DNA of 64,000 nucleotides, taken from assembly GCF_001442805.1 (NCBI RefSeq), contig NZ_CP011131.1, positions 4,526,001-4,590,000 on the forward strand, read 5' to 3'. Positions 1 through 64,000 of this stretch are shown piece after piece. The stretch is from Lysobacter gummosus. GTDB taxonomy: Bacteria > Pseudomonadota > Gammaproteobacteria > Xanthomonadales > Xanthomonadaceae. The position numbers and the translations under genes were made by a program. Below the pieces are notes generated by a model, which saw nothing but the letters and a program-made list of their open reading frames with translations, had not been told where the DNA came from and did no database searches. Every line of letters starts with the position of its first letter. Position 1 is the stretch's first letter.

Positions 1-182
1 CCCCGAACCGGGTCGCGCGGGCGGACCTCCTGGCCGTTCAGGCGGGCATCGCCGCTTTTGATCCAGGCCGCGAGCCGCGAGCGCGAATAATCGGGGAACA
101 GCTCGGCGAGCACGGCGTCGAAGCGGCGGCCGGCCGCGCTGTCGGGCACGGTCGCGGTCAGGGTCTGGCGGGGTTCGCTCAT
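1..182 (-). CDS. rluD: 23S rRNA pseudouridine synthase RluD, N-terminal part only
   Basis: The first 60 or so residues of a pseudouridine synthase are present; the rest lies beyond the left edge. Visible is an S4-like RNA-binding start (a typical [19 protein letters not shown] segment followed by [11 protein letters not shown]). RluD modifies uridines in helix 69 of 23S rRNA. The start is the ATG at 180-182. The gene is head-to-head with bamD across about 157 bases; the rluD|bamD divergent pair is conserved in gammaproteobacteria, which supports RluD over other family members. The catalytic Asp region is outside the window, so the exact paralogue is inferred from context. Confidence 0.85.
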
Positions 183-339
183 CGGGTCGGGTCTACGGAA
201 TCTATGAAAAAGGGGCCGCAGCCAGGAGCTGCGGTGGGCCGGTCGGCGCGGGGGCGGCCGGCGAGGAGGTACGGGATCGGTTAAGGGGCTCGACCCGCGG
301 ACTGCTATTATCGGCTCTTCGTGCCTCCGGCGCCCGTCG

Positions 340-1245
340 ATGCCTGCCATGACTGTACGTTCTGCCCCGTCCCGCATTGTTCGCCTGTTTTGCCTGCTGT
401 TGCTTGTCGCCGTCGCCGCCACCGGCTGCAAGAGCGTCGGCAAGATGTTCAAGAAGGACAAGGACGCGGATGAAGGCCAGCCGGTCGAGGCCATCTACGA
501 GAAGGCCCACAAGTCGATGACCAACGGCAACTGGGCCTCGGCCGAGGTCAGCTTCAAGCGCCTGGTCGCCCAGTACCCGTACGGCCCCTACACCGAGCAG
601 GCGCTGATCGAGACCGCCTACGCCCAGTACAAGTCGGGCAAGCACGACGACGCGATCAGCAGCATCGACCGCTTCATCCGTACCTACCCGACCCATCGCA
701 ACATCGCGTATCTGTACTTCCTGCGTGGCCTGGTCAACTCCAGCCGCGACACGGTGTTCCTGCAGAAGGTCTGGCGCCTGGATGTCAGCCGCCGCGACCT
801 GGCCACGCCGATGCAGGCCTACAACGACTTCCTGATCGTGGTCGAGCGCTACCCGAACAGCCGTTACGCCGAGGATTCGCGCAAGCGCATGATGGCGCTG
901 CGCGACACCTTCTCGCGCCATGAGCTGGACGTGTCGCTGTACTACCTGCGCCGTACCGCCTACGTGGCCGCGGCCGATCGCGCCAAGTACCTGCTGGAAA
1001 CCTACCCGCAGAGCCGTTACCAGAACGACGCGGTGGCGGTGCTGGTGAAGTCCTACGAGGGCCTGGGCAACGACAAGCTCGCCACCGACGCCAAGCGCGT
1101 GCTGCAGCAGAACGACGCCGGCCACCCGGCGCTGTCGGGCGACTGGCCGGACTACCCGAGCAACCTGCGCAAGCTCAACCCGTTCGCGGGCGAGAAGTCG
1201 GCGGTGGATAACCGCGACAAGGAAGAAGCCAAGCGCAAGAACTGA
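340..1245 (+). CDS. bamD: Outer membrane protein assembly factor BamD (lipoprotein)
   Basis: 301 residues. BamD is the essential lipoprotein of the BAM complex that folds beta-barrel proteins into the outer membrane. The N-terminus has a hydrophobic signal ending in a lipobox (VAATGC), so the mature protein starts at the Cys near residue 30. The rest is a run of TPR-like helical repeats typical of the family, with the family motif [10 protein letters not shown] and later [14 protein letters not shown]. The ATG at 340 is used; an in-frame ATG nine bases later is equally possible. A TATTAT sequence at 306-311 could be its -10 box. The gene is divergent from rluD and is followed by a clear terminator. 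Confidence 0.93.
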
Positions 1246-1274
1246 GCGCCTGGGTTCGGCTCGCAGCAGTACTG

Positions 1275-1301
1275 AAAACGCCGCCTTCGGGCGGCGTTTT
1301 T
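1275..1301 (+). terminator. Rho-independent terminator after bamD
   Basis: An ACGCCGCC / GGCGGCGT stem with a UUCG loop is followed by a T run and preceded by an A run, so it could act in both directions. It lies 30 bases after the bamD stop. Confidence 0.88.
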
Positions 1302-1365
1302 GTTTGGGGGCTGGAATCCGCAGCGACGATCCAACGGCGACCCCCTCCCCCGAACAAGCGCGTCA

Positions 1366-1522
1366 ATTCTCCCCCTTTGAAAAAGGGGGGCGGCGCCCGG
1401 CGCTTGCGCGAAGACGGGATCGATCTGCCCTGCGCGGGGGATTTGCTTTGCTCGTGATGCGTGGTGATTGGACGGCAAGAGCAAATCCCCCTAGCCCCCC
1501 CTTTTTTCAAAGGGGAGAACAG
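1366..1522. repeat. Nested inverted-repeat element between bamD and nadE
   Basis: The outer arms are TTCTCCCCCTTTGAAAAAGG (from 1367) and its near-complement CCTTTTTTCAAAGGGGAGAA ending near 1520. Inner arms GGGGGATTTGCTTTGCTC and GAGCAAATCCCCCTAG (about 1434-1497) form a second inverted pair. No coding sequence is present in 1304-1597. It looks like a small non-coding dispersed repeat (MITE/REP-like); no second copy was seen in this window. Confidence 0.6.
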
Positions 1523-1597
1523 CTGCGTGGGGGGCGGGAAGCTATGTGGGCTGCTGGGTGTGAGGCGTCTCGGCGAACGATATCCGCCGACGCGCAC

Positions 1598-3253
1598 TCA
1601 GGCCGAGTAGCCGTTAGTGATCGGATACCGCCGCTCACGCCCGAACGCGCGATGCGAAACCTTAGGTCCCGGCGCGGCCTGATGCCGCTTCCATTCGCTG
1701 ATCCGCACCAGACGCAGCACCCGGTCCACCGTCGCCGGCTCGAAACCGGCGGCGACGATCTCGTCGCGCGACTGCTCCTGATCGACATGACGCAGCAAGA
1801 TCGCATCGAGTACGTCGTAGGGCGGCAGCGAATCCTGGTCTTTCTGGTTCTCGCGCAATTCCGCCGAAGGCGGACGGTCGATCACCGCCCACGGGATGAC
1901 CGGGGCGCCGGCGATCGCGTTGCGCCAGCGCGCGAGGGCGAATACTTCGGTCTTGTACAAGTCCTTGATCGGCGCGTATCCGCCGCACATATCGCCGTAG
2001 ATGGTGGCGTAGCCGACCGCGTATTCGCTCTTGTTGCCGGTGGTCAACAGCAGACCGCCGAATTTGTTGCTCATCGCCATCAGCAACGCGCCGCGGGTGC
2101 GCGATTGCAGATTTTCCTCGGTCACGTCCACCGCCTTGCCGGCGAAGGTCTCCGCCAAGGTGTCCAGATAGCCCTGAAACGGTTTTTCGATCGGCAGCGC
2201 GAGCAGGCGCACGCCCTGAGTCTGGCATTGTTCGGCGGCCAGATCGTTGGACATGTCGGCGGTGTAGCGCGAAGGCATGCGCACCGCGATGACGTTCTCC
2301 GCGCCGAGCGCGTCGACCGCGATGGCCATGACCAAGGACGAGTCGATGCCGCCCGACAGCCCCAGCCAGACTTTTTCGAAACCGTTCTTGCGGCAGTAAT
2401 CGCGGGTGCCGCGCACCACGGCCCGCCAGGCCAGCGCGTCCCGGCCTTCGTCGGCTTCGGTTGGCCACGACACCGGAGTGAAGCTGCGGGTTTCATCAAA
2501 GTAGTCGGCGATAAGCCAATGATCTTCGAACGCGGTCGCGGCCGGATGCACGGTGCCGTCGCCGTCGGCCAGCACCGATGCGCCGTCGAATACCAGCGCG
2601 TCCTGGCCGCCGACCACGTTGAGATAGGCCAGCGCCACGCCGGTCTCCTGCACGCGCGTTTCCAGCAAGGCGTCGCGCTGGGCGTGCTTGTCGCGTTCGA
2701 ACGGCGAAGCATTGGGGACCAGCACCAGGCTGGCGCCGGCCTTCGCGGTCGCCGCCAGCGGCTCGGCGAACCACAGATCTTCGCAAATCACCACGCCGAC
2801 CTGCACGCTGGCCTGCGACTGGCGGCCCCGGACCTCGAACACGCAGGCCTCGCCGTCGGGATCGACGTCGAAGTAGCGGCGTTCGTCGAACACCGCGTAG
2901 TTGGGCAGTTCGCGCTTGCGATAGGTGGCTTCGACCTGCCCATCGCGCAACACGCTGGCGGCGTTGTAGACGATGGCGCCGGCCGCCTGCGGCCAGCCGA
3001 CCACCGCGACGATGCCGCGCGCCGCGCCGGCGATGCGCAGCAGCGCGGCTTCGCAATCGGCGAGGAAGCTCGGCCGCAGCAGCAGGTCTTCCGGCGGATA
3101 ACCGCTGACCGCCAGTTCCGGGAACAGCACCACGTCGGCGCCGTGCTCGTCGCGCGCCTGCGCGATCATCGTCGCGATGCGCTCGGCGTTTTTTTCGACC
3201 GCGCCGACGGGGAAGTCGAATTGGGCCAGGGCGATGCGGAGCGATGCGGACAT
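1598..3253 (-). CDS. nadE: Glutamine-dependent NAD+ synthase
   Basis: 551 residues, the usual size for the two-domain enzyme. It amidates nicotinic acid adenine dinucleotide to NAD+ using ammonia from glutamine. The N-terminal nitrilase-type glutaminase domain (about 1-260) shows the Glu-Lys-Cys triad: FPELAVSGYPPEDLL (Glu46), YRKRELPNY (Lys near 115) and VVICEDLWF (Cys near 152). The C-terminal synthetase domain has the PP-loop LGLSGGIDSSLVMA near residue 297 and the TTGNKSE segment. It stands alone on the minus strand. The start ATG at 3253 matches the family N-terminus (SLRIALAQFDFPVG). Confidence 0.96.
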   Translation of the reverse strand: MSASLRIALAQFDFPVGAVEKNAERIATMIAQARDEHGADVVLFPELAVSGYPPEDLLLRPSFLADCEAALLRIAGAARGIVAVVGWPQAAGAIVYNAASVLRDGQVEATYRKRELPNYAVFDERRYFDVDPDGEACVFEVRGRQSQASVQVGVVICEDLWFAEPLAATAKAGASLVLVPNASPFERDKHAQRDALLETRVQETGVALAYLNVVGGQDALVFDGASVLADGDGTVHPAATAFEDHWLIADYFDETRSFTPVSWPTEADEGRDALAWRAVVRGTRDYCRKNGFEKVWLGLSGGIDSSLVMAIAVDALGAENVIAVRMPSRYTADMSNDLAAEQCQTQGVRLLALPIEKPFQGYLDTLAETFAGKAVDVTEENLQSRTRGALLMAMSNKFGGLLLTTGNKSEYAVGYATIYGDMCGGYAPIKDLYKTEVFALARWRNAIAGAPVIPWAVIDRPPSAELRENQKDQDSLPPYDVLDAILLRHVDQEQSRDEIVAAGFEPATVDRVLRLVRISEWKRHQAAPGPKVSHRAFGRERRYPITNGYSA

Positions 3254-3359
3254 GCGGCGGTTACTCGTTGAGTGGCGCGGAAAAGGATGGGGCGCGAACG
3301 AAGTTTAGGAGCGAACGGTTTCGAAATCGGATGGCGATACTAAAATTCAGTCGAATGGA

Positions 3360-3656
3360 CTAAAGCCGTGTGTAGCCGGCTTCCTTCTGAGCGCGGATCG
3401 CCAGCACGAACACCGTATCGATCGCTTCGGCATAGCGGTACAGCGCCACATAGCCCTGCGTGTCGCGACCTATGATCAGTTCGCGCAAGTCCGACACCGC
3501 GGGCCGGCCGATCAACGGATTGTCGGCGAGCGCATCGAAGGCATTGACGATACCCTCGATGCGCGCCCCGGCCTGCGCGACCTCGTGCGCAGCCAGATGG
3601 TCGATGATCCGGTCGATATCTTCGAGCAGTTCCGGGGCGAACTCGACCTTCGCCAT
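3360..3656 (-). CDS. ParE/RelE-family toxin of a type II toxin-antitoxin module
   Basis: 98 residues with the ParE-like pattern: N-terminal FAPELLEDIDRIIDHLAAH, a central NPLIGRPAVSDLRELIIG, and a C-terminal strand YVALYRY...DTVFVLAIRAQKEAGY. Family members block DNA gyrase or cleave mRNA; which applies cannot be told from sequence. It starts one base after the stop of the upstream antitoxin gene, so the pair is co-transcribed and probably translationally coupled. The ATG at 3656 was chosen because an upstream in-frame extension lies inside the antitoxin gene. Confidence 0.88.
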   Translation of the reverse strand: MAKVEFAPELLEDIDRIIDHLAAHEVAQAGARIEGIVNAFDALADNPLIGRPAVSDLRELIIGRDTQGYVALYRYAEAIDTVFVLAIRAQKEAGYTRL

Positions 3657-3657
3657 C

Positions 3658-3942
3658 TCAACGACCCGGCTTTCCCGGCTTCGGCGCGGGCGCGGATCGT
3701 CCCGCGGCGCGGGCTTGCAGGTAGCTGCGCATGTCGGACCAGGCGATGACTTGGCCGCTGGCGAGAATCTGCGCATAACGCTGCTCGGCCAGATCGCGCA
3801 TCTCGTCGCGACGTTCCTGCGCTTCGGTCTTCTCGGCGATGGCTTCGAGTATGAAACCGTGCGGCGTGGTTCCGGCGCGCTCGGCGGCGCGGGCGATGCG
3901 GACCTTGAGTTCTTCGGTCAGCCGGATCGTGGTAGTGGACAT
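3658..3942 (-). CDS. Ribbon-helix-helix antitoxin, partner of the ParE-like toxin
   Basis: 94 residues from the ATG at 3942. The N-terminus STTTIRLTEELKVRIARAAE followed by AGTTPHGFILEAIAEK is a ribbon-helix-helix (CopG/RelB-like) DNA-binding fold. The remainder is a charged helix that would wrap the toxin, and the tail is Pro/Lys/Arg-rich. An upstream in-frame start at 3975 exists but would overlap the operator palindrome. The module sits between nadE and sucCD, away from obvious mobile elements. It probably represses itself through the palindrome at 3975-3996. Confidence 0.85.
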   Translation of the reverse strand: MSTTTIRLTEELKVRIARAAERAGTTPHGFILEAIAEKTEAQERRDEMRDLAEQRYAQILASGQVIAWSDMRSYLQARAAGRSAPAPKPGKPGR

Positions 3943-3974
3943 GGCGTCCTCGGCTATCGGTGCGTTGTCGCGCA

Positions 3975-3996
3975 ATGTAGCACATCTGTGCTACAT
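3975..3996 (-). promoter_or_regulatory. 22-base palindromic operator of the toxin-antitoxin module
   Basis: ATGTAGCACA-TC-TGTGCTACAT: two perfect 10-base arms around a 2-base spacer, centred about 43 bases upstream of the antitoxin ATG. RHH antitoxins typically bind such palindromes over their own promoter. The palindrome is observed; binding is inferred. Confidence 0.7.
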
Positions 3997-4030
3997 GCAT
4001 CCATGCCGCCGCCCGGCGGTGGCGCAAACG

Positions 4031-4056
4031 AAAAAGCCGCCCGAGGGCGGCTTCTT
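4031..4056 (-). terminator. Terminator of the sucCD operon
   Basis: Read on the minus strand, a GCCGCCC / GGGCGGC stem with a short TCG loop is followed by TTTTT, about 40 bases beyond the sucD stop. The opposite strand has a weaker T-rich tail. Confidence 0.85.
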
Positions 4057-4096
4057 CGTCGGCTCAATGCAGCGGATCGATCCCGCTGGGGAGGCC

Positions 4097-4972
4097 TTAC
4101 TTAGCCAACCGCTTGGCAATCGCCGCGCCCAGATCGCCCGGCGACTTCACCGTGGTGACGCCGGCCTTCTCCATCGCCGCGAACTTGCCTTCGGCCGTGC
4201 CCGAGCCGCCGGAGGCGATCGCGCCGGCGTGGCCCATGCGCTTGCCCTTCGGCGCCGAGGCGCCTGCGATGAAGCCGACGACCGGCTTGGTCACGTACTG
4301 GCTGATGAACTCGGCCGCTTCTTCCTCGGCCGAACCGCCGATCTCGCCGACCATGATGATGCCTTCGGTCTGCGGATCGTCCTGGAACCACTTCAGCGCG
4401 TCGATGAAGTTGGTGCCGTTGATCGGATCGCCGCCGATGCCGATGCAGGTCGATTGGCCCAGGCCCACGTCGGTGGTCTGCTTGACCGCTTCATAGGTCA
4501 GCGTGCCCGAACGCGAAACGATGCCGATCTTGCCCGGCTTGTGGATGTGGCCCGGCATGATGCCGATCTTGCACTCGCCCGGGGTGATGACGCCGGGGCA
4601 GTTCGGACCGACCAGGACCACGTCCTCAAAGCCGTTGAGGGTGTTCTTCACCCGCAGCATGTCCAGCACCGGGATGCCTTCGGTGATGCACACGATGACC
4701 TTGATGCCGGCCGCGGCGGCTTCCAGGATCGCGTCGGCCGCGAACGGCGGCGGCACGTAGATCACCGATGCGTCGGCGCCGGTTTCATCGACCGCGTCGC
4801 GCACGGTGTTGAAGACCGGCAGGCCCAGGTGCTGGGTGCCGCCCTTGCCCGGAGTCACGCCGCCGACGACCTTGGTGCCGTACTCGAGCATCTGTTCGGC
4901 GTGGAAGGTGCCCTGCGAGCCGGTGAAGCCCTGCACGATCACCTTGGTGTTCTTATTGATCAAAACGGACAT
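4097..4972 (-). CDS. sucD: Succinyl-CoA ligase [ADP-forming] alpha subunit
   Basis: 291 residues. With SucC it interconverts succinyl-CoA and succinate with nucleotide triphosphate formation in the TCA cycle (cytoplasm). Visible are the N-terminal CoA-binding fold ([18 protein letters not shown]), the [12 protein letters not shown] segment, and the active-site histidine in [17 protein letters not shown] near residue 247, which is phosphorylated during catalysis. It lies 12 bases downstream of sucC on the same strand and ends before a strong terminator. The start ATG at 4972 gives the standard N-terminus [15 protein letters not shown]. Confidence 0.97.
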
Positions 4973-4984
4973 GTCATCAGCCCC

Positions 4985-6151
4985 TTACTTGCCAGCGACG
5001 GCAGCAACCGCCTTCTTAGCGCCGTCGTTGATGTTGTCGGCCGGGGTAATGGCCAGACCCGAATTCTTCAGCAGTTCCTTGCCGGCTTCCACGTTGGTGC
5101 CTTCCAGGCGCACGATCACCGGCACCTTGACGTCGACTTCCTTGACCGCGGCGATGATGCCCTCGGCGATCATGTCGCAGCGGACGATGCCGCCGAAGAT
5201 GTTGACGAAGATCGCCTTGACCTTGTCCGAGCTCAGGATGAGCTTGAACGCCTCGGTCACGCGCTCCTTGGTGGCGCCGCCGCCGACGTCGAGGAAGTTG
5301 GCCGGCGAGCCGCCTTCCAGCTGGATGACGTCCATGGTCGCCATCGCCAGGCCGGCGCCGTTGACCATGCAACCGATGTTGCCGTCCATGGTGACGTAGT
5401 TGAGGTCGTGCTGGCTGGCCAGCACCTCGGTCTCGTCTTCCTGGCGGATATCGCGCATCGCGGCCAGGTCCTTGTGACGGAACGTGGCGTTGTCGTCGCT
5501 GTTGACCTTGCCGTCGAGCACGGCCAGGTTGCCGTTGGTGAGGATCGCCAGCGGGTTGAGTTCGACCAGCGCCAGGTCCTTCTCGTTGAACAGCTTGTAC
5601 AGGCCCAGCATGATCGTGGTCAGCTGGCCGGCCTGCTTGGCATTGAGGCCCAGGTCGAAAGCGAGCTCACGGCACTGGTAGGCCTGCAGGCCCTGCACGT
5701 AGTTGACGTGCACGGTCTTGATCGCGTCCGGAGTTTCCTCGGCGACCTTCTCGATTTCCACGCCGCCTTCGGCCGAAGCGATGAAGGTGACCGACTGGGT
5801 CGAGCGATCCACCAACACCGACAGATACAGTTCCTTGGCGATGTCGGTGCCTTCGGAGATCAGCACCGTATCGATCGGCAGTGCCACGCCGGCCGACTGG
5901 TAGGTCTCCATCTTGGTGCCCAGCATGGCCTTGGCGTACTGCTTCACTTCGTCGAAGTTCTTCGCCAGCTTGACGCCGCCGGCCTTGCCGCGGCCACCGG
6001 CGTGGATCTGGGCCTTGACCACCCAAAGATCGCCCGGAATGGCCTTGGCGGCCGCGACCGCTTCATCGGGAGTGCGCGCAACGCGCCCGGCCGGCACTGC
6101 GATGCCGTAGTCGGCAAACAGCTGCTTTGCCTGATATTCGTGGAAATTCAT
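4985..6151 (-). CDS. sucC: Succinyl-CoA ligase [ADP-forming] beta subunit
   Basis: 388 residues, standard length. It begins [17 protein letters not shown], has an ATP-grasp domain ([17 protein letters not shown]), and the C-terminal specificity region with [16 protein letters not shown], all hallmarks of SucC. It provides the nucleotide-binding half of the TCA-cycle enzyme. It is the first gene of a two-gene operon with sucD. The upstream 390-base GC-rich spacer separates it from the divergent pilS. Confidence 0.97.
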
Positions 6152-6541
6152 GCGTCACCGAGGGGAGTGAAAGACGTCCCGCGCATGTACCCCGGCCAAG
6201 AGCCGGCGGACGCGCGAGGGGGCCGCATTGTCGCCGATCGCGGCGGGCCGAGCAAAACCCGATCGCAGCCGGCCCGGCCGCAGGACCCAGCCTGTACCGG
6301 CTTTGTGACCGCCGATGCCAGCGCCGGCCGCCTCCGGCCCGGGTCCGGCAGGGCCGGCGCGGCCCGCGGCCGCCGTCTGCCGGCAGGCCGCGGATGGCCT
6401 CAGGCCCGATCCGGCAAGGTCGCACCGGCCCCGCGGGACGGCCCGGGATCGGGCCGACGCACGTCGCGAATGCGTCCGGGCAGCGGTCACGCCGGTTCGG
6501 AGCGGTCAGCCGCCCTATACTGACCGATACCCCGCCCGCGT
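6152..6541. other. GC-rich intergenic spacer between sucC and pilS
   Basis: 390 bases with no credible gene. Both divergent genes must have promoters here. The only clear element is a TATACT sequence at 6516-6521, a possible -10 box for pilS with a very short leader; no good -35 box is seen. The middle part is a long run of CCGGCC-rich imperfect palindromes with no repeat copy elsewhere in the window. Confidence 0.4.
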
Positions 6542-8179
6542 ATGGAAACCCGTTTGCCGCCAGGTCTCGCTCCCGTCAGTCCAGCCGATGCGGACCTCGC
6601 GCTGCGCCGCGAACTGTATTTCTTCACCCTCTACCGCCTGCTCGAAGCCGCGTTGCTGGTGTTCTTCCTGTTCGGGCCGGTCGACAACCTGATCGGCGCG
6701 CCGCGCCACGATCTGTTCGCGCGCTCGCTGTCGCTGTCTTATCTGTTCATCGCCACCTTGCTGTTCGTGTTCAGCCGCCGTGGCGACCTGCGCAGCCAGG
6801 TCCTGGCCGGCATCGCCTGCGACCTGTTCTTCGGCATCCTGGCCATCCACGCCCTGCCCGGCGCTGGCACCGGGATCGCGCTGATGCTGATGTTCAACGT
6901 CGGCGCCGCGGCCTTGCTGCTGCGCGCGCGCTACGGCATCGGCGCGGCCATCGTGGCCTGCCTGGGGCTGATCGGCGAATGGCTGTGGACCGAGCTGGGC
7001 AACGAAAGCACCGGCCGCACCATCGCCGAGCCGATCATGTTCGCGCTGGGCTATCTGTCGATCGCGCTGCTGACCAACATGCTCGGCCGGCAGATGCGCG
7101 AGAGCCAGGAACTGGCCGAGCGCCGCGGCGCCGAGGCCGCCAACTACGCCGAGATCAACGAGCTGATCATCCGCCGCATGCGCACCGGCGTGCTGCTGGT
7201 CGACGGCGAAGGCCGCCTGCGCCTGGCCAACGAGGCGGCGATGCTGCTGCTCGGCGACAGCGGCGAGTACGACGGCACCCGCCACGGCCACCGCATCCTC
7301 GCCATCGCCTCGCCCGAGCTCGCGCGCCGCCTGAGCCGCTGGCGGGTCGAAGGCCGCCCCGACGAAAGTCCGCTGCAACTCGCGCCGGACCTGCCCGAAG
7401 TGGTGCCGCGCTTCACCCGTCTGCTCGCCGGCAGCGACCAGACCCTGATCTTCCTCGACGACACCTCGCTGGTCTCGCGCCGCGCCGAATCGATCACCCT
7501 GGCCGCGCTCGGCCGCTTTTCCGCCAGCCTCGCCCACGAGATCCGCAATCCGCTCGCGGCGATCAACTATGCGGTGCAGTTGCTGGAAGAGTCGCGCGAC
7601 ATCGCCATCTCCGACCGGCGCCTGCTGGAAATCGTGCGCCAGCAGGGCTCGCGCATGAACGGCATCGTCGAGAACGTGCTCGGCATGGCACGGCGCGAGC
7701 CGGCCAAGCCCGAGCATGTGGAGCTGATGGGCTTCGTGCGCCAGTTCGTGGACGAATACCGCGTCAGCCATCCGATCGAACAAGACACGCTGCGCGCGAC
7801 CGGCTCGCACAGCCAGGCCTCGGCGCTGGTCGATCCGCGCCAACTGCATCAGGCCCTGACCGTGCTGGTGCACAACGCGCTGACCTACGGCCGCATCCCC
7901 GGCGAGCCGGCGCGCGTGACCGTGCATGTGTATTTCGACGAAGTCGGTCTGCCGGCGATCGATGTGCTCGATCGCGGCCCGGGCATTCCCGATTCCGTCG
8001 CCGAACGCCTGTTCCGCCCGTTCTTCACCACCTCCAGCCACGGCACCGGTCTGGGTCTGTATATCGCGCGCGAGCTGTGCCGGGCCAACCAAGCGGCGCT
8101 GGATTACGTGCCGGTTCCCGGCGGCGGCGGCTGTTTCCGCATCCGTCTGGCCGGCGCAAGCGCGTTGTCCTCGCCCTGA
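6542..8179 (+). CDS. pilS: PilS sensor histidine kinase of the type IV pilus two-component system
   Basis: 545 residues. The N-terminal quarter (about 25-190) holds roughly six membrane segments, followed by a coiled linker (RESQELAERRGAEAANYAEINELI), a PAS-like sensory region, the H-box SASLAHEIRNPLAAINYA (phospho-acceptor His near 330), and an ATPase domain with the DRGPGIPDSVAERLFRPFFTT and GTGLGLYIARELC boxes. This is the PilS layout. PilS phosphorylates PilR to control pilin transcription; in Pseudomonas it also senses pilin in the membrane. It is followed by pilR after 97 bases and lies just upstream of the pilin genes. Confidence 0.93.
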   Translation: METRLPPGLAPVSPADADLALRRELYFFTLYRLLEAALLVFFLFGPVDNLIGAPRHDLFARSLSLSYLFIATLLFVFSRRGDLRSQVLAGIACDLFFGILAIHALPGAGTGIALMLMFNVGAAALLLRARYGIGAAIVACLGLIGEWLWTELGNESTGRTIAEPIMFALGYLSIALLTNMLGRQMRESQELAERRGAEAANYAEINELIIRRMRTGVLLVDGEGRLRLANEAAMLLLGDSGEYDGTRHGHRILAIASPELARRLSRWRVEGRPDESPLQLAPDLPEVVPRFTRLLAGSDQTLIFLDDTSLVSRRAESITLAALGRFSASLAHEIRNPLAAINYAVQLLEESRDIAISDRRLLEIVRQQGSRMNGIVENVLGMARREPAKPEHVELMGFVRQFVDEYRVSHPIEQDTLRATGSHSQASALVDPRQLHQALTVLVHNALTYGRIPGEPARVTVHVYFDEVGLPAIDVLDRGPGIPDSVAERLFRPFFTTSSHGTGLGLYIARELCRANQAALDYVPVPGGGGCFRIRLAGASALSSP

Positions 8180-8276
8180 ACGACGGCATCGCAATCGACG
8201 TCATAAGCAGAATCTGTGCCACAAGCGTCTTGGCCGCGACAGGTTCGTTAAGCTATCGTGGGCGGTGGAGGGCGTA

Positions 8277-9686
8277 ATGGCTGAAACCCGTAGTGCATTG
8301 GTAGTCGATGACGAGCGCGATATTCGCGAGCTGCTGGTCATGACCTTGGGCCGGATGGGCCTGCGTTGCGACACCGCGTCGGGCCTCGGCGAGGCTCGCA
8401 GCCAGCTGCTGCGCAACAGTTACGACTTGTGCCTGACCGACATGCGCCTGCCGGACGGCTCGGGCATGGATCTGGTCGCCGAGATCAGCCAGAAGTACCC
8501 GAACACCCCGGTGGCGATGATCACCGCCTTCGGCAACGTCGAAGCCGCGGTCGATGCGCTCAAGGCCGGCGCCTTCGATTTCGTCGCCAAGCCGGTCGAT
8601 CTGGCGGTGCTGCGCGATCTGGTGCGGCACGCGCTGGAACTCAACGACACCCGCCGCAGCGCCAGCGAGGCCGTGGGCTCGCGCCTGTACGGCGAATCGC
8701 CGGCGATGATCAAACTGCGCCAGACCATCGGCAAGGTCGCGCGCAGCCAGGCGCCGGTGTACATCGCCGGCGAGTCCGGCGTGGGCAAGGAACTGGTCGC
8801 GCGCACCATCCACTCCGAAGGCGGCCGCGCCGACGGCCCGTTCGTGCCGGTCAACTGCGGCGCGATTCCGGCCGAGCTGATGGAAAGCGAATTCTTCGGC
8901 CATAAGAAAGGCAGCTTCACCGGCGCCCACGCCGACAAGCCCGGCCTGTTCCAGGCCGCCGACGGCGGCACCTTGTTCCTCGACGAAGTCGCCGAGCTGC
9001 CGTTGCCGATGCAGGTCAAGCTGCTGCGCGCGATCCAGGAAAAATCGATCCGCCCGGTCGGCGCGCAAGCCGAACTGGTGGTCGACGTGCGCATTCTGTC
9101 GGCGACCCACAAGGACCTCGCCGCGCTGGTGGCCGACGGCCGCTTCCGCCAAGACCTTTATTACCGCATCAACGTCATCGAGCTGCGCGTGCCGCCGCTG
9201 CGCGAGCGCCTCGACGACCTGCCCGGCCTGGCCGGCAAGATCCTGCACCGCCTCGCCGGCAACCAGGGCCGTCCGGTCCCGCGCCTGGGCGACGACGCCC
9301 TCGACGCGCTGCGTGCGTACGGCTTCCCCGGCAACGTGCGCGAGCTGGAAAACATCCTCGAACGCGCCCTGGCCCTGGCCGAAGGCGAAGTGCTCAGCGC
9401 CACCGACCTGCGCCTGCCGCGCCTGTCCACGCAGCCGCCGCCGCTGCCGGCCAACGTCGCCCAGAACGGCAACCCGCCACAGCAAGCCGGCGCCGTCGAC
9501 CCGCGCACGCTCAACCCGCGCGACACCGCGACCAGCGCCCTGCCCTCGTACATCGAGGAAATAGAACGCGCCGCGATCCAGCAGGCGCTGCAGGAAAACC
9601 GCTACAACAAGACCCGCACCGCGGCGGCGCTGGGGATTACCTTTCGTGCGCTGCGGTATAAGCTCAAGAAGCTTGGGATTGACTGA
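8277..9686 (+). CDS. pilR: PilR sigma-54-dependent response regulator
   Basis: 469 residues from the ATG at 8277, which has a GGAGGG ribosome site. Receiver domain (about 5-120) with acidic pocket VVDDERDIRE and phospho-Asp in CLTDMRLPDGSG; AAA+ domain with Walker A GESGVGKE and the sigma-54 contact loop GSFTGA (a Ser variant of GAFTGA); C-terminal Fis-type helix-turn-helix (NKTRTAAALGITFRALRYKL). It activates RNA polymerase-sigma-54 at pilA. Both pilin genes 0.7-1.5 kb downstream have -24/-12 promoters, matching this role. Confidence 0.95.
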   Translation: MAETRSALVVDDERDIRELLVMTLGRMGLRCDTASGLGEARSQLLRNSYDLCLTDMRLPDGSGMDLVAEISQKYPNTPVAMITAFGNVEAAVDALKAGAFDFVAKPVDLAVLRDLVRHALELNDTRRSASEAVGSRLYGESPAMIKLRQTIGKVARSQAPVYIAGESGVGKELVARTIHSEGGRADGPFVPVNCGAIPAELMESEFFGHKKGSFTGAHADKPGLFQAADGGTLFLDEVAELPLPMQVKLLRAIQEKSIRPVGAQAELVVDVRILSATHKDLAALVADGRFRQDLYYRINVIELRVPPLRERLDDLPGLAGKILHRLAGNQGRPVPRLGDDALDALRAYGFPGNVRELENILERALALAEGEVLSATDLRLPRLSTQPPPLPANVAQNGNPPQQAGAVDPRTLNPRDTATSALPSYIEEIERAAIQQALQENRYNKTRTAAALGITFRALRYKLKKLGID

Positions 9687-10279
9687 TCGCGGCGGCCTGT
9701 CGAGGCCGTCGCAGCGCCATCGCCGCGCTAATCGCTGATTCGAACTCCATACACGCACGGCGCGCCTGATTCAGGCCGCGCCTGTCGGGCTGCGGGCTGC
9801 GTCAAATCGCCGAAGCCGATAGTGCTGCGAGTTACCGCCGAACTCTTGTAGCCAGAATCACGATGTAAGGTCGCGTCGATCGCGAGCGGGCTAACGGCTC
9901 GGCGAACGCAGCGCTAAGTGACCGATCGAACGCGCCGGCCCGGCGCGGATGCGCACTGACATCTTTAGAGATGCCCACTCGCGCATCACTCCACTTATTC
10001 AGTGGCAAATCGCAACGCTTTGGTCACAAACGCTTCCTCCGAGGCAAGCGCAGATGCACAGACCGATCGAACAACTCACTTTGTGACGCACTGCAAAAAT
10101 GTCCGCACGCAGGGCGATGTGACGAAAATCGCAATTTCTCACCCCTCACATTCAACCTGACGCATTTGGTCACCGAACCCACGCGCCGAGTGACCCTGTG
10201 CGTCACCCCATCCAAGCCCCTGCGCGTCGATACGTGACTGGGCTATCAGTTTCTATCCACGCCGCCGCGTACCGGGGAG
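9687..10279. other. Long regulatory spacer upstream of the first pilin gene
   Basis: About 600 bases without a credible gene. The first part contains an imperfect GGCGCG..CGCGCC hairpin around 9759-9783 without a T run. The part from about 9960 onwards is clearly richer in A+T than its surroundings and carries the GTGAC/GTCAC array listed separately. It probably serves as the upstream activating region for pilin transcription. Confidence 0.5.
10023..10206 (+). promoter_or_regulatory. Cluster of GTGAC/GTCAC motifs upstream of pilin gene 1 (candidate activator sites)
   Basis: The pentamer GTGAC or its complement GTCAC occurs at 10023, 10083, 10119, 10169, 10190 and 10202, the last two forming GTGAC-N7-GTCAC. 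One copy, TGTGA-CGAAAA-TCGCA at 10118-10133, matches a CRP/Clp-type TGTGA-N6-TCACA site at nine of ten positions. The array lies about 75-260 bases upstream of the -24 element, where PilR or a Clp-type regulator would act. Motif occurrence is seen; the binding protein is inferred. Confidence 0.45.
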
Positions 10280-10296
10280 TTGGCATGGGATGTGCG
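10280..10296 (+). promoter_or_regulatory. Sigma-54 (-24/-12) promoter of pilin gene 1
   Basis: TTGGCATGGGATGTGCG: the GG at 10282-10283 and the GC at 10294-10295 are exactly 10 bases apart, as required for sigma-54. The -12 GC is 100 bases before the start codon. PilR, encoded just upstream, is the expected activator. Confidence 0.78.
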
Positions 10297-10394
10297 TAGC
10301 CTTACATGCACGTGCGGCACGCACGGCTGCCGAAGGATCGAACACCGGACCTGTTGGCACGTGAAGCAACTCAATCACTCCTAGGGGATACACC

Positions 10395-10826
10395 ATGAAG
10401 AAGCAGCAAGGCTTTACCCTCATCGAACTGATGATCGTCATCGCGATCCTGGGCATCCTGATCGCCATCGCTCTGCCGGCGTACCAGGACTACACGATCC
10501 GCACCAAGAACGTTGAGTGCCTCAACGTCGCCGCCGCCGCCAAGCTGGCCGTGTCGGAAACCGCTCAGGACCGTGGCTCGCTCGGCGCGATCACCGCGAC
10601 CAACACCGGCTACAGCTTCATCGCCAGCAGCTACTGCTCCACCGTCGCCATCACTGCCGGTACCGGCGTGATCATCGCGACCACCCTCGGCGGCGTTGGC
10701 GGCACCGGCGGCGCTTCTGTCGCGTTCACCCTGAAGCCGACCCAGGCCGCTGGCCGCATCGAATGGGATTGCTCGGTCCCGGCCGGCACCAAGATGTCGC
10801 AGGTTCCGGCTGAATGCCGTCCGTAA
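10395..10826 (+). CDS. pilA: Type IV pilin, major pilin paralogue 1
   Basis: 143-residue prepilin with leader MKKQQG, cleavage site G6|F7, mature N-terminus [20 protein letters not shown] and the essential Glu5. PilD would cleave and N-methylate it. Four cysteines (residues 42, near 83, and the C-terminal pair in WDCSV and AECRP) could form the D-loop and one more disulfide. A TATNT stretch sits at residues 67-71 (mature 61-65), in the alpha-beta loop region. It has its own sigma-54 promoter and strong terminator. The second pilin 366 bases downstream shares most of this architecture. Confidence 0.95.
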
Positions 10827-10852
10827 TCGACTGATTACTACCTGCTTCAATA

Positions 10853-10882
10853 AAGGCCCCGGCGCAAGCCGGGGCCTTTTGT
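10853..10882 (+). terminator. Terminator after pilin gene 1
   Basis: AAGGCCCCGGC / GCCGGGGCCTT stem with a short GCAA-type loop, then TTGTTTT, 26 bases after the stop codon. It should insulate pilin 1 from pilin 2. Confidence 0.9.
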
Positions 10883-11080
10883 TTTGGCGTTTCTAAATAA
10901 GAACCGTTTTTCCGGTCCCATTTAGCCCATAGATTCCAACAATTTCGATCGACCGAATCCCACTGTGATTGCCTGCGCATCGCGACCGTACGAACCGTTC
11001 GTCGCCAGATTCAATCCGTACGGCATCAAAAAGCCACGAATAGCCGTTTTTCCTCCTGCAGCGACCAACAACAGGAAAAG

Positions 11081-11097
11081 TTGGCACGAGCCGTGCT
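11081..11097 (+). promoter_or_regulatory. Sigma-54 (-24/-12) promoter of pilin gene 2
   Basis: TTGGCACGAGCCGTGCT: GG at 11083-11084 and GC at 11095-11096 are 10 bases apart, with a full TGGCACG -24 box, closer to consensus than the first pilin promoter. The start codon is 97 bases beyond the GC, nearly the same leader length as in pilin 1. The region 10883-11080 upstream contains no gene and no GTGAC array. Confidence 0.82.
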
Positions 11098-11192
11098 TAC
11101 CTCTTTAGTTATCGCGCGCAGTGCAAAAGCACTGCCGAAGGATCGACGACGGCCGGCGCGGGTCGCAGCCAAATATCCAGGGGGATACCGCA

Positions 11193-11606
11193 ATGAAACC
11201 GCAGAAGGGTTTTACCTTGATCGAACTGATGATTGTCATCGCAATCCTCGGCATCCTCATCTCCATCGCATTACCGGCCTACCTCGATTACGTAACCCGC
11301 ACCAAAAATGCCGAATGCCTCAATGTGGCGGCAGGGGCAAAGATCGCAGTTTCCGAAACCGCACAAGACCGAGGCGGAATCGATATGGTTACCGCGACCA
11401 ACACCGGCTACAGCTTCGCCGCTTCCAGTTATTGCGCCAGCGTCGATGTCGGCGCCTCTGGAGTGATCACCGCCGTATCGTCTCCTGGCGCCAGCACGCC
11501 GGTAACGTTTACCCTGCGCCCCTCATTGGAAAGCGGACGCCTGGAATGGGATTGCAGCGTGGCCAGCGGCACCAATCTGACGCTTGTGCCCGCAGAGTGC
11601 CGCTGA
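11193..11606 (+). CDS. Type IV pilin, major pilin paralogue 2
   Basis: 137-residue prepilin (leader MKPQKG, cleavage G6|F7, Glu5 of the mature protein present) clearly paralogous to the upstream pilin: shared [31 protein letters not shown] and WDCSV blocks, with the same four cysteines and the TATNT at mature residues 61-65. The variable middle and C-terminal loops differ. By eye its DNA is richer in A+T than pilin 1, suggesting divergence or exchange rather than a very recent duplication. The ATG at 11193 has an AGGGGGA ribosome site. No terminator follows, so transcription may continue into the membrane-protein genes. Confidence 0.93.
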
Positions 11607-11672
11607 GAGTCGTTTACTTACCATCGCCCAGGAAGAAAACGAGCAACAAGTCACTCCACGCCCGGGCTGCAC

Positions 11673-11701
11673 TCGGCAGAACGCCTTGCGCTCCGTATAG
11701 T
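11673..11701 (+). promoter_or_regulatory. Candidate sigma-70 promoter upstream of the first GT-C gene
   Basis: TCGGCA at 11673-11678 and TATAGT at 11696-11701 are separated by 17 bases, 30 bases before the ATG at 11731. The -10 box matches five of six consensus bases, the -35 four of six. Suggestive only. Confidence 0.35.
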
Positions 11702-11730
11702 CTGCGCGAGTTCATTTTTTGGAACGGACT

Positions 11731-13626
11731 ATGCCCGCTCGTTTAGTACTGCTGGCCGCAATGGCGCTCACCGTGTTCGTCTATTGGGCCGGCTTGTCCG
11801 GCCCCTTCATATTCGACGACCAGCCCAACCTGGCGCCAATACAAAGCTGGCTCAACGGCGAGGCGACTTGGCAGTCGATCGTGTTCGGTAACCAGTCCGG
11901 ACTCCTGGGTCGGCCGATCTCGATGGCCAGCTTCCTGCTCAGCGCACAGTTCGGCGGGCACACCCCGTACGCGTACAAGCTCGGCAACCTGATCGTCCAC
12001 TTGCTTTGCGGCTTCGTCGGTTGGCAGGTCATTCGTCGCTTCCTCGCCGAAGACCCCCGTCTGTCCATGCGCGCCGACATGCTTGCCAGCGTAGTCATCG
12101 CTTTGTGGCTACTGCACCCGATCAACACGAGCACCGTGCTCTACTCGGTGCAGCGCATGGCGCAGTTGAGCACGTTGTTCGTCCTGCTTTCACTGTGGAC
12201 TTATCTCGCTGCGCGGCAACAACTCATCAAGGATAAGTTGACTACGGCGCTTCCTGCCCTGTTCGTACTGTTCCCCCTGTTCGTGCTGGCCGGACTGATG
12301 AGCAAAGAGAACGCCGCCGTCGCTCCGGCGCTGTGCCTGGTGGTGGAGCTGGGGTACTTTCTCGCGCGCACCGGACATAAACGGGTCAGGCAGGCGTTCT
12401 TCGCGGTTTTTCTTATATTGCCCGCGCTGGCCGTGCTGGGAGTGCTCCTGCTCGCCCCGAGCAAATTGTTGGTCAGTTACTCCGAACGCGACTTCACCCT
12501 GATCGAAAGGTTGATGACTCAGTCGCGGGCGCTGATGGACTACATCGTCACGGTCATCATTCCGCGCACGCCGTTGATGGGCCTGTACACCGACGACTTC
12601 GTCCCGTCGCGAGGGCTGTTCGCCCCCGTCACGACCGCCGTATCGATCCTTGCGCTTGCACTGATCAGCGCCCTCGCCATCAAGCTACGTAAGCGCGCGC
12701 CTAGCGTCTTCGTCGGCTGGTTCTTCTTCCTCGCCGCTCACGGCGTCGAGTCGAGCATCATTCCCTTGGAGCTGTATTTCGAACATCGTAACTACCTGCC
12801 GGCTCTCGGCCTGATCTTGGCACTGGTGGGCCTAACCGCGCTGCTGCCAGAAGATCTGCCGCTCAATATCTTCAGCCCCAAGCAACTGGGCGCGCTGATC
12901 GTCGGCGGCTTCGCCCTTTCGTTCGCGTTCGCGACCGCCGGCCGCGCCAACGTCTGGGCGGCGTCGGACACAATGCTCGAACAAGGCCTCAAGCATCACC
13001 CGGGCTCGATGCGAGCGCAGTTAGAACGCGCAACCATGTCGCTCCAGCAGCAGGCCAATCCTCAAGGAGCCTATGACGCCTTCGCCGATCTACTCGGAGG
13101 AAGCAATCTGCGCAATCAAGTGGTCGGACGCATCAGCTGGGTAACACTGGACTGCATGACCGGCAAGACGGTAACTCCGATGGACTTCCAGAACGCGGTG
13201 GCCAAAGCCCGCCCGAGCCTGAGCATGGCTGAAGTGCCTGCCTTGCGATTGCTTACGCGATTCAGCAGGGAACGCGGCTGCAGCCAATTGACCGACTCCG
13301 CAATAGCGGACGGCATCATCACCATGCTCGACCGCGCGTCCGCCCAACCCGACAAATCGCGCGCAAAATGGCTGACCCGTTTCCTGGCGGCAGAGACATT
13401 GCTCCGTGCCGGCCGAGCCGCTGAAGCACAGACGCAAGCAGAACTGGCCTGGAAAGCCAGCGCAGATCTTCCGGTAGGCACGCTGCTCTCGCAGATCTAC
13501 GCAGGCCGCAAAATGAAGGCCGAAGCGCAGCAGTTGCTTGCAGTGCTGGAGAAAAGGATGAAGCCCTACGACAAGCAGGGCCAGGCCGAGCTCGCCAAGA
13601 CCCGGTCACTGCTCGAGCAGGAATGA
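11731..13626 (+). CDS. GT-C-type membrane protein with C-terminal helical repeats, candidate pilin glycosyltransferase 1
   Basis: 631 residues from the ATG at 11731. About ten or more membrane segments occupy residues 5-420; the rest is a soluble TPR-like helical tail. The first outer loop carries FIFDDQ (Asp29-Asp30), followed by GRPISMASFLLS, NLIVHLL, HPINTSTVLYSVQRMAQLSTLF, a SKENAA loop and YFEHRNYLPALGL. This order resembles the TMTC family of polyprenyl-phosphate-sugar-dependent O-glycosyltransferases, where the loop acidic pair is catalytic. Directly downstream of pilin genes, as tfpW is in Pseudomonas Pa5196, it probably glycosylates pilin. Family kinship is seen by motif; substrate is inferred. 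Confidence 0.72.
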   Translation: MPARLVLLAAMALTVFVYWAGLSGPFIFDDQPNLAPIQSWLNGEATWQSIVFGNQSGLLGRPISMASFLLSAQFGGHTPYAYKLGNLIVHLLCGFVGWQVIRRFLAEDPRLSMRADMLASVVIALWLLHPINTSTVLYSVQRMAQLSTLFVLLSLWTYLAARQQLIKDKLTTALPALFVLFPLFVLAGLMSKENAAVAPALCLVVELGYFLARTGHKRVRQAFFAVFLILPALAVLGVLLLAPSKLLVSYSERDFTLIERLMTQSRALMDYIVTVIIPRTPLMGLYTDDFVPSRGLFAPVTTAVSILALALISALAIKLRKRAPSVFVGWFFFLAAHGVESSIIPLELYFEHRNYLPALGLILALVGLTALLPEDLPLNIFSPKQLGALIVGGFALSFAFATAGRANVWAASDTMLEQGLKHHPGSMRAQLERATMSLQQQANPQGAYDAFADLLGGSNLRNQVVGRISWVTLDCMTGKTVTPMDFQNAVAKARPSLSMAEVPALRLLTRFSRERGCSQLTDSAIADGIITMLDRASAQPDKSRAKWLTRFLAAETLLRAGRAAEAQTQAELAWKASADLPVGTLLSQIYAGRKMKAEAQQLLAVLEKRMKPYDKQGQAELAKTRSLLEQE

Positions 13627-13717
13627 ACAACCGTTCGGCAACAAGCGGTCGTAGGTACCACGGCGGATATCGGCGGGATGTCGCCGCACGCGGCATGCGC
13701 GTAGCAGGCAAAATCCG

Positions 13718-15610
13718 ATGAAAGCCAGATGGATAGTATCCGCCGCGATCCTCGCGGCGATGCTGATTTACTCTGTCGGCCTGGATGGACCGTACCTATT
13801 CGACGACACGTTCAATCTGATGCCGGTAAGGCTCTGGGCGGCCGGACGGCTCGATTGGAGCGAGGTGATGTTCGGCAACGTCTCGGGAGTACTCGGACGG
13901 CCGGTATCCATGGCGAGCTTCATGCTCAGCGCGGCCATCGGCGGCGCCACGCCTTTGGACTACAAAGCCGGCAATCTGGCGACCCACCTGATCTGCTCCG
14001 TCCTGATCTTTCGCCTTCTGCAGAAACTTCTGGCTGCCGACCATCGTTCGCCCGACACTGTCGCAGTGTCGGCGGGCTTGCTGACAGCGCTGTGGTTACT
14101 GCATCCACTGCATGTCAGCACCGTGCTTTACGCCGTGCAACGCATGGCCCAACTGAGCACGTTATTCGTGCTGCTCGCACTGCTGGCCTATCTCAGGGGC
14201 CGGTCGGCACTGATCTCCTCACAGCTACTCAAGGCTCGCATCTGGTTGTTCGCGGCGTTCCCCGCATTGTGGCTGCTGGGTCTGCTTAGCAAGGAAAACG
14301 CAGCCGTCGCTTCCGCGCTGTGCCTGGTGCTGGAGCTGGCGTACTTCAAGCGCGATGAGGCGTCGAAGCGGACGCTGGCCTGGTTCTATGCGACGACACT
14401 GATCCTGCCGGTTCTGTTGGCCGGACTGGTCGCCGTCATCCGGCCCTCCATTTTGTTGGGCGGCTACCGAATTCTCGAATTCGATATGCCGCAACGGCTG
14501 TTGTCGCAAGCACGCGCGCTGTTTTCGTATCTGGGAATGTTGATATTTCCCAGAGGCGAAAACATGAGTGTCTTTAACGACGATTTCGCCATTTCCACCG
14601 GCTTGCTGTCGCCGCCCAGCACAATGGTGGCACTGTTGGCCCTCGTGGCGATCAGCGTGATTGTCATCGTCCTGCGGCGCCGCGCGCCGCATTTGTTCGC
14701 CGGCTGGTTCTTCTTCCTGGTGGCTCATGGGGTCGAATCGACGATCTTGCCGCTGGAATTGTATTTCGAACACCGCAACTATCTGCCATCGGTCGGACTT
14801 CTGCTGATGATTGCAGGCTTGATTTCCCTGCTTCCCGAAAAGCTCCGGAATGACTCGCGCCTTCGATACGGTGCGCTGACTGCGTTCGCACTGTGCGCCG
14901 CAGCCTTAGCCTCGATCACCTGGCAACAGGCAAATATTTGGCGCAGCAAGGAAGCCATCGTCGATCAGTCGGTGCGCAACCATCCGCACTCGCTTCGTGC
15001 CGTGCAAGCCAAGATGATCGAAGCCATCAATCGCAAGCGCTATGAACAGGCATTTGCGCTGATTTCGCCGATGGCCAACTCGAACAACCCGCGCACCCGT
15101 CTCCTTGCGTATCTGGATATGACTTCGATCCGCTGCCTATCGGGCAACCCTCCGGATCCCGCTTGGTTGGATCAAGCGATTCGCGATGCAAGAGATAGAT
15201 TGACCCTCGCCGAAACCCAGACCGTCGGCCTGTTGATGCAGGTCAGTCGCGACCATCGTTGCGGCAAACAGTCCGAACAGCGCATCGCAGCGACCATCGC
15301 CGCCATCGCCAACAAGGCCAGCGGTCAGGCGGACAATGTCGGCCCAAAATGGCAACTGCACTATGCAGCGGCAATCATCTATGGACGTATAGGCCACTGG
15401 TCCGACGCACTAACCGAACTGCGGCATGCCTGGCAGCCTGGCGTGCCATCCGAGGTGGGCGCACTGCTCGTTCAGGCTCTGGCGCATAACGGATTACGCG
15501 ATGAAGCAGCGCGTCTGTTGTGGCGGTTGAACCAAGAAACCTCGGCTAAAGACAGGGCCGGGCAGGCTGCATTGGAGCCGGCTCGTAAGATGATTTCAGC
15601 GCATCCATAA
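13718..15610 (+). CDS. GT-C-type membrane protein with C-terminal helical repeats, candidate pilin glycosyltransferase 2
   Basis: 630 residues, a paralogue of the gene just upstream: YLFDDT again at residues 27-31, GRPVSMASFMLS, NLATHLI, HPLHVSTVLYAVQRMAQLST, LLSKENAAVASALCL and YFEHRNYLPSVGLL. The membrane half is well conserved and the TPR-like C-terminal half has diverged. It lies 91 bases after the first copy. Two tandem transferases beside two tandem pilins could mean one enzyme per pilin, or successive transfer of first and later sugars. Function is inferred as for the first copy. Confidence 0.7.
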   Translation: MKARWIVSAAILAAMLIYSVGLDGPYLFDDTFNLMPVRLWAAGRLDWSEVMFGNVSGVLGRPVSMASFMLSAAIGGATPLDYKAGNLATHLICSVLIFRLLQKLLAADHRSPDTVAVSAGLLTALWLLHPLHVSTVLYAVQRMAQLSTLFVLLALLAYLRGRSALISSQLLKARIWLFAAFPALWLLGLLSKENAAVASALCLVLELAYFKRDEASKRTLAWFYATTLILPVLLAGLVAVIRPSILLGGYRILEFDMPQRLLSQARALFSYLGMLIFPRGENMSVFNDDFAISTGLLSPPSTMVALLALVAISVIVIVLRRRAPHLFAGWFFFLVAHGVESTILPLELYFEHRNYLPSVGLLLMIAGLISLLPEKLRNDSRLRYGALTAFALCAAALASITWQQANIWRSKEAIVDQSVRNHPHSLRAVQAKMIEAINRKRYEQAFALISPMANSNNPRTRLLAYLDMTSIRCLSGNPPDPAWLDQAIRDARDRLTLAETQTVGLLMQVSRDHRCGKQSEQRIAATIAAIANKASGQADNVGPKWQLHYAAAIIYGRIGHWSDALTELRHAWQPGVPSEVGALLVQALAHNGLRDEAARLLWRLNQETSAKDRAGQAALEPARKMISAHP

Positions 15611-15616
15611 ACCATT

Positions 15617-15730
15617 ATGTCGAATCTTGAACCCATGAATTTGACCGACGGCGAATCTGAGCTCTCGCTCCTTGCCATCACAGACACTCGGCGCGTCAGG
15701 ATCATCGAAATCATCAATGTTGGTTACTGA
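15617..15730 (+). CDS. Possible small leader ORF before the third membrane protein
   Basis: A 37-codon frame starting ATG and encoding MSNLEPMNLTDGESELSLLA... ends one base before the ATG at 15732. No convincing ribosome site is seen. It may be a translated leader, a remnant, or chance; it is listed because it would couple translation to the downstream gene if real. Confidence 0.2.
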   Translation: MSNLEPMNLTDGESELSLLAITDTRRVRIIEIINVGY

Positions 15731-17705
15731 GATGCAAGCTCCCTTAGGCGAAGGCAAAGCACGAACCCAGCGCCCACCATCCAAGATAACTTGGTCCGGC
15801 TTGGCGCTGTTTGTGAGTACGTTGCTGGTGTTCCTGCTTGGGTTCCATTTCAGCCGGGGTTCCGCAGGCTACGACATAGACCCATCCTGGGCGTCTGTCG
15901 TCACTTGGGGCGCCGAGCACGGTGCGCGCTGGGGCCAGGACATCGTTTTCACTTACGGCCCCCTGGGGTTGTTGAGCCCTCAATTCAGCTACACGCCATC
16001 GATGCTGCTGGTCGCCGCTTGCGGCCAAGTAGCTTTTTCGGCGCTTTATGCAATGTTGTTTGCGATTGCATGCTCGGCCCTTGCCCCCTCATCACGCTTG
16101 GCCTTGTTGCTGATCGTGGTTTGGTTCGGTACGGTCTGGGCCGGCGACGTGCTCTGGCTGACGATCTATCCGATCGCCTTGATCGCCATGTGGCGAGCGC
16201 ATGAAGGCGCTTTCCGACACTCCGCCTGGATAGCCATCGCGGCCGGAGCCGCGTGCGCCATCCCTTGGCTAATCAAGTTCAGCCTTTTCCCATTGTGGAT
16301 CGCCTGGTTGATCAGCGCCCCTATCGCGATGACCAGGTACGTGCGCACCGGTTTGCTATCGGTCGGCTCTAGCGCGATCACCGCACTGATGTTGTGGTGG
16401 CTTACCGGCCACGACTTGGCCGACCTCCCTACACACCTGGAAAGAAGCTTCCAGGTAGCGATCGGCTATAGCCATGCGATGCAACGCCCAGGCCCCGAGT
16501 GGACCGATACGATCGGGTTCGTGACGTTGGCGCTGGCGTTGGCCGTGTTGGCATTGGCTTTCGCACGTTCGCGCTTAGGCTGGCCCCAGCGCATTGCGTT
16601 CTTCATGCTCGCGGCCGCGACCGTGGGTCTATCTTTCAAGGCAGCATTCACGAGAGTCGATACTGTCCACCTGTTTATCTTTTTCCCTACCGCCGCAACC
16701 GTCCTGGTACTGCTCGGGATTTTCGTTCATAGCAATGGCTTGCGGCGATTCACAACGGCCGCCGCCGTTGCCTGCGCAGCCGGCGCCTTCGCGTTGCCAT
16801 CCATTCGCCCGGACCAGAAGCTCTTCCTGGCCATAGGCGCCCCTGCCGTCGACACGTCGATACAACGCGCACTCGATCTGGTTTTGTTCGCTCCGCGGAC
16901 CGAATATCTCAGCCGCAACACGCGCGAGCTGAGAGCCGACGCGTCGATGCCTCAAACCAGGCAACTGGTCGGCCGCGACCCGATAGACATCATCTCCGTC
17001 GGACAGGGCGTCCTTTTCCTCAACCAACTCAATTACCGGCCGCGTCCGATCTTCCAAGGCTATTCGGCTTATACGCCCGAGCTGGCGGCGATGAATCGCG
17101 ATTTCATCGTTTCATCGCGCGGCCCGCAGTGGGTCATGTTGGACCTCAGGGCCATCGACGGTCGCCTGCCGATGAGCGAGGACCCGTTGGCGATGCTGCA
17201 GGTCATCCAGACCTACCGTCCGCGTTTGAGCGAGCGCGGCCTGCTGCTCATGCAGCGCAATGCCAGTGCCCGAGCGACCGCGAAGCCGCTGGGAGAAGCG
17301 CAAGGCCGCCTCGATGAGTTCGTCGTGGTTCCTTCCAGGCCCGGTCAAGCGCTCGCTTTGAGCATCGACATCGAGCCCACCGCCTGGGGCCGGGCCGCCG
17401 GGGCGCTGCACCGATCGCCTCGCTTGTATATCGATCTGGAGCTCGGCGATGGAACGCAACGCAGCTATCGCATCGTTCCGGGTGCGGCGCGGGCGGGATT
17501 CCTGCTGTCGCCGCTTATCGAAAACACACAGTCGCTCTGGGACTGGCTGGCCACCGACAAAAGCGAACGCGTAGCCCGGCTGCGTTTGCGCGGCGAATCC
17601 TGGCTTGGGCATGCCGGGTTCGAGCAAGACTACCGGCTGCGCTACAGCGAACCGGCGGTAACATCGTCTCCGGTGTCGCCTCATGATCCTGCGCCGACGC
17701 CCTAG
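15717..17705 (+). CDS. Large polytopic membrane protein, possible third GT-C enzyme
   Basis: About 662 residues. Roughly ten or more membrane helices lie within residues 20-410, then a soluble C-terminal half of mixed beta-type sequence. The first outer loop has YDIDPSW (acidic residues near 58-60) and TYGPLGLLSPQF; an Asp after the first helix is typical of GT-C proteins but is not proof. It is not recognisably a copy of the two upstream proteins. The ATG at 15717 was chosen; 15732 would follow the small ORF stop by one base. It converges on gtrA with only 57 bases between stops. Its job in the island is unknown. Confidence 0.55.
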   Translation: MLVTEMQAPLGEGKARTQRPPSKITWSGLALFVSTLLVFLLGFHFSRGSAGYDIDPSWASVVTWGAEHGARWGQDIVFTYGPLGLLSPQFSYTPSMLLVAACGQVAFSALYAMLFAIACSALAPSSRLALLLIVVWFGTVWAGDVLWLTIYPIALIAMWRAHEGAFRHSAWIAIAAGAACAIPWLIKFSLFPLWIAWLISAPIAMTRYVRTGLLSVGSSAITALMLWWLTGHDLADLPTHLERSFQVAIGYSHAMQRPGPEWTDTIGFVTLALALAVLALAFARSRLGWPQRIAFFMLAAATVGLSFKAAFTRVDTVHLFIFFPTAATVLVLLGIFVHSNGLRRFTTAAAVACAAGAFALPSIRPDQKLFLAIGAPAVDTSIQRALDLVLFAPRTEYLSRNTRELRADASMPQTRQLVGRDPIDIISVGQGVLFLNQLNYRPRPIFQGYSAYTPELAAMNRDFIVSSRGPQWVMLDLRAIDGRLPMSEDPLAMLQVIQTYRPRLSERGLLLMQRNASARATAKPLGEAQGRLDEFVVVPSRPGQALALSIDIEPTAWGRAAGALHRSPRLYIDLELGDGTQRSYRIVPGAARAGFLLSPLIENTQSLWDWLATDKSERVARLRLRGESWLGHAGFEQDYRLRYSEPAVTSSPVSPHDPAPTP

Positions 17706-17762
17706 CCGACCTGCAACACCCGAGGAACGGCCTAGGCCTTCGCGCACGCCGCCAACGCCGGC

Positions 17763-18170
17763 TTATTCGCTCCTGCCCGGCGCGAAAGAAAGGTATTTGT
17801 GCCCGAAGTAGCTCGTAACGACGGGAACAGCGATGCCGATGGCGTGCGCGATCGTTTCTGCGTGAGCGTGAACTCCGATCGCCGGCAGCACCACGCGAAC
17901 CAGTAGCAAACTGATCGCGATCGTCTGCAGTACCGCGGCAAGGTTGACCGCGACGAACCAGCCGATCTGGCGATGTAGCCGCGCCGCGCCGTCGGCCTGG
18001 AAAACGAAAATCTTGTTGAGGACGAAGGCCGTCGCCATACCCAGGCAATAGGCGAGCGTGATGGCAGGGACATAGTCCATCCACGTACTCAGCGCGATCC
18101 GCGAGCCGAAATTGACCACGGCCGCGGCCCCGCCCGCCAGAACGAAAAGAATGAAGCGGCGCGAAATCAA
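17763..18170 (-). CDS. GtrA-family small membrane protein
   Basis: 135 residues with four membrane helices and the GtrA signature: RFILFVLAGGAAAVVNFGSRI at the start, LAYCLGMATAFVLNKIFVF in the middle, and SYFGHKYLSF at the end. GtrA proteins are linked to translocation of polyprenyl-phosphate sugars; the mycobacterial relative Rv3789 sits beside dprE1. The TTG at 18170 is preferred because GAGGTAAG lies at ribosome-site distance and the result fits the usual family length; a longer frame from 18236 overlaps the upstream gene. It is the last gene of the ten-gene run. Confidence 0.8.
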   Translation of the reverse strand: MISRRFILFVLAGGAAAVVNFGSRIALSTWMDYVPAITLAYCLGMATAFVLNKIFVFQADGAARLHRQIGWFVAVNLAAVLQTIAISLLLVRVVLPAIGVHAHAETIAHAIGIAVPVVTSYFGHKYLSFAPGRSE

Positions 18171-18198
18171 GGTACTTACCTCATCCGAAGGGGTGCGA

Positions 18199-19506
18199 TT
18201 AATCGGCGGCGGCGACGGCGGCGAGTGTGCGTCCAACCGCTATGCTCTCGTTGATCGATCGATCCTCGGGGTAGTAATACGAAGTATCGGCCATGTAAAA
18301 ACCTGGCACCGGCGTCTTCATCGCCGGCAGCATGGCCTGGAAGCCCGGCGGGCAAATGGTCTGGGCGAAGTCGTAGCGATGGCAATGACGGGCGACAATC
18401 CAGTCGGGGCCGAACGCGGGATTGATCTTCGACAGATAGCCGACGACCTCGTCGATCAACTGTTCGTTGCTGCGGGACCACTTGGGATGGGTCTTGGGCA
18501 TATAGAACGGCGCGTACAGGATGTGCTCGCCCTCGCCCGTGCCGGGATTGAGGTTGGAGTACTCGATGACGCCTGGGATTTCGATCTCCGGATCGCTGAT
18601 GTTCATCCAGAAGTTCGCGCTTAGCGCATGGCGCAACTTGAGGATGACGCAAGCCACCGGGATGTTCTCGATCCGGCGTATGCGATCGGCGAATTCGCGC
18701 GGCAGCGCCGGGACCATGCCCGGCACGTACTGGATCGGAGCGGTTGATAGCACGGCGTCGCAGGCGCGGTCCTCGCCGGCTACGCGCACGCCGGTGACCC
18801 GGCCTTGATCGACGTTGACTTGATCGATGCCTTGCTTGAGATGGATCCTGCCGCCGTGCTCGAGGATGAAGCGCTCCATCGCTTCCAGCACGGTCTCCGA
18901 GCCACCTTCGATATAACCCAGGCTCTCGCTCAGCAGACTGCGCCGGGACAGGGCGATGCGTTTGATCCGCGTGCCGATCCACGAGGCCGAAAGATTGTCG
19001 GTGTATTCGAAGAATTTGAGATGGAAGGTGCGGCGCCAAAGCACGTCGTAACCCCGCTCGCCCAGCCAGCGGCGCAGCCATGCGGTAGCGTTGACCCGAT
19101 CCAGCGCTGTCCAGTCCTTGATGCCCTTGGTCACCATTACATGCAGGGCGTAACGAAACTTGCTGATGAGGCCAAGCTTGGGGAACGCCAGCAACGCGAA
19201 GGGCGTACCCCACTTGTACAACTTGCCGTCGTAGTAATAGCCCATCTTGGTGTCGGTCCACTTCAGCCGGTCCGACAAACCAAGCGAATCCAGCAACTCG
19301 AACAGAGCGTGGTCGGTCTTGCAGATGAAGTGATAGTAGCGTTCGATCTTGAGGCCATCGAAATTAAAGCTGGCCGACATGCCGCCGATGCGATCGTCGC
19401 GTTCGTAGATATCGACCTGGTGACCCTGCTTGAGAAGTTCCATGGCCGCCATCAATCCCATCGGGCCGGAGCCGACGATCGCGAAACGTTTCGGTGCAGT
19501 GGTCAT
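18199..19506 (-). CDS. NAD(P)/FAD-dependent oxidoreductase of the amine-oxidase/protoporphyrinogen-oxidase fold
   Basis: 435 residues. It begins with a Rossmann dinucleotide site FAIVGSGPMGLMAAMELL, continues with YERDDRIGGMSASF, and ends with a second FAD contact region PGFYMADTSYYYPEDRSINESIAVGR. Such proteins oxidise amines, sugars or isoprenoids, or act as flavin mutases; the substrate cannot be told. Its position between the epimerase and gtrA suggests a role in the lipid-linked sugar pathway, perhaps tailoring the glycan or its carrier. The ATG at 19506 gives a normal N-terminus. Confidence 0.75.
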   Translation of the reverse strand: MTTAPKRFAIVGSGPMGLMAAMELLKQGHQVDIYERDDRIGGMSASFNFDGLKIERYYHFICKTDHALFELLDSLGLSDRLKWTDTKMGYYYDGKLYKWGTPFALLAFPKLGLISKFRYALHVMVTKGIKDWTALDRVNATAWLRRWLGERGYDVLWRRTFHLKFFEYTDNLSASWIGTRIKRIALSRRSLLSESLGYIEGGSETVLEAMERFILEHGGRIHLKQGIDQVNVDQGRVTGVRVAGEDRACDAVLSTAPIQYVPGMVPALPREFADRIRRIENIPVACVILKLRHALSANFWMNISDPEIEIPGVIEYSNLNPGTGEGEHILYAPFYMPKTHPKWSRSNEQLIDEVVGYLSKINPAFGPDWIVARHCHRYDFAQTICPPGFQAMLPAMKTPVPGFYMADTSYYYPEDRSINESIAVGRTLAAVAAAD

Positions 19507-19574
19507 TGAGGCTCGGCGTATTCGGGGAGTTAGAGTGATCGGCCCTCGGGTGCGAACCGAAGGGCCTGGAAGCT

Positions 19575-20528
19575 TCAGCGCTTGAGAACGATCTTAGAAT
19601 AGGTCGGATCGCAGTAGCTCTCGCGCACCGCGTCCTCGAAGGCATGCTGGGCGACTCCGAACACCGCCTGAGTGTCCACGCCCTTGAAGTCGTCGCCGGC
19701 CGACAAGGCTTTGAGCTGATCCACGGTAAACGGCGGCTTGCGACTGAACACGGCATAGGTCCGCAGCAGAAAAGCGAACCAGGCGATGGGGATATGCACG
19801 ATCCAGGTGCGCAAGCCCTTGGCCGCCTTGATGGTCTTGATGATGTCGACATAGGTAATGCGAGTGTCGCCGACGATGTCGTAGATCGCGCCTTGCGGTT
19901 CGCGCTCGATGCACTTGACGATGCAGCGGCAGAAGTCGCGCTCGTACAGCGGCTGGCGCATGAACTTGCCGTCGCCCGGGATCGGGAATACCGGCGTGCG
20001 CGCCATGAAGCGCGACAGCCAGCCCAGGTGCTTGGGATCGAACCAGCCGAACATCAGAGTCGGACGCAGCACGCAGTGGCGCAGGCCGCTGTGCACGACC
20101 ATGGCCTCCTGCTGCTTCTTCGTATTGGTGTAATCGTCGTTGGCGACCGAATTCACCACCGACGAGCTTATGTGCACCAGATACGGCATCCGCTGGCGCT
20201 TGCACGCCTCCAGGACGACGCGGGTGGCGTCGATGTTGTTGCGGATGAACAACTCGCCGTGCTTGCCGGTGATCTGCGCATGCAGCTGGATCAGGCAACG
20301 CGCGTCGCGCAGGGCCGGTTCCCACTTCGCCGTTTCGGCAGGGTCCGCCAGATCCGCGTGAATGGCTTCGACATCGGGATGCAGCGACTTGAGGATGTCT
20401 AGGTTGTAGGCGTGCTTGTCAATCGCGACCAGCCGGGTATAGCCCTGTGCCTTCAACTCGACGATCAAATTCTGGCCGACCAGTCCGGCGGCGCCGGTCA
20501 GTACGATCTTGGCGTGCTTGTCGTTCAT
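19575..20528 (-). CDS. NAD-dependent epimerase/dehydratase (extended SDR)
   Basis: 317 residues. N-terminal Rossmann motif VLTGAAGLVGQNLIVEL, a conserved HISSSVVNS strand followed by NTKKQQEAMV. The usual SDR YxxxK Tyr appears as the DDYTNTKKQ segment (Y-T-N-T-K), so the catalytic pair is present. The C-terminal third contains a hydrophobic stretch (IPIAWFAFLLRTYAVF) that may attach it to the membrane. It probably acts on a sugar nucleotide or lipid-linked sugar of the island; exact reaction unknown. It lies 11 bases downstream of the dprE2-like gene. Confidence 0.75.
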   Translation of the reverse strand: MNDKHAKIVLTGAAGLVGQNLIVELKAQGYTRLVAIDKHAYNLDILKSLHPDVEAIHADLADPAETAKWEPALRDARCLIQLHAQITGKHGELFIRNNIDATRVVLEACKRQRMPYLVHISSSVVNSVANDDYTNTKKQQEAMVVHSGLRHCVLRPTLMFGWFDPKHLGWLSRFMARTPVFPIPGDGKFMRQPLYERDFCRCIVKCIEREPQGAIYDIVGDTRITYVDIIKTIKAAKGLRTWIVHIPIAWFAFLLRTYAVFSRKPPFTVDQLKALSAGDDFKGVDTQAVFGVAQHAFEDAVRESYCDPTYSKIVLKR

Positions 20529-20539
20529 CGAAATCCGGC

Positions 20540-21271
20540 TTACAGCTTGATACGGCGAAAGACGAATTCGGGGATGTTCTTGATCGCCTGCATGATTCCC
20601 CACCAGAACCATGGCAGGTAGGCCACGCCGCGGCGCTTGTCGATCGCATCGACGATGCCGCGCGCTATCCGGTCGGGCGTGGCCCACAACGCGCCTTTCT
20701 TGAACGACCGGGTCATCGGCGTATCGACGAAGCCCGGCTTGATCGTCAGCACATTGATCCCGTCGGCGTTGAGACGTTGGCGCAGGCCGCTGAAAAAGGT
20801 GCTGACCGCGGCTTTGGCGCTGCCGTAAAGATAGTTGCTGGCACGGCCGCGATCGCCGGCGACGGACGAGATCGCCGCCAGCGTGGAACCGGACTTGAGC
20901 CGCGGAGCGATCGCCGTGGCCAACGCGATGGTGGACAAGCCATTGGTGGAAAACTCGCGCAGCGCCAGTTCCGCCGACGCCTCGCAAGCCGCCTGGTCGG
21001 GCAAGGTACCGTGCGCGATCAGAACCAGATCGATCTGGCCGAACTCGGCCCAGGCCGCGTCGAGCACGTCCTGATGCCGCTCGTAAGCGTTGACGTCGAA
21101 CGCGCTCACCGCGGTCTTGCCGGCGCCGCGTACGCCCAGGTCGGCGGCGATCGCGCTCAGCCGGTCCAGGTCGCGACCGACCAGATACAGCGCGGCGCCG
21201 CGAGCGGCGTAAACACGGGCGGTGGCCTCGGCGATGGCCGATGTGGCGCCGATGATCAGGACTCGGTACAT
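20540..21271 (-). CDS. DprE2-like short-chain reductase of decaprenyl-phosphate-arabinose synthesis
   Basis: 243 residues. Rossmann start VLIIGATSAIAEATARVYA, Ser in ISSVAGDRGRASN, and the YGSAKAA (YxxxK) catalytic pair, followed by IKPGFVDTPMT. The C-terminus KNIPEFVFRRIKL resembles the mycobacterial DprE2 end RHIPRSIFRKLPI as I recall it. DprE2 reduces the 2-keto intermediate made by DprE1, completing epimerisation of ribose to arabinose on the polyprenyl phosphate. It starts two bases after the dprE1-like stop, so the pair is tightly coupled exactly as in mycobacteria. Confidence 0.85.
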   Translation of the reverse strand: MYRVLIIGATSAIAEATARVYAARGAALYLVGRDLDRLSAIAADLGVRGAGKTAVSAFDVNAYERHQDVLDAAWAEFGQIDLVLIAHGTLPDQAACEASAELALREFSTNGLSTIALATAIAPRLKSGSTLAAISSVAGDRGRASNYLYGSAKAAVSTFFSGLRQRLNADGINVLTIKPGFVDTPMTRSFKKGALWATPDRIARGIVDAIDKRRGVAYLPWFWWGIMQAIKNIPEFVFRRIKL

Positions 21272-21273
21272 GC

Positions 21274-22572
21274 TCACTCCATCACCCGGCGCCAAAAACC
21301 GGACGAGAACTTCGGATCGATATGGGCCTGAAAGCGCGGCCATTGCGGGTATGCGCTACGGAACAGACGGCCGGACATGCGCGCATCCTTGGCCGGATAC
21401 ACCGCGCCGCCGGCCTCGGCGACGATGGCGTCGAGGCGATCGAGCAGCGCGAAGGTCGCCGGGCCGCCATTAGGAAAATCCAATGCCAGCGTCGTGCCGG
21501 GACGAGGAAACGAAAGCAGGCCGAGCGAGGGAATCTCGCCGAATTCTTTCAGCACCGCCAAGAACGAACCGCCGCCGTCGCGCGAGATTTCACCGAGCAT
21601 CGCGGCGATGCCGTCGCGCGCGTTCGCTGGCGGCAGCACGCATTGGTGCTGGAAGAAACCGCGCGGGCCGTACATGCGGTTCCAGTCGCCGATGCCGTCG
21701 AGCGGATAGAAGTAGTTCGCGTAATGAACACTGTCGCGTCGGCGCGGCGCCCGCTGGCGGTGGTAGTACAAGGCGTTGAGCGGACGCAGGCTGAGCCGGT
21801 TGACCAGCGACATGGGCGGTGTGAACGGCATCGCCATAGGCGTCGCCGACGCGGGCACATGCCGGCCGGCGTCGCCGGGCGCATGATCGGCGCGCAGGAA
21901 ATGGCCGCGCCCTAGGGAGCGGCCGCGAGCCATGCAGTCGATCCAGGCGACGGTGTATTCGTGGCTGTGCGCCGATTGCGCCGACAGAGCGAAAAAATCG
22001 TCGAGCTGGCCGAAGCGGATCGACTCGACCTCCATCCACGGACCGGGCACGCGCCGCAATTGCAATTCCGCCCAGACGATCGCGCCGGTCAACCCCAGCC
22101 CACCGACGCTGGCCGCGAACAAATCCTCGCCGGGCGCGCACACCTGGCGGCTGCCGTCGCTGCGCAGCAATTCGAAGCAGCGCAGGTGATGGCCGAAATT
22201 GCCCGAGCCGTGATGGTTTTTGCCGTGCACGTCGTTGGCGATCGCGCCACCCACGGTGACGTAACGGGTGCCCGGCGTCACCGGCAGGAACCAGCCCTGC
22301 GGCAAGGCGATGGCGATGATGTCCGCCAGGGTCACCCCGGCCTCGCAGCGCAACACGCCGCTGGCGGAATCGAACGCGATGAAACGATCGAGACCGCGCA
22401 GGTGCAGCAAGGTGCCGTCCGGGTTGAGGCAACTGTCGCCGTAACTGCGGCCGTTGCCGTAGGGCAGAACGCTGCCATCGACCTGCGGCAATGGCTGGCG
22501 GCGATCGGTCAGCGGCACGATCCGCTGGCGTGCCTGCGGATAACGCCCCCAGGATTGGCCCGGCCGGGTCAT
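21274..22572 (-). CDS. DprE1-like FAD oxidase (decaprenylphosphoryl-ribose 2'-oxidase family)
   Basis: 432 residues from the ATG at 22572, which overlaps the upstream stop as ATGA. VAO-type flavoprotein: PYGNGRSYGD and GGAIANDVHGKNHH (FAD binding, with the His equivalent to DprE1 His132), VGGLGLTGAIVWAEL, and a substrate domain with MYGPRGFFQHQCVLP, LDFPNGG and YPAKDAR (catalytic Lys equivalent). This pattern is specific to DprE1 rather than general FAD-linked oxidases. At the benzothiazinone-target Cys position (mycobacterial Cys387) this protein has Ala in TLALDFP. It oxidises the ribose 2'-OH of a polyprenyl-phosphoryl sugar. Confidence 0.88.
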   Translation of the reverse strand: MTRPGQSWGRYPQARQRIVPLTDRRQPLPQVDGSVLPYGNGRSYGDSCLNPDGTLLHLRGLDRFIAFDSASGVLRCEAGVTLADIIAIALPQGWFLPVTPGTRYVTVGGAIANDVHGKNHHGSGNFGHHLRCFELLRSDGSRQVCAPGEDLFAASVGGLGLTGAIVWAELQLRRVPGPWMEVESIRFGQLDDFFALSAQSAHSHEYTVAWIDCMARGRSLGRGHFLRADHAPGDAGRHVPASATPMAMPFTPPMSLVNRLSLRPLNALYYHRQRAPRRRDSVHYANYFYPLDGIGDWNRMYGPRGFFQHQCVLPPANARDGIAAMLGEISRDGGGSFLAVLKEFGEIPSLGLLSFPRPGTTLALDFPNGGPATFALLDRLDAIVAEAGGAVYPAKDARMSGRLFRSAYPQWPRFQAHIDPKFSSGFWRRVME

Positions 22573-24011
22573 CCGATGGCGCCCAGGGCCAGCAATCCGC
22601 AAAAGACGATCACGATCTGGCTGGCGCGATCGGTGGCCGCGAACACCACCGGATCGTCGTCCATGCCGCCGCGATGGGAGGTCATCCACAGATGGCTGAT
22701 CCAGTACAGCAGCAACGGGCAGATCAGCCATAGCACCTGCGGACGCGCGTACAGCGCCAGGCTTTCCGGGCTATTGATGTAGAGCGCGAACACCAGCACG
22801 GCCAGATAGCCGGCGCTGCTGCCCAGGGATTGGATCAGCGGCAGATCCTCGACCGCATAACCACGGCCGCTGACCTTGCGCTGGCCGTTGCCGAGAATCG
22901 CCGACAACTCGGTGTAGCGCTTGAGCATCGCCAGACTGAGGAAGATGAACATCGAGAACGCGAGCAGCCAGAACGAAAGCGTGGCGCCGATCGCGACCGC
23001 GCCGCCGATGATGCGCAAGGTGTACAAGCTCGCCAACACGATCACATCGACCATGACGATGCGCTTGAGTCGCAGCGAATAGGCCAGGGTCGTCGCGTAG
23101 TACCCCATCAGCACCAGGGCGAACCAGGGGTTGGCGATGAGCGCCAAGGCGAAACCAGCTAGCGCCAACAGCGGCGCCACGAACAGACCGTGCAGCAACG
23201 GCAGGCGCCCGGCGGCGAACGGCCGCAACCGCTTGCGTGGATGCTGCCGGTCGGCGGGCAAGTCGAGCAGATCGTTGAGGACGTAGACGCCCGAAGCGCT
23301 CAGATTGAAAGCGATGAAGGCGAGCACCGAGACGATCACGGCCTCGACATCGAAGAACCGGTGCGAAGCCAGCAACGGCAGGAACACCAGGAGGTTCTTC
23401 AACCACTGGTGGATGCGTAGCGCCTTGATCCAGGTCTTGAACCCGCCGCCCTGCGCAGGCAGTTGGCCGGCGACATCGACGACCTGCGCCGCGCGCGCGG
23501 CCAGGCCCGGCGAACCATTGACGACCCAGGCATTGCGCGCCCGCGCCCACACCGGCAGATCGATGGCGGCGTTGCCCATGTAGTCGAAGCCGCGCTCACC
23601 GAAACGCTCGGCGAGTGCCTGCGCTTTGTTCGCGCCCGACAGATTGACACCGTCGTCGCTGGCCAACACCAGATCGAACACGCCCAGATGGGTCGCGACT
23701 TGTTGCGCGAACTTCGTGTGGCTCGCGGTACACAGCACGCGCGGCCGTGCCTGGGTCTCGCGCAATGCGTCCACCACGCGTTCGTCGTACGGCAAGGTGG
23801 CGACGTCCAGCTCGACTCGCGAGGCGATCTCATGCTTCAGCGCGGCTTTTCCCCGCAGCAGCCAGAACGGCAGCAGGAGCAGCAGCAGCGGTCGCCTGCT
23901 GAACAAGGCCAGCACCGACTCGTACAGCAGATCGGATTTCAGCAAGGTGCCGTCGAGATCGACACACAGGGCGACGGTGCTGCGCTCGGTTTGAGGCGTA
24001 TGTTCCGTCAC
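22569..24011 (-). CDS. HAD phosphatase fused to UbiA-type polyprenyl-phosphate phosphoribosyltransferase
   Basis: 480 residues in two parts. Residues 1-190 are a HAD hydrolase: CVDLDGTLLKSD (nucleophile Asp18 and Asp20), later LASDDGVN and a GNAAIDLPVW motif-IV region. Residues 195-480 are a UbiA transferase with about nine helices: RIHQWLKNLLVF, NDLLDLPADRQHPRKRLRPF, YSLRLKRIVMVDV, and AMLKRYTEL. These match the mycobacterial Rv3806c enzyme, which joins PRPP to decaprenyl phosphate. The HAD half could remove the 5-phosphate, the job of a separate phosphatase in mycobacteria. It overlaps dprE1 by four bases. Confidence 0.88.
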   Translation of the reverse strand: MTEHTPQTERSTVALCVDLDGTLLKSDLLYESVLALFSRRPLLLLLLPFWLLRGKAALKHEIASRVELDVATLPYDERVVDALRETQARPRVLCTASHTKFAQQVATHLGVFDLVLASDDGVNLSGANKAQALAERFGERGFDYMGNAAIDLPVWARARNAWVVNGSPGLAARAAQVVDVAGQLPAQGGGFKTWIKALRIHQWLKNLLVFLPLLASHRFFDVEAVIVSVLAFIAFNLSASGVYVLNDLLDLPADRQHPRKRLRPFAAGRLPLLHGLFVAPLLALAGFALALIANPWFALVLMGYYATTLAYSLRLKRIVMVDVIVLASLYTLRIIGGAVAIGATLSFWLLAFSMFIFLSLAMLKRYTELSAILGNGQRKVSGRGYAVEDLPLIQSLGSSAGYLAVLVFALYINSPESLALYARPQVLWLICPLLLYWISHLWMTSHRGGMDDDPVVFAATDRASQIVIVFCGLLALGAIG

Positions 24012-24118
24012 CGCTCGCTGCCCTGCAGGGTTGAGATGGGTCGAACGCGAACAAGCGCGATCGCCGCGACCGTGCCTGTCGAAATAAGATCAAAGCCAGA
24101 TCGGCCGCCGGACATGGG

Positions 24119-25291
24119 TTACTCCCGCTGCAGGATCGAACGCCATGCGGAAACCACCCGCGCCCCCGCCAGATGCTCGGTGAAATAACCACGCGCCTGT
24201 CTGGCAAGAGAATACCTGCGACGGGAATCCTCGGCGAGCGACGCCAAGGCCCGTGCCAGATCGTTCGCATCGGCGGTCTCGACCGCCAACAGCGGCGGAG
24301 CCGGAACCGCGTGCGGCAGGGACATCTTGCCCTGGCTGACGATGGCCCGCCCGGCGGCCAGATACATGTAGAGCTTGAACGGCAACACCCGCGCGGCCTT
24401 GCCTTCGCCGCCGAATACGCCCAGACAGATATCGGCACCGGCGATCTCCGACGCCAGCGCCTCCAGCGATTGCCATTGACGCACCCAGCTCACCTGAGTG
24501 GCATCGTGTCCGGCGATGAACTCGCTCAACGCCGGCCCCAGTTGTCCGTCGCCGATGAACCGGAAGTGGAAACGCCCGGCGTGCCGCTCATCGCTCAACA
24601 ACCGCTGTATCGCCGACAGGATCGTCGGCACGCCGTGCAATGGAATCAGCGTACCCACGAACAGGACACGCAAGGGCTCATGCGAGTCTTCCACGCCGGA
24701 CGGCACGGCCAGAAACGGCGCTTCGTCGATCGCCAGGGGCAAGGATCGCACTCGCTGCGGTTGCAGGTCGAAGTCGTCGATCATGCTGAGCCGGTTGGCC
24801 TCGGTATCGACCAGGACCATGGACGCGGCGCGCAAGGCGCGGGCTTCGAAACGCTTGATCCATCGCGAGGCCGCGGAGCCGCCGCCGCTGCGATCGCGAT
24901 CGCGATCGCGGAACATCGAGTCCCATATCGAGATGTACGCATCGACGATGCAATAAGGGCGGATGCCGCGCGGCAGCCACGACGCCAGCCACATGAAGAA
25001 GACGCTGGGATAAGGCACGTAGACCGGAACGCTTTCGCCGCCGCGCGCGACCCACAACACTCGCAACAGACTGCACAGATTGCCCAAGCCCAGGCCTGCC
25101 AGCGCACGCAATTGCTTCAAGGGCGAAAGATGCCGCAGCGTCCACAAATGCAGATGCGGCGGCAATTCCCGGCCGAGATCGCGAATACGCGCCACCTCGT
25201 GCGCCTGCAGCAGTTTCAGAGTCTGCTCGGCGTTGGGATAACCCGATCCGGATGCGCGCAGTCCGGCGACGACCAGGGTCTGCGCGATCAT
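24119..25291 (-). CDS. GT4-family glycosyltransferase
   Basis: 390 residues with a GT-B outline: N-terminal sugar-acceptor half (VVAGLRASGSGYPNAEQTL), then VLFVGTLIPLHGVPTIL starting the nucleotide-sugar half, RFIGDGQLGPALS, and the terminal GGEGKAARVLPFKLYMYLAA acidic motif. It would extend a cytoplasmic lipid-linked or other glycan. A GATCGC hexamer repeat near 24890 encodes RDRDRDR. It overlaps the upstream membrane-protein gene by four bases (ATGA) and is followed by a 107-base gap, the largest in the run. Donor and acceptor unknown. Confidence 0.78.
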   Translation of the reverse strand: MIAQTLVVAGLRASGSGYPNAEQTLKLLQAHEVARIRDLGRELPPHLHLWTLRHLSPLKQLRALAGLGLGNLCSLLRVLWVARGGESVPVYVPYPSVFFMWLASWLPRGIRPYCIVDAYISIWDSMFRDRDRDRSGGGSAASRWIKRFEARALRAASMVLVDTEANRLSMIDDFDLQPQRVRSLPLAIDEAPFLAVPSGVEDSHEPLRVLFVGTLIPLHGVPTILSAIQRLLSDERHAGRFHFRFIGDGQLGPALSEFIAGHDATQVSWVRQWQSLEALASEIAGADICLGVFGGEGKAARVLPFKLYMYLAAGRAIVSQGKMSLPHAVPAPPLLAVETADANDLARALASLAEDSRRRYSLARQARGYFTEHLAGARVVSAWRSILQRE

Positions 25292-26148
25292 CGCCCTGCT
25301 CCGCTACGACGCAGCCAGGCATGTCCGGCCAAGGTGCCGGCGCATTCGCTGGCCAGGATCAGAGCCCGGGCGGCGACCACACCGGCCAACACGGTGCTCG
25401 CCTGGACCGCGCCGGACATCGAGGCGATCACCGATTCGCGCACGCCCAGGCCGCCCGGCACCAGAATCGCAAGCACCCCGGCAACCGTGCCGGCGAACAG
25501 CGCCTGGACGAAAGCCAGGGTGTCGGCGGGTTCGACCAGCACCAGATAGGCACCCGCATAAGGCAGCATCGCCAGGGCATAACCGAGTAACGACGCAGCC
25601 AACGGCACGACCTTCACGGTGCTGCGCTTGCCGGTCAGCACGGCCGCCGCGATCAGAACGACGACGGTCAAAAGCGCGGCCGCGCCAACCCACAAGGCGC
25701 CGTCCGGCCGATAGATCAACGCGGACGCGGCCAGCGCGATCGCAGCGCAGATCGACAACGAGAACCCCTGTTCCAACACGCCGACGATCATCGTCGTTCG
25801 CGACGAAACGCCGAACCCGGACAGCATCAGTCCGCGACCGAGAACATGGCCGATACCGACCGGCACGTATTTGGCGAGCAAAGTCGCCAGCCATACCGCG
25901 CTCAGCCGCGGGCCAATCACACCGACGCCGAAGGCCCGGTTGGCCGATGCGAACGCGGCCGCGTTGAAAACCAGGGACAACGCGAACAGCACGAACGCCA
26001 GCAACAAGCGAGCTGGGTCGATGGCGGCGATCGCTTTCAGAAACTGCGGCCCCTGCACGCCCAGATAGCGGGCCGCGAACACCAGCGCCGCTATCGCCAG
26101 CGCATACCCCAGGCCCAGGCGCCAGAACTTGCCCGAATCAGTCGCCAC
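25288..26148 (-). CDS. Lysylphosphatidylglycerol-synthase-TM/AglD-like membrane protein
   Basis: 286 residues, about eight membrane helices, GTG start at 26148 inside the end of the upstream gene. Motifs ATLLAKYVPVGIGHVLGRGLMLSG and VPGGLGVRESVI match the membrane domain shared by MprF and archaeal/bacterial AglD-like proteins (UPF0104). Such stand-alone domains accompany lipid-linked sugar pathways and are proposed flippases or accessory factors. In this run it is a second candidate, beside GtrA, for moving or handling the lipid carrier. That role is inference. Confidence 0.7.
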   Translation of the reverse strand: MATDSGKFWRLGLGYALAIAALVFAARYLGVQGPQFLKAIAAIDPARLLLAFVLFALSLVFNAAAFASANRAFGVGVIGPRLSAVWLATLLAKYVPVGIGHVLGRGLMLSGFGVSSRTTMIVGVLEQGFSLSICAAIALAASALIYRPDGALWVGAAALLTVVVLIAAAVLTGKRSTVKVVPLAASLLGYALAMLPYAGAYLVLVEPADTLAFVQALFAGTVAGVLAILVPGGLGVRESVIASMSGAVQASTVLAGVVAARALILASECAGTLAGHAWLRRSGAGR

Positions 26149-26839
26149 GATCGTGGTCGGCCCGCACCCAGCGGTGCAAATACTGGAACGTCACGAATCC
26201 GCGGAACGGCCAGAAATCCAGGCACTTGGCCGGCACCAGACTCCAGGCCTTGGATTCGATCAGACGCACATTCCGGCGTTCGCCGCGCGGCTCCAGCCCG
26301 GCCGCGCGGCCGAGGCGGATGATGTCGCCGCGCGCGAAGAACCGCAGATGGGTCCGATCGTGGATGCCGCGATCGCGCGCCGGCCAGGTGCCCAGCAATC
26401 CCAGCGCGAGGAAGGTCGAAAGATGGCGAACGTTGGGAATGCTCGTGATCACGCATCCACCAATGGCCAGGCGCTCGGTCAGTGCCTGCAGCACGGGCAA
26501 CGGCTCGGCCAAGTGCTCAAGCACATCGGCGCAGATGATCGCGTCGAAGGGTTCCTGCGCGGCCAGGGCGCGAATCGTTTCGGGATCGTCGATCCGCCCT
26601 TGCAGTATTTCGTCCAGGTTCTCGCGCGCATGCGCGGCCAGTTCGGGCGAGGGCTCGACCCCGATCACGCGTACTTGCGGGCAGCGCTCACGGATCAGCG
26701 CCGCGCTCATGCCGGCGCCGCAGCCCACGTCCAGCACCCTCTTGCTCTGCGGCGGAAGCAGTCGCACGACGTCGGGACGAGCACCTGAGTAGCCGCGAAA
26801 ACGGCTACGCAGTCCGCCGCCGGTCCCTGCTAACGCCAT
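26138..26839 (-). CDS. Class I SAM-dependent methyltransferase
   Basis: 233 residues. Motif I KRVLDVGCGAGMSAALI, acidic motif II VIGVEPSPE, and FDAIICADVLEHL identify a UbiE/COQ5-like fold methyltransferase of the type common in polysaccharide clusters (SIPNVRHLSTF and TKHLRFF-like HDRTHLRFF are typical of this subgroup). It could methylate a sugar of the glycan. It starts within the end of the GT2 gene (10-base overlap) and overlaps the next gene by 11 bases. Confidence 0.8.
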   Translation of the reverse strand: MALAGTGGGLRSRFRGYSGARPDVVRLLPPQSKRVLDVGCGAGMSAALIRERCPQVRVIGVEPSPELAAHARENLDEILQGRIDDPETIRALAAQEPFDAIICADVLEHLAEPLPVLQALTERLAIGGCVITSIPNVRHLSTFLALGLLGTWPARDRGIHDRTHLRFFARGDIIRLGRAAGLEPRGERRNVRLIESKAWSLVPAKCLDFWPFRGFVTFQYLHRWVRADHDRGD

Positions 26840-27723
26840 TCGGGCTTCTCGTCGGGATCGACTCCCGCGTCTCGTCCGTGCAGATAGGTCAGGCCGGTAA
26901 TCTGCTCCGACACCAGCCCGATCAGGAAAACGATGACCGAGGCGCTGAGCATCAACGCACTCATATTGGTAAACCGACCCTGGGTCGCGAAGGTCCAGGC
27001 GTAGTGGCCCAGGCCCAGCAAGGCGAAGGCGATCGCCGTCGGCGCGAACAACTTCAAGGGCGAATAAAGCGTGGCGATCTTGAAGATGATCAGCAGAAAA
27101 CGAACGCCATCGCGCAGAGGCCGGATGTGGCTTTGCGTGCCGACGCGCCGCGCAACCTCGATCGGCACATAGGTAACCGGATAGGCGCTGCGAAAGAACG
27201 CCATCGTGCTGGTTGTCGGATAACTGAACCCGTTGGGCAGCAGATGCAGGAACTCGCGGAACTTGCTCGCCCGCACCGCCCGGAAGCCGGAGGTGAGGTC
27301 GAGCACCTTGTGTCCGGTCATCCAGCTGGCCAGGCGGTTGTACAGCGCGTTGGCCAGGCCGCGGCCGACGCTGGCCTGGCCGCCCGAGCTGCGGGCACCC
27401 ACGACCATGTCGTAGCCCTGCTGGAGGCGCTCCAACAGCAGCGAAATGTGGTTCGGATCATGTTGGCCGTCGGCGTCCATGAATACGATGACCTCGCCGC
27501 TGGCCGCGCGGGCGCCGCGCTTGATGGCCGCGCCGTTGCCCATCGAGTACGGCGAGGACAGGACCCTGGCCCCCAGCTGGGCGGCGACGGCGGCGGTGTC
27601 GTCGGTGGAACCGTCGTCCACCACGATGACCTCGGCGGCCGGAAACGCCTGGCGCAGTGCCGGCAGCGTGCGCTGCAGCCCCTCCGACTCGTTCTTGGCC
27701 GGTAAAACGATAGATATATGCAT
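26830..27723 (-). CDS. GT2 polyprenyl-phosphate glycosyltransferase (DPM1/GtrB-like)
   Basis: 297 residues from the ATG at 27723 with a strong GGGGAGGTG ribosome site. The GT-A domain has ISIVLPAKNESEGL, VIVVDDGSTDDT and the metal-binding FMDADGQHDP (DxD). Two C-terminal membrane helices (FAPTAIAFALLGLGHY and LMLSASVIVFLIGLV) fit enzymes that load a sugar from a nucleotide donor onto polyprenyl phosphate. It is the first gene of the ten-gene minus-strand run and is divergent from pilB. Confidence 0.82.
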   Translation of the reverse strand: MHISIVLPAKNESEGLQRTLPALRQAFPAAEVIVVDDGSTDDTAAVAAQLGARVLSSPYSMGNGAAIKRGARAASGEVIVFMDADGQHDPNHISLLLERLQQGYDMVVGARSSGGQASVGRGLANALYNRLASWMTGHKVLDLTSGFRAVRASKFREFLHLLPNGFSYPTTSTMAFFRSAYPVTYVPIEVARRVGTQSHIRPLRDGVRFLLIIFKIATLYSPLKLFAPTAIAFALLGLGHYAWTFATQGRFTNMSALMLSASVIVFLIGLVSEQITGLTYLHGRDAGVDPDEKPEWR

Positions 27724-27758
27724 GCCACCTCCCCGTGGCGCAGGATACCGTGTCCAAG

Positions 27759-27787
27759 TTGGACTCGATACCGCCGGGCTGCAGAAT
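27759..27787 (+). promoter_or_regulatory. Weak candidate promoter of pilB
   Basis: TTGGAC at 27759 and CAGAAT at 27782 with a 17-base spacer lie in the 134-base gap between the divergent GT2 gene and pilB. Matches to consensus are three and four of six, so this is only a suggestion. Confidence 0.25.
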
Positions 27788-27857
27788 AGCGACACCGGTC
27801 AGCTCGCCAGGAACTGAGATTGAGGTAAAGTCAGGGTGGGGAAAACTGAGGGCTGAA

Positions 27858-29588
27858 ATGTCCACCGTCGCTACTGCCAATTTGGTGGGGATCACCGGCA
27901 TCGCCCGGCGTTTAGTCATGGACGGCGCCTTGGACGAGGTCAAGGCGCGCGAAGCCATGACCGCGGCCAGCGCCGAGCGCAAGCCGCTGGCGACCTACCT
28001 GGCCGAACACCGGCTGGCCACGTCGGCGCAGTTGGCCGCGGCCAACTCGATCGAGTTCGGCGTACCGCTGTTCGACCCCGCCGCGATGGATCCGGGCCAG
28101 TCCGCGATCCGTTCGATCAGCGAAGAGCTGATCCGCAAACATAACGCGCTGCCGCTGTTCAAACGCGGCAACAAGCTGTTCATCGGCCTGTCCGACCCGA
28201 CCAACACCGCCGCGCTCGACGACATCAAGTTCCAGACCAACGCCGCCGTCGAGGCGATCCTGGTCGATGACGAGCTGATCCGCCGCTCCCTGGACCGCTG
28301 GCTGGAGAGCTCCGACCAGCTCGCCGCCGCGGTCGGCGACGGCGAAGGCCTGGATACGCTGGAGATCGGCCGCGACGACGACCTGGCCAATGTCGGCGCC
28401 GACACCGGCATCGACGCCAAGGGCGACGACACCCCGGTCGTGAAGTTCATCAACAAGGTGTTGGTCGATGCGATCCGCCGCGGCGCCTCCGACATCCATT
28501 TCGAACCCTACGAAACCGAATACCGCGTGCGCCTGCGCATCGACGGCCTGCTCAAGCAGGTCGCCAAGGTGCCCAACAAGCTGCATGCGCGCATCGCCGC
28601 GCGCCTGAAGGTCATGGCGCAGCTCGACATCGCCGAGAAGCGCGTGCCGCAGGACGGACGCATCAAGCTCAATCTGTCCAAGACCAAGCAGATCGACTTC
28701 CGCATGAGCACCTTGCCGACCCTGTTCGGCGAGAAGATCGTGCTGCGTATCCTCGACGGCAGCGCGGCGCGGCTGGGTATCGAGAAGCTCGGCTACGAGG
28801 ACCACCAGCGCGATCTGTTCGTCAGTGCGGTGCAAAAGCCTTACGGCATGGTCCTGGTGACCGGCCCGACCGGTTCGGGCAAGACGGTGTCGCTGTACAC
28901 CGCGCTCAACATCCTCAACGACGACCAACGCAACATCTCCACGGTCGAAGACCCGGTCGAAATCCGCGTGCCCGGCATCAACCAGGTACAGATGAACGTC
29001 AAGCGCGGCATGACCTTCGCCGCGGCCCTGCGCAGCTTCCTGCGTCAGGATCCGGACGTGATCATGGTCGGCGAAATCCGCGACCTGGAAACCGCCGAAA
29101 TCGCCATCAAGGCCGCCCAGACCGGCCACATGGTGCTGTCCACCCTGCACACCAACGACGCCCCGCAGACCATCGCGCGCCTGATGAACATGGGCGTGGC
29201 GCCGTACAACATCACCTCCTCGGTCACCCTGGTGATCGCCCAGCGCCTGGCCCGCCGCCTGCACGACTGCAAGCGCGAGGTGCATCTGCCCGAGCACGCC
29301 CTGCTCGCCGAAGGCTTCACCCCCGAAGAAATTGCCGCCGGCGTCAAACTCTATGAGCCGGTCGGGTGCCCGGATTGCACCGAAGGCTACAAAGGACGTA
29401 CCGGCATCTATCAGGTCATGCCCATGACCGACGAAATCCAGGCCATCGTGCTCGAAGGCGGCAATGCGATGCAGATCGCCGCCGCCGCCATCCGGTCGGG
29501 CGTGCGCGATCTGCGCCGCTCGGCCTTGGACAAGGCGATGAACGGTGTCACCAGCCTGGCCGAAATCAACCGCGTAACCAAGGACTAA
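27858..29588 (+). CDS. pilB: Type IV pilus extension ATPase PilB
   Basis: 576 residues from the ATG at 27858 (GAGGG ribosome site). The cytoplasmic hexameric motor drives pilin polymerisation. N-terminal MshEN-type domain (about 1-160), N2 domain (DIHFEPYETEYRVRLRIDG), Walker A GPTGSGKTVSLYT near 340, Asp box VEDPVEIRVPGINQVQ, Walker B VIMVGEIRDLETAEIA, His box STLHTNDAPQT. The zinc region is unusual: the usual CxxC...CxxC shows only one Cys in the first half (LHDCKRE) and GCPDC in the second. First of the pilB-pilC-pilD-coaE run. Confidence 0.97.
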   Translation: MSTVATANLVGITGIARRLVMDGALDEVKAREAMTAASAERKPLATYLAEHRLATSAQLAAANSIEFGVPLFDPAAMDPGQSAIRSISEELIRKHNALPLFKRGNKLFIGLSDPTNTAALDDIKFQTNAAVEAILVDDELIRRSLDRWLESSDQLAAAVGDGEGLDTLEIGRDDDLANVGADTGIDAKGDDTPVVKFINKVLVDAIRRGASDIHFEPYETEYRVRLRIDGLLKQVAKVPNKLHARIAARLKVMAQLDIAEKRVPQDGRIKLNLSKTKQIDFRMSTLPTLFGEKIVLRILDGSAARLGIEKLGYEDHQRDLFVSAVQKPYGMVLVTGPTGSGKTVSLYTALNILNDDQRNISTVEDPVEIRVPGINQVQMNVKRGMTFAAALRSFLRQDPDVIMVGEIRDLETAEIAIKAAQTGHMVLSTLHTNDAPQTIARLMNMGVAPYNITSSVTLVIAQRLARRLHDCKREVHLPEHALLAEGFTPEEIAAGVKLYEPVGCPDCTEGYKGRTGIYQVMPMTDEIQAIVLEGGNAMQIAAAAIRSGVRDLRRSALDKAMNGVTSLAEINRVTKD

Positions 29589-29592
29589 GCCC

Positions 29593-30855
29593 ATGTCCGC
29601 GACCCGAACCGCCACCAAGCAAGCCACACAGACCGCAGTACGCCGGGCCAACCCGCTCGACATGTTCGTCTGGCAGGGCACCGACAAGCGCGGCATCAAG
29701 ATGAAGGGCGAGCAGGCGGCCAAGAACGCCAACCTGCTGCGCGCCGAACTGCGCCGGCAAGGCATCACCCCGACCGTGGTCAAGCCCAAGGGCAAGCCGC
29801 TGTTCGGCGCCTCCGGCAGCCGCATCACCCCGGGCGAAATCGCGATCTTCAGCCGCCAGATCGCCACCATGATGAAGTCGGGCGTGCCGATCGTGACCTC
29901 GCTGGAAATCATCGGCGAGGGCCACAAGAACCCGCGCATGAAGAAGCTGCTGAACTCGGTGCGCGCCGACCTGGAAAGCGGCTCGTCGCTGCACGAGGCC
30001 ATGAGCAAGCATCCGGTCCAGTTCGATGAGCTTTACCGCAACCTGGTCAAGGCCGGCGAATCGGCGGGCGTGCTCGAAACCGTGCTCGACACGGTCGCCA
30101 ACTACAAAGAAAACATCGAAACCCTCAAGGGCAAGATCAAGAAGGCCTTGTTCTACCCCGCCACCGTGGTCGCGGTGGCGATCCTGGTCAGCGCGATCCT
30201 GCTGATCTTCGTGGTGCCGCAGTTCCAGGCCACGTTCAAGAGCTTCGGCGCCGACTTGCCGGCCTTCACGCTCATGGTCATCGGCATGAGCGATTTCATG
30301 ATTTCATGGTGGTGGGCGGTATTGCTGGTGGTGATTGGCGCCGCCGTGGCCTTCATCATGGCCAAGAACCGCTCCCCCGCCTTCGCCCACTTCCTCGACC
30401 GGGCCATGCTCAAGATCCCGGTCGTCGGCCAGATCCTGCACAACGCCGCGATCGCCCGCTTCGCCCGCACCCTGGCGGTGACCTTCCGCGCCGGCGTGCC
30501 GCTGGTCGAGGCACTGGACACCGTGGCCGGCGCGACCGGCAACGTGGTCTACGAAAAGGCGGTCCTGCGCATCCGCGACGACGTCTCGGTCGGCTACCAG
30601 GTCAACATGGCGATGAAGCAGGTCAACCTGTTCCCGCACATGGTGATCCAGATGACCGCGATCGGCGAAGAGGCCGGCGCACTCGACACCATGCTGGTCA
30701 AGGTCGCGGAGTTCTACGAGCAGGAAGTCAACAACGCCGTGGATGCGCTGTCGAGCCTGCTGGAACCGCTGATCATGATCATCCTCGGCGTGATCGTCGG
30801 CGGCATGGTCGTCGCCATGTATCTGCCGATCTTCAAACTGGCTGCGACGATCTGA
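29593..30855 (+). CDS. pilC: Type IV pilus inner-membrane platform protein PilC
   Basis: 420 residues, four bases after the pilB stop. Two GspF domains: the first with FSRQIATMMKSGVPIVTSLEI and GSSLHEAM, the second with RFARTLAVTFRAGVPLVEALD and FPHMVIQMTAIGEEAGALD. Three membrane helices (about 190-215, 235-255 and 390-415). It couples PilB to the growing pilus. The N-terminus is basic (KQATQTAVRR) before the family motif FVWQGTDKRG. Confidence 0.96.
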   Translation: MSATRTATKQATQTAVRRANPLDMFVWQGTDKRGIKMKGEQAAKNANLLRAELRRQGITPTVVKPKGKPLFGASGSRITPGEIAIFSRQIATMMKSGVPIVTSLEIIGEGHKNPRMKKLLNSVRADLESGSSLHEAMSKHPVQFDELYRNLVKAGESAGVLETVLDTVANYKENIETLKGKIKKALFYPATVVAVAILVSAILLIFVVPQFQATFKSFGADLPAFTLMVIGMSDFMISWWWAVLLVVIGAAVAFIMAKNRSPAFAHFLDRAMLKIPVVGQILHNAAIARFARTLAVTFRAGVPLVEALDTVAGATGNVVYEKAVLRIRDDVSVGYQVNMAMKQVNLFPHMVIQMTAIGEEAGALDTMLVKVAEFYEQEVNNAVDALSSLLEPLIMIILGVIVGGMVVAMYLPIFKLAATI

Positions 30856-30876
30856 TCGGCAAAGTATCCTTCGCAC

Positions 30877-31764
30877 ATGGCATTTCTAGATCAGAACCCC
30901 GGCCTCGGGTATCCGCTCGCGGCCGGACTCGGACTGCTGCTGGGCAGCTTTTACAACGTGGTGATCCTGCGCCTGCCCAAGCGATTGGAGTGGGAGTGGA
31001 AGAAGGACGCGCGCGAGGCCCTGGAGCTGCCGGAGATCTACGATCCGCCGCCGCCGGGCATCGCGGTGGAGCGCTCGCACTGTCCGCACTGCAAGCACCA
31101 GCTGTCCTGGTACGAAAACATCCCGGTATTCAGCTACTTGGCGCTGCGCGGCAAGTGCCGGCACTGCAAGACGCCGATCTCGATCCAGTACCCGGCGGTC
31201 GAACTGCTGACCATGCTGCTGATGGTGGCCTGCGTGGCCCGCTTCGGCTTCGGCTGGCAGGGCTTCGGGGCGATGGTGTTCACCAGCTTCCTGATCATCC
31301 TGTCGGGCATCGACCTGCGCACGCAGTACCTGCCCGACAGCCTGACCTTGCCGCTGATGTGGCTGGGCATCATCGCCGCCAGCGATAACCTGTATTTCCC
31401 GGTCAAGCCGGCGGTGCTCGGCGCGATCGCGGGCTTCACCAGCCTGTGGCTGGTGAACTGGGTCTACAAGCAGTATCAGGTCGTGGTCAAACGGGTCAAA
31501 GACCCGCGCGAAGGCATGGGCGGCGGCGACTTCAAGCTGCTGGCGGCCATCGGCGCCTGGGTCGGGCTCAAGGGCGTGCTGCCGACGATTCTGATGTCGT
31601 CCCTGGTCGGCGCGGTGATCGGCTCGATCTGGCTCGCGGTCAAGGGCCGCGACATGGGCATTCCGATTCCGTTCGGCCCCTATTTGGCGATCGCCGGCTG
31701 GATCGTTTTCTTCTGGGGCGAAGCGCTGCTCCAGGCCTATCTGCGGTTCTCCGGGCTCGGCTGA
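30877..31764 (+). CDS. pilD: Prepilin peptidase / N-methyltransferase PilD
   Basis: 295 residues with about eight membrane segments. An N-terminal domain has the zinc-binding CxxC pairs CPHCKH and CRHCKT; the peptidase part has the two catalytic aspartates, in GIDLRTQYLPDSLTLP and GGGDFKLLAAIGAW (GxGD type). It cleaves the MKKQQG and MKPQKG leaders of the two pilins and methylates the new Phe. It lies 21 bases downstream of pilC and two bases before coaE. Confidence 0.96.
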   Translation: MAFLDQNPGLGYPLAAGLGLLLGSFYNVVILRLPKRLEWEWKKDAREALELPEIYDPPPPGIAVERSHCPHCKHQLSWYENIPVFSYLALRGKCRHCKTPISIQYPAVELLTMLLMVACVARFGFGWQGFGAMVFTSFLIILSGIDLRTQYLPDSLTLPLMWLGIIAASDNLYFPVKPAVLGAIAGFTSLWLVNWVYKQYQVVVKRVKDPREGMGGGDFKLLAAIGAWVGLKGVLPTILMSSLVGAVIGSIWLAVKGRDMGIPIPFGPYLAIAGWIVFFWGEALLQAYLRFSGLG

Positions 31765-31766
31765 GC

Positions 31767-32387
31767 ATGGCCGCGTTCTGCGTCGGCGTGACCGGCGGCG
31801 TGGCCTCGGGCAAGAGCGAGGTGACCCGGCGCTTCCAGGCGCTGGGCGTGGTCGTAGCCGATGCCGATGTGGCCGCGCGCGCCGCGGTCGAGACCGGCAG
31901 CGAGGGATTGGCCCAGGTCGTCGCGGCCTTCGGTCGCGACATTCTCGATGCCCAGGGCGCGCTCGACCGCGCGGCGATGCGTCGGCTCGTGTTCGGCGAT
32001 GAAACCGCGCGGCGCCGGCTGGAAGCCATCGTCCATCCGCTGGTGCGGGCGATGCTGCGGGCGCAATGCGAAGCCGCCGCGGGCGTCTATGCGATAGCGG
32101 CGATTCCGCTGCTGGCCGAAGGCGGCGGGCGCGAGGCTTATCCGTGGCTGGATCGTTGCCTGGTCGTGGACGTGCCGGTGGCGGTGCAGCAGGCCCGGGT
32201 GATGCGCCGCGACGGTATCGAGGTTGAACTGGCCCAACGCATGATCGCGGCCCAGGCGACGCGCGAAGCGCGGCTGGCGATCGCCGACGACATCCTCGTC
32301 AACGACGGGCCGATCGAGGCGCTACAGGTGCAGGTCGAGGCGCTGGACCGGCGCTATCGGGCGATGGCGGAGAGCCTGCGAGGCTGA
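31767..32387 (+). CDS. coaE: Dephospho-CoA kinase
   Basis: 206 residues. P-loop GVTGGVASGKSEV at the N-terminus, DADVAARA (catalytic Asp), and HPLVRAML, all typical of CoaE, which phosphorylates dephospho-CoA in the last step of CoA synthesis. The start ATG is two bases after the pilD stop; the pilD-coaE pairing is common in gammaproteobacteria. Confidence 0.95.
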   Translation: MAAFCVGVTGGVASGKSEVTRRFQALGVVVADADVAARAAVETGSEGLAQVVAAFGRDILDAQGALDRAAMRRLVFGDETARRRLEAIVHPLVRAMLRAQCEAAAGVYAIAAIPLLAEGGGREAYPWLDRCLVVDVPVAVQQARVMRRDGIEVELAQRMIAAQATREARLAIADDILVNDGPIEALQVQVEALDRRYRAMAESLRG

Positions 32388-32625
32388 AGGCGCACGGCAG
32401 GCTGAGTCAAAAGCCTCGGATTTGAGGGCGTACGGCGAATTGAGCCGAAGGCGTCGGCCCTGAAGACACCCCCACAAGGATCTCCGCGACTGCGGCAGGA
32501 TTTTTGTGGAAGAGCCTTCAGGCCCGATGCCTTTCGGTCCGATAGCACCGCCCCTGCCCGCTTGAACCCTTGCAGACTGCTCTAAGCAGACCATCGCGGC
32601 CGCTTGAGCAAGGACGCGCACCGCC
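32388..32625. repeat. Spacer with a degenerate dispersed-repeat copy
   Basis: No gene. GTGGAAGAGCCTTCAGGCCC followed by GATGCCTTTCGGTCCGATA (about 32505-32546) is a worn copy of the GTGGGAGGGGCTTCAGCCCC-GATGCTTTTCGATC repeat found as an inverted pair at 61140-61244. coaE and the Nudix gene converge on this spacer; no clear T-tailed terminator is seen. Confidence 0.45.
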
Positions 32626-33679
32626 TCAAGCAGTCGCCCACAAACTCCGTATCGCGGCGATGCCTTGGGCACCATGGCGTCGCGCTTCATCGAGATCGCC
32701 CGGACCCAGCCCGCCGATCGCATAGATCGGCAGCGACACCGATTCGCGCAAGGCCGCGAACGCTTCCCAGCCGATGCCGAGCACGCTCGGGTGGCTCGGG
32801 GTCGGCCTGATCGAGCCGACGACGGCGAAATCGCAGCCCAGCGCCTGCGCCGCGCGCAGTTCATCGGCGTCGTGGCACGAAGCGGCCAGCACCGCGCCGG
32901 CCGCGATCGGCCGCTCGCCCAGCTCCCGCAACTGCGCCGCGCGCAGATGCAGGCCGGCGCCGAGCGCGTTGGCCAGGGCGATGTCGCCGTTGATCAGCAC
33001 CTCGGCCTTGGCCGCGCGGCAACGCTTGACCGCGGCCGCCGCCAGACGCGGCCAGCGTTGCCCGTCGCCGGCGCCCAACTCGGGCGCGCGCAGCTGCACC
33101 CGGCGCACACCCGCGGCCAGCGCGCGCGACAGCGCGGCCAGCCATTCGTCGTCGTTGTCGCCGGGTTCGGGCGTAACCAGGTAGCGATCGGCCTGCTCCA
33201 GCGCCGCCACCACCGGCCGGTCGGCCGGCGGCATCGCGTAGCTGGCGAGCTTGTGCGGCGGCACCCACATCAGAGCCTGGCCCTCGCGGCCGCGCGCGCT
33301 GCCGCGCCAGGCGCGGATCTCACGCACGTCCAGGACCAGTCGTTTGTCGGGATACGCCTGCGGCACCCGGATCAGCGCGGCGCCGACCTCGGTCTCGATG
33401 CCGAGTTCTTCCTGCAGCTCGCGGCTCAACGCCGCCTCGGCGGTTTCGCCCGGCTCGCGCTTGCCGCCGGGGAACTCCCACAGTCCGGCCAGATCGCGGC
33501 CTTCGGTGCGGCGGCTCAACAGGATGCGGCCGCGTGCGTCGCGGATGACTCCGGCGACGACTTCTACGAGCCGGGATTGGAGATTCGGGATTGGGGATTC
33601 GGAAGCACCGGCCTCGCGACCGGCAAGTCCGGATTCGGCTTTGCCATTCCCGAACCCCGAATCCCGAATCCCGCCTTTA

Positions 33680-33696
<17 letters not shown>
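32626..33696 (-). CDS. Nudix hydrolase (MutT) - thiamine-phosphate-synthase-like fusion
   Basis: 356 residues. Residues about 40-165 are a MutT-type Nudix domain with the box [23 protein letters not shown]; this class hydrolyses 8-oxo-dGTP. Residues about 170-356 are a ThiE/TenI-like TIM barrel ([36 protein letters not shown]), a fusion seen in related bacteria next to secA. The only start codon is the ATG at 33696, inside the secA 3' end. The first 40 residues ([13 protein letters not shown]...) are encoded by an inverted GGATTCGGGATT repeat rather than Nudix sequence. Whether the ThiE part is active is unknown. Confidence 0.85.
33573..33674. repeat. GGGATTCGGGATT inverted-repeat element, copy A (inside the Nudix-ThiE gene)
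   Basis: Left arm GGGATTGGAGATTCGGGATT plus GGGGATTCGG, right arm ATTCCCGAACCCCGAATCCC plus GAATCCCG, with about 40 bases between. It lies in-frame at the 5' end of the Nudix-ThiE gene. Three other copies are at 41074, 45647 and 54496. Confidence 0.75.
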
Positions 33697-36400
<2,704 letters not shown>

Positions 36401-36761
36401 GAACGGGTCCGTGTAAAGCGAACGGGGTTGCACAGGCGGGACGTGTTAAGAACGCGTTGCCGCCGGCAAGTTCCCCAGGAATCCAGTCGATCGGCCGATC
36501 CGTCGCGCTAGGGCTCCCCTTGCGGTTCGCCGAAACGAAATCGGGGGCGCCATGCGCCCCCGATCGGATCGAGCCTGGTCTTTGGCCACACGCATTCTAG
36601 CGTGGGGGGCGACCTGAACGGTATCAAGGGGGATGTGCGCCTATCGAATGTGGGACTTTGCCCAATTCGGGGGTTCGCAGTTGCCGTCTATCGTTCCGGC
36701 CCGCCGCGGTGCGGCGGGCGTTCGACGGGCCGCGAGCCAATGGCTCGCAAGCAGGCCCGCC
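36401..36761. other. Spacer between the M23 peptidase gene and secA
   Basis: 361 bases, no gene and no recognisable SecM-type leader. It holds the palindrome GATCGGCCGATC (36489-36500), the terminator-like hairpin at 36540-36564, a CCACACGC..GCGTGG hairpin near 36586-36606, and a GCCCGCCGC..GCGGCGGGC hairpin at 36699-36719 just after the peptidase stop. The secA promoter should lie near 36420-36530. Confidence 0.45.
36525..36564 (-). terminator. Likely terminator upstream of secA
   Basis: TCGGGGGCGC / GCGCCCCCGA perfect stem with a CAT loop; read on the minus strand it is followed by TTTCGTTTCG. It would end transcripts from the M23 peptidase gene before secA. Confidence 0.5.
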
Positions 36762-37673
36762 TTACCCTCTGAGCGGCGACTGCTGGTTGAGGAACTTGAC
36801 CGGATTGACGACCCGGCCGCTTTCCCAGACCTCGAAGTGCACGTGGGCGCCGGTGGAGCGGCCGCTGGAACCGGCCTTGGCGATCTCCTGCCCGGCGCGG
36901 ACCAGCTCGCCGACCTTCATCAGCAGACGCGAGTTGTGCGCGTAGCGAGTCACGTAGCCATTGCCGTGATCGATCTCGACCACGTTGCCGTAGCCCGAAC
37001 GCACGCCGGAGTAGCTGACCACGCCGTCGGCCACGGCCAGGACCGGGTCGCCGACGTCGGCTTCGAAATCAATGCCCTTGTGGAACGCAGCGCCGCCGTT
37101 GAACGGATCGGCGCGGCCGCCGAAGCCGGAAGTGATGTAGCTGTTGGCGATCGGCGCGCGCGAGGGCACCGCGTTCATGTCGATCTGGCGATTGAACAGC
37201 AGCGCTTCGAGCACCGACAGCTGTTCGCCGGAAGCCTTGAACTGGCTTTCCAGCTGGTCCATGCCGGCGTTGAGCTCCGGCTTGGCCATGTCGCGCACGG
37301 GACCGGCGCCACCGACGCCGACCGGCTTGTTGAAATCGAACTCGCCGTCCTGCAGCTGGCCGATGCGGGTCAGGCGCTCGCCCAGGGCGTTGAGGCGGTT
37401 GGCCTCGGCCTGCAGCTCGCCCATGCGCGCGGCCAGGGCGTTGATCTCGCGCTGCGCGTCGCGGCGGGTCGCGGCGATCTGGCCCTGCTGCTGGGCCAGT
37501 TCGGCGCGTAGCATGCGGTTGTCGGCGATGCCGGCGCCGGCACCGATGGTGACGCCGGTGCCGAGCAGCAGCGCCATGACGAGCGCGGGGCGGCGAGCGC
37601 CGATCCGGCCGCACTGCTGGAAGAAACCATCCAGCCTGGCGCGCGTGTTGTTTACGATGGATTGATAGGTCAT
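36762..37673 (-). CDS. M23 family peptidoglycan metallopeptidase
   Basis: 303 residues. One N-terminal membrane anchor (about 27-50), a coiled-coil (AELAQQQGQIAATRRDAQRE..., 55-100), and a C-terminal LytM/M23 domain with zinc ligands in GAAFHKGIDFEAD and HVHFEVWESG. It is a periplasmic endopeptidase or an EnvC/MepM-like regulator of wall hydrolysis. An M23 gene between lpxC/dciA and secA is also found in Pseudomonas. Its ATG (37673-37671) sits only seven bases from the dciA start on the other strand. Confidence 0.9.
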   Translation of the reverse strand: MTYQSIVNNTRARLDGFFQQCGRIGARRPALVMALLLGTGVTIGAGAGIADNRMLRAELAQQQGQIAATRRDAQREINALAARMGELQAEANRLNALGERLTRIGQLQDGEFDFNKPVGVGGAGPVRDMAKPELNAGMDQLESQFKASGEQLSVLEALLFNRQIDMNAVPSRAPIANSYITSGFGGRADPFNGGAAFHKGIDFEADVGDPVLAVADGVVSYSGVRSGYGNVVEIDHGNGYVTRYAHNSRLLMKVGELVRAGQEIAKAGSSGRSTGAHVHFEVWESGRVVNPVKFLNQQSPLRG

Positions 37674-37680
37674 GTGTCCG

Positions 37681-38148
37681 ATGTCTGATTACAAGCCCAA
37701 AAGGCCGCCATCGCGCGGCCCATCCTCGCCGCGCATCGCTATGGATGCGCTGGCGGGAGCAGACCCCGCTACCGGCAACCCGGGCGGTTCCATCGTCCGG
37801 CGAGCGCTGTGGCTCGACGAACTGGACCGTCGGTTACGCCCCTACCTGCCGCCTTCGATCGCCGCGCATGCGCGGCTGGCCAACTTCGAACGCGGCAGGC
37901 TCGTGTACGTCGTCGATGCCCCGGTGTGGCGCGCCAAGCTTCGGCTCGCGGCTCCGGAACTGCTCGACGCAGCCCGATCCATCGGACTGGATACGGCCGA
38001 ACTCGTCGTCAAGACGACGGTTCCCAACCCGGCGGCAGCACCGGTTCGGAAGGCCAAACCCATGTCGGCCGCGACGCAAGCTGCGCTGCAGGCCGCACTG
38101 GCGTCGTTGAACAAGCCCGATCCGTCGGGTTCCAACGATGCCAGCTGA
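37681..38148 (+). CDS. dciA: DUF721/DciA-family protein
   Basis: 155 residues from the ATG at 37681 (an in-frame ATG at 37672 is an alternative; GGT-rich sequence upstream suits either). The DUF721 core is RRLRPYLPPSIAAHARLANFERGRLVYVVDAPVWRAKLRLAAPELLDA. DciA is the replicative helicase loader in many bacteria lacking DnaC; the lpxC-dciA-M23-secA neighbourhood matches Pseudomonas. The tail is Ala/Lys-rich and probably disordered. It is alone on the plus strand here. Confidence 0.78.
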   Translation: MSDYKPKRPPSRGPSSPRIAMDALAGADPATGNPGGSIVRRALWLDELDRRLRPYLPPSIAAHARLANFERGRLVYVVDAPVWRAKLRLAAPELLDAARSIGLDTAELVVKTTVPNPAAAPVRKAKPMSAATQAALQAALASLNKPDPSGSNDAS

Positions 38149-38521
38149 CGCTCGGTAGGCTCGCGCTTCAGGGGCGGAGCCGGCGGGGGTCCGAGTGCCG
38201 GGTCGGAGAATCCTACTGGCCGGGCCCCAGGGGTTTGTTAAGTGTTCGGAAGGGTTCCAGAAAATTTCCGTTAGAAAAACGTTAAGGCGTCACGCTGCAT
38301 TCACGAGTGTGACCGAGTTAACGTTCCTGACTTTTTACGGCCGGCGCTACGCGGCCGGCGGGCTTCGCATAAGGCCGGAGGGCTCCGGCACGAAGCAGGC
38401 ATCGCGGCGGCGGCCGGATGCCCCTGGGTCGATCGGGCGCCATGGCGGGCGCGTTGCGGACCACGGCGAGGCGCGGGTCCGGCTTTGTCCGGGCGGCCCA
38501 TCGGGGCGACCCGGCGCTGCC
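38149..38521. other. Spacer between convergent dciA and lpxC
   Basis: 373 bases without a credible gene. An A+T-rich island (38255-38340) contains an imperfect inverted repeat CGTTAAGGCGTCAC ... GTGTGACCGAGTTAACG (38280-38323) and two CGTTA direct repeats. A GCCGGCG..CGGCCGGC hairpin follows at about 38340-38363. No clean T-tailed terminator is visible for either gene. Confidence 0.4.
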
Positions 38522-39442
38522 TCAGGCGGCGTATCCGGCCGTCAGCGGTTCGCCGTAGGCGACCGGGACCGGCTCGGCGTCGCTGTAGCTCACCAGTTCC
38601 CAGGCCGAACGCTCGGCCAGCAGCGCGCGCACCAGCTTGTTGTTGAGCGCGTGGCCGGACTTGTGGCCCTCGTAGGCGCCGATGATGGGATGGCCGGCGA
38701 GGTACAGGTCGCCGACCGCATCGAGGATCTTGTGGCGCACGAACTCGTCGGCGTAGCGCAGGCCGTCGTCGTTGAGCACGCGGAATTCGTCGAGCACGAT
38801 CGCGTTGTCCATCGAGCCGCCCAGGCCGAGGTTGCGTTCGCGCATGTACTCCAGATCGCGCATGAAGCCGAAGGTGCGAGCGCGGCTGACTTCGCGGATG
38901 TAGTTCTCGGTGGAGAACTGCACTTCCGCGCGCGACTGCGAGGCCGGGATCGCCGGGTGGTCGAAGACCACGGTGAAGCCCAGGCGGAAGCCTTCGAACG
39001 GCTCGAAACGCGCGACCTTGTCGCCTTCGCGCACTTCCACCGGATGCTTGATGCGGATGAAACGTTTCGGCGCGTCCTGCTCGGCGATGCCGGCGGACTG
39101 CAGCAGGAATACGAACGGGCCGGCCGAGCCGTCCATGATCGGCACTTCCGGCGCCGACAGTTCGACATAGCAGTTGTCGATGCCCAGCCCGGCCATGGCC
39201 GAGAGCAGATGCTCGACCGTCATGACCTTGCCGACGCCGTAGGTCAGGCCGGTGCACAACGTGGTCTCGGTGACCAGATCGGCGCGCGCTGGCATCTCCA
39301 CCACCGGGTCGAGATCGACGCGGCGGAACACGATGCCGGTGTCCACCGGGGCCGGACGCAGGGTGAGAAAAACCTTCTCGCCGCTGTGCAGGCCCACGCC
39401 GGTGGCGCGGATCACATTCTTGAGGGTGCGCTGACGCAGCAT
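38522..39442 (-). CDS. lpxC: UDP-3-O-acyl-N-acetylglucosamine deacetylase LpxC
   Basis: 306 residues. Catalyses the committed step of lipid A synthesis in the cytoplasm. Zinc ligands are visible: His in [16 protein letters not shown] (near 79), and His/Asp in [15 protein letters not shown] (near 237 and 241); the catalytic His is in [13 protein letters not shown]. It begins [21 protein letters not shown], the standard N-terminus. It lies downstream of ftsZ as in most gammaproteobacteria, with its own 390-base leader region. Confidence 0.97.
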
Positions 39443-39740
39443 GGTCGTGGGGACTTCCGCGAAGTTCTTGTTCTGGGATTTTGCTGGCTGTCCGTCCGCA
39501 AGGCCCTGGGGCCGCGAGGACGGAATAGCTAATGGGGACGGACACGAAACTGCGCAAGATTAGCACGCAGGTCGCTGAACCTGAACGAAAAGGACGCACT
39601 GTCCCGCCGTTGTCAACAGCGAGCGTCAAACTGACCGGTCGGCCCGCCCTTTCGGGTCGGGCCGACCGGCCCAAAGCCCCGCGCGATAACGCCGGGGCAA
39701 GATGCCTCGGGCCGGGGACGAGTCCGGCCCTTGGGTGGTT
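39443..39740. other. lpxC upstream region with a long hairpin
   Basis: Non-coding. A CCGGTCGGCCCG / CGGGCCGACCGG stem (39635-39669) with an 11-base partly self-pairing loop is the main feature. It could be a processing site or terminator between ftsZ and lpxC. The lpxC promoter should lie at about 39470-39600; no consensus box pair stands out. Confidence 0.45.
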
Positions 39741-39827
39741 CTTGAAGCAGGAACCAGTTGAGAGGAGTGAGTAAAAGCCGGGCTTTTACTCGTTTTTCAC
39801 TCCTGTGCACTCGTTCCTGGCTTCAAC
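39741..39827. repeat. Long imperfect inverted repeat at the ftsZ 3' end
   Basis: The left arm TTGAAGCAGGAACCA...GGAGTGAGTAAAAGCC and the right arm GGCTTTTACTCG...TCACTCC...GTTCCTGGCTTCAA pair over some 35-40 bases, with a perfect 8-base core AGTAAAAG / CTTTTACT. It starts four bases beyond the ftsZ stop and may end ftsZ transcripts. It looks like a MITE-type element. Confidence 0.65.
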
Positions 39828-39830
39828 GCT

Positions 39831-41051
<1,221 letters not shown>

Positions 41052-41073
41052 GTCCTCGTCCTCTTATAAGTGT

Positions 41074-41242
41074 CGGGATTCGGGAATCGGGATTCGGGAT
41101 TCGCAAAAGCGCTGGTCTCGATTCCGATGCCGTCCTCTTCGACGTTTTTGGTTTTAGTTTCTGTTACTACCGTTACCGCCGTTGCTACAACCTGCCAGTG
41201 CTGTCGCTCTTGCTGTTACGAATCCCGAATCTCAAATCCCGG
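41074..41242. repeat. GGGATTCGGGATT inverted-repeat element, copy B (between ftsA and ftsZ)
   Basis: Left arm CGGGATTCGGGAATCGGGAT plus TCGGGATTCG, right arm CGAATCCCGAATCTCAAATC plus CCGG, about 115 bases apart. The interior is A+T-richer than the flanks. It fills most of the ftsA-ftsZ spacer. Confidence 0.75.
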
Positions 41243-41245
41243 CTG

Positions 41246-42481
41246 TCAGAACTCGCCGCGATACCAGTTCTTGATCTTGTTGAAGAAGCTGCCGGCGCGA
41301 CCGGTGGAGATCACCGGACGGCGCGGGTTTTCGATCTGACTGCCCATCAGCAGCAGGCCCACGCCGGTGGCGTGCACCGGGTTGCCGACCACCTCGCCCA
41401 GGCCGGTGACGTGCTGCGGAATGCCCACGCGCACCGGCATCTGCAGCATTTCCTCGGCCAGCTCGACCACGCCTTCCATCTTGGCCGCGCCGCCGGTCAG
41501 GACCATGCCGGCGCGGACGTGATGCTCGAAGCCGGAACGGCGCAGCTCGGCCTGGATCATTTCGAAGATTTCCTCGTAGCGCGCCTGCACCGCCTGCGCC
41601 AGCGAGTGGCGCGGCATGCGCCGCGGCGGACGGTCGCCGACGCTGGGCACCTGGATCGATTCCTCGGCGGTGGCCATCTGCGCCAGCGCACAGGCGTAGC
41701 GCACCTTGATCTGCTCGGCTTCCGGCGTCGGCGTGCGCAGCATGTGCGCGATGTCCTCCGTGACCTTATCGCCGGCGATCGGCAGCGACGCGCTGTGGGC
41801 GATCGCGCCCTGCACGAACACCGCGATGTCGGTGGTGCCCGCGCCGATATCGACCAGCACCACGCCGAGCTCGCGCTCATCGCTGGTCAGCACCGCGTTG
41901 CTCGAAGCCAGCACGCCCAGGATCAGATCGTCCACCTGCAGGCCGCAGCGCTGCACGCACTTGCTGATGTTGGCCGCGGCCGACTGCGCGCACACCACCA
42001 GGTGCGCGTGCACCTCCAGGCGCACGCCGGTCATGCCGACCGGATTGCGGATGCCTTCCTGCGAATCGTCGAGCACGTAGTCGCGCGGGATCGCATGCAG
42101 GATCTTCTGGTCGGCCGGGATCGCCACCGCCTTGGCCGCGTCCAGCACCCGGTCCAGATCGCCATAGGTGACTTCGCCGTCGCGGATCGGGGCGATGCCC
42201 TGCGAGTTGCGGCACTGGATGTGGTTGCCGGAAATCGAGGCATACACCGAGCGGATCTCGCAGCCGGCCATCAGCTCGGCTTCCTCGATCGCGCGCTGGA
42301 TCGACTGCACGGTGGATTCGATATCCACGACCACGCCGCGCTTGAGTCCGCGCGATTCGTGCGAGCCGATGCCGATCACCTCGATGGGATTGCCGGGCGA
42401 ATACTCGCCCACCAGCGCCACCACTTTCGAGGTGCCAACGTCGAGGCCTACGATCAGCGACTTGTCGCCTTTGCGATTCAT
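41246..42481 (-). CDS. ftsA: Cell division protein FtsA
   Basis: 411 residues. Actin-like ATPase tethering FtsZ to the membrane. SLIVGLDVGTSKVVALVGE (phosphate 1), VVLVDIGAGTTDIAVF (phosphate 2), VLTGGAAKMEGVVELA (adenosine), and a C-terminal amphipathic helix SFFNKIKNWYRGEF for membrane binding. The ATG overlaps the ftsQ stop (ATGA). Confidence 0.97.
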   Translation of the reverse strand: MNRKGDKSLIVGLDVGTSKVVALVGEYSPGNPIEVIGIGSHESRGLKRGVVVDIESTVQSIQRAIEEAELMAGCEIRSVYASISGNHIQCRNSQGIAPIRDGEVTYGDLDRVLDAAKAVAIPADQKILHAIPRDYVLDDSQEGIRNPVGMTGVRLEVHAHLVVCAQSAAANISKCVQRCGLQVDDLILGVLASSNAVLTSDERELGVVLVDIGAGTTDIAVFVQGAIAHSASLPIAGDKVTEDIAHMLRTPTPEAEQIKVRYACALAQMATAEESIQVPSVGDRPPRRMPRHSLAQAVQARYEEIFEMIQAELRRSGFEHHVRAGMVLTGGAAKMEGVVELAEEMLQMPVRVGIPQHVTGLGEVVGNPVHATGVGLLLMGSQIENPRRPVISTGRAGSFFNKIKNWYRGEF

Positions 42482-43218
42482 GACTGTCCTTGCTGCTGCT
42501 TCGGTGCCGCCGCCGGCGCCTGTACCGGCGCCCACGACAGCGAAAAACCATTGGTGTAACGAAGATCCGCGCGCGCCAGCACCTGCACCCGCTGCGCCAT
42601 CAACTGCGGCAACAACTTGACGAAGCGACTCAACCGCGCCCGCGCCTGACTGCGACCGACCACGATCTGCGCGCCGTTGGCCAGACCCAGGGTCCAGCTG
42701 CCGCGCTGATCGACTTCGATCTGCTTCACGTCCAGGCCGATCGGCGCGAACAACTCGCGCGACTCGTTGTACAGCGCGACCACATCGGCCACGCGCGTGT
42801 CGGGACCGCCGAACTGCGGCAGGTTGGCCGGCACCTGGATGTTGCTGACCGGGAACAAACGGCCCTGCTCGGACAACAGCTGATCCTTGCCCCAGCGCGC
42901 GAACGGCTTGTGCTCGATCACGCTGACTTCCAGCACATCGGGCCAGCGCTTGCGCACTTCGGCATGCTCGACCCACGGCAGCTTCGCCACCGCGTCCTGC
43001 GCGCGCGGCAGGTCGACCGCGAAGAAACCGCGCTGCGCGTACGGCAGCAAGGTCTTGCGCAGCGCCGCCGCGTCGACCCGCTCGAACTCGCCGGTCACGC
43101 GCAGGCGCTTGAGCGGCCACTGGTTCGCGCCGATCCAGCCGTTGAGCACGGCCACGACCGGCAGCGCGACCAAGGCCAGCGCCAGCACCCATCCGACAAG
43201 TCGCAGCAGGGCGTTCAC
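42478..43218 (-). CDS. ftsQ: Cell division protein FtsQ
   Basis: 246 residues from a GTG start at 43218 that overlaps the ddl stop as GTGA. One N-terminal membrane helix (about 5-25), then a POTRA domain ([22 protein letters not shown]), then the beta domain with [18 protein letters not shown]. It is the periplasmic divisome scaffold recruiting FtsL/FtsB. The C-terminus is Pro/Ala/Gln-rich. Confidence 0.93.
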
Positions 43219-44192
43219 GCCACCGCACCTCCTTGCACGGTCGCTTCGAGCACGCGCCAGCACAGCTCGTCGTACTCGATGCCGAGCTGACGCGCGGCCT
43301 TGGGCACCAGCGAATGGCTGGTCATGCCCGGCGCGGTGTTGACCTCGATCAGGTACAGCTGGCCGCTGGTGCGGTCGCGCATGAAGTCCACGCGGCCCCA
43401 TCCCTTGCAGCCGGCGGCGACGAAGGCCTCCATCGCCAGGCGGCGGATTTCGTTTTCGATCTCGCCTTCCAGACCCGGACACAGGTATTGGGTGTCATCG
43501 GCGATGTACTTGGCGTGATAGTCGTACCACTCGCCCTTGGGCACGATGCGGATCGACGGCAGTGCGGTGTAGCCCTCGCCGTTGATCAGCACGGCCACGG
43601 TGAGCTCCTCGCCGATCACCATCTGCTCCATCAGCATCTCGCCGGGATAGCGCGCGGCCAGCGCGACGGCGTCGTCGATGTCGGCGTCCTTGAGCACGCG
43701 CGACACGCCGACGCTGGAGCCTTCGCTGGACGGCTTGATGATCACCGGCAGGCCGATCTCTTGCGCCGCCGCGTGCACGTCGTCGCCCTTGGCGATGCGC
43801 TTGTACTTCGGGGTCGGCAGGCCGGCGCCGATCCACACCTGCTTGGTGCGGATCTTGTCCATCGCCAGCGCCGAGCCGAGCACGTCCGAACCGGTGTAAG
43901 GCACGCCGAGCGCTTCGAGCACGCCCTGCAGCACGCCGTCTTCGCCGCCGCCCTTGTTGCCGTGCAGGATGTTGAAGACGCGATCCACGCTGCCGGCGCG
44001 GATGGCGTCGATCAGGGCCGGAATGCCATCGACCGCAAACGCGTCCACGCCGCGCGAGCGCAGCGCTTCGAGCACGCCGCGGCCGGAATCCAGCGACACC
44101 TCGCGCTCGGAACTGGTGCCGCCCATCAGCACGGCGACGCGGCCGAATACCGCCGGATCGGTGACGCGAAGCGGAGCGAACTGCGAACTCAC
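43215..44192 (-). CDS. ddl: D-alanine--D-alanine ligase
   Basis: 325 residues from a GTG start at 44192 (GTGA overlap with murC). ATP-grasp enzyme making the D-Ala-D-Ala dipeptide. [67 protein letters not shown] and [20 protein letters not shown] cover the substrate and ATP sites. The order murC-ddl-ftsQ is the standard dcw order; murB is not present here. Confidence 0.96.
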
Positions 44193-45634
44193 TTGGATTC
44201 TCCTTGGAAACCGTTGCTCGACAACTGCTGCGCGGCCGCGCCGATATCGCCGGCGCCCATCAGCAACAGCAGGTCGCCGTCGTTCAATACGTCCGGCAGC
44301 ACGCCGGCCAGATCGGCGGCGGTGTTGACCACCACCGGGTCGATGCGGCCGCGCGCACGGATCGCGCGCGCCAGCGACTTGGCGTCGGCACCGGCGATCG
44401 GCGCTTCGCCGGCCGGATAGACCTCGGTCAGCACCAGCGCGTCCACCGACGACAACACCGCGGCGAAGTCGTCGAACAGATCGCGGGTGCGGCTGTAACG
44501 ATGCGGCTGGAACGCCACCACCAGACGCTTGTCCGGCCAGCCGCCGCGCGCGGCGGCGAACACCGCTTCGAGCTCTTTCGGGTGATGGCCGTAGTCGTCC
44601 ACCAATTGCACCGTCGCGCCCTTGTCGGTCTTGATCTGGGCGAGCAGGTTGAAGCGACGGCCGATGCCGGCGAATTTCTCCAGCGCGCGCGCGATCGCGT
44701 CGGGCTGCACGCCCAACTGCCACGCCACCGACGCGGCGGCCAACGCGTTGAGCACGTTGTGCCGGCCCGGCAGCGCCAGCGTCACCGCGGTGCGGGTCGC
44801 GTCGGGCAGGCACAGGGTGAAGCGCATCGCGCCGCCGTTCTGGCTGACGTCTTCGGCGCGCACGTCGGCGGTTTCGTCGAAGCCGTAGGTCATCACGTGA
44901 CGCGGCGTTTCGGCGGCGAGCTTGGCGACGTTGGCGTCGTCGATGCACAGCACGGCCAGGCCGTAGAACGGCAGGCGATGCAGGAATTCCTCGAACGCGG
45001 CCTGGACCTTGGCGAAATCGCCGCCGTAGTTTTCCAGGTGATCGGCGTCGATGTTGGTGACGATGGCGATCTGCGGATTCAGGCGCAGGAAGCTGCCGTC
45101 GCTTTCGTCGGCCTCGGCGACCAGCCACTGGCCGCCGCCCAGGCCGGCGTTGGCGCCGGCGGCGAGCAGCTTGCCGCCGATCACGAAGGTCGGGTCGATG
45201 CCGCCCTCGGCCAGCACGCTGGCGGTCAGCGAGGTGGTGGTGGTCTTGCCGTGGGTGCCGGCCACTGCGATGCCGCGGCGGAAGCGCATCAGCTCGGCCA
45301 GCATTTCCGCGCGCGGCACCACCGGAATGCGCTGCGAGCGCGCTTCCATCAATTCCGGGTTGTCGCGCTTGATCGCGCTGGACACGACCACGCAATCGGC
45401 GCCGAGCACGTTGGCGGCGGAATGGCCGCGGTGCACGGTGACGCCCATCGAGGCCAGGCGGCGGGTCACGGCGTTGTCGGCCATGTCCGAGCCGGACACC
45501 TGATAGCCCAGCGTGCACATGACTTCGGCGATGCCGCTCATGCCGGTGCCGCCGATGCCGACGAAATGCACGCGCGGAAACGCCTTGGCCAGATCGCCGG
45601 TGTGCTGCAGGCGGCGGCGGAGTGCGGTGCTCAT
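44189..45634 (-). CDS. murC: UDP-N-acetylmuramate--L-alanine ligase
   Basis: 481 residues. Adds L-Ala to UDP-MurNAc in the cytoplasm. Rossmann start [21 protein letters not shown] site [27 protein letters not shown], and [14 protein letters not shown]. The ATG at 45634 gives the usual N-terminus. A 175-base gap holding an inverted-repeat copy separates it from murG upstream. Confidence 0.97.
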
Positions 45635-45646
45635 GCTTGACGTCCG

Positions 45647-45806
45647 TGATTCGGGATTAGGGATTGGGGATTGGAAAAAACAAAAAGCGACTGCGGCATT
45701 GCGAACTTCCGAGATTTCGATAAGGACACGGGAGCAACCAGCGAATCGGCCGGGCGTTGGCCGAACTCGCCGTTGCGAATCCCGAATCCCCAATCCCGAA
45801 TCCCGG
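45647..45806. repeat. GGGATTCGGGATT inverted-repeat element, copy C (between murG and murC)
   Basis: Left arm GATTCGGGATTAGGGATTGG plus GGATTGG, right arm CGAATCCCGAATCCCCAATC plus CCGAATCCCGG, about 100 bases apart, with an A+T-rich interior. It fills the only sizeable gap in the otherwise overlapping mraZ-ftsA run. Confidence 0.75.
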
Positions 45807-45809
45807 CCC

Positions 45810-46901
45810 TCATCGCGCCACCTCCAGCACAATCTCCGCGACGCGATCGGCCGCGTCGGGTTTGGCGATGCTTCGCGCCGCTTGCGCCATCTGCAGCAGC
45901 ACGCCGCGCTCGGCCAGGATTTCGATCGTCGCCGACAGGCGCGCGCCCAGGTCTTCGCCGGCCTGCGGCAGCAACTGGGCCGCGCCGCGGTCGACCAGGA
46001 AGCGCGCGTTCTTGGTCTGGTGGTCGTCCACCGCCTGCGGGAACGGCACCAGCACGCTGCCGACGCCGGCCGCGCACAGCTCGGCCAGGGTCAGCGCGCC
46101 GGCGCGGCAGACCACCAGATCGGCCCAGGCGTAAGCGGCCGACATGTCGGCGATGAAAGGTTCCAACGAAGCGATGATTCCGGCCTTGGCATAGGCTTGC
46201 TGCGCATCGGCCAGCAACTTCTCGCCGCATTGATGACGCACTTCGCACGGCACTCGCCCGCGCAAACCGGCGATGGCTTCGGGCACTGCGCTGTTGAGCG
46301 CGCGCGCGCCCTGGCTGCCGCCGAGCACCAGCAGGCGCAGCGGGCCGCTGCGATCGGCGAAACGCTGCGCCGGCGGCGCGATCTCGGCGATTTCCGCGCG
46401 CACCGGATTGCCGACGACTTCTTCGCTGACATTGGCGAAGGTGTCCGGGAACCCGGTCAGCACGCGCCGCGCGAAACGCGACAGCACGCGGTTGGTGAGG
46501 CCTGGAGCGCGATTTTGTTCGTGCACGATCAACGGCAGACCGGCCAGCCGCGCGGCGATGCCGCCGGGGCCGGCGGCGTAACCGCCGAAACTGATCACCG
46601 CCCGCGGCTGGCGCTGGCGCAGCACGCGCTGCGCCGCGCGCACCGACGCCGCCAGCCGGAACGGCGCGCGCAACAGCGTCGCCAGTCCCTTGCCGCGCAC
46701 GCCGCTGATGGCGAGGGTGTCGATATCGATGCCGTGCTGCGGCACCAGACGGGTTTCCATGCCGCCGTCGGCGCCCAGCCAGCACACCGGGACGTTGCGG
46801 CCGCGCAAAGCCTTGGCCACCGCCAGTCCCGGGAAGATGTGTCCACCCGTGCCGCCGGCCAGGATCATCACCGGGCGCTCGCTCGAACGAAGCTCGCTCA
46901 T
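45810..46901 (-). CDS. murG: Lipid II synthase MurG (GlcNAc transferase)
   Basis: 363 residues. Peripheral membrane GT28 enzyme converting lipid I to lipid [23 protein letters not shown] at the start, [33 protein letters not shown], and the donor-site [15 protein letters not shown]. The ATG overlaps the ftsW stop (ATGA). Confidence 0.97.
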
Positions 46902-48211
46902 GCGGACCTCCCGAGCGTCGGCTCGACGCGCTCGCGCAGGCGGCTGGTGCCGCGCGCGGCGTCGCTGCCGCGCGCGCTGTTGGCGGCGGCGGACGGAATC
47001 GGATTCGCCGTGGCCGGCGCGCCGGCCGCGGGCTGGGTCGCTTCGCCGCGCAGGCGCGCGACCTGGCGCTGGGCGCGGTCCAGTTCGTAGGACACGCGCA
47101 GCAGCACCGCCAGCGCCGCGCAGCTCATCACCACGCTGGAGCCGCCGTAGGAAATCATCGGCAGGGTCAGGCCCTTGGTCGGCAGCAGGCCCAGGTTCAC
47201 GCCGATCGAGACGAAGCTCTGCAGCCCCATCCACAGCGCGATGCCGAAGGCGACGTAGCCGGAGAAGTGGCGGCGCATTTCCACGCACTTCAATCCGATC
47301 CACAGCGCGCGCCCGGACAGCAGCATGTACAGGCCGACCACGGCGCACACGCCGACGAAACCGAACTCTTCCGCGATCACCGCCATGATGAAGTCGGTAT
47401 GCGCCTCGGGCAGGTACGACAGCTTCTGCACCGACGCGCCCAGGCCGACGCCGGTCCATTCGCCGCGGCCGACCGCCATCAGCGCATTGGTCAGCTGATA
47501 ACCGGTGCCGAACGGATCGACCCAGGGATTGAGGAACGAGGTCAGGCGCACCACGCGGTAGGGCTCGGCGATGGCGATCACCGCCAGCACCGGCAGACCG
47601 ATCAGCACCGGGCCGAACATGCGCGGCATGTTGACGCCGCCCAGCACCAGCATGCCGGCGGTGATCGCCAGCAGCAGCGAGGACGAGCCGAAGTCGGGCT
47701 GCATCAGCAACAGGCCGACCAGCACGATGGCCACGCCGATCGGCTTGAGCATCGCGCCCCAGGTCGCGGAAATGTCTTCGCTGAAACGCTTGAGGTAGCT
47801 GGCCAGCCAGACGATGTACATCAGCTTGACCGCCTCGACCGCCTGGAAGCTGGCCGGCCCCAGGTTGATCCAGCGCTTGGCGCCGTTGACCTGCTTGCCG
47901 ATCACCGGCACGAACACCGCCAGCAACAGCACCACGCACACCAGCAGCAGCCACTGGTTGTGCTGCTCGATGGTCTTGAGCTCGGTGCGCATCAGCCAGA
48001 ACGCCAGGCCCAGGCCGATGCCGAGGAAGATCAGATGGCGGGTGAGGAAGTAGAACGGGTCCACCGCATGGGTCGCGGCGACGCCGAGCGAAGCCGAACC
48101 GACCATCACCACGCCGACGCAGGCCAGCGCCGCGGACACGAAAAGCAGCCACGGGTCGTAGCGACCGTGGATGGCGTCGAGCCGGGTTGCCTGGCGTGCG
48201 GAATTTTCCAT
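46898..48211 (-). CDS. ftsW: Septal peptidoglycan polymerase FtsW
   Basis: 437 residues, about ten membrane helices, SEDS family. [35 protein letters not shown] (conserved NLGP..QPSE-type region), [20 protein letters not shown] and [17 protein letters not shown] are diagnostic. It polymerises lipid II with FtsI. It begins on the last base of the mraY stop (TGATG). No murD gene lies between mraY and ftsW, the usual place. Confidence 0.97.
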
Positions 48212-49299
48212 CAGCGGACCTTGAGCGTGGCCAGACCGACCAGGACCAGCACCACCGAGATGATCCAGAAGCGCACGATCACGCGCGGCTCGGGCCAGCC
48301 CTTGAGTTCGAAGTGGTGATGGATCGGCGCCATGCGGAACACGCGCTTGCCGGTGAGCTTGAACGAAGCGACCTGGATCATCACCGACAGGGTTTCGATC
48401 ACGAACACGCCGCCCATGATCACCAGCACCAGTTCCTGGCGCACGATGATGGCGATGGTGCCGAGCACCGCGCCCAGCGCCAGCGCGCCGATGTCGCCCA
48501 TGAACACCATGGCCGGATAGGTGTTGAACCACAAAAATCCGAGGCCCGCGCCGGCGATCGCCGCGCAGATGATCACCAGCTCGCCGGCGCCGGGCACCTG
48601 CGGAATCTGCAGGTACTTGGAGAACTCGGCATGGCCCGAAGCGTAGGCGAACACGCCCAGCGCGCAGGCCACCAGCACGGTCGGCATGATCGCCAGCCCG
48701 TCCAGGCCGTCGGTGAGGTTGACCGCGTTGGAGAAGCCGACGATCCAGAAATACGCGACCACGATCAGGCCGGCGCCGAGCGGAATCGCCACCGCCTTGA
48801 TCAGCGGAACATAGAAGGTGGTGCTGGCGACCACCGCCGGATCGGCGGTGAAGTACAGGAAGGCGCCGGCGGCCAGGCCGAAGATCGACTGCAGCAGATA
48901 CTTCCAGCGCGACTTCAGGCCGTTGGGATCGCGGCGCACGATCTTGATCCAGTCGTCGTACCAGCCGATCGCGCCGAAGCACAGCATCACCGCCAGCACC
49001 AGCCACACGTACCTGTTGCGCAGGTCGCCCCACAGCAGCACCGAGGCCAGCACCGTCATCAGGATCAGCGCGCCGCCCATGGTCGGCGTGCCGGCCTTGG
49101 AGAAGTGGCTCTGCGGGCCGTCCTGGCGGATCGGCTGGCCGCCCTTGTACTGGGCGAGCTTGCGGATCACCGCCGGGCCCCACCACAGCGACAGGGCGAG
49201 CGCGGTCAACGCGCTGAGAATGCCGCGGAAGGTCAGATAGCCGAACAGACCGAACAGGCTCTGCAGTTGTTCAAGCCAGCGAGTGAGTTCAAGCAACAT
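48211..49299 (-). CDS. mraY: Phospho-N-acetylmuramoyl-pentapeptide transferase MraY
   Basis: 362 residues, ten membrane helices. Makes lipid I on undecaprenyl phosphate. [35 protein letters not shown] (catalytic Asp pair), [18 protein letters not shown] and [17 protein letters not shown] are family hallmarks. It overlaps murF by 11 bases. Confidence 0.98.
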
Positions 49300-50683
49300 G
49301 CGTCGTCCCCTTCCCCGTTGCGGGTGTGTGCGCGGACAGCAACGCCGTCACGATCTTGTCCATCGCACTGCTGTGCGAACCTTTCACCAACACGCGCACG
49401 CCCTCGCGCAGCTCGGCGTCGAGCGCGCGCGCCAGCGAGTCGTGGCTGTCGAACACTTGCGCGCCTTCGCCGAAGGCCTGCGCGGCGGCGCTCGGCAGCT
49501 CGCCCAGCGCGAACAGACGGCGCAAGCCGGCGGCCTTGGCGCGGCGGCCGATCTCGGCGTGCATGGCGACTTCTTCATTGCCGATCTCGCGCATCGCGCC
49601 GAGCACCAGCCAGTTCTCGCCGGCCATCTCGGCCAGGGTGTCGATGGCGGCTGCGGTCGAGCCCGGGTTGGCGTTGTAGCTGTCGTCGATCAGCACCGCG
49701 CCGTTGTCCAGGCGATGGGTGATCAGGCGGCCGTCGACCGGCTGCGCGGCGTCGAGGCCGGCGGCGATGATGTCCAGCGACATGCCCGCGCCCAGGGCCA
49801 GCGCGGTCGCGGCGAGTGCGTTGCGCACGTTATGGCGGCCAATCGCCTTCAGCGCAATCTTGGCCTCGCCCAGCGGGGTTACAAGCGCGAACGTAGAACC
49901 CTCAGGCCCGACGCGAACATCCCGAGCTGTAACCTCCGCGCTGGCATCGATCCCGTAGCGGATGATCGTGCGGCCCGAAGCGCGATTCTCGAAATACGGC
50001 GCGAACGCATCGTCGGCATTGATCGCCGCCACGCCATACGACGGCAGCGCGTCGTAGATCGCCGCCTTGGTATCGGCGATGCCGAGCAGGCTGCCCATGC
50101 GTTCCAGATGCGCCGGCGCGACGTTGTTGACCAGCGCCACCTGCGGGCGCGCGATGCGCACCAGGTAATCGATGTCGCCGGGCTTGCCCGCGCCCATTTC
50201 ATAGATGGCGAACTGCGCGTCTTCCGGCGCGTCCAGCACCGCCAGCGGCAGGCCGATTTCGTTGTTGCGGTTGCCCGGCGTCGAATAAGTGCGGCCCGGC
50301 GCGGCCTGTTCCAGGATCGCCGTGGTCAGCGCCTTGACGCTGGTCTTGCCGTTGCTGCCGGTGATCGCGACCACGCGGGTGTCGCGGGTGGACTGCACGG
50401 TGGTGGCCAGATCGGCCAGCGCGCGCTCGGTGTCGGCGACGATCACCTGCGCGATCGGCGCATCGATCTCGCGCGAAACCAGCGCGCCGGCCACGGCGGT
50501 GCCGGCCAGCTTGGCGACATGGTCGTGGCCGTCGAAACGCTCGCCCTTGAGCGCGACGAACAAGGCCGCGCCGCTCGCCGGCAACGCGCGGGTGTCGGTG
50601 GCGACCACGTCGATCGCGGCGTCTTCGCCGTGCAGGCGGCCGCCGGTCATGCGCGCGATTTCCGACAGCAGCAAACGCCTCAT
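49289..50683 (-). CDS. murF: UDP-MurNAc-tripeptide--D-Ala-D-Ala ligase MurF
   Basis: 464 residues. Adds D-Ala-D-Ala to complete the pentapeptide. ATP site [33 protein letters not shown], and [20 protein letters not shown] are diagnostic. It overlaps murE by four bases and mraY by 11, in the tight dcw arrangement. Confidence 0.96.
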
Positions 50684-52203
50684 GGCCGCTCCTCCCCGCC
50701 CAGGGCCGGTGGCACATGCGCGCCCTTGCGCGGCTCACGGCTTTCCAGCGCGGCCTGTGCGATCAAGGTGTCGTCGAACGGATGGCGCACGCCGTGGATT
50801 TCCTGATAAGGCTCGTGGCCCTTGCCGGCCACCAGCACGATGTCGTCGGGGCCGGCCTCACCGATCGCGTACTCGATCGCGGCGCGGCGATCGCGCAGCA
50901 CGACCGCGCGCTGCGGATCGCGGAAGCCTTCGAGAATGTCCGCGACGATGGCGTCGCCGTCTTCGCCGCGCGGGTTGTCGTCGGTGACGATCGCCAGATC
51001 GGCGTCGTGTTCGGCGATCGCCGCCATCTGCGGGCGCTTGCCGCGGTCGCGCTCGCCGCCGCAGCCGAACACGCAGATCAGGCGCGCGTTGGCGTGCGCG
51101 CGCAGCGAGGCCAGGGCCTGCTCCAGCGCATCGGGCGTGTGCGCGTAGTCGATCACCACCAGCGGCAGCACACCGTCGCCGCCGAGGCGGTTCATGCGGC
51201 CGTGAATGGGTTCGAGCTGCGACAGGGTCTGCGCGATCTGCGCCGGCGCTTGGTCCAGCGCGTACAGCGCGCCGGCCACCGCCAGCAGATTGTCGACGTT
51301 GAAGCGGCCGAGCAGCTTGGAGGCGACCGGATGCGATTTGCCGGCGACGACCAGATCGAAACCGATGCCGCGGCCGTCGAAGCTCAACGCCTGCGCGCGC
51401 ATCGTGGCGCCGTCGCGGCCGCGCGAGCTCAGGCCGATCGCGCGCACGCTCTTGGGCAGCTGCGCGATCAGTTCGCGGCCGAACTCGTCGTCCAGGTTGA
51501 TCGCCGCCGCCTTCAGTTCCGACCACGCGAACAAGCGCGCCTTGGCCGCGCCGTAGCTGGCCATGTCGCCGTGGTAGTCGAGATGATCGCGGGTGAGATT
51601 GGTGAACACGCCGACGTCGAAATGCACGCCGGCCACGCGTCCCTGGTCGAGCGCGTGCGAGCTGACTTCCATCGCCACCGCCTGCGCGCCGGCCTCGTGC
51701 ATGTCGGCCAGCAACTCGTGCAGCTGCAGCACCAGCGGCGTGGTGAAACCGGTCGGGACGATCTCGCCGTACAAACCGGCGCCGAGCGTGCCGACGGTAC
51801 CGCAGCGGATGCCGCTCAAGGCCCAGGCCTGCGCGATCAACTGCACGGTCGAGGTCTTGCCGTTGGTGCCGGTCACGCCGACCACGGTCATCGCTTCGGT
51901 GGCGCGGCCATGGAACTGGTCGCCCATCGCGCCCAGGCGCGAACGCAGCCCGGGCACCGCGATCGCATCGTCCGGCGCGGGAATGTCCTCGGGCGCGGGC
52001 GGCTCGAACAGGATCGCGACCGCGCCCTGCGCGCGCGCCTGTTCGACGAACTTGAGCCCGTGCGCGCCGAAGCCGGCGATCGCCACGAAGGCATTGCCCG
52101 GACGCACCGCGCGGCTGTCCATCACCAGACCCGTGATGCGCAGATCGCCGGGGATGCCGGCGATGTCGGGCAACAGTTCGGCCAGGGCCATGAGGCGGCT
52201 CAT
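50680..52203 (-). CDS. murE: UDP-MurNAc-L-Ala-D-Glu--meso-diaminopimelate ligase MurE
   Basis: 507 residues. ATP site [20 protein letters not shown]; the DNPRGED motif near 415 is the meso-diaminopimelate-specific signature, so the wall is the A1-gamma type. [16 protein letters not shown] and [15 protein letters not shown] are also typical. It overlaps ftsI and murF by four bases each. Confidence 0.97.
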
Positions 52204-54212
52204 CGAGCGCCTCCATGGGCCGCGGCCTGCGCGACGCTGCTGGCGGCGATGGGCGGCGGCGAAGCGACCGCATGGGTCGCCGTCGCCGCGGCCGGAACCA
52301 CCGGGCCGGTCGGCTTGCCGCCACTCTGCTTGAGCCGCTTGGCCTCGGCCGCGGCCTGCACCGCCAGCCAGGTTTCGATATCGTCCGGCGCCACGTCCAT
52401 CAGGCGCAGCGCGCCGTCCATGACGTTGCGGAATACCGGGCCGGACACCGAACCGCCGTAGTAACCGCGCTTGGTCGGATCGGGCTCGCTGACCACCACC
52501 ACCATCGAAAAGCGCGGCTTCTCCACCGGCACGACGCCGGCGAACAGCGACACGTACTTCCTCGAATAACCGCCGGTGGCGCTGAACTTGCGCGTGGTGC
52601 CGGTCTTGCCGGCGACGTGATAGCCCAGGATCGCGGCCTGCTTGGCGGTGCCGCCCGGCTCGGTCACGGTCTGCATCATGCGCATGATTTCGCCGGCCAC
52701 GACCGGGTCGAGCACCTGGTGCGCTTCGTTGGGCTGGCCCTTGACGAAGGTCGGCTGGATCATCTTGCCGCCGTTGGCCATCGCCGCGTAGGCGATCGCG
52801 ATCTGCAGCGGCGTGGCCGACAGGCCGTAGCCGTAGGCCATGGTCGCCTTGGTCGTGCCGCTCCAGCGCTGCGGCGGCGCGAGCAGGCCCGAGGATTCTC
52901 CCGGGAAGCCGCTGCCCGGCTTGCTGCCGTAACCGAAGTTGCGGATGAACTTATAGAAGTAGTCGTTCGGCAACGGCAGCGCCAGTTTGGCCGCGCCGAT
53001 GTTCGAGCTCTTGGTGATCACGCCGGTGACGGTCAACACGCCGTTGTTGTGCGTGTCGGTGATGCGGTAGCGGCCGTTGGGCATCCAGCCCGGCGAAGTG
53101 TTCACCAGGGTGGTCGGCTTGACGGTGCCGGCGTTGAGCGCGGCGGCGACGGTGATCGGCTTCATCGTCGAACCCGGCTCGACCACGTCGGTGATCGCGC
53201 GGTTGCGATGGGTGTCGCGATTGCCGGCACCGAGCAGGTTCGGGTTGTAGGTCGGCAGATTGGCCATCGCCAGCACTTCGCCGGTCTCGATGTCCAGGAC
53301 CACGGCCGAGGCGCTGCTGGCGCCGGTGTCGATCAGGGCGCGGCGCAGTTCGCGATAGGTCAGGTACTGGATGCGCCGATCCAGGGTCAGGGTAATGTCC
53401 TTGCCCGGCTCGGCCGACTGCACCAGATCGACGTTCTCCACGATGCGGCCGGCGCCGTCGCGGATCACCCGCTTGGTGCCGGGCTTGCCGCGCAGCTCGT
53501 GGTCGAACGCCAGCTCCAGACCTTCCTGGCCGCGGTCGTCGATGTTGGTGAAGCCCAGCACGTGCGCCATCGCTTCGCCCTGCGGGTAGAAGCGGCGGAA
53601 CTCGCGCTGCGAGAACACTCCGGGAATCTTGTGCGCCAGGATCTTGCGCGCCTCGTCCGGATTGATCCGGCGCTTGAGGTACATGAATTCCTTGCCCGAA
53701 CGCTGCGACAGCTTGCGGGTCAGTTCGTCCGGCGCCACGCCCAGGGCCTTGGCCAGCTCCGGCAGGCGCTCGGGGCTCTTGGCCAGTTCCTTCGGGTTGC
53801 CCCAGATCGATTCCACCGGCGTGGACACCGCCAGCGGCTCGCCGTTGCGGTCGGTGATCATGCCGCGCGAGGTCGGAATCGGAATCTCGCGCAGCGAACG
53901 CGCGTCGCCCTGCTGGCGATAGAAATCGTTGCTGATCACCTGCAGATCCAGCGCGCGGCCCAGCAGCGCCAGCGAGCACAGCCCCAGCGCGCCGCCGACC
54001 AGGATCAGGCGGTTGCGCAGATTGAACTGGGCGTTGCGGTTGCGCGGCTTGTTGCCGGCCGCGCGCGCGCGCTCCTCGCGCAGGCGCGAGAAACCTTCGC
54101 CGAGGTTTTCGACCAGCCGGTCCAGGCCGCCGCCGCGATTGCCGCGCTCGCCCAACACGCGGTCGAGCGGACCGCTGCGGCCGGGGCGCTTGTTGTTCTT
54201 GCGCGCGCTCAT
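52200..54212 (-). CDS. ftsI: Penicillin-binding protein 3 (FtsI), septal transpeptidase
   Basis: 670 residues, longer than E. coli FtsI because of an extended basic N-terminus ([14 protein letters not shown]...) and an Ala/Pro-rich C-terminal tail. One membrane helix near residues 70-90 ([20 protein letters not shown]), a pedestal domain, and a transpeptidase domain with [11 protein letters not shown] (SxxK), [12 protein letters not shown] (SxN) and [10 protein letters not shown] (KTG). It is the target of beta-lactams and partner of FtsW. Confidence 0.97.
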
Positions 54213-54472
54213 GGCCGGATCACCACGGTTTCGGCGCCTTCGGGAAATTTCATCCCGATGCGCTCGCGCGCGACCTGGTCGATGCGGTTGCTTTCCGCCC
54301 AGGTGGCCTGCTCCAGCTGCAGCCGGCCGAATTCGATATTGAGCTCGTCGCGCTCGCGCTGCAGCTTGTTGAGCTGCACGAACAGCTGGCGATGCTCGTG
54401 GCGCGCAAACACCACCAACAACGCGGACACCACATTGGCGACGATCAGCAGGGCCAGCAGCAGGCGCATCAC
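54209..54472 (-). CDS. ftsL: Cell division protein FtsL
   Basis: 87 residues, one membrane helix ([20 protein letters not shown]) followed by a coiled coil ([34 protein letters not shown] split into heptads) and [13 protein letters not shown]. It forms the FtsQLB complex. It overlaps rsmH and ftsI by four bases each, the standard position. Confidence 0.94.
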
Positions 54473-55527
54473 TTGGCGCCTCCTGCCGGAGTCGCCGGGA
54501 TTGGGGATTGGGGATTGGGGATTGGGTCGAGCGCGCCGGAATCGACCTGGGCTTCAGCGAATCCCGAATCCCGACTCCCGAATCCCAGCTTCTCGGCCAC
54601 CCGCAACACCGCGCTGCGCGCGCGCGGGTTGTCGGCGGTTTCCTCCCACTCGGCCTTCTGCGCGCCGCCGATGGCGAGCAGGGTCGGGGTGAAGTCGATC
54701 TCCACCGGCATTCGGCGGTTGGCCGGCGGCGCCTTGGAGTGACGCAGGATGAACTGCTTGACGATGCGGTCTTCCAGCGAATGGAAGCTGATCACCGCCA
54801 GCCGGCCGCCGGGCTTGAGCCGCGCCAGCGCCGCGTCCAGGCCGAGTTCCAGATCGGCCAGCTCGCGGTTGATGAAGATGCGGATGGCCTGGAAGCTGCG
54901 CGTGGCCGGGTGGATCTTCTGGTCGCCGCGCGGCATGACCGAGGCGATCAGGTCGGCGAGCTGGGCGGTGCGGGTCAACGGCTGCCCGTCGCGACGCGCC
55001 ACGATGGTGCGCGCGATCTTGCGGCTCTGCCGTTCCTCGCCATACGTCCACAACACGTCCGCGATCTCCTTCTCGCCCGCCTTGGCCAACCATTCCGCCG
55101 CGCTCAGCCCGTTGTCCGGGTCCATGCGCATGTCCAGCGGGCCGTCCTTGCCGAAACTGAAACCGCGCGCGGCCACGTCCAGCTGCGGCGAGGACACGCC
55201 CAGGTCGAGCAGCACGCCGTCCAGACCGGCCGCGGTCGCGTCCCACTGGGCCAGGTCGGCGAAGCTGCCGCGATAGATGGACACGCGCGGATCGGCGCCG
55301 AACTCGCTTTCGGCCACGGCGATCGCTTCGGGGTCCTTGTCCATCACCAGTAGCCGGCCTCCGGCCTGCAATTGCGAAAGCACGCCGCGGGCATGCCCGC
55401 CGCGTCCGAACGTGCCGTCCAGATAGGCTCCGTTCCCGTGCACCCGCAGGCCTTCAAGCACCTGCCGGTACATCACGGGAAGGTGGCCGGATCGCGCGTG
55501 CGTGCGTTCCATGCCACCGCCCGTCAT
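54469..55527 (-). CDS. rsmH: 16S rRNA (cytosine-1402-N4)-methyltransferase RsmH
   Basis: 352 residues from the ATG at 55527, which overlaps the mraZ stop (ATGA); the internal ATG at 55512 ([10 protein letters not shown]) is an alternative. SAM site [34 protein letters not shown], and the C-terminal [12 protein letters not shown] and [16 protein letters not shown] end the normal protein. About 35 extra residues ([16 protein letters not shown]...[10 protein letters not shown]) follow, encoded by an inverted-repeat element. It methylates C1402 of 16S rRNA. Confidence 0.96.
54496..54590. repeat. GGGATTCGGGATT inverted-repeat element, copy D (inside the rsmH 3' end)
   Basis: Left arm CCGGGATTGGGGATTGGGGA plus TTGGGGATTGGG, right arm CGAATCCCGAATCCCGACTC plus CCGAATCCCAG. 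It is read through in-frame as the RsmH C-terminal extension, without breaking the downstream ftsL overlap. Confidence 0.75.
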
Positions 55528-55970
55528 AGCTGCAAGTCGAGCAGTTCGTCGCTCAGATCGTCGTCGGTGATGGTCTGACGGATCTGCGCGTGGTGCGCCT
55601 GCTCGCTCCAAAGTTCGAATTTGTCGCCCATGCCCAGCAATACGGCCTTCTTCTCGATGCCGACCGCGGCGCGGTGGCTGGCCGGGACGGTGATGCGGCC
55701 GTTGCCGTCGAGTTCGACGAACGCGGCCGCGCCGACCAGCTTGAGCTGCATGTTGCGATTGACCTGCTTGACCTTGGGCAGCTTGTTGACCTGGTCGCGA
55801 ACGCGTTCCCAGATCGACAGCGGATACAGATAGAGAGAGCCCGACTCGAAGGGGTTGTAGGTGATGACCAGGCGGTTGTCGCACTCGCGCGCGACGAGGT
55901 CACGGTAAGCGGTGGGCACCGCCAGCCGGCCCTTGTCGTCGATCGTGATGGCGGTTTCGCCTTGGAACAT
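55524..55970 (-). CDS. mraZ: Transcriptional regulator MraZ
   Basis: 148 residues with two AbrB-like half-domains: [20 protein letters not shown] and [20 protein letters not shown], each with the DxxGRx[LI]xVP signature. MraZ is the first gene of the division/cell-wall cluster and represses its own promoter by binding TGGGN direct repeats. Candidate repeats lie upstream at 56044-56063. Confidence 0.96.
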
Positions 55971-56040
55971 TGCGCACCTTTGCGGCTCCCGTCTCTACCG
56001 GACGGGTCACCTCAGTTCTTTCGCCCGGCTGGGCGATTGG

Positions 56041-56110
56041 CCTCCGAAAACCACTAAAACCCAGGTTTTCCCTCGGATGTCCACATTAGCAGGGCCCACA
56101 GGGTTGTCAA
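56041..56110 (-). promoter_or_regulatory. dcw cluster promoter with candidate MraZ boxes
   Basis: On the minus strand TTGACA (56110-56105) and TAATGT (56088-56083) are 16 bases apart. Downstream, TGGGT-TTTAG-TGGTT-TTCGG-AGGCC (56063-56041) places TGGG-like blocks at 10-base intervals, the layout of MraZ operators in E. coli, although only the first is a perfect TGGGN. Confidence 0.6.
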
Positions 56111-56447
56111 CAACTTTCCTGGCCAAATTTCGCTAGGCGCATCAATGGCTTGCAGCGAACTTCAGAGTCTTATTCAAGACTTATCCACTACCCTTTGTTT
56201 CGTCTCATGTTTTGAGACTCTGAACGTCACAAAGTGACCCTTGAGCGAACTCCGTCACAGTTGCGTGGACCTGCCGCGGCCATGTTGCTGCGCAGCAAAA
56301 GGCGAAGATCGGCGCAGAAGATCGGATTTGCCGGCGTGATCGCTGGCAGCTATCGACATCGACACAATGCGGCGGCCGCGCCATCCGACATCGGGTTCAC
56401 GCAGCAGGGCCTAGCGTGGCCGGCACCGTTTCCCGGAGTTCCGCCCC
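56111..56447. other. Divergent spacer upstream of mraZ and the SnoaL-like lipoprotein
   Basis: No gene. It is A+T-richer than its flanks and full of short inverted repeats: AGTCTT-ATTC-AAGACT (56166-56181), GTCTCA-TGTTT-TGAGAC (56202-56218) and GTCAC-AAA-GTGAC (56226-56238). TTATCCACT at 56181-56189 matches a DnaA box at eight of nine positions. Promoters of both flanking genes must lie here or next to it. Confidence 0.5.
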
Positions 56448-57029
56448 ATGCCCACCCCGCCCCTGCGCGCCGGCCTGCTGGCCCTGTCCCTGGCCGCCTT
56501 GTTCGCAGCCGGCTGCAGCCGCGCCGCGCCCGACCGCGCGCCCCTGACCGCCGCGGCCGCCGACGCGACCATCCTCAAGCGGATGCAGGCCGAACAGGCC
56601 CAGCAGGACCGCAACCTGCAGACCTTCGACGAGCTCGATTTCGTCCACTACAGCAACCAGCAGTGGAACGATTTCCATAAGAGCCACGCGCAGAACATCC
56701 TCGTGCACTACCCCGACGGCCGCATCACCACCGGCCTGGACGCGCACATCGCCGAACTCAAGCCGCTGTTCGCCTTCGCCCCCGACACCAAGATCAAGGT
56801 CCACCCGATCAAGATCGCCCAGGGCAACCTGACCGCGGTAACCGGAGTGATGGAGGGCACCTTCAGCCAGCCGATGGCGCTGGGCGACGGCAAGACCCTG
56901 GCCCCGACCCAGAAGCGCTTCAAGCTGGACATGGCCACGATCGGCCGGTGGGAAAAAGGGGTAATGGTCGAAGAGTGGCTGTTCTGGGACAACCAGGCTT
57001 TCATGAAGCAGATCGGCGCGGCGCAGTAA
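56448..57029 (+). CDS. Lipoprotein with a SnoaL/ester-cyclase-like (NTF2) domain
   Basis: 193 residues. Signal peptide ending in the lipobox LFAAGC (Cys near 23), then an NTF2-like fold: MQAEQAQQDRNLQTFDELDF, HKSHAQNILVHYPDGRITTGLDAH, VMEGTFSQPMALGDGKTLAP, and KGVMVEEWLFWDNQAFMKQIG. The WxxF/DN(Q)AFMxQIG ending is common in SnoaL-like ester cyclases. Substrate unknown; exported and lipid-anchored. It is monocistronic. Confidence 0.75.
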   Translation: MPTPPLRAGLLALSLAALFAAGCSRAAPDRAPLTAAAADATILKRMQAEQAQQDRNLQTFDELDFVHYSNQQWNDFHKSHAQNILVHYPDGRITTGLDAHIAELKPLFAFAPDTKIKVHPIKIAQGNLTAVTGVMEGTFSQPMALGDGKTLAPTQKRFKLDMATIGRWEKGVMVEEWLFWDNQAFMKQIGAAQ

Positions 57030-57065
57030 CGGCGCATAACGCCGGATCGAGCCAACAACGCCGAC

Positions 57066-57292
57066 CGAGCCCTTCTCCCGCGAGCGGGGGAAGGTGGCCC
57101 GAAGAGCCTGCCCCCGCAAAGGCGGGGGGCCGGATGAGGGCCAGCCGCCGCGGCTTACGCAGACGCATGAGCCTCGCGCGCCCTCACCCAACCCACCCCA
57201 GCCCAAACGCGTAGCGTTTGGGCGTTCGCGGACGCGCGAGCCGATGGCTCGCAAGCGGCGCCCACTCACCCCGCAAGCGGGAGAGGGCTTCA
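57066..57292. repeat. CCCTTCTCCCGC...GCGGGAGAGGGC inverted-repeat region
   Basis: The segment starts GCCCTTCTCCCGCGAGCGGG and ends CCCGCAAGCGGGAGAGGGCT, with GGATGAGGGC and GCCCTCACCCAAC as inner arms. It holds smaller hairpins such as CCCAAACGCG-TAG-CGTTTGGG. This is a known style of dispersed intergenic element in Xanthomonadaceae. The rest of 57030-57456 also has no gene; AAGTTTGC-AAA-GCAAACTT at 57409-57427 is another hairpin. Confidence 0.6.
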
Positions 57293-57456
57293 AGCAAAAG
57301 CGAATAACGAACGCCCAGCTCTCCGCGTCCCCATCAATACGAGAGCCCCGTTTAGTAAAGGGGGTGCCCCGAAGGGGCGGGGATTTGGAAGCACATAGCG
57401 GGGCCCGAAGTTTGCAAAGCAAACTTTGGGGCTTTTCGAAGGCGCAGCCAAGAAAA

Positions 57457-57820
<364 letters not shown>

Positions 57821-57916
57821 CGGCATTGTCGCACGCGCACGCGCTCAACCGCCGTCGCGCAGTTAAATTGGCGAATACCGCGCATCCCGCGCGCCGCGGC
57901 GAGGATCGGCCGGCCC

Positions 57917-58258
57917 ATGCAAAGCGACGACCCCGAAGACCACTATCCGCTGTACCCCCGCGGCATGCTCCGCCGCGCCGGCCTGCTCGACGCGCAAAGC
58001 CTCGCCGCGCGCCTGCCCGATTGGGCCGAGGAAGAACTGCAGGCCGCGTTCTGGCCGGCCTATGGCTCGATCCGCAGAACTGAAATCGACGGCGAGCGCT
58101 CCTTCAGCATCGACGGCGGCGAACGCACGCTTCAGGTCAACGGCCTGCCGATCTTCATCTCCGAAGACCGCTGGTCGTTCGATGTGGTGGCCGGGCCGAA
58201 ACTGCTGGATCAACTGGTCGCGGCGATGCGGCCCCTGCGCAAACCGCCGCCGGGCTGA
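57917..58258 (+). CDS. Uncharacterised 113-residue protein
   Basis: From the ATG at 57917: a small soluble protein with an acidic start (MQSDDPEDHYPLYPRG), a predicted helical segment (RLPDWAEEELQAAFWPAYG) and a beta-rich second half (GERSFSIDGGERTLQVNGLPIFISEDRWSFDV split in short strands). No known domain was recognised. It lies between rnpB and rsmI and is convergent with rsmI (10 bases apart). Codon use resembles the neighbours, so it is probably a real gene. Confidence 0.6.
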   Translation: MQSDDPEDHYPLYPRGMLRRAGLLDAQSLAARLPDWAEEELQAAFWPAYGSIRRTEIDGERSFSIDGGERTLQVNGLPIFISEDRWSFDVVAGPKLLDQLVAAMRPLRKPPPG

Positions 58259-58268
58259 TCGACGGCGC

Positions 58269-59096
58269 TTATTCGCCGCTGCCGTACAAAGCCTTGCGCG
58301 GCGCCCCGCTCAACTCCGCCGCCAGCTTCGCCGCGGTGGACGGCGGCAGATGCTCGCTGAGCTTGGCGTAGATACGCTTGCCCTCGATCACCTTGGCGTC
58401 GGCGTCGTCGCCGGCGCCCTCGACGATCACCACGAACTCGCCCTTGCGCTGATTGGGATCGGCCTTCACCCGCGCCGCCAGTTCGACCAGCGGGCCGTCG
58501 AGCACGGTCTCGAACAGTTTCGTCAGCTCGCGCGCGATCACCGCCACGCGCTGTTCGCCGAACGCGGCCACCATGTCGTCCAGGGTTTCCTCGATGCGGT
58601 GCGCCGACTCGTAGAACAACAAGGTCTGCGGCTCGGCCGCCAGCCGGGTCAGGCGCTCGCGCCGGGCCGAGGTCTTGGCCGGCAGGAATCCTTCGAAACT
58701 GAACCGATCCGAGGCCAGGCCGGCGACGCTGAGCGCGGCGATCGCGGCGCAAGCGCCCGGCACGGGCGATACCCGGATGCCGGCCGCGCGCGCGGCGCGG
58801 ACCAGGCGATAGCCCGGATCGCTGACCAACGGCGTGCCCGCATCCGACACCAACGCCAGCGACTCGCCCGCCTGCAAACGCGCCACCAACTGCGCCGCCT
58901 GCTGTTCCTCGTTGTGCTGATGCAAGGCGAGCAACGGCCGTTCCAGGCCGAAATGCGACAGCAACTGGCGGGTATGGCGCGTGTCCTCGGCGCAGATCGC
59001 CGCCACGCTGCGCAAGGTTTCCAGCGCGCGCGGAGTGAGGTCGCCGAGATTGCCGATCGGGGTGGCGACGATATGTAAGGTGGCGGGAGTCTGCAT
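58269..59096 (-). CDS. rsmI: 16S rRNA (cytidine-1402-2'-O)-methyltransferase RsmI
   Basis: 275 residues from the ATG at 59096; an upstream in-frame ATG at 59141 would add 15 residues. TLHIVATPIGNLGDLTPRALE, ICAEDTRHTRQLL, LVSDAGTPLVSDPGYRLVRAA, and RELTKLFETVLDG are family hallmarks. It methylates the ribose of C1402, the same nucleotide modified by RsmH encoded 3 kb away. It is divergent from lpoA, as in E. coli (yraL|yraM). Confidence 0.96.
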   Translation of the reverse strand: MQTPATLHIVATPIGNLGDLTPRALETLRSVAAICAEDTRHTRQLLSHFGLERPLLALHQHNEEQQAAQLVARLQAGESLALVSDAGTPLVSDPGYRLVRAARAAGIRVSPVPGACAAIAALSVAGLASDRFSFEGFLPAKTSARRERLTRLAAEPQTLLFYESAHRIEETLDDMVAAFGEQRVAVIARELTKLFETVLDGPLVELAARVKADPNQRKGEFVVIVEGAGDDADAKVIEGKRIYAKLSEHLPPSTAAKLAAELSGAPRKALYGSGE

Positions 59097-59294
59097 CGTG
59101 CTCAACTGAATGAAATCGCTTAACCGGGCGGCGCCGGGCACGCAAGAACCGCACCGGCGCGCGCGCTGGATGCCGTACCCGCCGTCCAGCGCCGTACCTG
59201 AAGCCGGGGCGGCGCGAATGATTCACCGCTACCCAGGCCGGGTAGAATCCTAACCGGTCCCATAGGAACGCCGCTGCGCGGCGAATGCAAGCCG

Positions 59295-60686
59295 ATGACT
59301 TATAAGAAAAACCGGCCCGCTTTGACATGGATGTTCAGTGCTTTGGCGGCGACCGCGCTGTTGGGCGGCTGCGCCAGCGTGGAAACCCGGCCCACCGCCG
59401 CGGTCAGCGCGTCCAATCCGATCGTGGCCCAGGCCGGCCATCTGGCCGGCAAACACGCCGGCCTGACCGGTGCCGAGCGCGCCGCGAACGAACAACAGAT
59501 CGATCGCCTGCTGACCCAGCTCGACGACGCCACCTTGAGCCGCGAAGCCAACGCGCTGCCGCCCGGCGATCCGCTGTACAACTTCGTCGGCCGCGCGCTG
59601 ATGAAGCGCGGACTGCCGCTGCCGCGTCCGTTCGACCGCAGCTCTGACTGGAGTTTCAACGCCGGCCAGCGCCCGCCCGCGGAAGCCGACGGCTACCGCC
59701 CGCCGATGAAACTGGCGGTGCTGCTGCCTTCCAGCGGCCCGAGCATGATCGCCGGCGCGTCGGTGCGCGACGGTTTGAACGCCGCCTACTACGGCGAAAC
59801 CCGGCGCCGTCCGGAAATCCATTTCTACGACACCGGCAGCACCGGCGGCGGCACCCTGGCCGCCTACGACAAGGCCGTGGCCGACGGCAACGACTTCGTC
59901 ATCGGCCCGCTCGGCCGCGATGAAGTCAGCGCCCTGTTCGCCAAAGGCGCCTTGCCGGTGCCGGTGCTCGCGCTCAATCGCGGCAACGTGGCGCCGCCCA
60001 GCGGCAACGTCAGTTTCTCGCTGACTCCGGAAGACGAAGGCCTGGCCGCGGCCGACTACCTGCTCGAACGCAAGGTCAAGCGCGTGCTCGCCATCGACGG
60101 CGGCGACGACGGCCAGCGCCGCGCCATCGCCGCGCTGAAGGAACGCCTGGCCGGCGGCGGCGCCGTGGTCACCGACAGCGTCAGCGAAGGCACCGCCGAC
60201 CTGGGCCCGTTCGTGGCCAAGGAAGGCGGCGTCGATGCGGTGTTCCTCGCGGTCAAGGGCAGCTCGGCGCGCAATCTGGTGCCCAAGCTGGCGATGGTCG
60301 GCTTGTCCGACAAGCCGCGCGTGGCGACCTCGCAAGTGCTGCAGGGCACCGGCAAGCCGGAGCAGGACCGCGTCCTGGACGGCATCGCCTTCCCCTCGGA
60401 AACCTGGACCACCGGCGGCATCCGCGGCCTGTCGCCGGCGGTCGGCGTCGCCCAGACGCTGCCGACCGCGCGTGGCCCCGGCGGCGCGCGCCTGTTCGCC
60501 TTCGGCTACGACGCCTGGCAGCTCAGCGCCTATCTCGAACGTCTGGCTTCGCGTCCGGATGCCTACATCGCCGGCGCGACCGGCGTGCTGCGCATCGACG
60601 GCGGCGGCACCGTGCTGCGCACGCCGGCGTGGTCCACCTTCAGCAGCGGCGTCGCGGTGCCGCTGGCGGATGCCTCGCGCCGCTGA
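59295..60686 (+). CDS. lpoA: Penicillin-binding protein activator LpoA/LppC family lipoprotein
   Basis: 463 residues, shorter than E. coli LpoA because the N-terminal TPR domain is mostly missing. Lipobox LGGC near residue 26, then a periplasmic-binding-protein-like domain: [54 protein letters not shown], and [14 protein letters not shown]. In E. coli LpoA stimulates PBP1A from the outer membrane. Without its N-terminal domain the role could differ. It overlaps yraN by 17 bases. Confidence 0.85.
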
Positions 60687-61083
60687 TCCGGCGGCCGGTC
60701 CGGCGCGCACCGCGCCGGATCGTCGCGGCCGCGGCGCCGCGGTCGAAGCCGCGGCGCGCGCGCATCTGCTCGAACACGGCCTGCGCGCCGTCGCCGCCAA
60801 CGCCAACTACCGTTTCGGCGAGCTCGATCTGGTCGTGCTCGACGGCGGCACCGTGGTCTTCGTGGAAGTGCGTTACCGCCGCGACGATCGCTTCGGCGGC
60901 GGCGCGGCCTCGGTGGACGCGCGCAAACGCCGCAAGCTGGTGCTGGCCGCGCAGGCGTTCTTGCTCGCTCATCCGCGTTATGCCGACTGTCCGTGCCGCT
61001 TCGATGTGATCGAAGCCGATGGCGATCCGGCGCAGCCTCGCTTGAACTGGCTGCGCGATGCGTTTCGCGCCGACGATGTCTAG
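60670..61083 (+). CDS. yraN: UPF0102 (YraN-like) nuclease-fold protein
   Basis: 137 residues from the ATG at 60670, within the lpoA 3' end. [46 protein letters not shown] (endonuclease-fold E...D..E.K-type core) and [13 protein letters not shown] match the family. The biochemical role is not settled. The rsmI|lpoA-yraN arrangement is conserved. Confidence 0.88.
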
Positions 61084-61312
61084 CGCTTTTGCTCTTGCGG
61101 CATTTGCTCTTGCGGCATTTGCTGTTGTGGGATTTGCTCTTGTGGGAGGGGCTTCAGCCCCGATGCTTTTCGATCAGGTCGCCAAACCTTTCCACGATCG
61201 CGCAATCTGATCGAAAAGCATCGGGACTGAGTCCCTCCCACAAAACACTTCGCCGTTGCACAGCGATTTGCCAGCAGCAACCGCCGGCCCGCGGCGATAC
61301 CATGAGCCCACT
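61084..61312. repeat. 15-base tandem repeats followed by a large inverted repeat
   Basis: Four tandem copies of a TTTGCTCTTGCGGCA-type 15-mer (61088-61148, the later copies reading GTTGTGGGA or CTTGTGGGA) run into an inverted pair: TGTGGGAGGGGCTTCAGCCC plus CGATGCTTTTCGATCAG (61140-61176) and its near-complement CTGATCGAAAAGCATCGGGA plus CTGAGTCCCTCCCACA (61209-61244). No gene is present. Confidence 0.75.
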
Positions 61313-61855
61313 ATGCCGACCATCATGACCCACGCCGTGGTTCCGCTCGCCTTGGGCTGGGCGCTGGGCCCGCGCACGATTCCATCGCGGCTGTTGGTCG
61401 CCGGCGCGATCGCGGCGATGCTGCCGGACGCCGACGTGGCCGCGTTCAAGCTCGGCATCGCCTACGCGGACGACTTCGGTCATCGTGGCGCCAGCCATTC
61501 CTTCGCCTTCGCGGCGATCCTCGCCGTATTCGGCGCGCTGGCTTCGCGCTGGTTGCGCGCGCCGCCGTCGCGCGCGGCCTTGTGGCTGTTCGTCTGCGCC
61601 GCCTCGCATCCGCTGCTGGATGCGCTGACCGACGGCGGCCTCGGCGTGGCGCTGTATTGGCCATGGTCGGACGCGCGCATCTTCGCGCCGTGGCGTCCTA
61701 TCGAGGTCTCGCCGATCGGCGCGCGTTTCTTCAGCGCGCGCGGACTGCAGGTGCTGTGGTCGGAAGCACGCTGGATCGTGCTGCCCGCGCTCGCCGTCGG
61801 CGCGCTCGGCGCGAGCTTGCGACGGATGTCGATGCGCGCGGAACCGGCGCGATGA
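61313..61855 (+). CDS. YdjM-like membrane-bound metal-dependent hydrolase
   Basis: 180 residues. About four membrane helices and conserved His/Asp clusters: MPTIMTHAVVPLALGWALG, AAMLPDADVAAF, GHRGASHSFAFA, and ASHPLLDALTDGGLGVALYWPW. This matches the DUF457/YdjM family of predicted membrane-bound metal-dependent hydrolases; substrate unknown. The stop overlaps the next gene start (ATGA). Confidence 0.85.
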   Translation: MPTIMTHAVVPLALGWALGPRTIPSRLLVAGAIAAMLPDADVAAFKLGIAYADDFGHRGASHSFAFAAILAVFGALASRWLRAPPSRAALWLFVCAASHPLLDALTDGGLGVALYWPWSDARIFAPWRPIEVSPIGARFFSARGLQVLWSEARWIVLPALAVGALGASLRRMSMRAEPAR

Positions 61856-63240
61856 GCAGCCGCCTGCCGCCGGCCTTGCACGAGGAGCTCGCGCAGCTGC
61901 TCGGCGACGCGTGGCTGACCGATCCGGGCGACCGGCTGGCCTACGCTTACGACAACTCGCGCCGGCAAGCGTTGCCCGATGCGGTCGCCCTGCCGCGCAA
62001 CCGCGAGCAAGTGCAGGCGCTGGTGCGCGCGTGCCGGCGCCATCGCGTGCCGGTGGTCGCGCGCGGACGCGGCACCAACACCACCGGCGCATCGGTGCCG
62101 ATCGCCGGCGGCGTGGTGGTCTCGTTCGAGCGTATGAACCGCATCGTCGAAATCCGTCCCGGCGACCGCTGCGCGATCGTCGAACCCGGCGTGCTCAACG
62201 GCGACCTGCAGACCGCGCTCAAGGCCCACGGCCTGTTCTGGCCGCCGGACCCGACCAGCGCGGCGTTCAGCACCGTCGGCGGCAATCTGGCCTGCAACGC
62301 CGGCGGCCCGCGCGCGGTGAAGTACGGCGCCAGCCGCGACAACGTGCTGGCGCTGACCGCGGTGACCGGCGCGGGCGAACTGATCGTGTGCGGCACGGCC
62401 ACGACCAAGGGCTCCACCGGCTACGACTTGCATCGTCTCCTGGTCGGCAGCGAAGGCACGCTGGCGCTGATCGTCGAAGCCAGCCTGCGCCTGACGCCGT
62501 CGGCGCCGGCGCGCGCGGCGCTGCGCGCGATCTATCGCGACGTGTCCTCGGCCGCGCTCGCGGTCGCGCGGCTGATGGCGCAACCGGTGACGCCGTCGAT
62601 GCTGGAATTCATGGACGCGCACGCGGTGCAGCTGGCGCGCGATGTCGGCGGCGCCGATCTGCCGCACGAGGCCGGCGCCTTGCTGATGATCGAAGCCGAC
62701 GGCGATGCGCAGACCCTGCCGTACGCGATCGAAGCCTTGAAGCGCGCCGCCGCCGGCGACGGCCTGCTTTCGCTCGACGACGCCGCCGACGAAGCCGCTC
62801 GCGAAAAACTCTGGGCCGCGCGCAAGGCGTTGTCGCCGTCGCTGCGCACGCTGGCGCCGGGCAAGATCAACGAAGACGTGGTGGTGCCGGTCTCGCGCAT
62901 TCCGGAACTGGTCGACGGCGTGCAGGCGCTGTCGCGCGAATTCGACTTGCCTATCGTGTGCTTCGGCCACGCCGGCAACGGCAACCTGCACGTCAACCTG
63001 CTCTACGACCCGGCCGACGAATCGCAGAACCAGCGCGGGCACCACGCGATGAACCGTGTATTCGAACTGGCGCTCGCGCTGGGCGGCACTTTATCGGGCG
63101 AACACGGCATCGGCCTGGCCAAGCGCGAGTTCATGCCGCAGGCGGTGGGCGCGCAGACGCTGGCGTTGATGCGGCAGTTGAAGACGGTGTTCGATCCGGA
63201 CGGCATCCTCAATCCGGGCAAGCTGCTGCCGGACGAATGA
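61852..63240 (+). CDS. FAD-linked oxidase (GlcD/D-2-hydroxyacid dehydrogenase family)
   Basis: 462 residues from the ATG at 61852. FAD-binding PCMH domain (PVVARGRGTNTTGASVPI, TVGGNLACNAGGPRAVKYG, LLVGSEGTLALIVEA) and a C-terminal FAD-oxidase domain ending VFDPDGILNPGKLLPDE, with HAGNGNLHVNLLYDP and SGEHGIGLAKREFM as substrate and metal residues. It probably oxidises D-lactate, glycolate or a similar 2-hydroxyacid; the exact substrate is unknown. Confidence 0.88.
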   Translation: MSSRLPPALHEELAQLLGDAWLTDPGDRLAYAYDNSRRQALPDAVALPRNREQVQALVRACRRHRVPVVARGRGTNTTGASVPIAGGVVVSFERMNRIVEIRPGDRCAIVEPGVLNGDLQTALKAHGLFWPPDPTSAAFSTVGGNLACNAGGPRAVKYGASRDNVLALTAVTGAGELIVCGTATTKGSTGYDLHRLLVGSEGTLALIVEASLRLTPSAPARAALRAIYRDVSSAALAVARLMAQPVTPSMLEFMDAHAVQLARDVGGADLPHEAGALLMIEADGDAQTLPYAIEALKRAAAGDGLLSLDDAADEAAREKLWAARKALSPSLRTLAPGKINEDVVVPVSRIPELVDGVQALSREFDLPIVCFGHAGNGNLHVNLLYDPADESQNQRGHHAMNRVFELALALGGTLSGEHGIGLAKREFMPQAVGAQTLALMRQLKTVFDPDGILNPGKLLPDE

Positions 63241-63369
63241 GTCGCCTGGCGATGCGGTTGTTCTTTTCGCGGCGCCTGTGCGGCGAGCGCGTGGATTGAA
63301 GCATCGGGCCGGAACGATACTGAATCTGGATCGTGGGCCTGGATGTTCTCGCCTGCCCAGCGGGGCGGC

Positions 63370-64000
63370 TCACAACATCCGCACGCCCGGCAGATCGCGA
63401 AAGTACGCCGATACATCGCCCGCGCTGAGTTCGGCATGTCCCGGACGCCCCGGCAAACCCTCGGGAGCGGACGAGCCGTACGTGCCGTAACCTCCGCTGC
63501 GGCCCGAGTGGCTGCCACCGCCGCCGCTGCCCTGGCTGCCGCCGCTGCCGCCTTCGCCGCCCGGGCCGGGACGGCCGCCGGAAACGTCGAAACGCAGCAG
63601 CTGCGCGAGCTCGGGATAACGCCGGTCGTAGACCAATTCGATCCCGCCGCCGTCGCCACCGATGCCGCCGGGCGCGCCGTAACCGCCATCGCCTCCGTCG
63701 CCGCCATCGCCGCCGTAACCCGGACGGTCCTTGTCGCCTTCGCCGCGTCCGCCATCGCCGCCGCTGCCGCCCATGCCGCCGTCGCCGCCCGCGCCACCGA
63801 TGCCGCCGGTCGCGATCAGGGTCAGCGGGCGATCCGCCGGCGCCAGCACGAAGTCCTCGAAATCGCCGAGCACGCGCACCGCGATCAGCTTCGAATACAG
63901 CCGCGTGCTCGCAAAGGTCGCGTACATGCGCAGCCGCGGCCCGTGGAAACCCGGGCCGCCCGGCATGCCGTCGCCGCCGCGACCGCCGCTTTGTCCATCC
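63370..64000 (-). CDS. Glycine-rich repetitive protein, 5' end beyond the window
   Basis: At least 209 residues; the frame stays open to the right edge (…DGQSGGRGGDGMPGGPG upstream of the first internal Met), so the true start is outside. A first part, RMYATFASTRLYSKLIAVRV...DFEDFVLAPADRPLTLIATGG, resembles a small beta-domain. It is followed by long runs of GGDGG/GGIGG/GGSGG triplets and a second short folded segment (GGIELVYDRRYPELAQLLRFDVSGG). No signal peptide can be judged. Function unknown; it resembles collagen-like or PGRS-type low-complexity proteins in composition only. Confidence 0.7.
   Translation of the reverse strand, partial: DGQSGGRGGDGMPGGPGFHGPRLRMYATFASTRLYSKLIAVRVLGDFEDFVLAPADRPLTLIATGGIGGAGGDGGMGGSGGDGGRGEGDKDRPGYGGDGGDGGDGGYGAPGGIGGDGGGIELVYDRRYPELAQLLRFDVSGGRPGPGGEGGSGGSQGSGGGGSHSGRSGGYGTYGSSAPEGLPGRPGHAELSAGDVSAYFRDLPGVRML

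Follow-up and report, generated by a model that had tools for sequence, protein, structure and literature searches.

A gene island between pilA and pilB of Lysobacter gummosus that probably puts an unusual arabinose-derived sugar on type IV pili

RESULTS

Gene content of the pilA-pilB interval

Gene calls and family scans of the window, a 64,000-nt stretch of the Lysobacter gummosus genome (assembly GCF_001442805.1, contig NZ_CP011131.1, positions 4,526,001 to 4,590,000 of the forward strand), placed pilS, pilR, pilA1 and pilA2 ahead of three plus-strand genes, TMTC1, TMTC2 and MP3 (Table 1). These are followed by a minus-strand run that reads, in order of rising coordinate, GtrA, FAD, EPI, DprE2, DprE1, HAD-UbiA, GT4, FLIP, MT and GT2, with pilB, pilC and pilD on its right-hand side. 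The original prediction had described such a ten-gene run, with HAD-UbiA, DprE1, DprE2 and GtrA, between pilA and pilB, and our calls confirm it. It had also placed two GT-C proteins opposite the run; two TfpW homologues are indeed present, but there are three candidate GT-C genes, MP3 having been overlooked.

Table 1. Features of the pilA-pilB interval, in window coordinates
Feature	Position	Strand	Evidence
pilA1, type IV pilin	10395..10826	+	PF07963, PF00114
pilA2, second type IV pilin	11193..11606 (about; start inferred)	+	PF07963, PF00114
TMTC1, TfpW-like GT-C, candidate pilin (oligo)saccharyltransferase	11731..13626	+	TfpW profile match
TMTC2, second TfpW-like GT-C glycosyltransferase	13718..15610	+	TMTC1 identity, TfpW alignment
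MP3, third membrane protein, putative GT-C-like fold, candidate transferase of the cassette sugar	15717..17705 (start inferred)	+	
GtrA family, candidate polyprenyl-phosphate sugar flippase	17763..18236	-	PF04138 E 6e-18
FAD flavoprotein, phytoene desaturase/protoporphyrinogen oxidase/UGM fold, candidate partner of EPI in a second conversion step	18199..19506	-	NF005560
EPI, NAD-dependent extended SDR epimerase	19575..20528 (start inferred)	-	PF01370 E 2e-18; GxxGxxG, YxxxK
DprE2-like SDR reductase	20540..21271 (start inferred)	-	NF005489 316 bits
DprE1-like FAD oxidase	21274..22572	-	solved DprE1 4aut E 6e-73
HAD-UbiA fusion, phosphoribosyl phosphatase + polyprenyl-phosphate phosphoribosyltransferase	22569..24011	-	NF006088, 8j8j, motifs
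GT4 glycosyltransferase	24119..25291	-	PF13692 E 1.5e-8
FLIP, LPG_synthase_TM-like membrane protein, possible flippase	25288..26148	-	PF03706 E 7.5e-5, under its cut-off
MT, SAM methyltransferase	26138..26839	-	PF13489 E 2e-20
GT2, DPMS/ArnC-like polyprenyl-phosphate glycosyltransferase adjoining pilB	26830..27723	-	PF00535 E 1e-32
pilB, extension ATPase of type IV pili, bounding the interval on the right	27735..29588	+	PF00437, PF05157

Two other genomes (G006 and G002) carry this island at the corresponding place, between pilA and pilB, so its arrangement is not a matter of chance. GT2, which matched DPMS (5mlz, E 1.4e-14) and also ArnC in the PDB, is the final gene before pilB in 13 of 20 Lysobacter genomes. 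The slot after pilA is occupied by TMTC-type genes in 18 of the 20 and by a sulfatase-fold protein in the other two, and in other genomes the pilA-pilB slot carries other candidate pilin-modification genes. As one part of the explanation that we favor, the interval would be, rather probably, a slot for pilin-modification genes in Lysobacter. Counts across loci were taken from tblastn maps, the gene caller having missed some genes, and several loci (e.g., L086, L087, L218, L232 and L235) stop at contig ends.

A probable polyprenyl-phosphate-pentose pathway with two additional enzymes

HAD-UbiA scored 670 bits against the NCBIfam model NF006088 (cut-off, 351), matched the solved structure of Rv3806c (8j8j, E 5e-31) and carries the motifs DLDGT at 18, NDLLDLPAD at 246-254 and KRYTEL at 364. 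HAD-UbiA, DprE1 and DprE2 are homologous to the enzymes of the mycobacterial decaprenyl-P-arabinose pathway (Rv3806c, DprE1 and DprE2), from which they differ in falling short of the curated equivalog cut-offs (154.4 bits against 207 for DPPR synthase, 350.9 against 500 for DprE1 and 170.9 against 250 for DprE2) and in the fusion of the phosphatase to UbiA.

Pilin D-arabinofuranosylation in Pseudomonas aeruginosa Pa5196/PA7 involves TfpW and PSPA7_6245-6251. The original prediction, which had suggested a profile comparison with such homologues, was supported in part. PA7, like the window, has a TfpW-homologous GT-C gene beside pilA and homologues of UbiA, DprE1 (48% identical) and DprE2 (51% identical), but homologues of EPI, FAD and MP3 were not found in the 29 kb of PA7 searched, and none for EPI or FAD turned up in the 20 kb around its arabinose genes. 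PA7 differs further in that its UbiA match is limited to the UbiA part and a long distance separates its sugar genes from pilA (6.46 versus 5.31 Mb), whereas the genes in the window form one island, with a third candidate GT-C.

FAD scored 536 bits against NF005560, and its structure was predicted at pLDDT 85.1. UGM is just one among its many relatives, both by profile and by structure, and we set aside the assignment of FAD as a proven UGM. FAD and EPI are candidates for a second conversion step. Because these two enzymes are added here, and searches near the PA7 arabinose genes gave no homologue of them, the decoration with plain D-arabinofuranose that had been predicted is doubtful; gene content points to a pentose that has undergone further conversion as the probable product, and this may be lyxofuranose, the C3 epimer of arabinose.

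FAD and EPI might instead have the polyprenyl carrier, or a different sugar, as their substrate, with ordinary D-arabinofuranose being transferred. We consider this possible but doubtful, since EPI has sugar-epimerase motifs and since, of 60 whole genomes, EPI is present in 8 and FAD in just those 8, every one of which has DprE1. HAD-UbiA is present in 15 of these 60 genomes (E <= 1e-30), and 12 of the 15 have DprE1. The dependence of EPI and FAD on DprE was judged from these genome-wide searches, our 43-locus table having been selected on HAD-UbiA. This alternative is compatible with transfer of the sugar either by MP3, as favored below, or by a TfpW-like protein.

TMTC1 and TMTC2 share remote homology with TfpW

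TMTC1 gave neither a Pfam match nor a meaningful PDB sequence match. A profile of 28 TMTC1 sequences run against the PA7 ORFs, however, hit TfpW at E 1.7e-16 (next ORF, E 0.056). TMTC2 is 42% identical to TMTC1, and 16 columns are invariant in an alignment with TfpW, including D29 D30, R61, N86, K192, R260, R320 and H352. By sequence, TMTC1 and TMTC2 are therefore remote homologues of PA7 TfpW. Of the features that mark TfpW, homology and a gene beside pilA are present; for a TfpX-like accessory gene, single-sequence blastp of 20 window proteins against the 245-aa ORF adjoining PA7 TfpW gave no match at E <= 1e-3. Because TMTC1 and TMTC2 are homologous to TfpW, it is sound to infer that the island modifies pilins by glycosylation, and this homology, together with the identity of DprE1 and DprE2 to the PA7 enzymes, supports the prediction of an island that glycosylates pilin and has a polyprenyl-phosphate-pentose pathway.

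The same observations could be read as arabinosylation of the TfpW type, in which TMTC1 or TMTC2 takes polyprenyl-P-arabinose and puts D-Araf onto pilin while MP3 is employed elsewhere. Against this reading, in addition to the PA7 result for EPI and FAD, HAD-UbiA is missing from 14 of the 18 TMTC-bearing genomes among the 20 of the genus (a partial, weak UbiA match in G013, E 3.9e-4, was left out of the HAD-UbiA count), and the TMTC tree does not track the cassette, no TMTC clade matching its presence. These last two findings make it unlikely that what is specific to arabinose resides in the TfpW-like proteins, the role in which the GT-C pair had originally been cast, and we regard TfpW-type arabinosylation as a whole as unlikely.

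MP3 accompanies the pentose genes in the Lysobacter genomes

The predicted structure of MP3 (pLDDT 90.2) gave long structural matches that were all of GT-C type. We set aside a relationship of MP3 to TfpW, since its profile did not match PA7 TfpW. MP3 and HAD-UbiA are both present in 4 of the 20 Lysobacter genomes and both absent from the other 16, an agreement that would arise by chance 1 time in 4845, kinship not being corrected for. In the comparison of related genomes, which the original prediction had proposed, TfpW-like genes occur without the arabinose genes in 14 genomes, and it is MP3 that tracks the arabinose genes. In all four genomes with MP3 at the pilus locus, it directly follows a TfpW-like gene. 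One of them, G007, has MP3 at the pilus locus and the cassette by etfA. In G046 and G047, where the six-gene block lies outside the pilus locus, MP3 homologues (29-30% identity) are next to it.

In G016, a single scar has a remnant of MP3 next to codons 1-22 of HAD-UbiA, both in the correct order and on the correct strands, and neither score was reached in 300 dinucleotide shuffles; these remnants rule out G016 as a pre-insertion empty site. A HAD-UbiA match in L067 (E 9e-4) coincides with a TMTC gene, and we put it down to chance similarity between membrane proteins. We also rejected MP3 as a universal partner of the cassette: the homologue profile was strong in L083 and weak in L219 (E 6e-5), and beyond these nothing had an E value below 0.6 (ORFs of at least 150 aa, 41 loci). 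The L080 copy of MP3 is cut by the end of the stretch and was visible by tblastn only. At other loci, the six-gene block has different large membrane proteins in its vicinity. Within the explanation that we favor, and with the same moderate confidence, MP3 would add the polyprenyl-phosphate-borne pentose to a pilin glycan.

The six-gene cassette also occurs in the LPS locus

HAD-UbiA, DprE1, DprE2, EPI, FAD and GtrA lie together in the window, away from etfA, and 22 of the 24 non-pilus copies of the block examined are found at etfA. The xanthomonad LPS locus is the interval from metB to etfA (PMC2238763). By annotation, section 5 of this locus in Xoo BXO8 and Xac 306 has the same six kinds of gene (GtrA ORF9, phytoene-desaturase-like ORF11, epimerase ORF12, SDR ORF14, oxidoreductase ORF15 and prenyltransferase ORF16; PMC2238763), the sequences compared being from genomes of the family whose copy of the block is at etfA. 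There the block lies in an LPS cluster with Wzm/Wzt, whereas in the window it lies between pilA and pilB with the TfpW-like genes and MP3. We think it fairly likely, again as part of the favored explanation, that the six genes are a movable donor cassette, found elsewhere in the order mostly in the LPS locus.

The island could therefore be suspected of serving mainly LPS or another surface polysaccharide, merely placed in a pilA-pilB hotspot. Relatedness to an O-antigen system, named in the original prediction as grounds for abandoning it, was found in part, in the etfA copies and in the G007 LPS-locus copy, which branches within the pilus-locus clade. G007 has nonetheless kept MP3 by pilA, and the constant position of MP3 behind a TfpW-like gene and the other candidate pilin-modification genes in this slot likewise make a main role in LPS quite unlikely.

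Very unlikely, in our view, is the proposal that the cassette makes polyprenyl-phosphate L-xylose for LPS or pili, according to its site and paired GT-C. Inversion of D-arabinose at C4 gives L-xylose; FAD, which has its fold in common with UDP-galactopyranose mutase, would convert the polyprenyl-P-D-arabinofuranose made by HAD-UbiA and DprE1/E2 to the pyranose, and the epimerase would invert C4. Such a cassette would account for the L-rhamnan O-antigen with partial L-xylosylation that is reported for X. campestris pv. begoniae (a paper title, reference 61 of PMC5786101) and would predict the same sugar on Lysobacter pili. The proposal is weakened because the O-antigen described for an X. axonopodis pv. 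citri strain is a rhamnose polymer (PMC8042644), though Xac 306 has the six gene kinds, and because the Xylella O-antigen bears D-xylose (PMC5786101).

DISCUSSION

Like the three-component pentofuranose systems, among them Citrobacter youngae ORF15/ORF14/ORF12 (GT136; PMC11127046), the island has a HAD(PRP)-UbiA synthase, a candidate flippase and a putative GT-C-like protein. Catalytic residues D18, N246, D247, D250, D254, R365 and E368 of the window HAD-UbiA correspond to D18, N247, D248, D251, D255, R366 and E369 of ORF15 (PMC11127046). Unlike those systems, it has GtrA instead of a MATE flippase, and DprE1/E2, EPI and FAD in addition; none of the ten run genes gave a MATE match at E <= 0.01, GtrA and the LPG_synthase_TM-like protein being present. 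By analogy, the island would work like a three-component system, but we do not class it as a member. More elaborate Xanthomonas systems have multiple candidate epimerases or GT-Cs (PMC11127046).

We favor, with moderate confidence, a glycosylation island in which two pathways are joined and MP3 finishes the pilin glycan. In the first, GT2 would load a sugar onto polyprenyl phosphate, with possible elaboration by GT4 and the methyltransferase, FLIP would turn it outward, and TMTC1 and TMTC2 would transfer it to the two pilins. In the second, as far as characterized homologues are a guide, HAD-UbiA would join PRPP to polyprenyl phosphate and remove the 5-phosphate, giving polyprenyl-P-ribofuranose, which DprE1/DprE2 would epimerize to polyprenyl-P-arabinofuranose. 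EPI and FAD would take this one step on, to a derivative, GtrA would flip the polyprenyl-phosphate sugar, and MP3, acting in the periplasm, would add the sugar to the pilin glycan. The island thus probably puts an unusual arabinose-derived sugar on type IV pili.

Our literature search found no paper on pilin glycosylation in Lysobacter, or in Xanthomonas at pilA/pilB. For P. aeruginosa and P. paraeruginosa, pilin sugars are described as able to change phage recognition (PMC11841053, PMC12369383). The analysis has brought to light MP3, a rare and putatively GT-C-like protein, and FAD-EPI, a candidate two-gene extension of the arabinose pathway. If our interpretation is true, polyprenyl-P-pentose pilin glycosylation extends well beyond Pseudomonas, and one donor cassette has been reused for two surface structures by relocation and exchange of the transferase.

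The island between the pilin genes and pilB

Gene calls and family scans placed every gene of the original prediction where it had been reported. The prediction had also described two GT-C proteins opposite the minus-strand run; such proteins are indeed present there, but the candidates number three, the third being the membrane protein MP3. Scans of Pfam and NCBIfam gave no match to MP3, and a search of 5.8 billion proteins, in which scoring was restricted to candidates sharing short words with the query, returned only 24 homologues.

The seven 1-kb steps from 10001 to 17000, which hold the pilin and GT-C genes, have a GC content of 57.7 to 61.3%, and most of the window is higher. A terminator-like hairpin was found 3' of pilA1, and on the same strand the scan listed no such hairpin in the gap between pilA2 and TMTC1, the first of the GT-C candidates that follow the pilin genes.

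Features of the island and of the compared pilus loci, with coordinates
Feature	Coordinates	Strand	Remark
Ten-gene run	17763 (GtrA) to 27723 (GT2)	minus	between the pilin genes and pilB
MP3, third GT-C candidate	15717-17705	plus	opposite the ten-gene run
DprE1	21274-22572
Terminator-like hairpin	10852-10879		strong, 12 pairs
Sulfatase-fold protein	L061:2256-3998 and L065:2238-3980	minus	PF00884 match

TfpW-like proteins are general in the genus

We built a profile of TMTC1 from 28 sequences of the same order and searched it against the open reading frames of the fetched loci of Pseudomonas aeruginosa PA7, the reference for pilin modification with D-arabinofuranose. The profile matched PA7 TfpW, a protein of 641 amino acids whose gene adjoins pilA, with an E value of 1.7e-16, the next-best PA7 reading frame scoring 0.056. 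A single-sequence blastp comparison of TMTC1 with TfpW gave 27% over 212 residues (E of 4e-6 in a tiny database), and a 34-row alignment that included TfpW had 16 invariant columns, D29 and D30 among them. On the strength of the profile match, the blastp match and the invariant columns, the proposed likeness of the GT-C proteins to TfpW held.

The TfpW-like family is general in the genus, since it occurs in 18 of the 20 genus genomes (the genome of the window counted), and 14 of these 18 lack HAD-UbiA (a partial UbiA match in G013, 27% with an E of 3.9e-4, was left out of the HAD-UbiA count). The genomes that carry the arabinose cassette are scattered across the tree of TfpW-like proteins. Three genomes (G011, G012 and G015; loci L068, L069 and L072) have three TfpW-like genes with an additional pilin gene between them.

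The pilA-pilB interval has variable contents

The contents of the pilA-pilB interval vary among the genus genomes, the gene before pilB being GT2, a candidate polyprenyl-phosphate glycosyltransferase, in 13 of 20. Family scans of 20 proteins from eight intervals without arabinose genes identified, among others, DegT aminotransferases, GNAT acetyltransferases, a UDP-GlcNAc 2-epimerase, GT4, methyltransferases, a flavoprotein and LPG_synthase_TM proteins; no family was found for 2 of the 20. In both genus genomes that lack TMTC proteins (G004 and G008), a PF00884 sulfatase-fold protein of 581 amino acids is encoded between pilA and pilB, and it is possibly a phospho-form pilin modifier, by comparison with Neisseria PptA. 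We infer that the interval is a slot for pilin-modification genes. A trio of GT4, the LPG_synthase_TM-like protein and a methyltransferase is present in 5 of the 20 genomes, namely, the four with the cassette and G016, which retains remnants of MP3 and HAD-UbiA.

The cassette is one block, shared with LPS loci

HAD-UbiA, DprE1, DprE2, the NAD epimerase (EPI), the FAD oxidoreductase (FAD) and GtrA are one block. Among 43 loci chosen for a HAD-UbiA or UbiA match, the window and PA7 included, DprE1, DprE2, EPI and FAD were all present in 28 (a 24% EPI match in L235 was excluded), DprE1 and DprE2 without EPI or FAD in 8, and neither pair in 7. Because these loci had been picked for HAD-UbiA, we also searched 60 whole genomes, that of the window included, with each protein. 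HAD-UbiA (E ≤ 1e-30) was found in 15; DprE1 (E ≤ 1e-40) in 12, all within those 15; and EPI (E ≤ 1e-60) in 8, all within those 12. FAD, relatives of which are abundant at looser thresholds, occurred at an E of ≤1e-80 in the same 8 genomes as EPI.

When aligned with the solved DprE1 structure 4aut, the DprE1 of the island reads TLALDFP in place of NVCVDFP, so the cysteine of 4aut, the benzothiazinone target, is replaced.

Of the 24 complete six-gene blocks away from the pilus locus, 22 had etfA inside the fetched stretch. In PMC2238763, the xanthomonad LPS locus is placed between metB and etfA and is listed with the same six kinds of gene. In a tree of HAD-UbiA, DprE1 and DprE2 (36 sets), the G119 LPS copy lies outside (G002 pilus, (G007 LPS, (window pilus, G006 pilus))), with supports of 100, 97 and 100. 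Because the G007 LPS copy nests among pilus copies, the cassette has moved, in one direction or the other, between pilus and LPS sites. In G202 (L240, around 9681), a partial HAD-UbiA match covering 25% of the query, with an internal stop, lies near etfA, which suggests decay of the cassette there.

Relation to known systems

A literature search of a limited library returned no report of pilin glycosylation at pilA/pilB in Xanthomonas, nor of pilin glycosylation in Lysobacter. According to PMC11127046, Xanthomonas has elaborate systems with several candidate epimerases or GT-Cs of unknown significance; the same paper cites pilin arabinofuranose in Pseudomonas syringae as a prediction. The island is real, and its cassette is common to LPS loci. 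It is a variation on TfpW-type and three-component pentose glycosylation rather than a categorically new system, differing from these in its third GT-C-like protein and its extended donor pathway.
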